NCBI GenBank assembly: GCA_964036295.1
Contig: OZ038470.1
Coordinates: forward strand, 9,329,078 to 9,393,077
Direction: 5' to 3'
Length of the DNA: 64,000 nucleotides
Origin: Plumapathes pennacea
Taxonomy: Eukaryota > Cnidaria > Anthozoa > Antipatharia > Myriopathidae
Below the pieces are notes generated by a model that was not told the DNA's origin, made no database searches, and saw only the letters and a program-made list of their open reading frames with translations. The number at the start of each line of letters is the position of its first letter. Position 1 is the stretch's first letter. Shown here piece after piece: positions 1 through 64,000 of this stretch. Position numbers and translations under genes: made by a program.

Positions 1-585
1 ATGGTTGCGTATTCCAATTCTATGTGTGTTAACTCATATCCATGGCCTTTGGTATTGTCTGAAGTTACAACTATATCAGACGCATTAGCAAGTTTTATCT
101 CAAATCTTAGGTTTGACTTCAGCCCACTTTGATAATAAACCCCATGATCGTCTAACAGCGGGTGAGATAGTGGAATACGATACCTGTGAGCGTAGGATAA
201 ATTCGTGAGTTTCATAATCTTAGAATCGCCAGTTTCTGCCGCTCTAATCTTTCTTTTGTCTTCTTGTCATGATTCCTCTTTTCATATCTTCCTCACACGT
301 CAACATATCATGATACCCATGAAAAATGTCATATTTGTCTGTGTCACAAATAGTTTTTCCTCCAAAGAAAATTTTCATGTGGTTCACTAAGTTTCTTGAT
401 ACGTTTTGAACGAGGTGGTTGCTTGCAACACCCTTTTCTATCTTGACGTTAAACCTCAAAAACATACTCTTTGGAACGAAAACCATGTTTCATACAACCT
501 CGGGTACATTAACATAAAGTGTTTTTCCAGGCTTAGCAGACGATGGTGTGAAAGTTGTCCTATGAACTGTCCTCTCTGCCTTCAT
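1..585 (-). pseudogene. Major capsid-like protein (MCP), copy a, N-terminal part
   Basis: This is the 5' part of the capsid-like gene, with its 3' part lost at the window edge. The frame opens at ATG 583-585 and is stopped by TGA at 490-492. It reopens at 486 to 244, then must shift frame to enter the segment starting at ATG 213-215. The frame is open upstream to 708, but that stretch is antisense to the integrase start and is probably not coding. Confidence 0.75.
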
Positions 586-672
586 TGCCTTCGACAATCT
601 TGGCCTTCTATTCGGATTAAGTATTTTCTGCAAACGACATATTATTTTAAAAACATCAAAACAAATCTTTAA

Positions 673-1690
673 ATGAAAAACATGGAAAAGATTTATTACT
701 CTTCTCAAAAGGATATTGGAAGGGTTTATCCGCAGTCAAGAAACTTTCTACAGAAGCTAAAGTTAGCCTAGAAGAAGCAAGAGATTGGCTATCAAAACAG
801 GCGCTTTGGCAAATTTATCTTCCTCCACCGAATTATGTTCCAAGACCACATTGGATTATTTCAGAACCAAACGAAATTCACCAAGCAGATCTCCTATTCC
901 TCCCCCACGATAAAGTCGGAAGAAAAACTTATATATATATGCTTTAGTCGTTATTGATATTGCTTCAAGATATGTCGACGTAGAAGCTTTGACAAGTAAA
1001 TCAAGTGATGAAGTGTCAAACGCTTTCAAGAAAATTTACTCAAGAAAGTAAAAATGGCCAAAAACTTGTTGATCCGGGAAGAGAGTTTGTTGGATCTGTA
1101 ACGGTTCTTATGAATGAAAAGAAGCTAGTTATCAAAGATCGGAAACTGCTAATCACAGAGCACAAGCATTCGTCGAGAGAGCGAACAAAACATGGGGACA
1201 AAAAATATTTAGTCAACAATATGCTGACGAAATGTTAACTGAAGGTAGATCAACAAAGTGGATAAATAGATTACCAAATATCGTGAAAACTATCGACAAC
1301 CACGTCACTCGACTGACTGGCAAAAAAGCCATCGACGCTTATCGTGAGAAAAATGTTGAACAAAAGACTAAGAATTATTCAAGACCTGTTGGGTTTAATG
1401 AAAAAAGGCTTGACTCAATCGAAAAAGTAAGATATCTTGTCTTGCCAGGAGAGGAAGAAGGAGGAAACGTAAGAAGGGCAACAGATCCCATATGGAGTAC
1501 AAACGTTTTTGAGTTGAAAAAATCCATAATATCTAAAAATCAACCAGTTTTGTATTATTTAGTCGATGGACCAAAAAGAGGATTCGCCAGAGAAGAATTA
1601 CTAATCATACCATATGGCACAGAATTACCTCCAAAAATTTTTCTTAAAACAATAACTTTTCTAAATATCTTTAATCCTATAATGCCTTAA
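673..1690 (+). pseudogene. Retroviral-type (rve) integrase, copy 1
   Basis: This is the Maverick/Polinton integrase, which would insert element ends into host DNA. In order it shows an N-terminal helical region (LSKQALWQIYLPPP), an RNase H-like core and a C-terminal segment typical of Polinton integrases (RRATDPIW, VLYYLVDGPKRGF). The DDE residues are visible: Asp at 888-890 (HQAD), Asp at 1071-1073 (VDPGREF) and Glu at 1175-1177 (FVERANKTL). The triad is split over different frames by indels: a missing T near 726, an 11-base TA run at 930-940, a 4-base loss near 1060 (compared with U3), and a further shift near 1135. Only the last segment, 1232-1690, is a long open frame. Its end overlaps the convergent polymerase by about 30 bases. 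Confidence 0.88.
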
Positions 1691-2426
1691 GGCTAAGGTG
1701 TCTATCCCATTTGGTAATATGTTTCTTTTATCGTCTTCCCTACTAAGTGCTATTTTGTTCACTTCTTCCGTGTATATGTCATGATCGCGACTTCTAATTA
1801 GATTCATCACCCTCATTTTCTTACCGCCGTTGATACGACAATCTTCATAATCCTGAAAATTTATATCCTTATTAACAAGAAGGTTATTGGAATGTTTAAG
1901 GATGAAGTCGGTGGAAGACACGTTTGAAGAATCGAGTACGTAAGAGTCAAGCTTAGCTGTCAAACTGACAAACTCTGAAATTTGTCTTCCACCGACTTCA
2001 TCCTTAAACATTCCAATAACCTTCTTGTTAACTCCAGTAGTAATTCCTGAAGAATGATCCTTTGGGTAATTACTAGTGTCAAACGATGTTAAGACATCTC
2101 CACTAACACCTTTATAAAAATCATCCGTCTCTATCTCATATATTAATGAATAAGTGTCAGTAAATAGTAACCTTGCCTTATCATTGTACTTCTCTTTGAT
2201 GTAACCATAATGAAAATCATACATCAACGTTTTACTTATGTCAAGTATTGACATTCCCAAGTAAACTGGTTTATCAAATAATAGCTTCGTCCTATGCATG
2301 TGAATAGCTGCTAAATCATTCACAAAATATTTTCCTTCTATCAAAGCTTGGTTTTGAGATAAGTTTCCTAGCTTGTGACTCGTTAGTGACCAACTTAATG
2401 TCTACCCTATTTCGGATATTTTCCAT
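1661..2426 (-). pseudogene. Protein-primed family-B DNA polymerase, C-terminal fragment, copy 1
   Basis: Only the last ~250 residues (distal palm and thumb) remain; the exonuclease domain and the rest of the palm are missing. The KPVYLGMSILDISKTLMYDFHYGYIK stretch and the following motif C identify it as the polymerase family of Mavericks and adintoviruses. Motif C, normally DTDS, reads DTYS at 2147-2158, so a metal-binding Asp is lost in every unit. Homology begins at ATG 2426, overlapping the end of the 163-aa ORF in another frame. A 1-base indel near 2325 separates this from the 1661-2344 open frame. The 49-bp palindrome replaces a conserved tail segment. Confidence 0.88.
1872..2031. repeat. 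49-bp perfect inverted repeat inside the polymerase fragment
   Basis: Arms at 1872-1920 and 1983-2031 are exact reverse complements separated by 62 bases. Both arms lie in the polymerase reading frame, so the protein carries a sense copy (NKKVIGMFKDEVGGRQ) followed by the translation of its reverse complement (STDFILKHSNNLLVNK). Equivalent palindromes occur in every unit except U9, U11 and U13, for example 6023-6182, 14319-14478 and 26719-26878. Some copies carry one mismatch (U5, U6, U8, U10). Confidence 0.95.
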
Positions 2427-2893
2427 GGTTTTTCCTCAGACACTTTTGATGCATACCTGCAAATTCTTCTTCCTAATTGTTTATTATTCAACAAATCTTT
2501 CTTCAAAGACTCTTCATCGTCCAAAGTAAGGATATACGAAAGTCCTTTAAAAATTCCATCAACAACTATTCCCATTCCATCTTTCATTAACTCTTGTCCG
2601 GACTTTTCTTCATAAACTTTGAATAAACATTCTAAATCAGAATCCTTCATCTTTCTAATATCAACTGCACTTATGTTTTCTCCTACATATTCTTCCAAAC
2701 CAAGCGTCATGGCAACTGATGCAAGAATATCTCTTTTTCTCGATATTTCACTTTGTACCTCTGGATCTATTTCAGCTTCCTTTTGTGATTCTTTCTTCTT
2801 ACTTTGTGTTAGTTTTCTTTTTGCTTTAGGTTTTTGTTCTTTTTTTGTTTCGTTCTTTTCAAGATTAACGTAATCGTTTACAGTTTCTGCCAT
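2402..2893 (-). CDS. Unrecognised 163-aa protein, truncated Maverick ORF, copy 1
   Basis: ATG start at 2893 and an intact frame. Residues 10-40 are Lys/Glu/Gln-rich and probably disordered (KPKAKRKLTQSKKK could act as a basic nuclear signal). Residues 45-155 look helical, with an acidic MKDSDLECLFKVYEEKSGQELMKDG segment. A similarly placed ORF of unknown function lies beside the ATPase in Mavericks; I infer this is its N-terminal part. The 3' end runs straight into polymerase sequence (KPWKISEIG reads through the polymerase MENIRNR codons in another frame), so the original C-terminus was lost at a deletion junction. It starts 21 bases after the ATPase stop. This is the only gene open in most units. 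Confidence 0.7.
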   Translation of the reverse strand: MAETVNDYVNLEKNETKKEQKPKAKRKLTQSKKKESQKEAEIDPEVQSEISRKRDILASVAMTLGLEEYVGENISAVDIRKMKDSDLECLFKVYEEKSGQELMKDGMGIVVDGIFKGLSYILTLDDEESLKKDLLNNKQLGRRICRYASKVSEEKPWKISEIG

Positions 2894-2913
2894 TTATTTG
2901 TCAAAACAAAATT

Positions 2914-3573
2914 TTAAGTTGTTTGTGGAATTTCAATATAATATGAAAATGGATGGCGAAGAGAAAAACAAATCCTTGAGTGTTTTTCATTTTTTATTAT
3001 TTCACAAATAGTTTTCTTTTCATTATTATCAATTCCAGAACCAAACTTTTTAAAAAGTAAATCTGTTCCATCAAATTCTGGATTATGAAATGCAATAATG
3101 CAACCAAGATTTTCTCTGAATGGTTTTGCAATGCTAGTCAATTGTTGAGTTAGAACCCAAACAGAAACTCCAATATGTCGTTCACTGAAGCGAGATTGAT
3201 GAGTTTGCTGCTTCGTTTCTTCACATCTGCACTCACTGCACAATCATCAAGAATTATGAGAACTTTGGTTTGTCTTTGTAAATCATCCATTTTGGTGTCG
3301 TGAAATAGATCTGCACAAATCTCCAAACACTCTTCAACATCTTCAGATTCACTCGCATTTGGCATCGCGACGAAAAAGCATTTGTCAAGATTAGCGAACC
3401 CTTCATAAGTTTTGTTAGTGGCGAACGTTGGACAAATCAAACAATAAAGTCGAAAACATACTTGGTCGATCTCTCAAAAGATCAACCAAGTATTGTGTTT
3501 TCCCACAATTTGTTGGGCCAGTAATCAAGGAAAATCGTATATTTTTAAATCTTATGAAGATGGCTGAATCCTT
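2914..3573 (-). pseudogene. FtsK/HerA-type packaging ATPase, copy 1
   Basis: This is a genome-packaging ATPase of the adenovirus/Polinton lineage. Walker A (GPTNCGKT) lies at 3496-3519. Walker B (LIILDD) lies at 3243-3260 in a different frame, 3150-3440. The downstream VWVLTQQL and IAFHNPEFDGTD segments return to the Walker A frame, in 2914-3243. Two indels therefore break it: one after Walker A near 3440 (in all units) and a missing A near 3190. No ATG is available upstream of Walker A; the frame runs back into the end of MCP, suggesting an originally overlapping start. Confidence 0.88.
3460..3491. repeat. Short stem-loop (12-bp arms, 8-base loop) in the ATPase
   Basis: Arms at 3460-3471 and 3480-3491 pair with one mismatch in this copy (and in U2). 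In most later units, such as 20004-20015 with 20024-20035, the pairing is perfect. The hairpin lies just after the Walker A codons and just before the universal frameshift. It may be incidental to the codons there; no known site is recognised. Confidence 0.7.
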
Positions 3574-4732
3574 ACATCTTTCACAACTCCATCACTAACG
3601 AAGATTGCTGCATCTGAAACAGCAAACACGTGACAATCGACGGTCGTAGAAGCAATTCCAGCCACGTCTACAACTAATCTCACACCATCCTGAGATCTTC
3701 CAACCACAATTCCGTCTCCATGAAGATTGTTAACTGGTGTGGATCTCAAATCAATCCACAATGCGAACTTGCCATTATGAAAGTCAATTTCCTTAAAGTG
3801 ATCCTCGACATAATCAAACCTTTTCAAAATCATTGGCCAAACATCCTCTCGTAAAATTCCGTCTGAAAATAACTTGTGTGGAACACCATTTATAGAAACC
3901 TTTACCGAATTAACAAGAAGATTAATAAACTCCTCAGCTTTTCTTTCTCCTGAATCGAAACTCTTTAAAAAGAATAACATGATTCCCTTTCATACAACTT
4001 CTTGGTGTGTTTACGTGCAAATTAGAAACAGCCCCCGTACCAATATCCTAAGAGGCTAACGTTTCAAAATGATGCACATCCTCAAAGTAAAAAGTTCTCC
4101 CACTTTCATAAATGCTACTCGCTTGAATTGCTAAATTTTCATCTTCAATGGTTGCGTATTCCAATTCTATGTGTGTTAACTCATATCCATGGCCTTTGGT
4201 ATTGTCTGAAGTTACAACTATATCAGACGCATTAGCAAGTTTTATCTCAAATCTTAGGTTTGACTTCAGCCCACTTTGATAATAAACCCCATGATCGTCT
4301 AACAGCGGGTGAGATAGTGGAATACGATACCTCTGAGCGTAGGATAAATTCGTGAGTTTCATAATCTTAGAATCGCCAGTTTCTGCCGCTCTAATCTTTC
4401 TTTTGTCTTCTTGTCATGATTCCTCTTTTCATATCTTCCTCACACGTCAACATATCATGATACCCATGAAAAATGTCATATTTGTCTGTGTCACAAATAG
4501 TTTTTCCTCCAAAGAAAATCTTCATGTGGTTCACTAAGTTTCTTGATACGTTTTGAACGAGGTGGTTGCTTGCAACACCCTTTTCTATCTTGACGTTAAA
4601 CCTCATAAACATACTCTTTGGAACGAAAACCATGTTTCATACAACCTCGGGTACATTAACATAAAGTGTTTTTCCAGGCTTAGCAGACGATGGTGTGAAA
4701 GTTGTCCTATGAACTGTCCTCTCTGCCTTCAT
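3552..4732 (-). pseudogene. Major capsid-like protein (double jelly roll), copy b
   Basis: This is the first full-length copy, about 390 codons from ATG 4732. N-terminal residues (SKAMKAERTVHRTTF, then KTLYVNVPEVV) and the following MVFVPKSMFLRFNV resemble the first strands of Polinton/adintovirus major capsid proteins. The distal part holds VKVSINGVPHKLFSDGILRED and a C-terminal DGVRLVVDVAG...SDAAVFVSDG region like the second jelly roll. The MCP assignment is by pattern recall and is less certain than that of the enzymes. Lesions shared by all units: TGA at 4637-4639 and a frameshift between 4391 and 4362. Lesions of this copy: a stop at 4048-4050 (Lys codon in other copies) and an extra C near 3985. 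The ATPase follows immediately. Confidence 0.75.
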
Positions 4733-4819
4733 TGCCTTCGACAATCTTGGCCTTCTATTCGGATTAAGTATTTTCTGGAAACGACATATTATTTTAAAAA
4801 CATCAAAACAAATCTTTAA

Positions 4820-5841
4820 ATGAAAAACATGGAAAAGATTTATTACTCTTCTCAAAAGGATATTGGAAGGGTTTATCCGCAGTCAAGAAACTTTCTACAG
4901 AAGCTAAAGTTAGCCTAGAAGAAGCAAGAGATTGGCTATCAAAACAGGCGCTTTCGCAAATTTATCTTCCTCCACCGAATTATGTTCCAAGACCACATTG
5001 GATTATTTCAGAACCAAACGAAATTCACCAAGCAGATCTCCTATTCCTCCCCCACGATAAAGTCGGAAGAAAAACTTATATATATATATATGCTTTAGTC
5101 GTTATTGATATTGCTTCAAGATATGTCGATGTAGAAGCTTTGACAAGTAAATCAAGTGATGAAGTGTCAAACGCTTTCAAGAAAATTTACTCAAGAAAGT
5201 AAAAATGGCCAAAAACTTGTTGATCCGGGAAGAGAGTTTGTTGGATCTGTAACGGTTCTTATGAATGAAAAGAAGCTAGTTATCAAAGATCGGAAACTGC
5301 TAATCACAGAGCACAAGCATTCGTCGAGAGAGCGAACAAAACATTGGGAGAAAAAATATTTAGTCAACAATATGCTGACGAAATGTTAACTGAAGGTAGA
5401 TCAACAAAGTGGATAAATAGATTACCAAATATCGTGAAAACTATCAACAACCACGTCACTCGACTGACTGGCAAAAAAGCCATCGACGCTTATCGTGAGA
5501 AAAATGTTGAACAAAAGACTAAGAATTATTCAAGACCTGTTGGGTTTAATGAAAAAAGGCTTGACTCAATCGAAAAAGTAAGATATCTTGTCTTGCCAGG
5601 AGAGGAAGAAGGAGGAAACGTAAGAAGGGCAACAGATCCCATATGGAGTACAAACGTTTTTGAGTTGAAAAAATCCATAATATCTAAAAATCAACCAGTT
5701 TTGTATTATTTAGTCGATGGACCAAAAAGAGGATTCGCCAGAGAAGAATTACTAATCATACCATATGGCACAGAATTACCTCCAAAAATTTTTCTTAAAA
5801 CAATAACTTTTCTAAATATCTTTAATCCTATAATGCCTTAA
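4820..5841 (+). pseudogene. rve integrase, copy 2
   Basis: The TA run is 15 bases, so the core reads through to ALVVIDIASRY. The C-terminal open frame (5344-5841, 165 codons) carries TINNHV where U1 has TIDNHV. The second Asp region still has the 4-base loss. Confidence 0.87.
5077..5091. repeat. TA microsatellite in the integrase core
   Basis: A run of alternating T and A interrupts the integrase between the first catalytic Asp and the conserved ALVVIDIASRY strand. Its length varies by unit: 11 bases in U1; 13 in U9, U11, U13; 15 in U2, U3, U5-U7, U12, U14-U16; 17 in U4, U8, U10. Only the 15-base form keeps the frame across this point. Confidence 0.9.
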
Positions 5842-6577
5842 GGCTAAGGTGTCTATCCCATTTGGTAATATGTTTCTTTTATCGTCTTCCCTACTAAGTG
5901 CTATTTTGTTCACTTCTTCCGTGTATATGTCATGATCGCGACTTCTAATTAGATTCATCACCCTCATTTTCTTACCGCCGTTGATACGACAATCTTCATA
6001 ATCCTGAAAATTTATATCCTTATTAACAAGAAGGTTATTGGAATGTTTAAGGATGAAGTCGGTGGAAGACACGTTTGAAGAATCGAGTACGTAAGAGTCA
6101 AGCTTAGCTGTCAAACTGACAAACTCTGAAATTTGTCTTCCACCGACTTCATCCTTAAACATTCCAATAACCTTCTTGTTAACTCCAGTAGTAATTCCTG
6201 AAGGATGATCCTTTGGGTAATTACTAGTGTCAAACGATGTTAAGACATCTCCACTAACACCTTTATAAAAATCATCCGTCTCTATCTCATATATTAATGA
6301 ATAAGTGTCAGTAAATAGTAACCTTGCCTTATCATTGTACTTCTCTTTGATGTAACCATAATGAAAATCATACATCAACGTTTTACTTATGTCAAGTATT
6401 GACATTCCCAAGTAAACTGGTTTATCAAATAATAGCTTCGTCCTATGCATGTGAATAGCTGCTAAATCATTCACAAAATATTTTCCTTCTATCAAAGCTT
6501 GGTTTTGAGATAAGTTTCCTAGCTTGTGACTCGTTAGTGACCAACTTAATGTCTACCCTATTTAGGATATTTTCCAT
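5812..6577 (-). pseudogene. Family-B polymerase C-terminal fragment, copy 2
   Basis: The open frame 5812-6495 holds the mutated motif C (DTYS) and the palindrome (6023-6182). A base change near 6563 alters the polymerase residue after MENI and also creates an earlier stop for the overlapping 163-aa ORF. Confidence 0.87.
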
Positions 6578-7044
6578 GGTTTTTCCTCAGACACTTTTGA
6601 TGCATACCTGCAAATTCTTCTTCCTAATTGTTTATTATTCAACAAATCTTTCTTCAAAGACTCTTCATCGTCCAACGTAAGGATATACGAAAGTCCTTTA
6701 AAAATTCCATCAACAACTATTCCCATTCCATCTTTCATTAACTCTTGTCCGGACTTTTCTTCATAAACTTTGAATAAACATTCTAAATCAGAATCCTTCA
6801 TCTTTCTAATATCAACTGCACTTATGTTTTCTCCTACATATTCTTCCAAACCAAGCGTCATGGCAACTGATGCAAGAATATCTCTTTTTCTCGATATTTC
6901 ACTTTGTACCTCTGGATCTATTTCAGCTTCCTTTTGTGATTCTTTCTTCTTACTTTGTGTTAGTTTTCTTTTTGCTTTAGGTTTTTGTTCTGTTTTTGTT
7001 TCGTTCTTTTCAAGATTAACGTCATCGTTTACAGTTTCTGCCAT
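6562..7044 (-). CDS. Unrecognised truncated Maverick ORF, copy 2 (160 aa)
   Basis: Same ORF as copy 1, ending three residues earlier (KPWKIS) because of a new stop at 6562. It carries NDD in place of NDY near residue 7. Confidence 0.68.
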   Translation of the reverse strand: MAETVNDDVNLEKNETKTEQKPKAKRKLTQSKKKESQKEAEIDPEVQSEISRKRDILASVAMTLGLEEYVGENISAVDIRKMKDSDLECLFKVYEEKSGQELMKDGMGIVVDGIFKGLSYILTLDDEESLKKDLLNNKQLGRRICRYASKVSEEKPWKIS

Positions 7045-7064
7045 TTATTTGTCAAAAGAAAATT

Positions 7065-7724
7065 TTAAGTTGTTTGTGGAATTTCAATATAATATGAAAA
7101 TGGATGGCGAAGAGAAAAACAAATCCTTGCGTGTTTTTCATTTTTTATTATTTCACAAATAGTTTTCTTTTCATTATTATCAATTCCAGAACCAAACTTT
7201 TTAAAAAGTAAATCTGTTCCATCAAATTCTGGATTATGAAATGCAATAATGCAACCAAGATTTTCTCTGAATGGTTTCGCAATGCTAGTCAATTGTTGAG
7301 TTAGAACCCAAACAGAAACTCCAATATGTCGTCCACTGAAGCGAGATTGATGAGTTTGCTGCTTCGTTTCTTCACATCTGCACTCACTGCACAATCATCA
7401 AGAATTATGAGAACTTTGGTTTGTCTTTGTAAATCATCCATTTTGGTGTCGTGAAATAGATCTGCACAAATCTCCAAACACTCTTCAACATCTTCAGATT
7501 CACTCGCATTTGGCATCGCGACGAAAAAGCATTTGTCAAGATTAGCGAACCCTTCATAAGTTTTGTTAGTGGCGAACGTTGGACAAATCAAACAATAAAG
7601 TCGAAAACATACTTGGTCGATCTCTCAAAAGATCAACCAAGTATTGTGTTTTCCCACAATTTGTTGGGCCAGTAATCAAGCAAAATCGTATATTTTTAAA
7701 TCTTATGAAGATGGCTGAATCCTT
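7065..7724 (-). pseudogene. Packaging ATPase, copy 2
   Basis: Walker A near the 3' end of the interval, Walker B in frame 7301-7591, and the C-terminal part in frame 7065-7394. It has the same two frame breaks as copy 1. Confidence 0.86.
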
Positions 7725-8884
7725 ACATCTTTCACAACTCCATCACTAACGAAGACTGCTGCATCTGAAACAACAAACACGTGACAATCGACGGTCGTAG
7801 AAGCAATTCCAGCCACGTCTACAACTAATCTCACACCATCCTGAGATCTTCCAACCACAATTCCGTCTCCATGAAGATTGTTAACTGGTGTGGATCTCAA
7901 ATCAATCCACAATGCGAACTTGCCATTATGAAAGTCAATTTCCTTAAAGTGATCCTCGACATAATCAAACCTTTTCAAAATCATTGGCCAAACATCCTCT
8001 CGTAAAATTCCGTCTGAAAATAACTTGTGTGGAACACCATTTATAGAAACCTTTACCGAATTAACAAGAGGATTAATAAACTCCTCAGCTTTTCTTTCTC
8101 CTGAATCGAAACTCTTTAAAAAGAATAACATGATTCCCTTTCATACAACTTCTTGGTGTGTTTACGTGCAAATTAAAAACAGCCCCCGTACCAATATCCT
8201 TCGAGGCTAACGTTTCAAAATGATGCACATCCTCAAAGTAAAAACGTTCTCCCACTTTGATAAACGCTACTCGCTTGAATTGCTAAATTTTCATCTTCAA
8301 TGGTTGCGTATTCCAATTCTATGTGTGTTAACTCATATCCATGGCCTTTGGTATTGTCTGAAGTTACAACTATATCAGACGCATTAGCAAGTTTTATCTC
8401 AAATCTTAGGTTTGACTTCAGCCCACTTTGATAATAAACCCCATGATCGTCTAACAGCGGGTGAGATAGTGGAATACAATACCTCTAAGCGTAGGATAAA
8501 TTCGTGAGTTTCATAATCTTAGAATCGCCAGTTTCTGCCGCTCTAATCTTTCTTTTGTCTTCTTGTCATGATTCCTTTTTTCATATCTTCCTCACACGTC
8601 AACATATCATGATACCCATGAAAAATGTCATATTTGTCTGTGTCACAAATAGTTTTTCCTCCAAAGAAAATTTTAATGTGGTTCACTAAGTTTCTTGATA
8701 CGTTTTGAACGAGGTGGTTGCTTGCAACACCCTTTTCTATCTTGACGTTAAACCTCAAAAACATACTCTTTGGAACGAAAACCATGTTTCATACAACCTC
8801 GGGTACATTAACATAAAGTGTTTTTCCAGGCTTAGCAGACGATGGTGTGAAAGTCGTCCTATGAACTGTCCTCTCTGCCTTCAT
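7703..8884 (-). pseudogene. Major capsid-like protein, copy c
   Basis: The distal frame is open only over 7703-8131. The middle segment has no usable frame: a Gln codon has become TAG at 8485-8487, and there is an inserted base near 8245. The shared TGA lies at 8789-8791. Confidence 0.73.
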
Positions 8885-8971
8885 TGCCTTCGACAATCTT
8901 GGCCTTCTATTCGCATTAAGTATTTTCTGCAAACGACATATTATTTTAAAAACATCAAAACAAATCTTTAA

Positions 8972-9961
8972 ATGAAAAACATGGAAAAGATTTATTACTC
9001 TTCTCAAAAGGATATTGGAAGGGTTTATCCGCAGTCAAGAAACTTTCTACAGAAGCTAAAGTTAGCCTAGAAGAAGCAAGAGATTGGCTATCAAAACAGG
9101 CGCTTTGGCAAATTTATCTTCCTCCACCGAATTATGTTCCAAGACCACATTGGATTATTTCAGAACCAAACGAAATTCACCAAGCAGATCTCCTATTCCG
9201 CCCCCACGATAAAGTCGGAAGAAAAACTTATATATATATATATGCTTTAGTCGTTATTGATATTGCTTCAAGATATATCGATGTAGAAGCTTTGACAAGT
9301 AAATCAAGTGATGAAGTGTCAAACGCTTTCAAGAAAATTTACTCAAGAAAGTAAAAATGGCAAAAACTTTGATTGTTGATCCGGGAAGAGAGTTTGTTGG
9401 ATCTGTAACGGTTCTTATGAATGAAAAGAAGCTAGTTATCAAAGATCGGAAACTGCTAATCACAGAGCACAAGCATTCGTCGAGAGAACGAACAAAACAT
9501 TAGGAGAAAAAATATTTAGTCAACAATATGCTGACGAAATGTTAACTGAAGGTGGATCAACAAAGTGGATAAATAGATTACCAAATATCGTGAAAACTAT
9601 CGACAACCACGTCACTCGACTGACTGGCAAAAAAGCCATCGACGCTTATCGTGAGAAAAATGTTGAACAAAAGACTAAGAATTATTCAAGACCTGTTGGG
9701 TTTAATGAAAAAAGGCTTGACTCAATCGAAAAAGTAAGATATCTTGTCTTGCCAGGAGAGGAAGAAGGAGGAAACGTAAGAAGGGCAACAGATCCCATAT
9801 GGAGTACAAACGTTTTTGAGTTGAAAAAATCCATAATATCTAAAAATCAACCAGTTTTGTATTATTTAGTCGATGGACCAAAAAGAGGATTCGCCAGAGA
9901 AGAATTACTAATCATACCATATGGCACAGAATTACCTCCAAAATTTTTCTTAAAACAATAA
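8972..9961 (+). pseudogene. rve integrase, copy 3 (second Asp region preserved)
   Basis: Unlike most copies this one keeps the 4-base segment before the second Asp, reading AKTLIVDPGREF in one frame. The TA run is 15 bases (9229-9243). The C-terminus is shorter (PPKFFLKQ, ending 9961) because one A is missing. U15 carries a very similar version. Confidence 0.87.
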
Positions 9962-9966
9962 CTTTT

Positions 9967-10732
9967 CTAAATATCTTTAATCCTATAATGCCTTAAGGCT
10001 AAGGTGTCTATCCCATTTGGTAATATGTTTCTTTTATCGTCTTCCCTACTAAGTGCTATTTTGTTCACTTCTTCCGTGTATATGTCATGATCGCGACTTC
10101 TAATTAGATTCATCACCCTCATTTTCTTACCGCCGTTGATACGACAATCTTCATAATCCTGAAAATTTATACCCTTATTAACAAGAAGGTTATTGGAATG
10201 TTTAAGGATGAAGTCGGTGGAAGACACGTTTGAAGAATCGAGTACGTAAGAGTCAAGCTTAGCTCTCAAACTGACAAACTATGAAACTTGTCTTCCACCG
10301 ACTTCATCCTTAAACATTCCAATAACCTTCTTGTTAACTCCAGTAGTAATTCCTGAAGGATGATCCTTTGGGTAATTACTAGTGTCAAACGATGTTAAGA
10401 CATCCCCACTAACACCTTTATAAAAATCATCCGTCTCTATCTCATATATTAATGAATAAGTGTCAGTAAATAGTAACCTTGCCTTATCATTGTACTTCTC
10501 TTTGATGTAACCATAATGAAAATCATACATCAACGTTTTACTTATGTCAAGTATTGACATTCCCAAGTAAACTGGTTTATCAAATAATAGCTTCGTCCTA
10601 TGCATGTGAATAGCTGCTAAATCATTCACAAAATATTTTCCTTCTATCAAAGCTTGGTTTTGAGATAGGTTTCCTAGCTTGTGACTCGTTAGTGACCAAC
10701 TTAATGTCTACCCTATTTCGGATATTTTCCAT
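9967..10732 (-). pseudogene. Family-B polymerase C-terminal fragment, copy 3 (nonsense)
   Basis: A Ser/Glu-region change creates a stop near 10278 (after GGRQVS), splitting the frame into 9967-10269 and 10279-10650. U15 has the identical stop. Confidence 0.86.
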
Positions 10733-11199
10733 GGTTTTTCCTCAGACACTTTTGATGCATACCTGCAAATTCTTCTTCCTAATTGTTTATTATTCAACAA
10801 ATCTTTCTTCAAAGACTCTTCATCGTCCAAAGTAAGGATATACGAAAGTCCTTTAAAAATTCCATCAACAACTATTCCCATTCCATCTTTCATTAACTCT
10901 TGTCCGGACTTTTCTTCATAAACTTTGAATAAACATTCTAAATCAGAATCCTTCATCTTTCTAATATCAACTGCACTTATGTTTTCTCCTACATATTCTT
11001 CCAAACCAAGCGTCATGGCAACTGACGCAAGAATATCTCTTTTTCTCGATATTTCACTTTGTACCTCTGGATCTATTTCAGCTTCCTTTTGTATTTTTTT
11101 CTTCTTACTTTGTGTTAGTTTTCTTTTTGCTTTAGGTTTTTGTTCTGTTTTTGTTTCGTTCTTTTCAAGATTAACGTAATCGTTTACAGTTTCTGCCAT
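10708..11199 (-). CDS. Unrecognised truncated Maverick ORF, copy 3
   Basis: Intact 163 codons. SKKKKIQKE replaces SKKKESQKE through substitutions near 11090. Confidence 0.68.
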   Translation of the reverse strand: MAETVNDYVNLEKNETKTEQKPKAKRKLTQSKKKKIQKEAEIDPEVQSEISRKRDILASVAMTLGLEEYVGENISAVDIRKMKDSDLECLFKVYEEKSGQELMKDGMGIVVDGIFKGLSYILTLDDEESLKKDLLNNKQLGRRICRYASKVSEEKPWKISEIG

Positions 11200-11219
11200 T
11201 TATTTGTCAAAACAAAATT

Positions 11220-11880
11220 TTAAGTTGTTTGTGGAATTTCAATATGGTATGAAAATGGATGGCGAAGAGAAAAACAAATCCTTGAGTGTTTTTCATTTTT
11301 TAGTATTTCACAAATAGTTTTCTTTTCATTATTATCAATTCCAGAACCAAACTTTTTAAAAAGTAAATCTGTTCCATCAAATTCTGGATTATGAAATGCA
11401 ATAATGCAACCAAGATTTTCTCTGAATGGTTTCTTAATGCTAAGTCAATTGTTGAGTTAGAACCCAAACAGAAACTCCAATATGTCGTCCACTGAAGCGA
11501 GATCGATGAGTTTGCTGCTTCGTTTCTTCACATCTGCACTCACTGCACAATCATCAAGAATTATGAGAACTTTGGTTTGTCTTTGTAAATCATCCATTTT
11601 GGTGTCGTGAAATAGATCTGCACAAATCTCCAAACACTCTTCAACATCTTCAGATTCACTCGCATTTGGCATCGTGACGAAAAAGCATTTGTCAAGATTA
11701 GCAAACCCTTCATAAGTTTTGTTAGTGGCGAACGTTGGACAAATCAAACAAAAAAGTCGAAAACATACTTGGTCGATCTCTCAAAAGATCGACCAAGTAT
11801 TGTGTTTTCCCACAATTTGTTGGGCCAGTAATCAAGCAAAATCGTATATTTTTAAATCTTATGAAGATGGCTGAATCCTT
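11220..11880 (-). pseudogene. Packaging ATPase, copy 3
   Basis: The Walker B segment is open over 11457-11747. The C-terminal segment carries extra changes near 11430-11445 (a one-base insertion in the LTSIAKPF codons) that close its frame, so no 109-codon tail ORF exists here. Confidence 0.85.
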
Positions 11881-13026
11881 ACATCTTTCACAACTCCATC
11901 ACTAACAAAGACTGCTGCATCTGAAACAACAAACACGTGACAATCGACGGTCGTAGAAGCAATTCCAGCCACGTCTACAACTAATCTCACACCATCCTGA
12001 GATCTTCCAACCACAATTCCGTCTCCATGAAGATTGTTATCTGGTGTGGATCTCAAATCAATCCACAATGCGAACTTGCCATTATGAAAGTCAATTTCCT
12101 TAAAGTGATCCTCGACATAATCAAACCTTTTCAAAATCATTGGCCAAACATTCCGTCTGAAAATAACTTGTGTGGAACACCATTTATAGAAACCTTTACC
12201 GAATTAACAAGAGGATTAATAAACTCCTCAGCTTTTCTTTCTCCTGAATCGAAACTCTTTAAAAAGAATAACATGATTCCCTTTCATACAACTTCTTGGT
12301 GTGTTTACGTGCAAATTAAAAACAGCCCCCGTACCAATATCCTTCGAGGCTAACGTTTCAAAATGATGCACATCCTCAAAGTAAAAAGTTCTCCCACTTT
12401 GATAAACGCTACTCGCTTGAATTGCTAAATTTTCATCTTCAATGGTTGCGTATTCCAATTCTATGTGTGTTAACTCATATCCATGGCCTTTGGTATTGTC
12501 TGAAGTTACAACTATATCAGACGCATTAGCAAGTTTTATCTCAAATCTTAGGTTTGACTTCAGCCCACCTTGATAATAAACTCCATGATCGTCTAACAGC
12601 GGGTGAGATAGTGGAATACGATACCTCTGAGCGTAGGATAAATTCGTGAGTTTCATAATCTTAGAATCGCCAGTTTCTGCCGCTCTAATCTTTCTTTTGT
12701 CTTCTTGTCATGATTCCTCTTTTCATATCTTCCTCACACGTCAACATATCATGATACCCATGAAAAATGTCATATTTGTCTGTGTCACAAATAGTTTTTC
12801 CTCCAAAGAAAATCTTCATGTGGTTCACTAAGTTTCTTGATACGTTTTGAACGAGGTGGTTGCTTGCAACACCCTCTTTTATCTTGACGTTAAACCTCAA
12901 AAACATACTCTTTGCAACGAAAACCATGTTTCATACAACCTCGGGTACATTAACATAAAGTGTTTTTCCAGGCTTAGCAGACGATGGTCTGAAAGTTGTC
13001 CTATGAACTGTCCTCTCTGCCTTCAT
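11859..13026 (-). pseudogene. Major capsid-like protein, copy d
   Basis: A 13-base deletion near 12149 removes codons between ILRED and WPMIL and shifts frame; an extra C is present near 12273. The middle part is open over 12228-12656 and the proximal part over 12685-12927. Shared TGA at 12931-12933. Confidence 0.74.
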
Positions 13027-13113
13027 TGCCTTCGACAATCTTGGCCTTCTATTCGGATTAAGTATTTTCTGCAAACGACATATTATTTTAAAAACATCAA
13101 AACAAATCTTTAA

Positions 13114-14137
13114 ATGAAAAACATGGAAAAGATTTATTACTCTTCTCAAAAGGATATTGGAAGGGTTTATCCGCAGTCAAGAAACTTTCTACAGAAGCTA
13201 AAGTTAGCCTAGAAGAAGCAAGAGATTGGCTATCAAAACAGGCGCTTTCGCAAATTAATCTTCCTCCACCGAATTATGTTCCAAGACCACATTGGATTAT
13301 TTCAGAACCAAACGAAATTCACCAAGCAGATCTCCTATTCCTCCCCCACGATAAAGTCGGAAGAAAAACTTATATATATATATATATGCTTTAGTCGTTA
13401 TTGATATTGCTTCAAGATATGTCGATGTAGAAGCTTTGACAAGTAAATCAAGTGATGAAGTGTCAAACGCTTTCAAGAAAATTTACTCAAGAAAGTAAAA
13501 ATGGCCAAAAACTTGTTGATCCGGGAAGAGAGTTTGTTGGATCTGTAACGGTTCTTATGAATGAAAAGAAGCTAGTTATCAAAGATCGAAAACTGCTAAT
13601 CACAGAGCACAAGCATTCGTCGAGAGAGCGAACAAAACATTGGGAGAAAAAATATTTAGTCAACAATATGCTGACGAAATGTTAACTGAAGGTAGATCAA
13701 CAAAGTGGATAAATAGATTACCAAATATCGTGAAAACTATCAACAACCACGTCACTCGACTGACTGGCAAAAAAGCCATCGACGCTTATCGTGAGAAAAA
13801 TGTTGAACAAAAGACTAAGAATTATTCAAGACCTGTTGGGTTTAATGAAAAAAGGCTTGACTCAATCGAAAAAGTAAGATATCTTGTCTTGCCAGGAGAG
13901 GAAGAAGGAGGAAACGTAAGAAGGGCAACAGATCCCATATGGAGTACAAACGTTTTTGAGTTGAAAAAATCCATAATATCTAAAAATCAACCAGTTTTGT
14001 ATTATTTAGTCGATGGACCAAAAAGAGGATTCGCCAGAGAAGAATTACTAATCATACCATATGGCACAGAATTACCTCCAAAAATTTGTCTTAAAACAAT
14101 AACTTTTCTAAATATCTTTAATCCTATAATGCCTTAA
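13114..14137 (+). pseudogene. rve integrase, copy 4
   Basis: The TA run is 17 bases (13371-13387), shifting the core frame. C-terminal frame 13640-14137 is open (TINNHV type), with Cys for Phe near the end (PPKICLK). Confidence 0.86.
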
Positions 14138-14873
14138 GGCTAAGGTGTCTATCCCATTTGGTAATATGTTTCTTTTATCGTCTTCCCTACTAAGTGCTAT
14201 TTTGTTCACTTCTTCCGTGTATATGTCATGATCGCGACTTCTAATTAGATTCATCACCCTCATTTTCTTACCGCCGTTGATACGACAATCTTCATAATCC
14301 TGAAAATTTATATCCTTATTAACAAGAAGGTTATTGGAATGTTTAAGGATGAAGTCGGTGGAAGACACGTTTGAAGAATCGAGTACGTAAGAGTAAAGCT
14401 TAGCTCTCAAGCTGACAAACTCTGAAATTTGTCTTCCACCGACTTCATCCTTAAACATTCCAATAACCTTCTTGTTAACTCCAGTAGTAATTCCTGAAGG
14501 ATGATCCTTTGGGTAATTACTAGTGTCAAACGATGTTAAGACATCTCCACTAACACCTTTATAAAAATCATCCGTCTCTATCTCATATATTAATGAATAA
14601 GTGTCAGTAAATAGTAACCTTGCCTTATCATTGTACTTCTCTTTGATGTAACCATAATGAAAATCATACATCAACGTTTTACTTATGTCAAGTATTGACA
14701 TTCCCAAGTAAACTGGTTTATCAAATAATAGCTTCGTCCTATGCATGTGAATAGCTGCTAAATCATTCACAAAATATTTTCCTTCTATCAAAGCTTGGTT
14801 TTGAGATAAGTTTCCTAGCTTGTGACTCGTTAGTGACCAACTTAATGTCTACCCTATTTCGGATATTTTCCAT
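14108..14873 (-). pseudogene. Family-B polymerase C-terminal fragment, copy 4
   Basis: Open over 14108-14791. Residues read LRAKLYSYVL, closer to the B-unit and family form (SLGAKLYSY, AKLYSY) than the AKLDSY of most copies. Palindrome at 14319-14478. Confidence 0.86.
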
Positions 14874-15340
14874 GGTTTTTCCTCAGACACTTTTGATGCA
14901 TACCTGCAAATTCTTCTTCCTAATTGTTTATTATTCAACAAATCTTTCTTCAAAGACTCTTCATCGTCCAAAGTAAGGATATACGAAAGTCCTTTAAAAA
15001 TTCCATCAACAACTATTCCCATTCCATCTTTCATTAACTCTTGTCCGGACTTTTCTTCATAAACTTTGAATAAACATTCTAAATCAGAATCCTTCATCTT
15101 TCTAATATCAACTGCACTTATGTTTTCTCCTACATATTCTTCCAAACCAAGCGTCATGGCAACTGACGCAAGAATATCTCTTTTTCTCGATATTTCACTT
15201 TGTACCTCTGGATCTATTTCAGCTTCCTTTTGTGATTCTTTCTTCTTACTTTGTGTTAGTTTTCTTTTTGCTTTAGGTTTTTGTTCTGTTTTTGTTTCGT
15301 TCTTTTCAAGATTAACGTAATCGTTTACAGTTTCTGCCAT
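14849..15340 (-). CDS. Unrecognised truncated Maverick ORF, copy 4
   Basis: Intact 163 codons, differing from copy 1 at one residue (ETKTEQ). Confidence 0.68.
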   Translation of the reverse strand: MAETVNDYVNLEKNETKTEQKPKAKRKLTQSKKKESQKEAEIDPEVQSEISRKRDILASVAMTLGLEEYVGENISAVDIRKMKDSDLECLFKVYEEKSGQELMKDGMGIVVDGIFKGLSYILTLDDEESLKKDLLNNKQLGRRICRYASKVSEEKPWKISEIG

Positions 15341-15360
15341 TTATTTGTCATAACAAAATT

Positions 15361-16020
15361 TTAAGTTGTTTGTGGAATTTCAATATAATATGAAAATGGA
15401 TGGCGAAGAGAAAAACAAATCCTTGAGTGTTTTTCATTTTTTAGTATTTCACAAATAGTTTTCTTTTCATTATTATCAATTCCAGAACCAAACTTTTTAA
15501 AAAGTAAATCTGTTCCATCAAATTCTGGATTATGAAATGCAATAATGCAACCAAGATTTTCTCTGAATGGTTTCGCAATGCTAGTCAATTGTTGGGTTAG
15601 AACCCAAACAGAAACTCCAATATGTCGTCCACTGAAGCGAGATCGATGAGTTTGCTGCTTCGTTTCTTCACATCTGCACTCACTGCACAATCGTCAAGAA
15701 TTATGCGAACTTTGGTTTGTCTTTGTAAATCATCCATTTTGGTGTCGTGAAATAGATCTGGACAAATCTCCAAACACTCTTCAACATCTTCAGATTCACT
15801 CGCATTTGGCATCGTGACGAAAAAGTATTTGTCAAGATTAGCGAACCCTTCATAAGTTTTGTTAGTGGCGAACGTTGAACAAATCAAACAAAATAGTCGA
15901 AAACATACTTGGTCGATCTCTCAAAAGATCGACCATGTATTGTGTTTTCCCACAATTTGTTGGGCCAGTAATCAAGAAAAATCGTAAATTTTTAAATCTT
16001 ATGAAGATGGCTGAATCCTT
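15361..16020 (-). pseudogene. Packaging ATPase, copy 4
   Basis: Walker B frame 15597-15887 with several private substitutions (ICS for ICP, CPDL for CADL, VRII for VLII). Tail frame 15361-15690. The stem-loop arm carries a mismatch here. Confidence 0.85.
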
Positions 16021-17118
16021 ACATCTTTCGCAACTCCATCACTAACGAAGATTGCTGCATCTGAAACAACAAACACGTGACAATCGACGGTCGTAGAAGC
16101 AATTCCAGCCACGTCTACAACTAATCTCACACCATCCTGAGATCTTCCAACCACAATTCCGTCTCCATGAAGATTGTTAACTGGTGTGGATCTCAAATCA
16201 ATCCACAATGCGAACTTGCCATTATGAAAGTCAATTTCCTTAAAGTGATCCTCGACATAATCAAACCTTTTCAAAATCATTGGCCAAACATCCTCTCGTA
16301 AAATTTCGTCTGAAAATAACTTGTGTGGAACACCATTTATAGAAACCTTTACCGAATTAACAAGAGGATTAATATACTCCTCAGCTTTTCTTTCTCCTGA
16401 ATCGAAACTCTTTATAAAGAATAACATGATTCCTTTCATACAACTTCTTGGTGTGTTTACGTGCAAATTAGAAACAGCCCCCGTACCAATATCCTTCGAG
16501 GCTAACGTTTCAAAATGATGCACATCCTCAAAGTAAAAAGTTCTCCCACTTTGATAAATGCTACTCGCTTGAATTGCTAAATTTTCATCTTCAATGGTTG
16601 CGTATTCCAATTCTATGTGTGTTAACTCATATCCATGGCCTTTGGTATTGTCTGAAGTTACAACTATATCAGACGCATTAGCAAGTTTTATCTCAAATCT
16701 TAGGTTTGACTTCAGCCCACTTTGATAATAAACCCCATGATTGTCTAACAGCGGGTGAGATAGTGAAATTCGATACCTTAGATTTCTTTTGTCTTCTTGT
16801 CATGATTCCTCTTTTCATATCTTCCTCACACGTCAACATATCATGATACCCATGAAAAGTGTCATATTTGTCTGTGTCACAAATAGTTTTTCCTCCAAAG
16901 AAAATCTTCATGTGGTTCACTAAGTTTCTTGATACGTTTTGAACGAGGTGGTTGCTTGCAACACCCTTTTCTATCTTGACGTTAAACCTCAAAAACATAC
17001 TCTTTGGAACGAAAACCATGTTTCATACAACCTCGGGTACATGAACATAAAGTGTTTTTCCAGGCTTAGCAGACGATGGTGTGAAAGTTGTCCTATGAAC
17101 TGTCCTCTCTGCCTTCAT
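15999..17118 (-). pseudogene. Major capsid-like protein, copy e (55-base deletion)
   Basis: A deletion of about 55 bases near 16779 removes the MKLTNLSYAQ start region and joins the proximal part to the wrong frame (16693-17019 ends in unrelated residues). The distal frame 15999-16610 is open without the extra C. Shared TGA at 17023-17025. Confidence 0.73.
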
Positions 17119-17205
17119 TGCCTTCGACAATCTTGGCCTTCTATTCGGATTAAGTATTTTCTGCAAACGACATATTATTTTAAAAACATCAAAACAAATC
17201 TTTAA

Positions 17206-18193
17206 ATGAAAAACATGGAAAAGATTTATTACTCTTCTCAAAAGGATATTGGAAGGGTTTATCCGCAGTCAAGAAACTTTCTACAGAAGCTAAAGTTAGC
17301 CTAGAAGAAGCAAGAGATTGGCTATCAAAACAGGCGCTTTGGCAAATTTATCTTCCTCCACCGAATTATGTTCCAAGACCACATTGGATTATTTCAGAAC
17401 CAAACGAAATTCACCAAGCAGATCTCCTATTCCTCCCCCACGATAAAGTCGGAAGAAAAACTTATATATATATATATGCTTTAGTCGTTATTGATATTGC
17501 TTCAAGATATATCGATGTAGAAGCTTTGACAAGTAAATCAAGTGATGAAGTGTCAAACCCTTTCAAGAAAATTTACTCAAGAAAGTAAAAATGGCAAACA
17601 CTTTGATTGTTCAACCGGGAAGAGAGTTTGTTGGATCTGTAACGGTTCTTATGAATGAAAAGAAGCTAGTTATCAAAGATCGGAAACTGCTAATCACAGA
17701 GCACAAGCATTCGTCGAGAGAGCGAACAAAACATTAGGAGAAAAAATATTTAGTCAACAATATGCTGACGAAATGTTAACTGAAGGTAGATCAACAAAGT
17801 GGATAAATAGATTACCAAATATCGTGAAAACTATCGACAACCACGTCACTCGACTGACTGGCAAAAAAGCCATCGACGCTTATCGTGAGAAAAATGTTGA
17901 ACAAAAGACTAAGAATTATTCAAGACCTGTTGGGTTTAATGAAAAAAGGCTTGACTCAATCGAAAAAGTAAGATATCTTGTCTTGCCAGGAGGAAGAAGG
18001 AGGAAACGTAAGAAGGGCAACAGATCCCATATGGAGTACAAACGTTTTTGAGTTGAAAAAATCCATAATATCTAAAAATCAACCAGTTTTGTATTATTTA
18101 GTCGATGGACCAAAAAGAGGATTCGCCAGAGAAGAATTACTAATCATACCATATGGCACAGAATTACCTCCAAAATTTGTCTTAAAACAATAA
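17206..18193 (+). pseudogene. rve integrase, copy 5 (catalytic Asp changed to Gln)
   Basis: The 4-base segment is kept, but the second catalytic Asp codon is now CAA (VQPGREF instead of VDPGREF, near 17617). A 2-base deletion near 17990 splits the C-terminal frame into 17773-18051 and 17978-18193. Confidence 0.86.
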
Positions 18194-18198
18194 CTTTT

Positions 18199-18969
18199 CT
18201 AAATATCTTTAATCCTATAATGCCTTAAGGCTAAGGTGTCTATCCCATTTGGTAATATGTTTCTTTTATCGTATTCCCTACTAAGTGCTATTTTGTTCAC
18301 TTCTTCCGTGTATATGTCATGATCGCGACTTCTAATTAGATTCATCACCCTCATTTTCTTACCGCCGTTGATACGACAATCTTCATAATCCTGAAAATTT
18401 ATACCCTTATTAACAAAAAGGTTATTGGAATGTTTAAGGATGAAGTCGGTGGAAGACACGTTTGAAGAATCGAGTACGTAAGAGTCAAGCTTAGCTCTCA
18501 AACTGACAAACTCTGAAATTTGTCTTCCACCGACTTCATCCTTAAACATTCCAATAACCTTCTTGTTAACTCCAGTAGTAATTCCTGAAGGATGATCCTT
18601 TGGGTAATTACTAGTGTCAAACGATGTTAAGACATCCCCACTAATACCTTTATAAGAATCATCCCTCTCTATCTCATACATTAATGAATAAGTGTCAGTA
18701 AATAGTAACCTTGCCTTATCATTGTACTTCTCTTTGATGTAACCATAATGAAAATCATACATCAACGTTTTACTTATGTCAAGTATTGACATTCCCAAGT
18801 AAACTGGTTTATCAAATAATAGCTTCGTTCTATGCATGTGAATAGCTGCTAAATCATCACAAAATATTTTCCTTCTATCAATATCAAAGCTTGGTTTTGA
18901 GATAAGTTTCCTAGCTTGTGAGTCGTTAGCGACCAACTTAATGTCTACCCTATTTCGGATATTTTCCAT
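18199..18969 (-). pseudogene. Family-B polymerase C-terminal fragment, copy 5 (longest open copy)
   Basis: The open frame runs 256 codons from ATG 18969 (MENIRNRVDIKLVANDSQAR) to the end, because FDIDRRKIFCDDLAAIH is in frame here. The palindrome and the DTYS motif C are still present, so it is not an active polymerase. Confidence 0.88.
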
Positions 18970-19436
18970 GGTTTTTCCTCAGACTCTTTTGATGCATACC
19001 TGCAAATTCTTCTTCCTAATTGTTTATTATTCAACAAATCTTTCTTCAAAGACTCTTCATCGTCCAAAGTAAGGATATACGAAAGTCCTTTAAAAATTCC
19101 ATCAACAACTATTCCCATTCCATCTTTCATTAACTCTTGTCCGGACTTTTCTTCATAAACTTTGAATAAACATTCTAAATCAGAATCCTTCATCTTTCTA
19201 ATATCAACTGCACTTATGTTTTCTCCTACATATTCTTCCAAACCAAGCGTCATGGCAACTGACGCAAGAATATCTCTTTTTCTCGATATTTCACTTTGTA
19301 CCTCTGGATCTATTTCAGCTTCCTTTTGTGATTCTTTCTTCTTACTTTGTGTTAGTTTTCTTTTTGCTTTAGGTTTTTGTTCTTCTTTTGTTTCGTTCTT
19401 TTCAAGATTAACGTAATCGTTTACAGTTTCTGCCAT
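18945..19436 (-). CDS. Unrecognised truncated Maverick ORF, copy 5
   Basis: Intact 163 codons. Lys-Glu-Ser replaces Lys-Val-Ser near residue 150. It overlaps the polymerase start by 25 bases in another frame. Confidence 0.68.
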   Translation of the reverse strand: MAETVNDYVNLEKNETKEEQKPKAKRKLTQSKKKESQKEAEIDPEVQSEISRKRDILASVAMTLGLEEYVGENISAVDIRKMKDSDLECLFKVYEEKSGQELMKDGMGIVVDGIFKGLSYILTLDDEESLKKDLLNNKQLGRRICRYASKESEEKPWKISEIG

Positions 19437-19456
19437 TTATTTGTCAAAACAAAATT

Positions 19457-20117
19457 TTAAGTTGTTTGTGGAATTTCAATATGATATGAAAATGGATGGC
19501 GAAGAGAAAAGCAAATCCTTGAGTGTTTTTCATTTTTTAGTATTTCACAAATAGTTTTCTTTTCATTATTATCAATTCCAGAACCAAACTTTTTAAAAAG
19601 TAAATCTGTTCCATCAAATTCTGGATTATAAAATGCAATAATGCAACCAAGATTTTCTCTGAATGGTTTCGCAATGCTAGTCAATTGTTGAGTTAGAACC
19701 CAAACAGAAATTCCAATATGTCCTCCACTGAAAGCGAGATCGATGAGTTTGCTGCTTCGTTTCTTCACATCTGCACTCACTGCACAATCATCAAGAATTA
19801 TGAGAACTTTGGTTTGTCTTTGTAAATCATCCATTTTGGTGTCGTGAAATAGATCTGCACAAATCTCCAAACACTCTTCAACATCTTCAGATTCACTCGC
19901 ATTTGGCATCGTGACGAAAAAGCATTTGTCAAGATTAGCGAACCCTTCATAAGTTTTGTTAGTGGCGAACGTTGGACAAATCAAACAATAAAGTCGAAAA
20001 CATACTTGGTCGATCTCTCAAAAGATCGACCAAGTATTGTGTTTTCCCACAATTTGTTGGGCCAGTAATCAAGCAAAACCGTATATTTTTAAATCTTATG
20101 AAGATGGCTGAATCCTT
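19457..20117 (-). pseudogene. Packaging ATPase, copy 5 (Walker B to C-terminus in one frame)
   Basis: An A that is missing in most units is present near 19732, so 19457-19984 is a single 175-codon frame from ICPTF through Walker B to the C-terminus. The frameshift after Walker A remains. Confidence 0.87.
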
Positions 20118-21275
20118 ACATCTTTCACAACTCCATCACTAACGAAGACTGCTGCATCTGAAACAACAAACACGTGACAATCGACGGTCGTAGAAGCAAT
20201 TCCAGCCACGTCTACAACTAATCTCACACCATCCTGAGATCTTCCAACCACAATTCCGTCTCCATGAAGATTGTTAACTGGTGTGGATCTCAAATCAATC
20301 CACAATGCGAACTTGCCATTATGAAAGTCAATTTCCTTAAAGTGATCCTCGACATAATCAAACCTTTTCAAAATCATTGGCCAAACATCCTCTCGTAAAA
20401 TTTCGTCTGAAAATAACTTGTGTGGAACACCATTTATAGAAACCTTTACCGAATTAACAAGAGGATTAATATACTGCTCAGCTTTTCTTTCTCCTGAATC
20501 GAAACTCTTTATAAAGAATAACATGATTCCTTTCATACAACTTCTTGGTGTGTTTACGTGCAAATTAAAAACAGCCCCCGTACCAATATCCTTCCAGGCT
20601 AACGTTTCAAAATGATGCACATCCTCAAAGTAAAAAGTTCTCCCACTTTGATAAACGCTACTCGCTTGAATTGCTAAATTTTCATCTTCAATGGTTGCGT
20701 ATTCCAATTCTATGTGTGTTAACTCATATCCATGGCCTTTGGTATTGTCTGAAGTTACAACTATATCAGACGCATTAGCAAGTTTTATCTCAAATCTTAG
20801 GTTTGACTTCAGCCCACTTTGATAATAAACCCCATGATCGTCTAACAGCGGGTGAGATAGTGGAATACGATACCTCTGAGCGTAGGATAAATTCGTGAGT
20901 TTCATAATCTTAGAATCGCCAGTTTCTGCCGCTCTAATCTTTCTTTTGTCTTCTTGTCATGATTCCTCTTTTCATATCTTCCTCACACGTCAACATATCA
21001 TGATACCCATGAAAAATTTCATATTTGTCTGTGTCAGAAATAGTTTTTCCTCCAAAGAAAATCTTCATGTGGTTCACTAAGTTTCTTGATACGTTTTGAA
21101 CGAGGTGGTTGCTTGCAACACCCTTTTCTATCTTGACGTTAAACCTCAAAAACATACTCTTTGGAACGAAAACCATGTTTCATACAACCTCGGGTACATT
21201 AACATAAAGTGTTTTTCCAGGCTTAGCAGACGATGGTGTGAAAGTCGTCCTATGAACTGTCCTCTCTGCCTTCAT
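20096..21275 (-). pseudogene. Major capsid-like protein, copy f (distal two-thirds intact)
   Basis: Frame 20096-20905 is open for 269 codons from ATG 20905 (MKLTNLSYAQ) to the natural end (RIQPSS). The proximal frame 20934-21176 is separate. Shared TGA at 21180-21182. Confidence 0.76.
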
Positions 21276-21362
21276 TGCCTTCGACAATCTTGGCCTTCTA
21301 TTCGGATTAAGTATTTTCTGGAAACGACATATTATTTTAAAAACATCAAAACAAATCTTTAA

Positions 21363-22386
21363 ATGAAAAACATGGAAAAGATTTTATTACTCTTCTCAAA
21401 AGGATATTGGAAGGGTTTTATCCGCAGTCAAGAAACTTTCTACAGAAGCTAAAGTTAGCCTAGAAGAAGCAAGAGATTGGCTATCAAAACAGGCGCTTTG
21501 GCAAATTTATCTTCCTCCACCGAATTATGTTCCAAGACCACATTGGATTATTTCAGAACCAAACGAAATTCACCAAGCAGATCTCCTATTCCTCCCCCAC
21601 GATAAAGTCGGAAGAAAAACTTATATATATATATATGCTTTAGTCGTTATTGATATTGCTTCAAGATATGTCGATGTAGAAGCTTTGACAAGTAAATCAA
21701 GTGATGAAGTGTCAAACGCTTTCAAGAAAATTTACTCAAGAAAGTAAAAATGGCCAAAAACTTGTTGATCCGGGAAGAGAGTTTGTTGGATCTGTAACGG
21801 TTCTTATGAATGAAAAGAAGCTAGTTATCAAAGATCGAAAACTGCTAATCACAGAGCACAAGCATTCGTCGAGAGAGCGAACAAAACATTGGGAGAAAAA
21901 ATATTTAGTCAACAATATGCTGACGAAATGTTAACTGAAGGTAGATCAACAAAGTGGATAAATAGATTACCAAATATCGTGAAAACTATCAACAACCACG
22001 TCACTCGACTGACTGGCAAAAAAGCCATCGACGCTTATCGTGAGAAAAATGTTGAACAAAAGACTAAGAATTATTCAAGACCTGTTGGGTTTAATGAAAA
22101 AAGGCTTGACTCAATCGAAAAAGTAAGATATCTTGTCTTGCCAGGAGAGGAAGAAGGAGGAAACGTAAGAAGGGCAACAGATCCCATATGGAGTACAAAC
22201 GTTTTTGAGTTGAAAAAATCCATAATATCTAAAAATCAACCAGTTTTGTATTATTTAGTCGATGGACCAAAAAGAGGATTCGCCAGAGAAGAATTACTAA
22301 TCATACCATATGGCACAGAATTACCTCCAAAAAGTTTTCTTAAAACAATAACTTTTCTAAATATCTTTAATCCTATAATGCCTTAA
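21363..22386 (+). pseudogene. rve integrase, copy 6
   Basis: Extra T bases near 21384 and 21418 move the N-terminus into another frame, which displays SKGYWKG, a motif usual near the start of Maverick integrases. The ancestral N-terminus was therefore probably damaged in more than one place in other copies. C-terminal frame 21889-22386. Confidence 0.86.
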
Positions 22387-23122
22387 GGCTAAGGTGTCTA
22401 TCCCATTTGGTAATATGTTTCTTTTATCGTATTCCCTACTAAGTGCTATTTTGTTCACTTCTTCCGTGTATATGTCATGATCGCGACTTCTAATTAGATT
22501 CATCACCCTCATTTTCTTACCGCCGTTGATACGACAATCTTCATAATCCTGAAAATTTATACCCTTATTAACAAGAAGGTTATTGGAATGTTTAAGGATG
22601 AAGTTGGTGGAAGACACGTTTGAAGAATCGAGTACGTAAGAGTCAAGCTTAGCTCTCAAACTGACAAACTCTGAAATTTGTCTTCCACCGACTTCATCCT
22701 TAAACATTCCAATAACCTTCTTGTTAACTCCAGTAGTAATTCCTGAAGGATGATCCTTTGGGTAATTACTAGTGTAAAAAGATGTTAAGACATCTCCATT
22801 AACACCTTTTTAAAAATCATCCGTCTCTATCTTATATATTAATGAATAAGTGTCAGTAAATAGTAACCTTGCCTTATCATTGTACTTCTCTTTGATGTAA
22901 CCATAATGAAAATCATACATCAACGTTTTACTTATGTCAAGTATTGACATTCCCAAGTAAACTGGTTTATCAAATAATAGCTTCGTCCTATGCATGTGAA
23001 TAGCTGCTAAATCATTCACAAAATATTTTCCTTCTATCAAAGCTTGGTTTTGAGATAAGTTTCCTAGCTTGTGACTCGTTAGTGACCAACTTAATGTCTA
23101 CCCTATTTCGGATATTTTCCAT
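22357..23122 (-). pseudogene. Family-B polymerase C-terminal fragment, copy 6 (nonsense)
   Basis: A stop near 22810 (after ETDDF) splits the frame into 22357-22707 and 22810-23040. Additional substitutions near 22775-22800 are private to this copy. Confidence 0.85.
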
Positions 23123-23589
23123 GGTTTTTCCTCAGACACTTTTGATGCATACCTGCAAATTCTTCTTCCTAATTGTTTATTATTCAACAAATCTTTCTTC
23201 AAAGACTCTTCATCGTCCAAAGTAAGGATATACGAAAGTCCTTTAAAAATTCCATCAACAACTATTCCCATTCCATCTTTCATTAACTCTTGTCCGGACT
23301 TTTCTTCATAAACTTTGAATAAACATTCTAAATCAGAATCCTTCATCTTTCTAATATCAACTGCACTTATGTTTTCTCCTACATATTCTTTCAAACCAAG
23401 CGTCATGGCAACTGACGCAAGAATATCTCTTTTTCTCGATATTTCACTTTGTACCTCTGGATCTATTTCAGCTTCCTTTTGTGATTCTTTCTTCTTACTT
23501 TGTGTTAGTTTTCTTTTTGCTTTAGGTTTTTGTTCTTCTTTTGTTTCGTTCTTTTCAAGATTAACGTAATCGTTTACAGTTTCTGCCAT
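23098..23589 (-). CDS. Unrecognised truncated Maverick ORF, copy 6
   Basis: Intact 163 codons with GLKEYVGE instead of GLEEYVGE, a change shared only with U15. Confidence 0.68.
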   Translation of the reverse strand: MAETVNDYVNLEKNETKEEQKPKAKRKLTQSKKKESQKEAEIDPEVQSEISRKRDILASVAMTLGLKEYVGENISAVDIRKMKDSDLECLFKVYEEKSGQELMKDGMGIVVDGIFKGLSYILTLDDEESLKKDLLNNKQLGRRICRYASKVSEEKPWKISEIG

Positions 23590-23609
23590 TTATTTGTCAA
23601 AACAAAATT

Positions 23610-24269
23610 TTAAGTTGTTTGTGGAATTTCAATATAATATGAAAATGGATGGCGAAGAGAAAAACAAATCCTTGAGTGTTTTTCATTTTTTAGTATTTCA
23701 CAAATAGTTTTCTTTTCATTATTATCAATTCCAGAACCAAACTTTTTAAAAAGTAAATCTGTTCCATCAAATTCTGGATTATGAAATGCAATAATGCAAC
23801 CAAGATTTTCTCTGAATGGTTTCGCAATGCTAGTCAATTGTTGAGTTAGAACCCAAACAGAAACTCCAATATGTCGTCCACTGAAGCGAGATCGATGAGT
23901 TTGCTGCTTCGTTTCTTCACATCTGCACTCACTGCACAATCGTCAAGAATTATGCGAACTTTGGTTTGTCTTTGTAAATCATCCATTTTGGTGTCGTGAA
24001 ATAGATCTGCACAAATCTCCAAACACTCTTCAACATCTTCAGATTCACTCGCATTTGGCATCGTGACGAAAAAGCATTTGTCAAGATTAGCGAACCCTTC
24101 ATAAGTTTTGTTAGTGGCGAACGTTGAACAAATCAAACAAAAAAGTCGAAAACATACTTGGTCGATCTCTCAAAAGATCGACCAAGTATTGTGTTTTCCC
24201 ACAATTTGTTGGGCCAGTAATCAAGCAAAATCGTATATTTTTAAATCTTATGAAGATGGCTGAATCCTT
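23610..24269 (-). pseudogene. Packaging ATPase, copy 6
   Basis: Walker B frame 23846-24136 (VRIILDD type, as in U4) and tail frame 23610-23939. The usual two frame breaks are present. Confidence 0.85.
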
Positions 24270-25427
24270 ACATCTTTCGCAACTCCATCACTAACGAAGA
24301 TTGCTGCATCTGAAACAACAAACACGTGACAATCGACGGTCGTAGAAGCAATTCCAGCCACGTCTACAACTAATCTCACACCATCCTGAGATCTTCCAAC
24401 CACAATTCCGTCTCCATGAAGATTGTTAACTGGTGTGGATCTCAAATCAATCCACAATGCGAACTTGCCATTATGAAAGTCAATTTCCTTAAAGTGATCC
24501 TCGACATAATCAAACCTTTTCAAAATCATTGGCCAAACATCCTCTCGTAAAATTTCGTCTGAAAATAACTTGTGTGGAACACCATTTATAGAAACCTTTA
24601 CCGAATTAACAAGAGGATTAATATACTGCTCAGCTTTTCTTTCTCCTGAATCGAAACTCTTTATAAAGAATAACATGATTCCTTTCATACAACTTCTTGG
24701 TGTGTTTACGTGCAAATTAAAAACAGCCCCCGTACCAATATCCTTCCAGGCTAACGTTTCAAAATGATGCACATCCTCAAAGTAAAAAGGTCTCCCACTT
24801 TGATAAACGCTACTCGCTTGAATTGCTAAATTTTCATCTTCAATGGCTGCGTATTCCAATTCTATGTGTGTTAACTCATATCCATGGCCTTTGGTATTGT
24901 CTGAAGTTACAACTATATCAGACGCATTAGCAAGTTTTATCTCAAATCTTAGGTTTGACTTCAGCCCACTTTGATAATAAACCCCATGATCGTCTAACAG
25001 CGGGTGAGATAGTGGAATACGATACCTCTGAGCGTAGGATAAATTCGTGAGTTTCATAATCTTAGAATCGCCAGTTTCTGCCGCTCTAATCTTTCTTTTG
25101 TCTTCTTGTCATGATTCCTCTTTTCATATCTTCCTCACACGTCAACATATCATGATACCCATGAAAAATGTCATATTTGTCTGTGTCACAAATAGTTTTT
25201 CCTCCAAAGAAAATCTTCATGTGGTTCACTAAGTTTCTTGATACGTTTTGAACGAGGTGGTTGCTTGCAACACCCTTTTCTATCTTGACGTTAAACCTCA
25301 AAAACATACTCTTTGGAACGAAAACCATGTTTCATACAACCTCGGGTACATTAACATAAAGTGTTTTTCCAGGCTTAGCAGACGATGGTGTGAAAGTCGT
25401 CCTATGAACTGTCCTCTCTGCCTTCAT
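24248..25427 (-). pseudogene. Major capsid-like protein, copy g
   Basis: Distal 269 codons intact (24248-25057), with private changes GRPFYF and EYAAIED. Shared TGA at 25332-25334. Confidence 0.75.
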
Positions 25428-25514
25428 TGCCTTCGACAATCTTGGCCTTCTATTCGGATTAAGTATTTTCTGCAAACGACATATTATTTTAAAAACATCA
25501 AAACAAATCTTTAA

Positions 25515-26537
25515 ATGAAAAACATGGAAAAGATTTATTACTCTTCTCAAAAGGATATTGGAAGGGTTTTATCCGCAGTCAAGAAACTTTCTACAGAAGC
25601 TAAAGTTAGCCTAGAAGAAGCAAGAGATTGGCTATCAAAACAGGCGCTTTGGCAAATTTATCTTCCTCCACCGAATTATGTTCCAAGACCACATTGGATT
25701 ATTTCAGAACCAAACGAAATTCACCAAGCAGATCTCCTATTCCTCCCCCACGATAAAGTCGGAAGAAAAACTTATATATATATATATGCTTTAGTCGTTA
25801 TTTATATTGCTTCAAGATATGTCGATGTAGAAGCTTTGACAAGTAAATCAAGTGATGAAGTGTCAAACGCTTTCAAGAAAATTTACTCAAGAAAGTAAAA
25901 ATGGCCAAAAACTTGTTGATCCGGGAAGAGAGTTTGTTGGATCTGTAACGGTTCTTATGAATGAAAAGAAGCTAGTTATCAAAGATCGAAAACTGCTAAT
26001 CACAGAGCACAAGCATTCGTCGAGAGAGCGAACAAAACATTGGGAGAAAAAATATTTAGTCAACAATATGCTGACGAAATGTTAACTGAAGGTAGATCAA
26101 CAAAGTGGATAAATAGATTACCAAATATCGTGAAAACTATCAACAACCACGTCACTCGACTGACTGGCAAAAAAGCCATCGACGCTTATCGTGAGAAAAA
26201 TGTTGAACAAAAGACTAAGAATTATTCAAGACCTGTTGGGTTTAATGAAAAAAGGCTTGACTCAATCGAAAAAGTAAGATATCTTGTCTTGCCAGGAGAG
26301 GAAGAAGGAGGAAACCTAAGAAGGGCAACAGATCCCATATGGAGTACAAACGTTTTTGAGTTGAAAAAATCCATAATATCTAAAAATCAACCAGTTTTGT
26401 ATTATTTAGTCGATGGACCAAAAAGAGGATTCGCCAGAGAAGAATTACTAATCATACCATATGGCACAGAATTACCTCCAAAAATTTGTCTTAAAACAAT
26501 AACTTTTCTAAATATCTTTAATCCTATAATGCCTTAA
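25515..26537 (+). pseudogene. rve integrase, copy 7 (longest N-terminal frame)
   Basis: Four T bases at 25567-25570 restore the frame, so ATG 25515 reads 127 codons (to 25898) through HQADLLFL and the 15-base TA run to ALVVIYIASRY. The ID of other copies is IY here. The frame then stops before the second Asp. C-terminal frame 26040-26537. Confidence 0.88.
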
Positions 26538-27273
26538 GGCTAAGGTGTCTATCCCATTTGGTAATATGTTTCTTTCATCGTCTTCCCTACTAAGTGCTAT
26601 TTTGTTCACTTCTTCCGTGTATATGTCATGGTCGCGACTTCTAATTAGATTCATCACCCTCATTTTCTTACCGCCGTTGATACGACAATCTTCATAATCC
26701 TGAAAATTTATACCCTTATTAACAAGAAGGTTATTGGAATGTTTAAGGATGAAGTCGGTGGAAGACACGTTTGAAGAATCGAGTACGTAAGAGTCAAGCT
26801 TAGCTCTCAAACTGACAAACTCTGAAATTTGTCTTCCACCGACTTCATCCTTAAACATTCCAATAACCTTCTTGTTAACTCCAGTAGTAATTCCTGAAGG
26901 ATGATCCTTTGGGTAATTACTAGTGTCAAACGATGTTAAGACATCTCCACTAACACCTTTATAAAAATCATCCGTCTCTATCTTATATATTAATGAATAA
27001 GTGTCAGTAAATAGTAACCTTGCCTTATCATTGTACTTCTCTTTGATGTAACCATAATGAAAATCATACATCAACGTTTTACTTATGTCAAGTATTGACA
27101 TTCCCAAGTAAACTGGTTTATCAAATAATAGCTTCGTCCTATGCATGTGAATAGCTGCTAAATCATTCACAAAATATTTTCCTTCTATCAAAGCTTGGTT
27201 TTGAGATAAGTTTCCTAGCTTGTGACTCGTTAGTGACCAACTTAATGTCTACCCTATTTCGGATATTTTCCAT
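26508..27273 (-). pseudogene. Family-B polymerase C-terminal fragment, copy 7
   Basis: Open over 26508-27191; Lys replaces Glu after DTYSLIY, as in U6, and REDDERN is shared with B units. Palindrome at 26719-26878. Confidence 0.86.
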
Positions 27274-27740
27274 GGTTTTTCCTCAGACACTTTTGATGCA
27301 TACCTGCAAATTCTTCTTCCTAATTGTTTATTATTCAACAAATCTTTCTTCAAAGACTCTTCATCGTCCAAAGTAAGGATATACGAAAGTCCTTTAAAAA
27401 TTCCATCAACAACTATTCCCATTCCATCTTTCATTAACTCTTGTCCGGACTTTTCTTCATAAACTTTGAATAAACATTCTAAATCAGAATCCTTCATCTT
27501 TCTAATATCAACTGCACTTATGTTTTCTCCTACATATTCTTCCAAACCAAGCGTCATGGCAACTGACGCAAGAATATCTCTTTTTCTCGATATTTCACTT
27601 TGTACCTCTGGATCTATTTCAGCTTCCTTTTGTGATTCTTTCTTCTTACTTTGTGTTAGTTTTCTTTTTGCTTTAGGTTTTTGTTCTTCTTTTGTTTCGT
27701 TCTTTTCAAGATTAACGTAATCGTTTACAGTTTCTGCCAT
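27249..27740 (-). CDS. Unrecognised truncated Maverick ORF, copy 7
   Basis: Intact 163 codons, with ETKEEQ near residue 16. Confidence 0.68.
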   Translation of the reverse strand: MAETVNDYVNLEKNETKEEQKPKAKRKLTQSKKKESQKEAEIDPEVQSEISRKRDILASVAMTLGLEEYVGENISAVDIRKMKDSDLECLFKVYEEKSGQELMKDGMGIVVDGIFKGLSYILTLDDEESLKKDLLNNKQLGRRICRYASKVSEEKPWKISEIG

Positions 27741-27760
27741 TTATTTGTCAAAACAAAATT

Positions 27761-28420
27761 TTAAGTTGTTTGTGGAATTTCAATATAATATGAAAATGGA
27801 TGGCGAAGAGAAAAACAAATCCTTGAGTGTTTTTCATTTTTTAGTATTTCACAAATAGTTTTCTTTTCATTATTATCAATTCCAGAACCAAACTTTTTAA
27901 AAAGTACATCTGTTCCATCAAATTCTGGATTATGAAATGCAATAATGCAACCAAGATTTTCTCTGAATGGTTTCGCAATGCTAGTCAATTGTTGAGTTAG
28001 AACCCAAACAGAAATTCCAATATGTCGTCCACTGAAGCGAGATCGATGAGTTTGCTGCTTCGTTTCTTCACATCTGCACTCACTGCACAATCATCAAGAA
28101 TTATGAGAACTTTGGTTTGTCTTTGTAAATCATCCATTTTGGTGTCGTGAAATAGATCTGCACAAATCTCCAAACACTCTTCAACATCTTCAGATTCACT
28201 CGCATTTGGCATCGCGACGAAAAAGCATTTGTCAAGATTAGCGAACCCTTCATAAGTTTTGTTAGTGGCGAACGTTGGACAAATCAAACAATAAAGTCGA
28301 AAACATACTTGGTCGATCTCTCAAAAGATCGACCAAGTATTGTGTTTTCCCACAATTTGTTGGGCCAGTAATCAAGCAAAATCGTATATTTTTAAATCTT
28401 ATGAAGATGGCTGAATCCTT
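27761..28420 (-). pseudogene. Packaging ATPase, copy 7
   Basis: Walker B frame 27997-28287; tail frame 27761-28090 with private TDVLF for TDLLF. Confidence 0.85.
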
Positions 28421-29578
28421 ACATCTTTCGCAACTCCATCACTAACGAAGATTGCTGCATCTGAAACAACAAACACGTGACAATCGACGGTCGTAGAAGC
28501 AATTCCAGCCACGTCTACAACTAATCTCACACCATCCTGAGATCTTCCAACCACAATTCCGTCTCCATGAAGATTGTTAACTGGTGTGGATCTCAAATCA
28601 ATCCACAATGCGAACTTGCCATTATGAAAGTCAATTTCCTTAAAGTGACCCTCGACATAATCAAACCTTTTCAAAATCATTGGCCAAACATCCTCTCGTA
28701 AAATTTCGTCTGAAAATAACTTGTGTGGAACACCATTTATAGAAACCTTTACCGAATTAACAAGAGGATTAATATACTCCTCAGCTTTTCTTTCTCCTGA
28801 ATCGAAACTCTTTATAAAAAATAACATGATTCCTTTCATACAACTTCTTGGTGTGTTTACGTGCAAATTAGAAACAGCCCCCGTACCAATATCCTTCGAG
28901 GCTAACGTTTCAAAATGATGCACATCCTCAAAGTAAAAAGTTCTCCCACTTTGATAAATGCTACTCGCTTGAATTGCTAAATTTTCATCTTCAATGGTTG
29001 CGTATTCCAATTCTATGTGTGTTAACTCATATCCATGGCCTTTGGTATTGTCTGAAGTTACAACTATATCAGACGCATTAGCAAGTTTTATCTCAAATCT
29101 TAGGTTTGACTTCAGCCCACTTTGATAATAAACCCCATGATCATCTAACAGCGGGTGAGATAGTGGAATACGATACCTCTGAGCGTAGGATAAATTCGTG
29201 AGTTTCATAATCTTAGAATCGCCAGTTTCTGCCGCTCTAATCTTTCTTTTGTCTTCTTGTCATGATTCCTCTTTTCATATCTTCCTCACACGTCAACATA
29301 TCATGATACCCATGAAAAATGTCATATTTGTCTGTGTCACAAATAGTTTTTCCTCCAAAGAAAATCTTCATGTGGTTCACTAAGTTTCTTGATACGTTTT
29401 GAACGAGGTGGTTGCTTGCAACACCCTCTTCTATCTTGACGTTAAACCTCAAAAACATACTCTTTGGAACGAAAACCATGTTTCATACAACCTCGGGTAC
29501 ATGAACATAAAGTGTTTTTCCAGGCTTAGCAGACGATGGTGTGAAAGTTGTCCTATGAACTGTCCTCTCTGCCTTCAT
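28399..29578 (-). pseudogene. Major capsid-like protein, copy h
   Basis: Distal 269 codons intact (28399-29208); private YVEGHF for YVEDHF. Shared TGA at 29483-29485. Confidence 0.75.
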
Positions 29579-29665
29579 TGCCTTCGACAATCTTGGCCTT
29601 CTATTCGGATTAAGTATTTTCTGCAAACGACATATTATTTTAAAAACATCAAAACAAATCTTTAA

Positions 29666-30689
29666 ATGAAAAACATGGAAAAGATTTATTACTCTTCTCA
29701 AAAGGATATTGGAAGGGTTTATCCGCAGTCAAGAAACTTTCTACAGAAGCTAAAGTTAGCCTAGAAGAAGCAAGAGATTGGCTATCAAAACAGGCGCTTT
29801 GGCAAATTTATCTTCCTCCACCGAATTATGTTCCAAGACCACATTGGATTATTTCAGTACCAAACGAAATTCACCAAGCAGATCTCCTATTCCTCCCCCA
29901 CGATATAGTCGGAAGAAAAACTTATATATATATATATATGCTTTAGTCGTTATTGATATTGCTTCAAGATATGTCGATGTAGAAGCTTTGACAAGTAAAT
30001 CAAGTGATGAAGTGTCAAACGCTTTCAAGAAAATTTACTCAAGAAAGTAAAAATGGCCAAAAACTTGTTGATCCGGGAAGAGAGTTTGTTGGATCTGTAA
30101 CGGTTCTTATGAATGAAAAGAAGCTAGTTATCAAAGACCGAAAACTGCTAATCACAGAGCACAAGCATTCGTCGAGAGAGCGAACAAAACATTGGGAGAA
30201 AAAATATTTAGTCAACAATATGCTGACGAAATGTTAACTGAAGGTAGATCAACAAAGTGGATAAATAGATTACCAAATATCGTGAAAACTATCAACAACC
30301 ACGTCACTCGACTGACTGGCAAAAAAGCCATCGACGCTTATCGTGAGAAAAATGTTGAACAAAAGACTAAGAATTATTCAAGACCTGTTGGGTTTAATGA
30401 AAAAAGGCTTGACTCAATCGAAAAAGTAAGATATCTTGTCTTGCCAGGAGAGGAAGAAGGAGGAAACGTAAGAAGGGCAACAGATCCCATATGGAGTACA
30501 AACGTTTTTGAGTTGAAAAATTCCATAATATCTAAAAATCAACCAGTTTTGTATTATTTAGTCGATGGACCAAAAAGAGGATTCGCCAGAGAAGAATTAC
30601 TAATCATACCATATGGCACAGAATTACCTCCAAAAATTTGTCTTAAAACAATAACTTTTCTAAATATCTTTAATCCTATAATGCCTTAA
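29666..30689 (+). pseudogene. rve integrase, copy 8 (A type)
   Basis: The TA run is 17 bases. ISVPNEIHQ replaces ISEPNEIHQ, and a frame over 29778-30050 re-enters the core after the run. This version is duplicated in U10, 8213 bases away. Confidence 0.86.
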
Positions 30690-31425
30690 GGCTAAGGTGT
30701 CTATCCCATTTGGTAATATGTTTCTTTTATCGTCTTCCCTACTAAGTGCTATTTTGTTCACTTCTTCCGTGTATATGTCATGATCGCGACTTCTAATTAG
30801 ATTCATCACCCTCATTTTCTTACCGCCGTTGATACGACAATCTTCATAATCCTGAAAATTTATATCCTTATTAACAAGAAGGTTATTGGAATGTTTAAGG
30901 ATGAAGTCGGTGGAAGACACGTTTGAAGAATCGAGTACGTAAGAGTCAAGCTTAGCTCTCAAACTGACAAACTCTGAAATTTGTCTTCCACCAACTTCAT
31001 CCTTAAACATTCCAATAACCTTCTTGTTAACTCCAGTAGTAATTCCTGAAGGATGATCCTTTGGGTAATTACTAGTGTCAAACGATGTTAAGACATCTCC
31101 ACTAACACCTTTATAAAAATCATCCGTCTCTATCTCATATATTAATGAATAAGTGTCAGTAAATAGTAACCTTGCCTTATCATTGTACTTCTCTTTGATG
31201 TAACCATAATGAAAATCATACATCAACGTTTTACTTATGTCAAGTATTGACATTCCCAAGTAAACTGGTTTATCAAATAATAGCTTCGTCCTATGCATGT
31301 GAATAGCTGCTAAATCATTCACAAAATATTTTCCTTCTATCAAAGCTTGGTTTTGAGATAAGTTTCCTAGCTTGTGACTCGTTAGTGACCAACTTAATGT
31401 CTACCCTATTTCGGATATTTTCCAT
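30660..31425 (-). pseudogene. Family-B polymerase C-terminal fragment, copy 8
   Basis: Open over 30660-31343. The right palindrome arm has one substitution (CACCAACTTC), shared with U10. Confidence 0.86.
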
Positions 31426-31890
31426 GGTTTTTCCTCAGACACTTTTGATGCATACCTGCAAATTCTTCTTCCTAATTGTTTATTATTCAACAAATCTTTC
31501 TTCAAAGACTCTTCATCGTCCAAAGTAAGGATATACGAAAGTCCTTTAAAAATTCCAAACAACTATTCCCATTCCATCTTTCATTAACTCTTGTCCGGAC
31601 TTTTCTTCATAAACTTTGAATAAACATTCTAAATCAGAATCCTTCATTTTTCTAATATCAACTGCACTTATGTTTTCTCCTACATATTCTTCCAAACCAA
31701 GCGTCATGGCAACTGACGCAAGAATATCTCTTTTTCTCGATATTTCACTTTGTACCTCTGGATCTATTTCAGCTTCCTTTTGTGATTCTTTCTTCTTACT
31801 TTGTGTTAGTTTTCTTTTTGCTTTAGGTTTTTGTTCTTCTTTTGTTTCGTTCTCTTCAAGATTAACGTAATCGTTTACAGTTTCTGCCAT
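31401..31890 (-). pseudogene. Unrecognised Maverick ORF, copy 8 (frameshifted)
   Basis: A 2-base deletion near 31557 cuts the open frame to 114 codons (31546-31890). The same deletion occurs in U10 and U12, marking A-type units. Confidence 0.7.
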
Positions 31891-31910
31891 TTATTTGTCA
31901 TAACAAAATT

Positions 31911-32570
31911 TTAAGTTGTTTGTGGAATTTCAATATGATATGAAAATGGATGGCGAAGAGAAAAACAAATCCTTGAGTGTTTTTCAATTTTTAGTATTTC
32001 ACAAATAGTTTTCTTTTCATTATTATCAATTCCAGAACCAAACTTTTTAAAAAGTAAATCTGTTCCATCAAATTCTGGATTATAAAATGCAATAATGCAA
32101 CCAAGATTTTCTCTGAATGGTTTCGCAATGCTAGTCAATTGTTGAGTTAGAACCCAAACAGAAATTCCAATATGTCGTCCACTGAAGCGAGATCGATGAG
32201 TTTGCTGCTTCGTTTCTTCACATCTGCACTCACTGCACAATCATCAAGAATTATGAGAACTTTGGTTTGTCTTTGTAAATCATCCATTTTGATGTCGTGA
32301 AATAGATCTGCACAAATCTCCAAACACTCTTCAACATCTTCAGATTCACTCGCATTTGGCATCGTGACGAAAAAGCATTTGTCAAGATTAGCGAACCCTT
32401 CATAAGTTTTGTTAGTGGCGAACGTTGGACAAATCAAACAAAAAAGTCGAAAACATACTTGGTCGATCTCTCAAAAGATCGACCAAGTATTGTGTTTTCC
32501 CACAATTTGTTGGGCCAGTAATCAAGCAAAATCGTATATTTTTAAATCTTATGAAGATGGCTGAATCCTT
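31911..32570 (-). pseudogene. Packaging ATPase, copy 8
   Basis: Walker B frame 32147-32437 (HDIKMDD form) and tail frame 31911-32240 (ILKIEKHS form). Both changes are shared with U10 and U12. Confidence 0.85.
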
Positions 32571-33705
32571 ACATCTTTCACAACTCCATCACTAACGAAG
32601 ACTGCTGCATCTGAAACAACAAACACGTGACAATCGACGGTCGTAAAAGCAATTCCAGCCACGTCTACAACTAATCTCACACCATCCTGAGATCTTCCAA
32701 CCACAATTCCGTCTCCATGAAGATTGTTATCTGGTGTGGATCTCAAATCAATCCACAATGCGAACTTGCCATTATGAAAGTCAATTTCCTTAAAGTGATC
32801 CTCGACATAATCAAACCTTTTCAAAATCATTGGCCAAACATTCCGTCTGAAAATAACTTGTGTGGAACACCATTTATAGAAACCTTTACCGAATTAACAA
32901 GAGGATTAATAAACTCCTCAGCTTTTCTTTCTCCTGAATCGAAACTCTTTAAAAAGAATAACATGATTCCCTTTCATACAACTTCTTGGTGTGTTTACGT
33001 GCAAATTAAAAACAGCCCCCGTACCAATATCCTTCCAGGCTAACGTTTCAAAATGATGCACATCCTCAAAGTAAAAAAGTTCTCCCACTTTGATAAACGC
33101 TACTCGCTTGAATTGCTAAATTTTCATCTTCAATGGTTGCGTATTCCAATTCTATGTGTGTTAACTCATATCCATGGCCTTTGGTATTGTCTGAAGTTAC
33201 AACTATATCAGACGCATTAGCAAGTTTTATCTCAAATCTTAGGTTTGACTTCAGCCCACTTTGATAATAAACCCCATGATCGTCTAACAGCGGGTGAGAT
33301 AGTGGAATACGATACCTCTGATTCGTGAGTTTCATAATCTTAGAATCGCCAGTTTCTGCCGCTCTAATCTTTCTTTTGTCTTCTTGTCATGATTCCTCTT
33401 TTCATATCTTCCTCACACGTCAACATATCATGATACCCATGAAAAATGTCATATTTGTCTGTGTCACAAATAGTTTTTCCTCCAAAGAAAATTTTCATGT
33501 GGTTCACTAAGTTTCTTGATACGTTTTGAACGAGGTGGTTGCTTGCAACACCCTTTTCTATCTTGACGTTAAACCTCAAAAACATACTCTTTGGAACGAA
33601 AACCATGTTTCATACAACCTCGGGTACATTAACATAAAGTGTTTTTCCAGGCTTAGCAGACGATGGTGTGAAAGTCGTCCTATGAACTGTCCTCTCTGCC
33701 TTCAT
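32549..33705 (-). pseudogene. Major capsid-like protein, copy i
   Basis: It carries the 13-base deletion near 32839, the extra C near 32968, an extra A in the run near 33076, and an in-frame loss of 12 bases (MKLTNQRY, ATG at 33335). The 12-base loss is shared with copy m, two dimers on. Confidence 0.74.
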
Positions 33706-33792
33706 TACCTTCGACAATCTTGGCCTTCTATTCGGATTAAGTATTTTCTGCAAACGACATATTATTTTAAAAACATCAAAACAAATCTTTAA

Positions 33793-34713
33793 ATGAAAAA
33801 CATGGAAAAGATTTATCACTCTTCTCAAAAGGATATTGGAAGGGTTTATCCGCAGTCAAGAAACTTTCTACAGAAGCTAAAGTTAGCCTAGAAGAAGCAA
33901 GAGATTGGCTATCAAAACAGGCGCTTTGGCAAATTTATCTTCCTCCACCGAATTATGTTCCAAGACCACACATCGGAAGAAAAACTTATATATATATATG
34001 CTTTAGTCGTTATTGATATTGCTTCAAGATATGTCGATGTAGAAGCTTTGACAAGTAAATCAAGTGATGAAGTGTCAAACGCTTTCAAGAAAATTTACTC
34101 AAGAAAGTAAAAATGGCCAAAAACTTGTTGATCCGGGAAGAGAGTTTGTTGGATCTGTAACGGTTCTTATGAATGAAAAAAAGCTAGTTATCAAAGATCG
34201 GAAACTGCTAATCACAGAGCACAAGCATTCGTCGAGAGAGCGAACAAAACATTGGGAGAAAAAATATTTAGTCAACAATATGCTGACGAAATGTTAACTG
34301 AAGGTAGATCAACAAAGTGGATAAATAGATTACCAAATATCGTGAAAACTATCAACAACCACGTCACTCGACTGACTGACAAAAAAGCCATCGACGCTTA
34401 TCGTGAGAAAAATGTTGAACAAAAGACTAAGAATCATTCAAGACCTGTTGGGTTTAATGAAAAAAGGCTTGACTCAATCGAAAAAGTAAGATATCTTGTC
34501 TTGCCAGGAGAGGAAGAAGGAGGAAACCTAAGAAGGGCAACAGATCCCATATGGAGTACAAACGTTTTTGAGTTGAAAAAATCCATAATATCTAAAAATC
34601 AACCAGTTTTGTATTATTTAGTCGATGGACCAAAAAGAGGATTCGCCAGAGAAGAATTACTAATCATACCATATGACACAGAATTACCTCCAAAATTTGT
34701 CTTAAAACAATAA
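33793..34713 (+). pseudogene. rve integrase, copy 9 (B type, first Asp deleted)
   Basis: About 63 bases are missing after PRPH near 33971, removing the HQAD motif and so the first catalytic Asp. The TA run is 13 bases. C-terminal frame 34252-34713 has LTDKKAID and NHSRPVG variants. Confidence 0.86.
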
Positions 34714-34718
34714 CTTTT

Positions 34719-35484
34719 CTAAATATCTTTAATCCTATAATGCCTTAAGGCTAAGGTGTCTACCCGATTTGGTAATATGTTTCTTTCATCGTCTTCCCTA
34801 CTAAGTGCTATTTTGTTCACTTCTTCCGTGTATATGTCATGATCGCGACTTCTAATTAGATTCATCACCCTCATTTTCTTACCGCCGTTGATACGACAAT
34901 CTTCATAATCCTGAAAATTTATATCCTTATTAACGACAGCCTTCTTAACGCCCTTACACTTCTTTTCCTCCTTCGTTTGAAGAATCGAGTACGTAAGAGT
35001 AAAGCTTAGCTCCCAAGCTGACAAACTCTGAAATTTGTCTTCCACCGACTTCATCCTTAAACATTCCAATAACCTTCTTGTTAACTCCAGTAGTAATTCC
35101 TGAAGGATGATCCTTTGGGTAATTACTAGTGTCAAACGATGTTAAGACATCCCCACTAATACCTTTATAAGAATCATCCCTCTCTATCTCATACATTAAT
35201 GAATAAGTGTCAGTAAATAGTAACCTTGCCTTATCATTGTACTTCTCTTTGATGTAACCATAATGAAAATCATACATCAACGTTTTACTTATGTCAAGTA
35301 TTGACATTCCCAAGTAAACTGGTTTATCAAATAATAGCTTCGTTCTATGCATGTGAATAGCTGCTAAATCATCACAAAATATTTTCCTTCTATCAATATC
35401 AAAGCTTGGTTTTGAGATAAGTTTCCTAGCTTGTGAGTCGTTAGCGACCAACTTAATGTCTACCCTATTTCGGATATTTTCCAT
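34719..35484 (-). pseudogene. Family-B polymerase C-terminal fragment, copy 9 (ancestral tail)
   Basis: No inverted duplication. The frame from ATG 35484 runs 176 codons to 34954; the tail with KKCKGVKKAVVNKDINFQDYED continues to 34719 in another frame. One frameshift therefore lies in the EGGKE region. Motif C is still DTYS. This tail type occurs only in U9, U11 and U13. Confidence 0.88.
34935..34976 (-). other. B-type polymerase tail segment lacking the inverted duplication
   Basis: Here the palindrome arm seen in other units is absent. The segment encodes, on the minus strand, residues including KKCKGVKKAVV, a motif expected in this part of Maverick-type polymerases. The flanks TTATTAAC and CGTTTGAAGAATCG match all other units, so this is an allelic replacement of ~40 bases. 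It recurs in U11 (near 43155-43200) and U13 (near 51370-51411), and looks like the ancestral state. Confidence 0.8.
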
Positions 35485-35951
35485 GGTTTTTCCTCAGAAA
35501 CTTTTGATGCATACCTGCAAATTCTTCTTCCTAATTGTTTATTATTCAACAAATCTTTCTTCAAAGACTCTTCATCGTCCAAAGTAAGGATATACGAAAG
35601 TCCTTTAAAAATTCCATCAACAACTATTCCCATTCCATCTTTCATTAACTCTTGTCCGGACTTTTCTTCATAAACTTTGAATAAACATTCTAAATCAGAA
35701 TCCTTCATCTTTCTAATATCAACTGCACTTATGTTTTCTCCTACATATTCTTCCAAACCAAGCGTCATGGCAACTGACGCAAGAATATCTCTTTTTCTCG
35801 ATATTTCACTTTGTACCTCTGGATCTATTTCAGCTTCCTTTTGTGATTCTTTCTTCTTACTTTGTGTTAGTTTTCTTTTTGCTTTAGGTTTTTGTTCTTC
35901 TCTTGTTTCGTTCTCTTCAAGATTAACGTAATCGTTTACAGTTTCTGCCAT
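35460..35951 (-). CDS. Unrecognised truncated Maverick ORF, copy 9
   Basis: Intact 163 codons, with ENETREEQ, a change shared with U11 and U13. Confidence 0.68.
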   Translation of the reverse strand: MAETVNDYVNLEENETREEQKPKAKRKLTQSKKKESQKEAEIDPEVQSEISRKRDILASVAMTLGLEEYVGENISAVDIRKMKDSDLECLFKVYEEKSGQELMKDGMGIVVDGIFKGLSYILTLDDEESLKKDLLNNKQLGRRICRYASKVSEEKPWKISEIG

Positions 35952-35971
35952 TTATTTGTCATAACAAAATT

Positions 35972-36632
35972 TTAAGTTGTTTGTGGAATTTCAATATGAT
36001 ATGAAAATGGATGGCGAAGAGAAAAACAAATCCTTGAGTGTTTTTCATTTTTTAGTATTTCACAAATAGTTTTCTTTTCATTATTATCAATTCCAGAACC
36101 AAACTTTTTAAAAAGTAAATCTGTTCCATCAAATTCTGGATTATAAAATGCAATAATGCAACCAAGATTTTCTCTGAATGGTTTCGCAATGCTAGTCAAT
36201 TGTTGAGTTAGAACCCAAACAGAAATTCCAATATGTCGTCCACTGAAAGCGAGATCGATGAGTTTGCTGCTTCGTTTCTTCACATCTGCACTCACTGCAC
36301 AATCATCAAGAATTATGAGAACTTTGGTTTGTCTTTGTAAATCATCCATTTTGGTGTCGTGAAATAGATCTGCACAAATCTCCAAACACTCTTCAACATC
36401 TTCAGATTCACTCGCATTTGGCATCGTGACGAAAAAGCATTTGTCAAGATTAGCGAACCCTTCATAAGTTTTGTTAGTGGCGAACGTTGGACAAATCAAA
36501 CAATAAAGTCGAAAACATACTTGGTCGATCTCTCAAAAGATCGACCAAGTATTGTGTTTTCCCACAATTTGTTGGGCCAGTAATCAAGCAAAATCGTATA
36601 TTTTTAAATCTTATGAAGATGGCTGAATCCTT
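35972..36632 (-). pseudogene. Packaging ATPase, copy 9
   Basis: The extra A near 36247 keeps Walker B to the C-terminus in one 175-codon frame (35972-36499). Walker A remains out of frame. Confidence 0.87.
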
Positions 36633-37791
36633 ACATCTTTCACAACTCCATCACTAACGAAGATTGCTGCACCTGAAACAACAAACACGTGACAATCGAC
36701 GGTCGTAGAAGCAATTCCAGCCACGTCTACAACTAATCTCACACCATCCTGAGATCTTCCAACCACAATTCCGTCTCCATGAAGATTGTTAACTGGTGTG
36801 GATCTCAAATCAATCCACAATGCGAACTTGCCATTATGAAAGTCAATTTCCTTAAAGTGATCCTCGACATAATCAAACCTTTTCAAAATCATTGGCCAAA
36901 CATCCTCTCGTAAAATTTCGTCTGAAAATAACTTGTGTGGAACACCATTTATAGAAACCTTTACCGAATTAACAAGAGGATTAATATACTGCTCAGCTTT
37001 TCTTTCTCCTGAATGGAAACTCTTTATAAAGAATAACAAGATTCCTTTCATACAACTTCTTGGTGTGTTTACGTGCAAATTAAAAACAGCCCCCGTACCA
37101 ATATCCTTCGAGGCTAACGTTTCAAAATGATGCACATCCTCAAAGTAAAAAAGTTCTCCCACTTTGATAAACGCTACTCGCTTGAATTGCTAAATTTTCA
37201 TCTTCAATGGTTGCGTATTCCAATTCTATGTGTGTTAACTCATATCCATGGCCTTTGGTATTGTCTGAAGTTACAACTATATCAGACGCATTAGCAAGTT
37301 TTATCTCAAATCTTAGGTTTGACTTCAGCCCACTTTGATAATAAACCCCATGATCGTCTAACAGCGGGTGAGATAGTGGAATACGATACCTCTGAGCGTA
37401 GGATAAATTAGTGAGTTTCATAATCTTAGAATCGCCAGTTTCTGCCGCTCTAATCTTTCTTTTGTCTTCTTGTCATGATTCCTCTTTTCATATCTTCCTC
37501 ACACGTCAACATATCATGATACCCATGAAAAATGTCATATTTGTCTGTGTCACAAATAGTTTTTCCTCCAAAGAAAATCTTCATGTGGTTCACTAAGTTT
37601 CTTGATACGTTTTGAACGAGGTGGTTGCTTGCAACACCCTTTTCTATCTTGACGTTAAACCTCAAAAACATACTCTTTGGAACGAAAACCATGTTTCATA
37701 CAACATGGGGTACATTAACATAAAGTGTTTTTCCAGGCTAAGCAGACGATGGTGTGAAAGTTGTCCTATGAACTGTCCTCTCTGCCTTCAT
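36611..37791 (-). pseudogene. Major capsid-like protein, copy j
   Basis: Distal frame 36611-37162 is open; an extra A near 37150 separates it from 37140-37421. An additional TAG lies in the proximal part near 37738 (GGCTAAGC on the plus strand), besides the shared TGA. The same set occurs in copies l and n. Confidence 0.74.
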
Positions 37792-37878
37792 TACCTTCGA
37801 CAATCTTGGCCTTCTATTCGGATTAAGTATTTTCTGCAAACGACATATTATTTTAAAAACATCAAAACAAATCTTTAA

Positions 37879-38902
37879 ATGAAAAACATGGAAAAGATTT
37901 ATTACTCTTCTCAAAAGGATATTGGAAGGGTTTATCCGCAGTCAAGAAACTTTCTACAGAAGCTAAAGTTAGCCTAGAAGAAGCAAGAGATTGGCTATCA
38001 AAACAGGCGCTTTGGCAAATTTATCTTCCTCCACCGAATTATGTTCCAAGACCACATTGGATTATTTCAGTACCAAACGAAATTCACCAAGCAGATCTCC
38101 TATTCCTCCCCCACGATATAGTCGGAAGAAAAACTTATATATATATATATATGCTTTAGTCGTTATTGATATTGCTTCAAGATATGTCGATGTAGAAGCT
38201 TTGACAAGTAAATCAAGTGATGAAGTGTCAAACGCTTTCAAGAAAATTTACTCAAGAAAGTAAAAATGGCCAAAAACTTGTTGATCCGGGAAGAGAGTTT
38301 GTTGGATCTGTAACGGTTCTTATGAATGAAAAGAAGCTAGTTATCAAAGACCGAAAACTGCTAATCACAGAGCACAAGCATTCGTCGAGAGAGCGAACAA
38401 AACATTGGGAGAAAAAATATTTAGTCAACAATATGCTGACGAAATGTTAACTGAAGGTAGATCAACAAAGTGGATAAATAGATTACCAAATATCGTGAAA
38501 ACTATCAACAACCACGTCACTCGACTGACTGGCAAAAAAGCCATCGACGCTTATCGTGAGAAAAATGTTGAACAAAAGACTAAGAATTATTCAAGACCTG
38601 TTGGGTTTAATGAAAAAAGGCTTGACTCAATCGAAAAAGTAAGATATCTTGTCTTGCCAGGAGAGGAAGAAGGAGGAAACGTAAGAAGGGCAACAGATCC
38701 CATATGGAGTACAAACGTTTTTGAGTTGAAAAATTCCATAATATCTAAAAATCAACCAGTTTTGTATTATTTAGTCGATGGACCAAAAAGAGGATTCGCC
38801 AGAGAAGAATTACTAATCATACCATATGGCACAGAATTACCTCCAAAAATTTGTCTTAAAACAATAACTTTTCTAAATATCTTTAATCCTATAATGCCTT
38901 AA
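37879..38902 (+). pseudogene. rve integrase, copy 10 (A type)
   Basis: Apparently identical to copy 8, including the 17-base TA run, ISVPNE and ELKNSII, at an 8213-base offset. Confidence 0.86.
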
Positions 38903-39638
38903 GGCTAAGGTGTCTATCCCATTTGGTAATATGTTTCTTTTATCGTCTTCCCTACTAAGTGCTATTTTGTTCACTTCTTCCGTGTATATGTCATGATCGC
39001 GACTTCTAATTAGATTCATCACCCTCATTTTCTTACCGCCGTTGATACGACAATCTTCATAATCCTGAAAATTTATATCCTTATTAACAAGAAGGTTATT
39101 GGAATGTTTAAGGATGAAGTCGGTGGAAGACACGTTTGAAGAATCGAGTACGTAAGAGTCAAGCTTAGCTCTCAAACTGACAAACTCTGAAATTTGTCTT
39201 CCACCAACTTCATCCTTAAACATTCCAATAACCTTCTTGTTAACTCCAGTAGTAATTCCTGAAGGATGATCCTTTGGGTAATTACTAGTGTCAAACGATG
39301 TTAAGACATCTCCACTAACACCTTTATAAAAATCATCCGTCTCTATCTCATATATTAATGAATAAGTGTCAGTAAATAGTAACCTTGCCTTATCATTGTA
39401 CTTCTCTTTGATGTAACCATAATGAAAATCATACATCAACGTTTTACTTATGTCAAGTATTGACATTCCCAAGTAAACTGGTTTATCAAATAATAGCTTC
39501 GTCCTATGCATGTGAATAGCTGCTAAATCATTCACAAAATATTTTCCTTCTATCAAAGCTTGGTTTTGAGATAAGTTTCCTAGCTTGTGACTCGTTAGTG
39601 ACCAACTTAATGTCTACCCTATTTCGGATATTTTCCAT
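38873..39638 (-). pseudogene. Family-B polymerase C-terminal fragment, copy 10
   Basis: Open over 38873-39556; the translated product is identical to copy 8, including the right-arm palindrome mismatch. Confidence 0.86.
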
Positions 39639-40103
39639 GGTTTTTCCTCAGACACTTTTGATGCATACCTGCAAATTCTTCTTCCTAATTGTTTATTATT
39701 CAACAAATCTTTCTTCAAAGACTCTTCATCGTCCAAAGTAAGGATATACGAAAGTCCTTTAAAAATTCCAAACAACTATTCCCATTCCATCTTTCATTAA
39801 CTCTTGTCCGGACTTTTCTTCATAAACTTTGAATAAACATTCTAAATCAGAATCCTTCATTTTTCTAATATCAACTGCACTTATGTTTTCTCCTACATAT
39901 TCTTCCAAACCAAGCGTCATGGCAACTGACGCAAGAATATCTCTTTTTCTCGATATTTCACTTTGTACCTCTGGATCTATTTCAGCTTCCTTTTGTGATT
40001 CTTTCTTCTTACTTTGTGTTAGTTTTCTTTTTGCTTTAGGTTTTTGTTCTTCTTTTGTTTCGTTCTCTTCAAGATTAACGTAATCGTTTACAGTTTCTGC
40101 CAT
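39614..40103 (-). pseudogene. Unrecognised Maverick ORF, copy 10 (frameshifted)
   Basis: The A-type 2-base deletion near 39770 leaves 114 codons (39759-40103). Confidence 0.7.
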
Positions 40104-40123
40104 TTATTTGTCATAACAAAATT

Positions 40124-40783
40124 TTAAGTTGTTTGTGGAATTTCAATATGATATGAAAATGGATGGCGAAGAGAAAAACAAATCCTTGAGTGTTTTTCAA
40201 TTTTTAGTATTTCACAAATAGTTTTCTTTTCATTATTATCAATTCCAGAACCAAACTTTTTAAAAAGTAAATCTGTTCCATCAAATTCTGGATTATAAAA
40301 TGCAATAATGCAACCAAGATTTTCTCTGAATGGTTTCGCAATGCTAGTCAATTGTTGAGTTAGAACCCAAACAGAAATTCCAATATGTCGTCCACTGAAG
40401 CGAGATCGATGAGTTTGCTGCTTCGTTTCTTCACATCTGCACTCACTGCACAATCATCAAGAATTATGAGAACTTTGGTTTGTCTTTGTAAATCATCCAT
40501 TTTGATGTCGTGAAATAGATCTGCACAAATCTCCAAACACTCTTCAACATCTTCAGATTCACTCGCATTTGGCATCGTGACGAAAAAGCATTTGTCAAGA
40601 TTAGCGAACCCTTCATAAGTTTTGTTAGTGGCGAACGTTGGACAAATCAAACAAAAAAGTCGAAAACATACTTGGTCGATCTCTCAAAAGATCGACCAAG
40701 TATTGTGTTTTCCCACAATTTGTTGGGCCAGTAATCAAGCAAAATCGTATATTTTTAAATCTTATGAAGATGGCTGAATCCTT
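40124..40783 (-). pseudogene. Packaging ATPase, copy 10
   Basis: Same translated segments as copy 8 (40360-40650 and 40124-40453). Confidence 0.85.
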
Positions 40784-41930
40784 ACATCTTTCACAACTCC
40801 ATCACTAACGAAGACTGCTGCATCTGAAACAACAAACACGTGACAATCGACGGTCGTAAAAGCAATTCCAGCCACGTCTACAACTAATCTCACACCATCC
40901 TGAGATCTTCCAACCACAATTCCGTCTCCATGAAGATTGTTATCTGGTGTGGATCTCAAATCAATCCACAATGCGAACTTGCCATTATGAAAGTCAATTT
41001 CCTTAAAGTGATCCTCGACATAATCAAACCTTTTCAAAATCATTGGCCAAACATTCCGTCTGAAAATAACTTGTGTGGAACACCATTTATAGAAACCTTT
41101 ACCGAATTAACAAGAGGATTAATAAACTCCTCAGCTTTTCTTTCTCCTGAATCGAAACTCTTTAAAAAGAATAACATGATTCCCTTTCATACAACTTCTT
41201 GGTGTGTTTACGTGCAAATTAAAAACAGCCCCCGTACCAATATCCTTCCAGGCTAACGTTTCAAAATGATGCACATCCTCAAAGTAAAAAAGTTCTCCCA
41301 CTTTGATAAACGCTACTCGCTTGAATTGCTAAATTTTCATCTTCAATGGTTGCGTATTCCAATTCTATGTGTGTTAACTCATATCCATGGCCTTTGGTAT
41401 TGTCTGAAGTTACAACTATATCAGACGCATTAGCAAGTTTTATCTCAAATCTTAGGTTTGACTTCAGCCCACTTTGATAATAAACCCCATGATCGTCTAA
41501 CAGCGGGTGAGATAGTGGAATACGATACCTCTGAGCGTAGGATAAATTCGTGAGTTTCATAATCTTAGAATCGCCAGTTTCTGCCGCTCTAATCTTTCTT
41601 TTGTCTTCTTGTCATGATTCCTCTTTTCATATCTTCCTCACACGTCAACATATCATGATACCCATGAAAAATGTCATATTTGTCTGTGTCACAAATAGTT
41701 TTTCCTCCAAAGAAAATTTTCATGTGGTTCACTAAGTTTCTTGATACGTTTTGAACGAGGTGGTTGCTTGCAACACCCTTTTCTATCTTGACGTTAAACC
41801 TCAAAAACATACTCTTTGGAACGAAAACCATGTTTCATACAACCTCGGGTACATTAACATAAAGTGTTTTTCCAGGCTTAGCAGACGATGGTGTGAAAGT
41901 CGTCCTATGAACTGTCCTCTCTGCCTTCAT
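40762..41930 (-). pseudogene. Major capsid-like protein, copy k
   Basis: 13-base deletion, extra C and extra A as in copy i, but without the 12-base in-frame loss (middle frame 41279-41560 starts MKLTNLSYAQ). Confidence 0.74.
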
Positions 41931-42017
41931 TACCTTCGACAATCTTGGCCTTCTATTCGGATTAAGTATTTTCTGCAAACGACATATTATTTTAAAAACA
42001 TCAAAACAAATCTTTAA

Positions 42018-42938
42018 ATGAAAAACATGGAAAAGATTTATCACTCTTCTCAAAAGGATATTGGAAGGGTTTATCCGCAGTCAAGAAACTTTCTACAGAA
42101 GCTAAAGTTAGCCTAGAAGAAGCAAGAGATTGGCTATCAAAACAGGCGCTTTGGCAAATTTATCTTCCTCCACCGAATTATGTTCCAAGACCACACATCG
42201 GAAGAAAAACTTATATATATATATGCTTTAGTCGTTATTGATATTGCTTCAAGATATGTCGATGTAGAAGCTTTGACAAGTAAATCAAGTGATGAAGTGT
42301 CAAACGCTTTCAAGAAAATTTACTCAAGAAAGTAAAAATGGCCAAAAACTTGTTGATCCGGGAAGAGAGTTTGTTGGATCTGTAACGGTTCTTATGAATG
42401 AAAAAAAGCTAGTTATCAAAGATCGGAAACTGCTAATCACAGAGCACAAGCATTCGTCGAGAGAGCGAACAAAACATTGGGAGAAAAAATATTTAGTCAA
42501 CAATATGCTGACGAAATGTTAACTGAAGGTAGATCAACAAAGTGGATAAATAGATTACCAAATATCGTGAAAACTATCAACAACCACGTCACTCGACTGA
42601 CTGACAAAAAAGCCATCGACGCTTATCGTGAGAAAAATGTTGAACAAAAGACTAAGAATCATTCAAGACCTGTTGGGTTTAATGAAAAAAGGCTTGACTC
42701 AATCGAAAAAGTAAGATATCTTGTCTTGCCAGGAGAGGAAGAAGGAGGAAACCTAAGAAGGGCAACAGATCCCATATGGAGTACAAACGTTTTTGAGTTG
42801 AAAAAATCCATAATATCTAAAAATCAACCAGTTTTGTATTATTTAGTCGATGGACCAAAAAGAGGATTCGCCAGAGAAGAATTACTAATCATACCATATG
42901 ACACAGAATTACCTCCAAAATTTGTCTTAAAACAATAA
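42018..42938 (+). pseudogene. rve integrase, copy 11 (B type)
   Basis: Same HQAD-removing deletion and 13-base TA run as copy 9. C-terminal frame 42477-42938. Confidence 0.86.
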
Positions 42939-42943
42939 CTTTT

Positions 42944-43708
42944 CTAAATATCTTTAATCCTATAATGCCTTAAGGCTAAGGTGTCTACCCGATTTGGTAA
43001 TATGTTTCTTTCATCGTCTTCCCTACTAAGTGCTATTTTGTTCACTTCTTCCGTGTATATGTCATGATCGCGACTTCTAATTAGATTCATCACCCTCATT
43101 TTCTTACCGCCGTTGATACGACAATCTTCATAATCCTGAAAATTTATATCCTTATAACGACAGCCTTCTTAACGCCCTTACACTTCTTTTCCTCCTTCGT
43201 TTGAAGAATCGAGTACGTAAGAGTAAAGCTTAGCTCCCAAGCTGACAAACTCTGAAATTTGTCTTCCACCGACTTCATCCTTAAACATTCCAATAACCTT
43301 CTTGTTAACTCCAGTAGTAATTCCTGAAGGATGATCCTTTGGGTAATTACTAGTGTCAAACGATGTTAAGACATCCCCACTAATACCTTTATAAGAATCA
43401 TCCCTCTCTATCTCATACATTAATGAATAAGTGTCAGTAAATAGTAACCTTGCCTTATCATTGTACTTCTCTTTGATGTAACCATAATGAAAATCATACA
43501 TCAACGTTTTACTTATGTCAAGTATTGACATTCCCAAGTAAACTGGTTTATCAAATAATAGCTTCGTTCTATGCATGTGAATAGCTGCTAAATCATCACA
43601 AAATATTTTCCTTCTATCAATATCAAAGCTTGGTTTTGAGATAAGTTTCCTAGCTTGTGAGTCGTTAGCGACCAACTTAATGTCTACCCTATTTCGGATA
43701 TTTTCCAT
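42944..43708 (-). pseudogene. Family-B polymerase C-terminal fragment, copy 11 (ancestral tail, extra 1-base loss)
   Basis: B-type tail, with one base missing near 43156 compared with U9 and U13, so the tail frame closes early (43144-43359). The frame from ATG 43708 runs to 43178. Confidence 0.87.
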
Positions 43709-44175
43709 GGTTTTTCCTCAGAAACTTTTGATGCATACCTGCAAATTCTTCTTCCTAATTGTTTATTATTCAACAAATCTTTCTTCAAAGACTCTTCATC
43801 GTCCAAAGTAAGGATATACGAAAGTCCTTTAAAAATTCCATCAACAACTATTCCCATTCCATCTTTCATTAACTCTTGTCCGGACTTTTCTTCATAAACT
43901 TTGAATAAACATTCTAAATCAGAATCCTTCATCTTTCTAATATCAACTGCACTTATGTTTTCTCCTACATATTCTTCCAAACCAAGCGTCATGGCAACTG
44001 ACGCAAGAATATCTCTTTTTCTCGATATTTCACTTTGTACCTCTGGATCTATTTCAGCTTCCTTTTGTGATTCTTTCTTCTTACTTTGTGTTAGTTTTCT
44101 TTTTGCTTTAGGTTTTTGTTCTTCTCTTGTTTCGTTCTCTTCAAGATTAACGTAATCGTTTACAGTTTCTGCCAT
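43684..44175 (-). CDS. Unrecognised truncated Maverick ORF, copy 11
   Basis: Intact; translated product identical to copy 9. Confidence 0.68.
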   Translation of the reverse strand: MAETVNDYVNLEENETREEQKPKAKRKLTQSKKKESQKEAEIDPEVQSEISRKRDILASVAMTLGLEEYVGENISAVDIRKMKDSDLECLFKVYEEKSGQELMKDGMGIVVDGIFKGLSYILTLDDEESLKKDLLNNKQLGRRICRYASKVSEEKPWKISEIG

Positions 44176-44195
44176 TTATTTGTCATAACAAAATT

Positions 44196-44856
44196 TTAAG
44201 TTGTTTGTGGAATTTCAATATGATATGAAAATGGATGGCGAAGAGAAAAACAAATCCTTGAGTGTTTTTCATTTTTTAGTATTTCACAAATAGTTTTCTT
44301 TTCATTATTATCAATTCCAGAACCAAACTTTTTAAAAAGTAAATCTGTTCCATCAAATTCTGGATTATAAAATGCAATAATGCAACCAAGATTTTCTCTG
44401 AATGGTTTCGCAATGCTAGTCAATTGTTGAGTTAGAACCCAAACAGAAATTCCAATATGTCGTCCACTGAAAGCGAGATCGATGAGTTTGCTGCTTCGTT
44501 TCTTCACATCTGCACTCACTGCACAATCATCAAGAATTATGAGAACTTTGGTTTGTCTTTGTAAATCATCCATTTTGGTGTCGTGAAATAGATCTGCACA
44601 AATCTCCAAACACTCTTCAACATCTTCAGATTCACTCGCATTTGGCATCGTGACGAAAAAGCATTTGTCAAGATTAGCGAACCCTTCATAAGTTTTGTTA
44701 GTGGCGAACGTTGGACAAATCAAACAATAAAGTCGAAAACATACTTGGTCGATCTCTCAAAAGATCGACCAAGTATTGTGTTTTCCCACAATTTGTTGGG
44801 CCAGTAATCAAGCAAAATCGTATATTTTTAAATCTTATGAAGATGGCTGAATCCTT
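44196..44856 (-). pseudogene. Packaging ATPase, copy 11
   Basis: Single 175-codon frame 44196-44723, identical in product to copy 9. Confidence 0.87.
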
Positions 44857-46015
44857 ACATCTTTCACAACTCCATCACTAACGAAGATTGCTGCACCTGA
44901 AACAACAAACACGTGACAATCGACGGTCGTAGAAGCAATTCCAGCCACGTCTACAACTAATCTCACACCATCCTGAGATCTTCCAACCACAATTCCGTCT
45001 CCATGAAGATTGTTAACTGGTGTGGATCTCAAATCAATCCACAATGCGAACTTGCCATTATGAAAGTCAATTTCCTTAAAGTGATCCTCGACATAATCAA
45101 ACCTTTTCAAAATCATTGGCCAAACATCCTCTCGTAAAATTTCGTCTGAAAATAACTTGTGTGGAACACCATTTATAGAAACCTTTACCGAATTAACAAG
45201 AGGATTAATATACTGCTCAGCTTTTCTTTCTCCTGAATGGAAACTCTTTATAAAGAATAACAAGATTCCTTTCATACAACTTCTTGGTGTGTTTACGTGC
45301 AAATTAAAAACAGCCCCCGTACCAATATCCTTCGAGGCTAACGTTTCAAAATGATGCACATCCTCAAAGTAAAAAAGTTCTCCCACTTTGATAAACGCTA
45401 CTCGCTTGAATTGCTAAATTTTCATCTTCAATGGTTGCGTATTCCAATTCTATGTGTGTTAACTCATATCCATGGCCTTTGGTATTGTCTGAAGTTACAA
45501 CTATATCAGACGCATTAGCAAGTTTTATCTCAAATCTTAGGTTTGACTTCAGCCCACTTTGATAATAAACCCCATGATCGTCTAACAGCGGGTGAGATAG
45601 TGGAATACGATACCTCTGAGCGTAGGATAAATTAGTGAGTTTCATAATCTTAGAATCGCCAGTTTCTGCCGCTCTAATCTTTCTTTTGTCTTCTTGTCAT
45701 GATTCCTCTTTTCATATCTTCCTCACACGTCAACATATCATGATACCCATGAAAAATGTCATATTTGTCTGTGTCACAAATAGTTTTTCCTCCAAAGAAA
45801 ATCTTCATGTGGTTCACTAAGTTTCTTGATACGTTTTGAACGAGGTGGTTGCTTGCAACACCCTTTTCTATCTTGACGTTAAACCTCAAAAACATACTCT
45901 TTGGAACGAAAACCATGTTTCATACAACATGGGGTACATTAACATAAAGTGTTTTTCCAGGCTAAGCAGACGATGGTGTGAAAGTTGTCCTATGAACTGT
46001 CCTCTCTGCCTTCAT
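44835..46015 (-). pseudogene. Major capsid-like protein, copy l
   Basis: Distal frame 44835-45386 and middle frame 45364-45645; extra TAG near 45962 as in copy j. Confidence 0.74.
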
Positions 46016-46102
46016 TACCTTCGACAATCTTGGCCTTCTATTCGGATTAAGTATTTTCTGCAAACGACATATTATTTTAAAAACATCAAAACAAATCTTT
46101 AA

Positions 46103-47124
46103 ATGAAAAACATGGAAAAGATTTATTACTCTTCTCAAAAGGATATTGGAAGGGTTTATCCGCAGTCAAGAAACTTTCTACAGAAGCTAAAGTTAGCCTA
46201 GAAGAAGCAAGAGATTGGCTATCAAAACAGGCGCTTTGGCAAATTTATCTTCCTCCACCGAATTATGTTCCAAGACCACATTGGATTATTTCAGAACCAA
46301 ACGAAATTCACCAAGCAGATCTCCTATTCCTCCCCCACGATAAAGTCGGAAGAAAAACTTATATATATATATATGCTTTAGTCGTTATTGATATTGCTTC
46401 AAGATATGTCGATGTAGAAGCTTTGACAAGTAAATCAAGTGATGAAGTGTCAAACGCTTTCAAGAAAATTTACTCAAGAAAGTAAAAATGGCCAAAAACT
46501 TGTTGATCCGGGAAGAGAGTTTGTTGGATCTGTAACGGTTCTTATGAATGAAAAGAAGCTAGTTATCAAAGATCGAAAACTGCTAATCACAGAGCACAAG
46601 CATTCGTCGAGAGAGCGAACAAAACATTGGGACAAAAAATATTTAGTCAAAAATATGCTGACGAAATGTTAACTGAAGGTAGATCAACAAAGTGGATAAA
46701 TAGATTACCAAATATCGTGAAAACTATCAACAACCACGTCACTCGACTGACTGGCAAAAAAGCCATCGACGCTTATCGTGAGAAAAATGTTGAACAAAAG
46801 ACTAAGAATTATTCAAGACCTGTTGGGTTTAATGAAAAAAGGCTTGACTCAATCGAAAAAGTAAGATATCTTGTCTTGCCAGGAGAGGAAGAAGGAGGAA
46901 ACGTAAGAAGGGCAACAGATCCCATATGGAGTACAAACGTTTTTGAGTTGAAAAAATCTATAATATCTAAAAATCAACCAGTTTTGTATTATTTAGTCGA
47001 TGGACCAAAAAGAGGATTCGCCAGAGAAGAATTACTAATCATACCATATGGCACAGAATTACCTCCAAAAATTTTTCTTAAAACAATAACTTTTCTAAAT
47101 ATCTTTAATCCTATAATGCCTTAA
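46103..47124 (+). pseudogene. rve integrase, copy 12
   Basis: TA run of 15 bases, ISEPNE form. C-terminal frame 46627-47124 reads GQKIFSQKYADE, a variant shared only with U14. Confidence 0.86.
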
Positions 47125-47860
47125 GGCTAAGGTGTCTATCCCATTTGGTAATATGTTTCTTTTATCGTCTTCCCTACTAAGTGCTATTTTGTTCACTTCT
47201 TCCGTGTATATGTCATGATCGCGACTTCTAATTAGATTCATCACCCTCATTTTCTTACCGCCGTTGATACGACAATCTTCATAATCCTGAAAATTTATAT
47301 CCTTATTAACAAGAAGGTTATTGGAATGTTTAAGGATGAAGTCGGTGGAAGACACGTTTGAAGAATCGAGTACGTAAGAGTCAAGCTTAGCTCTCAAACT
47401 GACAAACTCTGAAATTTGTCTTCCACCGACTTCATCCTTAAACATTCCAATAACCTTCTTGTTAACTCCAGTAGTAATTCCTGAAGGATGATCCTTTGGG
47501 TAATTACTAGTGTCAAACGATGTTAAGACATCTCCACTAACACCTTTATAAAAATCATCCGTCTCTATCTCATATATTAATGAATAAGTGTCAGTAAATA
47601 GTAACCTTGCCTTATCATTGTACTTCTCTTTGATGTAACCATAATGAAAATCATACATCAACGTTTTACTTATGTCAAGTATTGACATTCCCAAGTAAAC
47701 TGGTTTATCAAATAATAGCTTCGTCCTATGCATGTGAATAGCTGCTAAATCATTCACAAAATATTTTCCTTCTATCAAAGCTTGGTTTTGAGATAAGTTT
47801 CCTAGCTTGTGACTCGTTAGTGACCAACTTAATGTCTACCCTATTTCGGATATTTTCCAT
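47095..47860 (-). pseudogene. Family-B polymerase C-terminal fragment, copy 12
   Basis: Open over 47095-47778 with a perfect palindrome; product identical to copy 14. Confidence 0.86.
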
Positions 47861-48325
47861 GGTTTTTCCTCAGACACTTTTGATGCATACCTGCAAATTC
47901 TTCTTCCTAATTGTTTATTATTCAACAAATCTTTCTTCAAAGACTCTTCATCGTCCAAAGTAAGGATATACGAAAGTCCTTTAAAAATTCCAAACAACTA
48001 TTCCCATTCCATCTTTCATTAACTCTTGTCCGGACTTTTCTTCATAAACTTTGAATAAACATTCTAAATCAGAATCCTTCATTTTTCTAATATCAACTGC
48101 ACTTATGTTTTCTCCTACATATTCTTCCAAACCAAGCGTCATGGCAACTGACGCAAGAATATCTCTTTTTCTCGATATTTCACTTTGTACCTCTGGATCT
48201 ATTTCAGCTTCCTTTTGTGATTCTTTCTTCTTACTTTGTGTTAGTTTTCTTTTTGCTTTAGGTTTTTGTTCTTCTTTTGTTTCGTTCTCTTCAAGATTAA
48301 CGTAATCGTTTACAGTTTCTGCCAT
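47836..48325 (-). pseudogene. Unrecognised Maverick ORF, copy 12 (frameshifted)
   Basis: The A-type 2-base deletion near 47992 leaves 114 codons (47981-48325). Confidence 0.7.
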
Positions 48326-48345
48326 TTATTTGTCATAACAAAATT

Positions 48346-49005
48346 TTAAGTTGTTTGTGGAATTTCAATATGATATGAAAATGGATGGCGAAGAGAAAAA
48401 CAAATCCTTGAGTGTTTTTCAATTTTTAGTATTTCACAAATAGTTTTCTTTTCATTATTATCAATTCCAGAACCAAACTTTTTAAAAAGTAAATCTGTTC
48501 CATCAAATTCTGGATTATAAAATGCAATAATGCAACCAAGATTTTCTCTGAATGGTTTCGCAATGCTAGTCAATTGTTGAGTTAGAACCCAAACAGAAAT
48601 TCCAATATGTCGTCCACTGAAGCGAGATCGATGAGTTTGCTGCTTCGTTTCTTCACATCTGCACTCACTGCACAATCATCAAGAATTATGAGAACTTTGG
48701 TTTGTCTTTGTAAATCATCCATTTTGATGTCGTGAAATAGATCTGCACAAATCTCCAAACACTCTTCAACATCTTCAGATTCACTCGCATTTGGCATCGT
48801 GACGAAAAAGCATTTGTCAAGATTAGCGAACCCTTCATAAGTTTTGTTAGTGGCGAACCTTGGACAAATCAAACAAAAAAGTCGAAAACATACTTGGTCG
48901 ATCTCTCAAAAGATCGACCAAGTATTGTGTTTTCCCACAATTTGTTGGGCCAGTAATCAAGCAAAATCGTATATTTTTAAATCTTATGAAGATGGCTGAA
49001 TCCTT
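48346..49005 (-). pseudogene. Packaging ATPase, copy 12
   Basis: Frames 48582-48872 and 48346-48675; private ICPRF for ICPTF. Confidence 0.85.
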
Positions 49006-50140
49006 ACATCTTTCACAACTCCATCACTAACGAAGACTGCTGCATCTGAAACAACAAACACGTGACAATCGACGGTCGTAAAAGCAATTCCAGCCACGTC
49101 TACAACTAATCTCACACCATCCTGAGATCTTCCAACCACAATTCCGTCTCCATGAAGATTGTTATCTGGTGTGGATCTCAAATCAATCCACAATGCGAAC
49201 TTGCCATTATGAAAGTCAATTTCCTTAAAGTGATCCTCGACATAATCAAACCTTTTCAAAATCATTGGCCAAACATTCCGTCTGAAAATAACTTGTGTGG
49301 AACACCATTTATAGAAACCTTTACCGAATTAACAAGAGGATTAATAAACTCCTCAGCTTTTCTTTCTCCTGAATCGAAACTCTTTAATAAGAATAACATG
49401 ATTCCCTTTCATACAACTTCTTGGTGTGTTTACGTGCAAATTAAAAACAGCCCCCGTACCAATATCCTTCCAGGCTAACGTTTCAAAATGATGCACATCC
49501 TCAAAGTAAAAAAGTTCTCCCACTTTGATAAACGCTACTCGCTTGAATTGCTAAATTTTCATCTTCAATGGTTGCGTATTCCAATTCTATGTGTGTTAAC
49601 TCATATCCATGGCCTTTGGTATTGTCTGAAGTTACAACTATATCAGACGCATTAGCAAGTTTTATCTCAAATCTTAGGTTTGACTTCAGCCCACTTTGAT
49701 AATAAACCCCATGATCGTCTAACAGCGGGTGAGATAGTGGAATACGATACCTCTGATTCGTGAGTTTCATAATCTTAGAATCGCCAGTTTCTGCCGCTCT
49801 AATCTTTCTTTTGTCTTCTTGTCATGATTCCTCTTTTCATATCTTCCTCACACGTCAACATATCATGATACCCATGAAAAATGTCATATTTGTCTGTGTC
49901 ACAAATAGTTTTTCCTCCAAAGAAAATTTTCATGTGGTTCACTAAGTTTCTTGATACGTTTTGAACGAGGTGGTTGCTTGCAACACCCTTTTCTATCTTG
50001 ACGTTAAACCTCAAAAACATACTCTTTGGAACGAAAACCATGTTTCATACAACCTCGGGTACATTAACATAAAGTGTTTTTCCAGGCTTAGCAGACGATG
50101 GTGTGAAAGTCGTCCTATGAACTGTCCTCTCTGCCTTCAT
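48984..50140 (-). pseudogene. Major capsid-like protein, copy m
   Basis: 13-base deletion, extra A and 12-base in-frame loss as in copy i (49501-49770). Private NK for KK near 49388. Confidence 0.74.
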
Positions 50141-50227
50141 TACCTTCGACAATCTTGGCCTTCTATTCGGATTAAGTATTTTCTGCAAACGACATATTAT
50201 TTTAAAAACATCAAAACAAATCTTTAA

Positions 50228-51148
50228 ATGAAAAACATGGAAAAGATTTATCACTCTTCTCAAAAGGATATTGGAAGGGTTTATCCGCAGTCAAGAAACT
50301 TTCTACAGAAGCTAAAGTTAGCCTAGAAGAAGCAAGAGATTGGCTATCAAAACAGGCGCTTTGGCAAATTTATCTTCCTCCACCGAATTATGTTCCAAGA
50401 CCACACATCGGAAGAAAAACTTATATATATATATGCTTTAGTCGTTATTGATATTGCTTCAAGATATGTCGATGTAGAAGCTTTGACAAGTAAATCAAGT
50501 GATGAAGTGTCAAACGCTTTCAAGAAAATTTACTCAAGAAAGTAAAAATGGCCAAAAACTTGTTGATCCGGGAAGAGAGTTTGTTGGATCTGTAACGGTT
50601 CTTATGAATGAAAAAAAGCTAGTTATCAAAGATCGGAAACTGCTAATCACAGAGCACAAGCATTCGTCGAGAGAGCGAACAAAACATTGGGAGAAAAAAT
50701 ATTTAGTCAACAATATGCTGACGAAATGTTAACTGAAGGTAGATCAACAAAGTGGATAAATAGATTACCAAATATCGTGAAAACTATCAACAACCACGTC
50801 ACTCGACTGACTGACAAAAAAGCCATCGACGCTTATCGTGAGAAAAATGTTGAACAAAAGACTAAGAATCATTCAAGACCTGTTGGGTTTAATGAAAAAA
50901 GGCTTGACTCAATCGAAAAAGTAAGATATCTTGTCTTGCCAGGAGAGGAAGAAGGAGGAAACCTAAGAAGGGCAACAGATCCCATATGGAGTACAAACGT
51001 TTTTGAGTTGAAAAAATCCATAATATCTAAAAATCAACCAGTTTTGTATTATTTAGTCGATGGACCAAAAAGAGGATTCGCCAGAGAAGAATTACTAATC
51101 ATACCATATGACACAGAATTACCTCCAAAATTTGTCTTAAAACAATAA
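50228..51148 (+). pseudogene. rve integrase, copy 13 (B type)
   Basis: HQAD deletion and 13-base TA run. C-terminal frame 50687-51148, identical in product to copies 9 and 11. Confidence 0.86.
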
Positions 51149-51153
51149 CTTTT

Positions 51154-51919
51154 CTAAATATCTTTAATCCTATAATGCCTTAAGGCTAAGGTGTCTACCC
51201 GATTTGGTAATATGTTTCTTTCATCGTCTTCCCTACTAAGTGCTATTTTGTTCACTTCTTCCGTGTATATGTCATGATCGCGACTTCTAATTAGATTCAT
51301 CACCCTCATTTTCTTACCGCCGTTGATACGACAATCTTCATAATCCTGAAAATTTATATCCTTATTAACGACAGCCTTCTTAACGCCCTTACACTTCTTT
51401 TCCTCCTTCGTTTGAAGAATCGAGTACGTAAGAGTAAAGCTTAGCTCCCAAGCTGACAAACTCTGAAATTTGTCTTCCACCGACTTCATCCTTAAACATT
51501 CCAATAACCTTCTTGTTAACTCCAGTAGTAATTCCTGAAGGATGATCCTTTGGGTAATTACTAGTGTCAAACGATGTTAAGACATCCCCACTAATACCTT
51601 TATAAGAATCATCCCTCTCTATCTCATACATTAATGAATAAGTGTCAGTAAATAGTAACCTTGCCTTATCATTGTACTTCTCTTTGATGTAACCATAATG
51701 AAAATCATACATCAACGTTTTACTTATGTCAAGTATTGACATTCCCAAGTAAACTGGTTTATCAAATAATAGCTTCGTTCTATGCATGTGAATAGCTGCT
51801 AAATCATCACAAAATATTTTCCTTCTATCAATATCAAAGCTTGGTTTTGAGATAAGTTTCCTAGCTTGTGAGTCGTTAGCGACCAACTTAATGTCTACCC
51901 TATTTCGGATATTTTCCAT
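51154..51919 (-). pseudogene. Family-B polymerase C-terminal fragment, copy 13 (ancestral tail)
   Basis: Same two frames as copy 9: 51389-51919 and 51154-51570. Confidence 0.88.
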
Positions 51920-52386
51920 GGTTTTTCCTCAGAAACTTTTGATGCATACCTGCAAATTCTTCTTCCTAATTGTTTATTATTCAACAAATCTTTCTTCAAA
52001 GACTCTTCATCGTCCAAAGTAAGGATATACGAAAGTCCTTTAAAAATTCCATCAACAACTATTCCCATTCCATCTTTCATTAACTCTTGTCCGGACTTTT
52101 CTTCATAAACTTTGAATAAACATTCTAAATCAGAATCCTTCATCTTTCTAATATCAACTGCACTTATGTTTTCTCCTACATATTCTTCCAAACCAAGCGT
52201 CATGGCAACTGACGCAAGAATATCTCTTTTTCTCGATATTTCACTTTGTACCTCTGGATCTATTTCAGCTTCCTTTTGTGATTCTTTCTTCTTACTTTGT
52301 GTTAGTTTTCTTTTTGCTTTAGGTTTTTGTTCTTCTCTTGTTTCGTTCTCTTCAAGATTAACGTAATCGTTTACAGTTTCTGCCAT
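51895..52386 (-). CDS. Unrecognised truncated Maverick ORF, copy 13
   Basis: Intact; product identical to copies 9 and 11. Confidence 0.68.
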   Translation of the reverse strand: MAETVNDYVNLEENETREEQKPKAKRKLTQSKKKESQKEAEIDPEVQSEISRKRDILASVAMTLGLEEYVGENISAVDIRKMKDSDLECLFKVYEEKSGQELMKDGMGIVVDGIFKGLSYILTLDDEESLKKDLLNNKQLGRRICRYASKVSEEKPWKISEIG

Positions 52387-52406
52387 TTATTTGTCATAAC
52401 AAAATT

Positions 52407-53067
52407 TTAAGTTGTTTGTGGAATTTCAATATGATATGAAAATGGATGGCGAAGAGAAAAACAAATCCTTGAGTGTTTTTCATTTTTTAGTATTTCACAA
52501 ATAGTTTTCTTTTCATTATTATCAATTCCAGAACCAAACTTTTTAAAAAGTAAATCTGTTCCATCAAATTCTGGATTATAAAATGCAATAATGCAACCAA
52601 GATTTTCTCTGAATGGTTTCGCAATGCTAGTCAATTGTTGAGTTAGAACCCAAACAGAAATTCCAATATGTCGTCCACTGAAAGCGAGATCGATGAGTTT
52701 GCTGCTTCGTTTCTTCACATCTGCACTCACTGCACAATCATCAAGAATTATGAGAACTTTGGTTTGTCTTTGTAAATCATCCATTTTGGTGTCGTGAAAT
52801 AGATCTGCACAAATCTCCAAACACTCTTCAACATCTTCAGATTCACTCGCATTTGGCATCGTGACGAAAAAGCATTTGTCAAGATTAGCGAACCCTTCAT
52901 AAGTTTTGTTAGTGGCGAACGTTGGACAAATCAAACAATAAAGTCGAAAACATACTTGGTCGATCTCTCAAAAGATCGACCAAGTATTGTGTTTTCCCAC
53001 AATTTGTTGGGCCAGTAATCAAGCAAAATCGTATATTTTTAAATCTTATGAAGATGGCTGAATCCTT
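52407..53067 (-). pseudogene. Packaging ATPase, copy 13
   Basis: Single 175-codon frame 52407-52934; product identical to copies 9 and 11. Confidence 0.87.
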
Positions 53068-54226
53068 ACATCTTTCACAACTCCATCACTAACGAAGATT
53101 GCTGCACCTGAAACAACAAACACGTGACAATCGACGGTCGTAGAAGCAATTCCAGCCACGTCTACAACTAATCTCACACCATCCTGAGATCTTCCAACCA
53201 CAATTCCGTCTCCATGAAGATTGTTAACTGGTGTGGATCTCAAATCAATCCACAATGCGAACTTGCCATTATGAAAGTCAATTTCCTTAAAGTGATCCTC
53301 GACATAATCAAACCTTTTCAAAATCATTGGCCAAACATCCTCTCGTAAAATTTCGTCTGAAAATAACTTGTGTGGAACACCATTTATAGAAACCTTTACC
53401 GAATTAACAAGAGGATTAATATACTGCTCAGCTTTTCTTTCTCCTGAATGGAAACTCTTTATAAAGAATAACAAGATTCCTTTCATACAACTTCTTGGTG
53501 TGTTTACGTGCAAATTAAAAACAGCCCCCGTACCAATATCCTTCGAGGCTAACGTTTCAAAATGATGCACATCCTCAAAGTAAAAAAGTTCTCCCACTTT
53601 GATAAACGCTACTCGCTTGAATTGCTAAATTTTCATCTTCAATGGTTGCGTATTCCAATTCTATGTGTGTTAACTCATATCCATGGCCTTTGGTATTGTC
53701 TGAAGTTACAACTATATCAGACGCATTAGCAAGTTTTATCTCAAATCTTAGGTTTGACTTCAGCCCACTTTGATAATAAACCCCATGATCGTCTAACAGC
53801 GGGTGAGATAGTGGAATACGATACCTCTGAGCGTAGGATAAATTAGTGAGTTTCATAATCTTAGAATCGCCAGTTTCTGCCGCTCTAATCTTTCTTTTGT
53901 CTTCTTGTCATGATTCCTCTTTTCATATCTTCCTCACACGTCAACATATCATGATACCCATGAAAAATGTCATATTTGTCTGTGTCACAAATAGTTTTTC
54001 CTCCAAAGAAAATCTTCATGTGGTTCACTAAGTTTCTTGATACGTTTTGAACGAGGTGGTTGCTTGCAACACCCTTTTCTATCTTGACGTTAAACCTCAA
54101 AAACATACTCTTTGGAACGAAAACCATGTTTCATACAACATGGGGTACATTAACATAAAGTGTTTTTCCAGGCTAAGCAGACGATGGTGTGAAAGTTGTC
54201 CTATGAACTGTCCTCTCTGCCTTCAT
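53046..54226 (-). pseudogene. Major capsid-like protein, copy n
   Basis: Distal frame 53046-53597 and middle frame 53575-53856; extra TAG near 54173 as in copies j and l. Confidence 0.74.
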
Positions 54227-54313
54227 TACCTTCGACAATCTTGGCCTTCTATTCGGATTAAGTATTTTCTGCAAACGACATATTATTTTAAAAACATCAA
54301 AACAAATCTTTAA

Positions 54314-55335
54314 ATGAAAAACATGGAAAAGATTTATTACTCTTCTCAAAAGGATATTGGAAGGGTTTATCCGCAGTCAAGAAACTTTCTACAGAAGCTA
54401 AAGTTAGCCTAGAAGAAGCAAGAGATTGGCTATCAAAACAGGCGCTTTGGCAAATTTATCTTCCTCCACCGAATTATGTTCCAAGACCACATTGGATTAT
54501 TTCAGAACCAAACGAAATTCACCAAGCAGATCTCCTATTCCTCCCCCACGATAAAGTCGGAAGAAAAACTTATATATATATATATGCTTTAGTCGTTATT
54601 GATATTGCTTCAAGATATGTCGATGTAGAAGCTTTGACAAGTAAATCAAGTGATGAAGTGTCAAACGCTTTCAAGAAAATTTACTCAAGAAAGTAAAAAT
54701 GGCCAAAAACTTGTTGATCCGGGAAGAGAGTTTGTTGGATCTGTAACGGTTCTTATGAATGAAAAGAAGCTAGTTATCAAAGATCGAAAACTGCTAATCA
54801 CAGAGCACAAGCATTCGTCGAGAGAGCGAACAAAACATTGGGACAAAAAATATTTAGTCAAAAATATGCTGACGAAATGTTAACTGAAGGTAGATCAACA
54901 AAGTGGATAAATAGATTACCAAATATCGTGAAAACTATCAACAACCACGTCACTCGACTGACTGGCAAAAAAGCCATCGACGCTTATCGTGAGAAAAATG
55001 TTGAACAAAAGACTAAGAATTATTCAAGACCTGTTGGGTTTAATGAAAAAAGGCTTGACTCAATCGAAAAAGTAAGATATCTTGTCTTGCCAGGAGAGGA
55101 AGAAGGAGGAAACGTAAGAAGGGCAACAGATCCCATATGGAGTACAAACGTTTTTGAGTTGAAAAAATCTATAATATCTAAAAATCAACCAGTTTTGTAT
55201 TATTTAGTCGATGGACCAAAAAGAGGATTCGCCAGAGAAGAATTACTAATCATACCATATGGCACAGAATTACCTCCAAAAATTTTTCTTAAAACAATAA
55301 CTTTTCTAAATATCTTTAATCCTATAATGCCTTAA
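54314..55335 (+). pseudogene. rve integrase, copy 14
   Basis: GQKIFSQKYADE version of U12, repeated 8211 bases on. TA run 15 bases. Confidence 0.86.
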
Positions 55336-56071
55336 GGCTAAGGTGTCTATCCCATTTGGTAATATGTTTCTTTTATCGTCTTCCCTACTAAGTGCTATTT
55401 TGTTCACTTCTTCCGTGTATATGTCATGATCGCGACTTCTAATTAGATTCATCACCCTCATTTTCTTACCGCCGTTGATACGACAATCTTCATAATCCTG
55501 AAAATTTATATCCTTATTAACAAGAAGGTTATTGGAATGTTTAAGGATGAAGTCGGTGGAAGACACGTTTGAAGAATCGAGTACGTAAGAGTCAAGCTTA
55601 GCTCTCAAACTGACAAACTCTGAAATTTGTCTTCCACCGACTTCATCCTTAAACATTCCAATAACCTTCTTGTTAACTCCAGTAGTAATTCCTGAAGGAT
55701 GATCCTTTGGGTAATTACTAGTGTCAAACGATGTTAAGACATCTCCACTAACACCTTTATAAAAATCATCCGTCTCTATCTCATATATTAATGAATAAGT
55801 GTCAGTAAATAGTAACCTTGCCTTATCATTGTACTTCTCTTTGATGTAACCATAATGAAAATCATACATCAACGTTTTACTTATGTCAAGTATTGACATT
55901 CCCAAGTAAACTGGTTTATCAAATAATAGCTTCGTCCTATGCATGTGAATAGCTGCTAAATCATTCACAAAATATTTTCCTTCTATCAAAGCTTGGTATT
56001 GAGATAAGTTTCCTAGCTTGTGACTCGTTAGTGACCAACTTAATGTCTACCCTATTTCGGATATTTTCCAT
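55306..56071 (-). pseudogene. Family-B polymerase C-terminal fragment, copy 14
   Basis: Open over 55306-55989, same product as copy 12. A private base change (GGTATTG for GGTTTTG) lies near 55998. Confidence 0.86.
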
Positions 56072-56538
56072 GGTTTTTCCTCAGACACTTTTGATGCATA
56101 CCTGCAAATTCTTCTTCCTAATTGTTTATTATTCAACAAATCTTTCTTCAAAGACTCTTCATCGTCCAAAGTAAGGATATCCGAAAGTCCTTTAAAAATT
56201 CCATCAACAACTATTCCCATTCCATCTTTCATTAACTCTTGTCCGGACTTTTCTTCATAAACTTTGAATAAACATTCTAAATCAGAATCCTTCATCTTTC
56301 TAATATCAACTGCACTTATGTTTTCTCCTACATATTCTTCCAAACCAAGCGTCATGGCAACTGACGCAAGAATATCTCTTTTTCTCGATATTTCACTTTG
56401 TACCTCTGGATCTATTTCAGCTTCCTTTTGTGATTCTTTCTTCTTACTTTGTGTTAGTTTTCTTTTTGCTTTAGGTTTTTGTTCTTTTTTTGTTTCGTTC
56501 TTTTCAAGATTAACGTAATCGTTTACAGTTTCTGCCAT
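56047..56538 (-). CDS. Unrecognised truncated Maverick ORF, copy 14
   Basis: Intact 163 codons without the A-type 2-base deletion, and with ETKKEQ as in U1. U14 is therefore a mosaic that leaves the A type at or before this gene. Private GLSDIL for GLSYIL. Confidence 0.68.
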   Translation of the reverse strand: MAETVNDYVNLEKNETKKEQKPKAKRKLTQSKKKESQKEAEIDPEVQSEISRKRDILASVAMTLGLEEYVGENISAVDIRKMKDSDLECLFKVYEEKSGQELMKDGMGIVVDGIFKGLSDILTLDDEESLKKDLLNNKQLGRRICRYASKVSEEKPWKISEIG

Positions 56539-56558
56539 TTATTTGTCATAACAAAATT

Positions 56559-57218
56559 TTAAGTTGTTTGTGGAATTTCAATATGATATGAAAATGGATG
56601 GCGAAGAGAAAAACAAATCCTTGAGTGTTTTTCATTTTTTAGTATTTCACAAATAGTTTTCTTTTCATTATTATCAATTCCAGAACCAAACTTTTTAAAA
56701 AGTAAATCTGTTCCATCAAATTCTGGATTATAAAATGCAATAATGCAACCAAGATTTTCTCTGAATGGTTTCGCAATGCTAGTCAATTGTTGAGTTAGAA
56801 CCCAAACAGAAATTCCAATATGTCGTCCACTGAAGCGAGATCGATGAGTTTGCTGCTTCGTTTCTTCACATCTGCACTCACTGCACAATCATCAAGAATT
56901 ATGAGAACTTTGGTTTGTCTTTGTAAATCATCCATTTTGATGTCGTGAAATAGATCTGCACAAATCTCCAAACACTCTTCAACATCTTCAGATTCACTCG
57001 CATTTGGCATCGTGACGAAAAAGCATTTGTCAAGATTAGCGAACCCTTCATAAGTTTTGTTAGTGGCGAACGTTGGACAAATCAAACAAAAAAGTCGAAA
57101 ACATACTTGGTCGATCTCTCAAAAGATCGACCAAGTATTGTGTTTTCCCACAATTTGTTGGGCCAGTAATCAAGCAAAATCGTATATTTTTAAATCTTAT
57201 GAAGATGGCTGAATCCTT
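56559..57218 (-). pseudogene. Packaging ATPase, copy 14
   Basis: Frames 56795-57085 (HDIKMDD form) and 56559-56888 (ILKNEKHS form), combining A-type and other variants. Confidence 0.85.
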
Positions 57219-58365
57219 ACATCTTTCACAACTCCATCACTAACGAAGACTGCTGCATCTGAAACAACAAACACGTGACAATCGACGGTCGTAGAAGCAA
57301 TTCCAGCCACGTCTACAACTAATCTCACACCATCCTGAGATCTTCCAACCACAATTCCGTCTCCATGAAGATTGTTATCTGGTGTGGATCTCAAATCAAT
57401 CCACAATGCGAACTTGCCATTATGAAAGTCAATTTCCTTAAAGTGATCCTCGACATAATCAAACCTTTTCAAAATCATTGGCCAAACATTCCGTCTGAAA
57501 ATAACTTGTGTGGAACACCATTTATAGAAACCTTTACCGAATTAACAAGAGGATTAATATACTGCTCAGCTTTTCTTTCTCCTGAATCGAAACTCTTTAA
57601 AAAGAATAACATGATTCCCTTTCATACAACTTCTTGGTGTGTGTACGTGCAAATTAAAAACAGCCCCCGTACCAATATCCTTCGAGACTAACGTTTCAAA
57701 ATGATGCACATCCTCAAAGTAAAAAAGTTCTCCCACTTTGATAAACGCTACTCGCTTGAATTGCTAAATTTTCATCTTCAATGGTTGCGTATTCCAATTC
57801 TATGTGTGTTAACTCATATCCATGGCCTTTGGTATTGTCTGAAGTTACAACTATATCAGACGCATTAGCAAGTTTTATCTCAAATCTTAGGTTTGACTTC
57901 AGCCCACTTTGATAATAAACCCCATGATCGTCTAACAGCGGGTGAGATAGTGGAATACGATACCTCTGAGCGTAGGATAAATTCGTGAGTTTCATAATCT
58001 TAGAATCGCCAGTTTCTGCCGCTCTAATCTTTCTTTTGTCTTCTTGTCATGATTCCTCTTTTCATATCTTCCTCACACGTCAACATATCATGATACCCAT
58101 GAAAAATGTCATATTTGTCTGTGTCACAAATAGTTTTTCCTCCAAAGAAATTTTTGATGTGATTCACTAAGTTTCTTGATACGTTTTGAACGAGGTGGTT
58201 GCTTGCAACACCCTTTTCTATCTTGACGTTAAACCTCAAAAACATACTCTTTGGAACGAAAACCATGTTTCATACAACCTCGGGTACATTAACATAAAGT
58301 GTTTTTCCAGGCTTAGCAGACGATGGTGTGAAAGTCGTCCTATGAACTGTCCTCTCTGCCTTCAT
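57197..58365 (-). pseudogene. Major capsid-like protein, copy o
   Basis: 13-base deletion, extra C and extra A. Middle frame 57714-57995. Private changes near 58150 (IKNFFGG). Shared TGA at 58270-58272. Confidence 0.74.
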
Positions 58366-58452
58366 TGCCTTCGACAATCTTGGCCTTCTATTCGGATTAA
58401 GTATTTTCTGCAAACGACATATTATTTTAAAAACATCAAAACAAATCTTTAA

Positions 58453-59478
58453 ATGAAAAACATGGAAAAGATTTATTACTCTTCTCAAAAGGATATTGGA
58501 AGGGTTTATCCGCAGTCAAGAAACTTTCTACAGAAGCTAAAGTTAGCCTAGAAGAAGCAAGAGATTGGCTATCAAAACAGGCGCTTTGGCAAATTTATCT
58601 TCCTCCACCGAATTATGTTCCAAGACCACATTGGATTATTTCAGAACCAAACGAAATTCACCAAGCAGATCTCCTATTCCGCCCCCACGATAAAGTCGGA
58701 AGAAAAACTTATATATATATATATGCTTTAGTCGTTATTGATATTGCTTCAAGATATATCGATGTAGAAGCTTTGACAAGTAAATCAAGTGATGAAGTGT
58801 CAAACGCTTTCAAGAAAATTTACTCAAGAAAGTAAAAATGGCAAAAACTTTGATTGTTGATCCGGGAAGAGAGTTTGTTGGATCTGTAACGGTTCTTATG
58901 AATGAAAAAAAGCTAGTTATCAAAGATCGGAAACTGCTAATCACAGAGCACAAGCATTCGTCGAGAGAGCGAACAAAACATTAGGAGAAAAAATATTTAG
59001 TCAACAATATGCTGACGAAATGTTAACTGAAGGTAGATCAACAAAGTGGATAAATAGATTACCAAATATCGTGAAAACTATCGACAACCACGTCACTCGA
59101 CTGACTGGCAAAAAAGCCATCGACCCTTATCGTGAGAAAAATGTTGAACAAAAGACTAAGAATTATTCAAGACCTGTTGGGTTTAATGAAAAAAGGCTTG
59201 ACTCAATCGAAAAAGTAAGATATCTTGTCTTGCCAGGAGAGGAAGAAGGAGGAAACCTAAGAAGGGCAACAGATCCCATATGGAGTACAAACGTTTTTGA
59301 GTTGAAAAAATCCATAATATCTAAAAATCAACCAGTTTTGTATTATTTAGTCGATGGACCAAAAAGAGGATTCGCCAGAGAAGAATTACTAATCATACCA
59401 TATGGCACAGAATTACCTCCAAAAATTTTTCTTAAAACAATAACTTTTCTAAATATCTTTAATCCTATAATGCCTTAA
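58453..59478 (+). pseudogene. rve integrase, copy 15 (U3-like)
   Basis: Keeps the 4-base segment (TLIVDPGREF), TA run 15 bases, TIDNHV type, and the Leu-to-Arg change LLFRPHD, all shared with U3. Private AIDPYRE for AIDAYRE. Confidence 0.86.
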
Positions 59479-60214
59479 GGCTAAGGTGTCTATCCCATTT
59501 GGTAATATGTTTCTTTTATCGTCTTCCCTACTAAGTGCTATTTTGTTCACTTCTTCCGTGTATATGTCATGATCGCGACTTCTAATTAGATTCATCACCC
59601 TCATTTTCTTACCGCCGTTGATACGACAATCTTCATAATCCTGAAAATTTATACCCTTATTAACAAGAAGGTTATTGGAATGTTTAAGGATGAAGTCGGT
59701 GGAAGACACGTTTGAAGAATCGAGTACGTAAGAGTCAAGCTTAGCTCTCAAACTGACAAACTATGAAACTTGTCTTCCACCGACTTCATCCTTAAACATT
59801 CCAATAACCTTCTTGTTAACTCCAGTAGTAATTCCTGAAGGATGATCCTTTGGGTAATTACTAGTGTCAAACGATGTTAAGACATCCCCACTAACACCTT
59901 TATAAAAATCATCCGTCTCTATCTCATATATTAATGAATAAGTGTCAGTAAATAGTAACCTTGCCTTATCATTGTACTTCTCTTTGATGTAACCATAATG
60001 AAAATCATACATCAACGTTTTACTTATGTCAAGTATTGACATTCCCAAGTAAACTGGTTTATCAAATAATAGCTTCGTCCTATGCATGTGAATAGCTGCT
60101 AAATCATTCACAAAATATTTTCCTTCTATCAAAGCTTGGTTTTGAGATAAGTTTCCTAGCTTGTGACTCGTTAGTGACCAACTTAATGTCTACCCTATTT
60201 CGGATATTTTCCAT
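59449..60214 (-). pseudogene. Family-B polymerase C-terminal fragment, copy 15 (nonsense as in U3)
   Basis: Split at the same stop as U3 (after GGRQVS) into 59449-59751 and 59761-60132. Confidence 0.86.
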
Positions 60215-60681
60215 GGTTTTTCCTCAGACACTTTTGATGCATACCTGCAAATTCTTCTTCCTAATTGTTTATTATTCAACAAATCTTTCTTCAAAGACTC
60301 TTCATCGTCCAAAGTAAGGATATACGAAAGTCCTTTAAAAATTCCATCAACAACTATTCCCATTCCATCTTTCATTAACTCTTGTCCGGACTTTTCTTCA
60401 TAAACTTTGAATAAACATTCTAAATCAGAATCCTTCATCTTTCTAATATCAACTGCACTTATGTTTTCTCCTACATATTCTTTCAAACCAAGCGTCATGG
60501 CAACTGACGCAAGAATATCTCTTTTTCTCGATATTTCACTTTGTACCTCTGGATCTATTTCAGCTTCCTTTTGTGATTCTTTCTTCTTACTTTGTGTTAG
60601 TTTTCTTTTTGCTTTAGGTTTTTGTTCTTCTTTTGTTTCGTTCTCTTCAAAATAAACGTAATCGTTTACAGTTTCTGCCAT
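60190..60681 (-). CDS. Unrecognised truncated Maverick ORF, copy 15
   Basis: Intact 163 codons with private YVYFEENE near the N-terminus and GLKEYVGE as in U6. Confidence 0.68.
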   Translation of the reverse strand: MAETVNDYVYFEENETKEEQKPKAKRKLTQSKKKESQKEAEIDPEVQSEISRKRDILASVAMTLGLKEYVGENISAVDIRKMKDSDLECLFKVYEEKSGQELMKDGMGIVVDGIFKGLSYILTLDDEESLKKDLLNNKQLGRRICRYASKVSEEKPWKISEIG

Positions 60682-60701
60682 TTATTTGTCATAACAAAAT
60701 T

Positions 60702-61361
60702 TTAAGTTGTTTGTGGAATTTCAATATGATATGAAAATGGATGGCGAAGAGAAAAACAAATCCTTGAGTGTTTTTCATTTTTTAGTATTTCACAAATAGT
60801 TTTCTTTTCATTATTATCAATTCCAGAACCAAACTTTTTAAAAAGTAAATCTGTTCCATCAAATTCTGGATTATAAAATGCAATAATGCAACCAAGATTT
60901 TCTCTGAATGGTTTCGCAATGCTAGTCAATTGTTGAGTTAGAACCCAAACAGAAATTCCAATATGTCGTCCACTGAAGCGAGATCGATGAGTTTGCTGCT
61001 TCGTTTCTTCACATCTGCACTCACTGCACAATCATCAAGAATTATGAGAACTTTGGTTGGTCTTTGTAAATCATCCATTTTGGTGTCGTGAAATAGATCT
61101 GCACAAATCTCCAAACACTCTTCAACATCTTCAGATTCACTCGCATTTGGCATCGTGACGAAAAAGCATTTGTCAAGATTAGCGAACCCTTCATAAGTTT
61201 TGTTAGTGGCGAACGTTGGACAAATCAAACAAAAATGTCGAAAACATACTTGGTCGATCTCTCAAAAGATCGACCAAGTATTGTGTTTTCCCACAATTTG
61301 TTGGGCCAGTAATCAAGCAAAATCGTATATTTTTAAATCTTATGAAGATGGCTGAATCCTT
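60702..61361 (-). pseudogene. Packaging ATPase, copy 15
   Basis: Frames 60938-61228 (private LQRPTKV) and 60702-61031. Confidence 0.85.
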
Positions 61362-62508
61362 ACATCTTTCACAACTCCATCACTAACGAAGACTGCTGCA
61401 TCTGAAACAACAAACACGTGACAATCGACGGTCGTAGAAGATATTCCTGCCACGTCTACAACTAATCTCACACCATCCTGAGATCTTCCAACCACAATTC
61501 CGTCTCCATGAAAATTGTTATCTGGTGTGGATCTCAAATCAATCCACAATGCGAACTTGCCATTATGAAAGTCAATTTCCTTAAAGTGATCCTCGACATA
61601 ATCAAACCTTTTCAAAATCATTGGCCAAACATTCCGTCTGAAAATAACTTGTGTGGAACACCATTTATAGAAACCTTTACCGAATTAACAAGAGGATTAA
61701 TAAACTCCTCAGCTTTTCTTTCTCCTGAATCGAAACTCTTTAAAAAGAATAACATGATTCCCTTTCATACAACTTCTTGGTGTGTTTACGTGCAAATTAA
61801 AAACAGCCCCCGTACCAATATCCTTCGAGGCTAACGTTTCAAAATGATGCACATCCTCAAAGTAAAAAAGTTCTCCCACTTTGATAAACGCTACTCGCTT
61901 GAATTGCTAAATTTTCATCTTCAATGGTTGCGTATTCCAATTCTATGTGTGTTAACTCATATCCATGGCCTTTGGTATTGTCTGAAGTTACAACTATATC
62001 AGACGCATTAGCAAGTTTTATCTCAAATCTTAGGTTTGACTTCAGCCCACTTTGATAATAAACCCCATGATCGTCTAACAGCGGGTGAGATAGTGGAATA
62101 CAATACCTCTGAGCGTAGGATAAATTCGTGAGTTTCATAATCTTAGAATCGCCAGTTTCTGCCGCTCTAATCTTTCTTTTGTCTTCTTGTCATGATTCCT
62201 CTTTTCATATCTTCCTCACACGTCAACATATCATGATACCCATGAAAAATGTCATATTTGTCTGTGTCACAAATAGTTTTTCCTCCAAAGAAAATTTTCA
62301 TGTGGTTCACTAAGTTTCTTGATACGTTTTGAACGAGGTGGTTGCTTGCAACACCCTTTTCTATCTTGACGTTAAACCTCAAAAACATACTCTTTGGAAC
62401 GAAAACCATGTTTCATACAACCTCGGGTACATTAACATAAAGTGTTTTTCCAGGCTTAGCAGACGATGGTGTGAAAGTTGTCCTATGAACTGTCCTCTCT
62501 GCCTTCAT
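61340..62508 (-). pseudogene. Major capsid-like protein, copy p
   Basis: 13-base deletion, extra C and extra A. Private GISSTTV and NNFHGD. Shared TGA at 62413-62415. Confidence 0.74.
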
Positions 62509-62595
62509 TGCCTTCGACAATCTTGGCCTTCTATTCGGATTAAGTATTTTCTGCAAACGACATATTATTTTAAAAACATCAAAACAAATCTTTAA

Positions 62596-63617
62596 ATGAA
62601 AAACATGGAAAAGATTTATTACTCTTCTAGAAAGGATATTGGAAGGGTTTATCCGCAGTCAAGAAACTTTCTACAGAAGCTAAAGTTAGCCTAGAAGAAG
62701 CAAGAGATTGGCTATCAAAACAGGCGCTTTGGCAAATTTATCTTCCTCCACCGAATTATGTTCCAATACCACATTGGATTATTTCAGAACCAAACGAAAT
62801 TCACCAAGCAGATCTCCTATTCCTCCCCCACGATAAAGTCGGAAGAAAAACTTATATATATATATATGCTTTAGTCGTTATTGATATTGCTTCAAGATAT
62901 GTCGATGTAGAAGCTTTGACAAGTAAATCAAGTGATGAAGTGTCAAACGCTTTCAAGAAAATTTACTCAAGAAAGTAAAAATGGCCAAAAACTTGTTGAT
63001 CCGGGAAGAGAGTTTGTTGGATCTGTAACGGTTCTTATGAATGAAAAAAAGCTAGTTATCAAAGATCGAAAACTGCTAATCACAGAGCACAAGCATTCGT
63101 CGAGAGAGCGAACAAAACATTGGGAGAAAAAATATTTAGTCAACAATATGCTGACGAAATGTTAACTGAAGGTAGATCAACAAAGTGGATAAATAGATTA
63201 CCAAATATCGTGAAAACTATCAACAACCACGTCACTCGACTGACTGGCAAAAAAGCCATCGACGCTTATCGTGAGAAAATTGTTGAACAACAGACTAAGA
63301 ATTATTCAAGACCTGTTGGGTTTAATGAAAAAAGGCTTGACTCAATCGAAAAAGTAAGATATCTTGTCTTGCCAGGAGAGGAAGAAGGAGGAAACCTAAG
63401 AAGGGCAACAGATCCCATATGGAGTACAAACGTTTTTGAGTTGAAAAAATCCATAATATCTAAAAATCAACCAGTTTTGTATTATTTAGTCGATGGACCA
63501 AAAAGAGGATTCGCCAGAGAAGAGTTACTAATCATACCATATGGCACAGAATTACCTCCAAAAATTTTTCTTAAAACAATAACTTTTCTAAATATCTTTA
63601 ATCCTATAATGCCTTAA
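62596..63617 (+). pseudogene. rve integrase, copy 16
   Basis: TA run 15 bases. Private changes: SSRKDIGR near the start, and KIVEQQTK in the C-terminal frame 63120-63617. Confidence 0.86.
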
Positions 63618-64000
63618 GGCTAAGGTGTCTATCCCATTTGGTAATATGTTTCTTTTATCGTCTTCCCTACTAAGTGCTATTTTGTTCACTTCTTCCGTGT
63701 ATATGTCATGATCGCGACTTCTAATTAGATTCATCACCCTCATTTTCTTACCGCCGTTGATACGACAATCTTCATAATCCTGAAAATTTATATCCTTATT
63801 AACAAGAAGGTTATTGGAATGTTTAAGGATGAAGTCGGTGGAAGACACGTTTGAAGAATCGAGTACGTAAGAGTCAAGCTTAGCTCTCAAACTGACAAAC
63901 TCTGAAATTTGTCTTCCACCGACTTCATCCTTAAACATTCCAATAACCTTCTTGTTAACTCCAGTAGTAATTCCTGAAGGATGATCCTTTGGGTAATTAC
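63588..64000 (-). pseudogene. Family-B polymerase C-terminal fragment, copy 16 (cut by window end)
   Basis: The C-terminal part is open from the window edge downward and includes the palindrome. Motif C and the upstream part lie beyond the window. Confidence 0.83.

Follow-up and report, generated by a model that had tools for sequence, protein, structure and literature searches.

How a part of a virus-like transposon can become satellite DNA is the question raised by the stretch of DNA analysed here (the window, 64,000 nucleotides, C9:9,329,078-9,393,077), which consists of tandem copies of a unit with remnants of Polinton/Maverick genes.

Extent and regularity of the array

The window was found to lie wholly inside a larger array, which spans 403 kb of C9 in a single orientation within a 290-Mb genome, starting at 9,085,419 and with its last copy aligning to the unit until 9,488,310. 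The spacing of 16-mers in the window peaks at 4151, 4152, 4143 and 4139 bp, and the median unit spacing in the array is 4.14 kb. A 44-bp pattern from the spacer within the unit, allowing up to 3 mismatches, gave 97 matches on C9 between 9,086,251 and 9,486,511, all on the plus strand, and 3 outside the array, with 0 for the reversed-pattern control. The window holds 16 of these 97 copies, in agreement with the at least 15.5 copies given for it in a preliminary description, though the whole array is larger and comprises at least 97 units, the copy number being that of the assembly.

Sixty-three complete units were cut from a continuous 264 kb (C9:9,129,078-9,393,077) that is free of any N and whose poorest 1-kb bin has 733 of 1000 20-mers in common with the window, while some 111 kb lying within 9,099,078-9,129,077 and 9,393,078-9,487,077 of the array is known by pattern matches, three loci and one probe, not by letters. 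Consecutive units in the 264 kb abut at 0-1 bp, as expected from the head-to-tail arrangement first described, except at 4 places where 186-188 bp replace unit positions 1-245. Pairwise distances among the 63 units average 1.27% (maximum 2.1%), and the units form 40 clusters at 0.3%. Near-identical multi-unit blocks occur at offsets of 20.6 and 86.7 kb; a run of 13 consecutive units differs by 0-0.34% from the run lying 86,671 bp further on, and 11 of these 13 by no more than 0.1%. More blocks were seen at offsets of 2, 5, 18 and 23 units, among others, and matching runs of unit lengths extended up to 10, against a maximum of 6 in 500 shuffles. With its many similar head-to-tail units and higher-order repeat structure, the array has the features of a satellite or macrosatellite. 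The near-identical blocks speak for later amplification through host recombination, which had been proposed for the copying and is supported as its likeliest route.

Gene remnants in the unit

The features of the window and of one unit are, in window coordinates:

1..64000, plus strand: portion of the C9 macrosatellite array, from k-mer spacing, pattern count and array edges (9,085,419 to about 9,488,310)
4152..8302, plus strand: complete reference unit of 4,151 bp, used for comparisons
4779..4822, no strand: native spacer between the divergent capsid-like (minus) and integrase (plus) genes, with the 44-bp count pattern; also in a dispersed copy
4855..5784, plus strand: integrase (rve) remnant, interrupted; aligns to residues 12-322 of 323 of homologue P0005
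5812..6552, minus strand: C-terminal remnant of pPolB, open over 246 aa and convergent with the integrase; continuous with the right-edge stretch that matches PF03175
6023..6182, no strand: hairpin inside the pPolB remnant, a 54-nt inverted duplication with arms 96% complementary and 52 nt apart; in 50 of 63 aligned units
6566..6608, no strand: deletion joint with a 4-bp overlap, TTCC, where 2.09 kb of the left-edge copy is absent, from comparison with that copy
6587..7044, minus strand: small-gene remnant, C-terminal part missing; no Pfam match
7068..7685, minus strand: packaging ATPase remnant, interrupted; homologues carry PF04665 (Pox_A32)
7706..8932, minus strand: capsid-like gene remnant, interrupted, crossing the chosen unit boundary; pieces match residues 3-410 of P0121 (410 aa)

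The unit is made up of broken remnants of a Polinton integrase, a packaging ATPase, a capsid-like gene, a small gene and the C-terminus of pPolB, which bears out both the Polinton/Maverick origin and the parts of five viral genes of the preliminary description. Features of these elements also include a cysteine protease, a minor (penton) capsid protein and 6-bp target-site duplications. The integrase family PF00665 (cut-off 32.6 bits) was matched above the cut-off by the left-edge copy (34.3 bits) and under it by one window copy (22.1 bits), and 2152 integrase homologues were recovered among 2248 candidates. The pPolB remnant of standard units is without a Pfam match of its own; it was assigned to pPolB because its open stretch runs on into a right-edge stretch (L029:1402-2061), absent from standard units, that matches PF03175 (type B DNA polymerase, viral/organellar kind) at E 4.5e-09. 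The small gene is a 188-aa frame in the left-edge copy. No Pfam match was obtained for the ATPase frame of the window itself; it has 252 homologues, with PF04665 present in most of those listed. The identification of the putative capsid gene is weak, its match to PF16903 (E 0.0018) being below the cut-off. A poor model of homologue P0126 (pLDDT 56), used as support only, had its best solved matches among the double-jelly-roll capsids EhV-201, PBCV-1 and PRD1 P3 (E 1.8e-06 to 1.8e-05, TM only 0.23-0.30). No tRNAs or Rfam families were found in the window, a PHROGs search gave weak matches only (best E 0.0036), and the integrase stretch had no match in phage records.

As had been claimed, the genes are interrupted: integrase, capsid and ATPase are each uninterrupted in 0 of 62 units. 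Variants fall at codon positions 1, 2 and 3 in 123, 98 and 89 cases, with no third-position excess. With all three tested genes broken in every unit tested, a coding function is improbable and the array probably persists as satellite DNA.

No inverted repeat was found at the ends of the one unit searched, nor at the array edges when the left and right flanks were compared (BLAST, E 1e-5), consistent with the internal piece lacking element ends, rather than units flanked by inverted repeats, that had been envisaged. As terminal inverted repeats were not found, the locus is a Polinton-derived array rather than a Polinton. Separately, the flank comparison returned an inverted dispersed repeat of 207 bp, located 12-14 kb beyond the array.

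Head-to-tail fusion, deletion joint and a second cluster

Gene order was compared with that of the best-matching dispersed elements (best 40 of 180, 102 of 508, 150 of 412 and 40 of 197 candidates). The ATPase is followed by the capsid gene in 46 of 57, the small gene by the ATPase in 19 of 31 and the capsid gene by pPolB in 25 of 73, and the reverse order was found in none for each pair. The order pPolB then small gene, that of the fusion, occurs in 0 of 41, and small gene then pPolB in 7. From these sequence matches the native order is small-ATPase-capsid|integrase-pPolB, and the unit keeps it inside. The piece had been called rearranged, which did not hold; what is abnormal is one head-to-tail fusion with a deletion across it. 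The fusion, of pPolB to the small-gene end, is visible in the left-edge copy, where the query splits at C9:9,089,579: one side continues pPolB in C10, and the other matches the small gene, which in dispersed elements lies at the end away from pPolB. The capsid|integrase spacer was ruled out as the tandem joint because a dispersed copy on C1 has the same arrangement and the 25 of 73 capsid matches have pPolB on the native side. A piece near a C2 element (L070) had no similarity to the unit or the array edges.

Standard units carry the 2.09-kb deletion across the pPolB/small-gene fusion, and both array edges retain copies without it. The joint is present in 62 of 63 aligned units, and a genome-wide search for its pattern gave 93 matches, every one inside the array, against 0 for the control. 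Shared lesions had been taken to place inactivation before amplification. This stands for the deletion joint and not for the inverted duplication, found in 50 of the 63 units only, so that the damage predates amplification only in part; the near-universal joint could instead have spread by gene conversion.

Elsewhere in the genome, where the preliminary description had suggested looking for the unit, a second, related cluster was found on C8, in the region 8,688,715-8,730,619. This cluster (1,769 bases read) is irregular, with intervals of 0.6-5.7 kb. At 8 of its 12 listed places the match spans the joint of this cluster, at all of the other places listed (28 of 28) it covers a single side, and the fusion point differs from that on C9. 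It is seemingly a similar but smaller block with a separate origin, which suggests recurrence; because it looks separately formed, Polintons may repeatedly seed satellite DNA.

Origin of the array and comparison with known systems

We consider it quite probable that the array arose from a Polinton by fusion, deletion and recombination-driven amplification, with a second subfamily following on C8. A Polinton on C9 would have given a head-to-tail repeat linking pPolB to the small-gene end, a joint still visible in the left-edge copy, and would have lost its outer parts. The 2.09-kb deletion across the joint, whose 4-bp overlap may reflect end-joining or template switching, would have produced the 4.15-kb unit, and presumed unequal exchange with block duplication by host recombination would have yielded at least 97 deleted units and the nested blocks. 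A second Polinton subfamily on C8 would have undergone the same kind of fusion at another point, presumably independently. For the first fusion, tandem insertion, a circle or a concatemer would look alike.

In a less likely course, the element would have formed a circle or concatemer outside the chromosome and integrated already multimeric, leaving host recombination to act only on the inserted array: this would account for the same two ends being fused head-to-tail in two Polinton subfamilies and for the close packing of gene remnants within the unit, but the undeleted copies at both edges and the near-identical multi-unit blocks fit stepwise chromosomal duplication, and circles would leave no evidence in an assembly. 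A partial contribution of assembly error to the copy number or the large blocks, through haplotype copies set in tandem, is very improbable; the 86,671-bp block pair could be read in this way, whereas the divergence and clustering of the units, the other flanking sequence at both edges and the absence of N in 264 kb argue against it. That the units are separate transposon insertions, side by side by chance, can practically be dismissed even in a Polinton-rich genome (at least 53 PF03175 matches in the best 91 of 252 candidates), as the units abut in one orientation, the unit searched has no inverted repeats at its ends and the deletion joint is confined to the array.

It is doubtful that the array has a role, for instance in or near the centromere of C9 or in giving rise to small RNAs directed against the genome's many Polintons. 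In its favour are the array's position (9.09-9.49 of 17.36 Mb) and, among the best matches, the placement of 16 of 16 capsid and pPolB matches on C1 within 12.1-19.5 of 42.4 Mb and of those on C5, C6, C10 and C11 within 0.7-3.2 Mb; a Tribolium Polinton-like cluster is 2.12-fold enriched in CenH3 ChIP in the accessible text of PMC7598501. However, matches on C2 and C3 spread across about 25-27 Mb and ATPase matches on C1 lie also at 10.8 and 40.6 Mb (all among the best matches), an open frame of the Ribosomal_L10 family terminates at 1.85 kb from the array's left edge, unlike a deep centromere, and coding constraint is absent. Similarly speculative is the wider idea that Polintons here regularly make head-to-tail circles or concatemers in replication and recurrently seed arrays, independently on C9 and C8, the former now being a centromeric or pericentromeric satellite.

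On the preferred account of fusion, deletion and amplification, the steps of a satellite's birth are legible in native-order dispersed relatives, a fusion-bearing edge copy, undeleted edge copies and later nested duplications. How virus-like elements give rise to kilobase-scale satellites thus becomes testable, and the C8 cluster allows asking whether Polintons produce them by a regular mechanism.

Alpha satellite and DXZ4 likewise have nested near-identical multi-unit blocks and kilobase units; the C9 array differs in deriving from a virus-like transposon. It shares with Polintons/Mavericks, as presented for vertebrates in the available part of PMC8097293, the integrase, type B polymerase, Pox_A32-type ATPase and capsid-like protein, and its homologues are dispersed in the same genome, but it is tandem, with no element ends found, the tested genes interrupted and no sign of unit transposition. 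The preliminary description knew of no standard account of a Polinton-derived satellite. In the open-licence PubMed Central literature, as far as its text was available, no multi-gene Polinton macrosatellite was found, nor anything on Polinton-derived satellites in the accessible portions of the crayfish papers; yet Polinton-homologous satellites are published, LmiSat34-299 of a locust (299 bp, PMC4935994) and CgiSat52 of an oyster (1,656 bp, PMC8268682). These are likewise tandem repeats with Polinton homology, but shorter, and the available parts of the two papers do not describe multi-gene content, a fusion joint or higher-order structure. Tetris TIR-220 of Drosophila virilis also builds tandem arrays from a transposon piece, though from the roughly 220-bp internal tandem repeats of a foldback element, going by the accessible sections of PMC4079207, and not from a multi-gene 4.15-kb piece. 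The tandem-dimer ('double insertion') model of satellite birth (McGurk and Barbash 2018, as cited in the available text of PMC12368964 and PMC9659126) shares with the C9 array head-to-tail copies as the substrate of unequal exchange, whereas the C9 joint is without element ends and is itself deleted in the amplified unit.

The repeat unit and its array

The genome holding the window is assembled in 24 contigs (290 Mb), the window being G000:C9:9,329,078-9,393,077, and the main recurrence distance of its 16-mers is 4.05-4.16 kb. A 264-kb stretch that includes it (C9:9,129,078-9,393,077) was analysed continuously, together with both array edges and small probes; a further 111 kb or so of the array was covered mainly through pattern matches, and copy number and repeated blocks are given here as assembled. 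Throughout the 264 kb, neighbouring matched stretches are 0-1 bp apart, with four exceptions in which 186-188 bp replace unit positions 1-245. A genome-wide count of a 44-bp spacer pattern gave 97 copies on C9, all on the plus strand (9,086,251-9,486,511), and three matches elsewhere, while a control pattern had none; 97 is a lower bound, as the second copy from the left gives no match to the pattern. The median unit spacing is 4,140 bp.

The integrase remnant was aligned with its outside homologue P0005 (residues 12-322 of 323), pieces of the capsid-like gene match the homologue P0121 (residues 3-410 of 410), and the ATPase was named through outside homologues carrying PF04665. Pfam returned nothing for the pPolB C-terminus or the small gene of the unit. 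The C-terminal remnant was assigned to pPolB because at the right edge it is continuous with a stretch matching PF03175, and because dispersed pPolB matches occupy the corresponding position beside the capsid gene. The capsid-like gene owes its name to a PF16903 match that stays under the cut-off and to a structural model of low confidence; the solved structures that match this model best are double-jelly-roll capsid proteins (TM 0.23-0.30). Not one of 62 rotated units gave a match to integrase, capsid or ATPase that is free of interruption, although long open pieces persist. Array variants are split 123/98/89 over codon positions 1/2/3 (six frames), which gives no indication that the array is under coding constraint.

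Fusion, deletion and amplification

Polintons are dispersed and numerous in this genome, with at least 53 PF03175 matches (best 91 of 252 candidates scored) and open frames that reach 1,468 aa. Native gene order was counted from 41 of 43 pPolB, 73 of 109 capsid and 31 of 45 small-gene rows and 57 of 152 ATPase matches. Matches in the C9 array and in the C8 cluster were set aside, as were 27-bp matches, the pPolB part of the left-edge query, some fragments and ATPase rows with lower scores. The ATPase precedes the capsid gene at 46 of the 57 ATPase matches entered, the small gene precedes the ATPase at 19 of 31 small-gene matches and the capsid gene precedes pPolB at 25 of 73 capsid matches; none of these orders was found reversed, and the remaining entries had no partner within range. 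Small gene followed by pPolB occurs seven times among the dispersed matches entered, and pPolB followed by the small gene, the order at the array joint, at none of the 41 pPolB matches. The capsid-integrase arrangement of the unit is also present in a dispersed copy on C1 (87% alike over 1.2 kb).

A query taken from the left-edge copy breaks at position 343 (C9:9,089,579): its first part continues pPolB at C10:10,416,340, and the rest aligns with the small gene, which lies at the opposite end of the dispersed elements. This break marks the fusion; the way in which it first came about is inferred. The undeleted pPolB stretch has two places on C9, one per array edge; among the best 40 of 180 candidates scored, the next full-length match is 89% alike.

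About 2,087 bp of the left-edge copy (9,088,048-9,090,133), covering the fusion point, are absent from the reference unit; the right-edge copy enters this pPolB stretch as well, the two sides being 96.7% alike. Of 63 aligned units, 62 carry the deletion joint, which has a 4-bp overlap (TTCC); a genome-wide count gave 93 places, every one of them within the C9 array, and its control pattern had no match in the genome. The simplest order of events would be fusion, then deletion, then amplification; alternatively, the joint could have spread among the units by conversion. A 54-nt inverted duplication inside the unit (window 6023-6182), perhaps a template-switch scar, is carried by 50 of 63 units and by neither outermost edge copy, so part of the damage dates from the amplification or later. 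A separate deletion of about 1.07 kb (from unit position 2196 to 3263, at C9:9,094,040-9,094,057 on piece L069) sets the copy second from the left apart from other copies.

Pairwise distances among the 63 units average 1.27% (range 0-2.1%); their similarity averages 96.1% with the left-edge copy and 95.2% with the right-edge copy (63 comparisons each). Thirteen consecutive units correspond to those 86,671 bp to the right with 0-0.34% difference, further blocks recur at offsets that include 2, 5, 18 and 23 units, and on the right side equal-score copies step by 20,604 or 20,594 bp. Runs of matching unit lengths extend to 10, against a maximum of 6 in 500 shuffles. A pattern of this kind is expected of unequal exchange and block duplication.

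Surroundings and genomic distribution

The array begins 5 bp after the end of an abundant, dispersed repeat (at least 280 bp; L068:6051-6345, on the left-flank piece; 1,962 candidates, best 40 scored). A Ribosomal_L10 open frame (L068:3999-4496 = C9:9,083,076-9,083,573), presumably of a mitochondrial protein, ends 1.85 kb to the left of the array, and is one of two matches in the genome, the other being on C10. The left flank also has retroelement-like frames (matches to gag-asp_proteas and rve, neither of which reaches its cut-off), and the right flank a Helitron-like frame.

On several contigs the capsid and pPolB matches are clustered, as on C1 (16 of 16 within 12.1-19.5 of 42.4 Mb, with ATPase matches also at 10.8 and 40.6 Mb); on C2 and C3 they are widely spread. 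At C3:7,534,197-7,548,340 and C11:8,476,144-8,482,860 Polinton gene matches are paired as mirror images, as if two elements or halves were inverted. Matches on C12 near 5.43/6.06 and 5.63/6.25 Mb are paired about 630 kb apart, which suggests that a large segment was duplicated, either in the genome or in the assembly.

A second cluster and known satellites

C8:8,688,715-8,730,619 holds at least 11 small-gene places in one orientation (best 40 of 116 candidates scored). Among the matches listed, ten show 95-99% similarity with the eleventh. The places are spaced 0.6-5.7 kb apart, and six of the ten intervals measure 3.8-4.1 kb. The small-gene side meets the pPolB C-terminus at a point unlike that of C9. 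This joint is crossed at 8 of 12 cluster places listed, three others stop or start at it and one covers one end, and the other 28 places listed all match one side only (best 40 of 270 candidates scored). The cluster (also L073:250-1000, on the C8 piece), of which 1,769 bases were read as sequence, would consist of head-to-tail Polinton pieces of another subfamily with its own joint of small gene and pPolB. Its different joint and identity of about 79% point to an origin independent of the C9 array.

No terminal inverted repeats were found at the ends of one unit or, on comparing the left and right flanks, at the array edges, and in this the array departs from the definition of a Polinton; it is a macrosatellite with higher-order repeats. 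Polinton-homologous satellites have been described with 299 bp in locust (PMC4935994) and 1,656 bp in oyster (PMC8268682), and there is an existing model in which satellites are seeded by tandem dimers (PMC12368964). Compared with the locust and oyster repeats, as described there, the C9 unit is multi-gene; this, the still legible steps of its birth and the occurrence of a second case are what seems new here.
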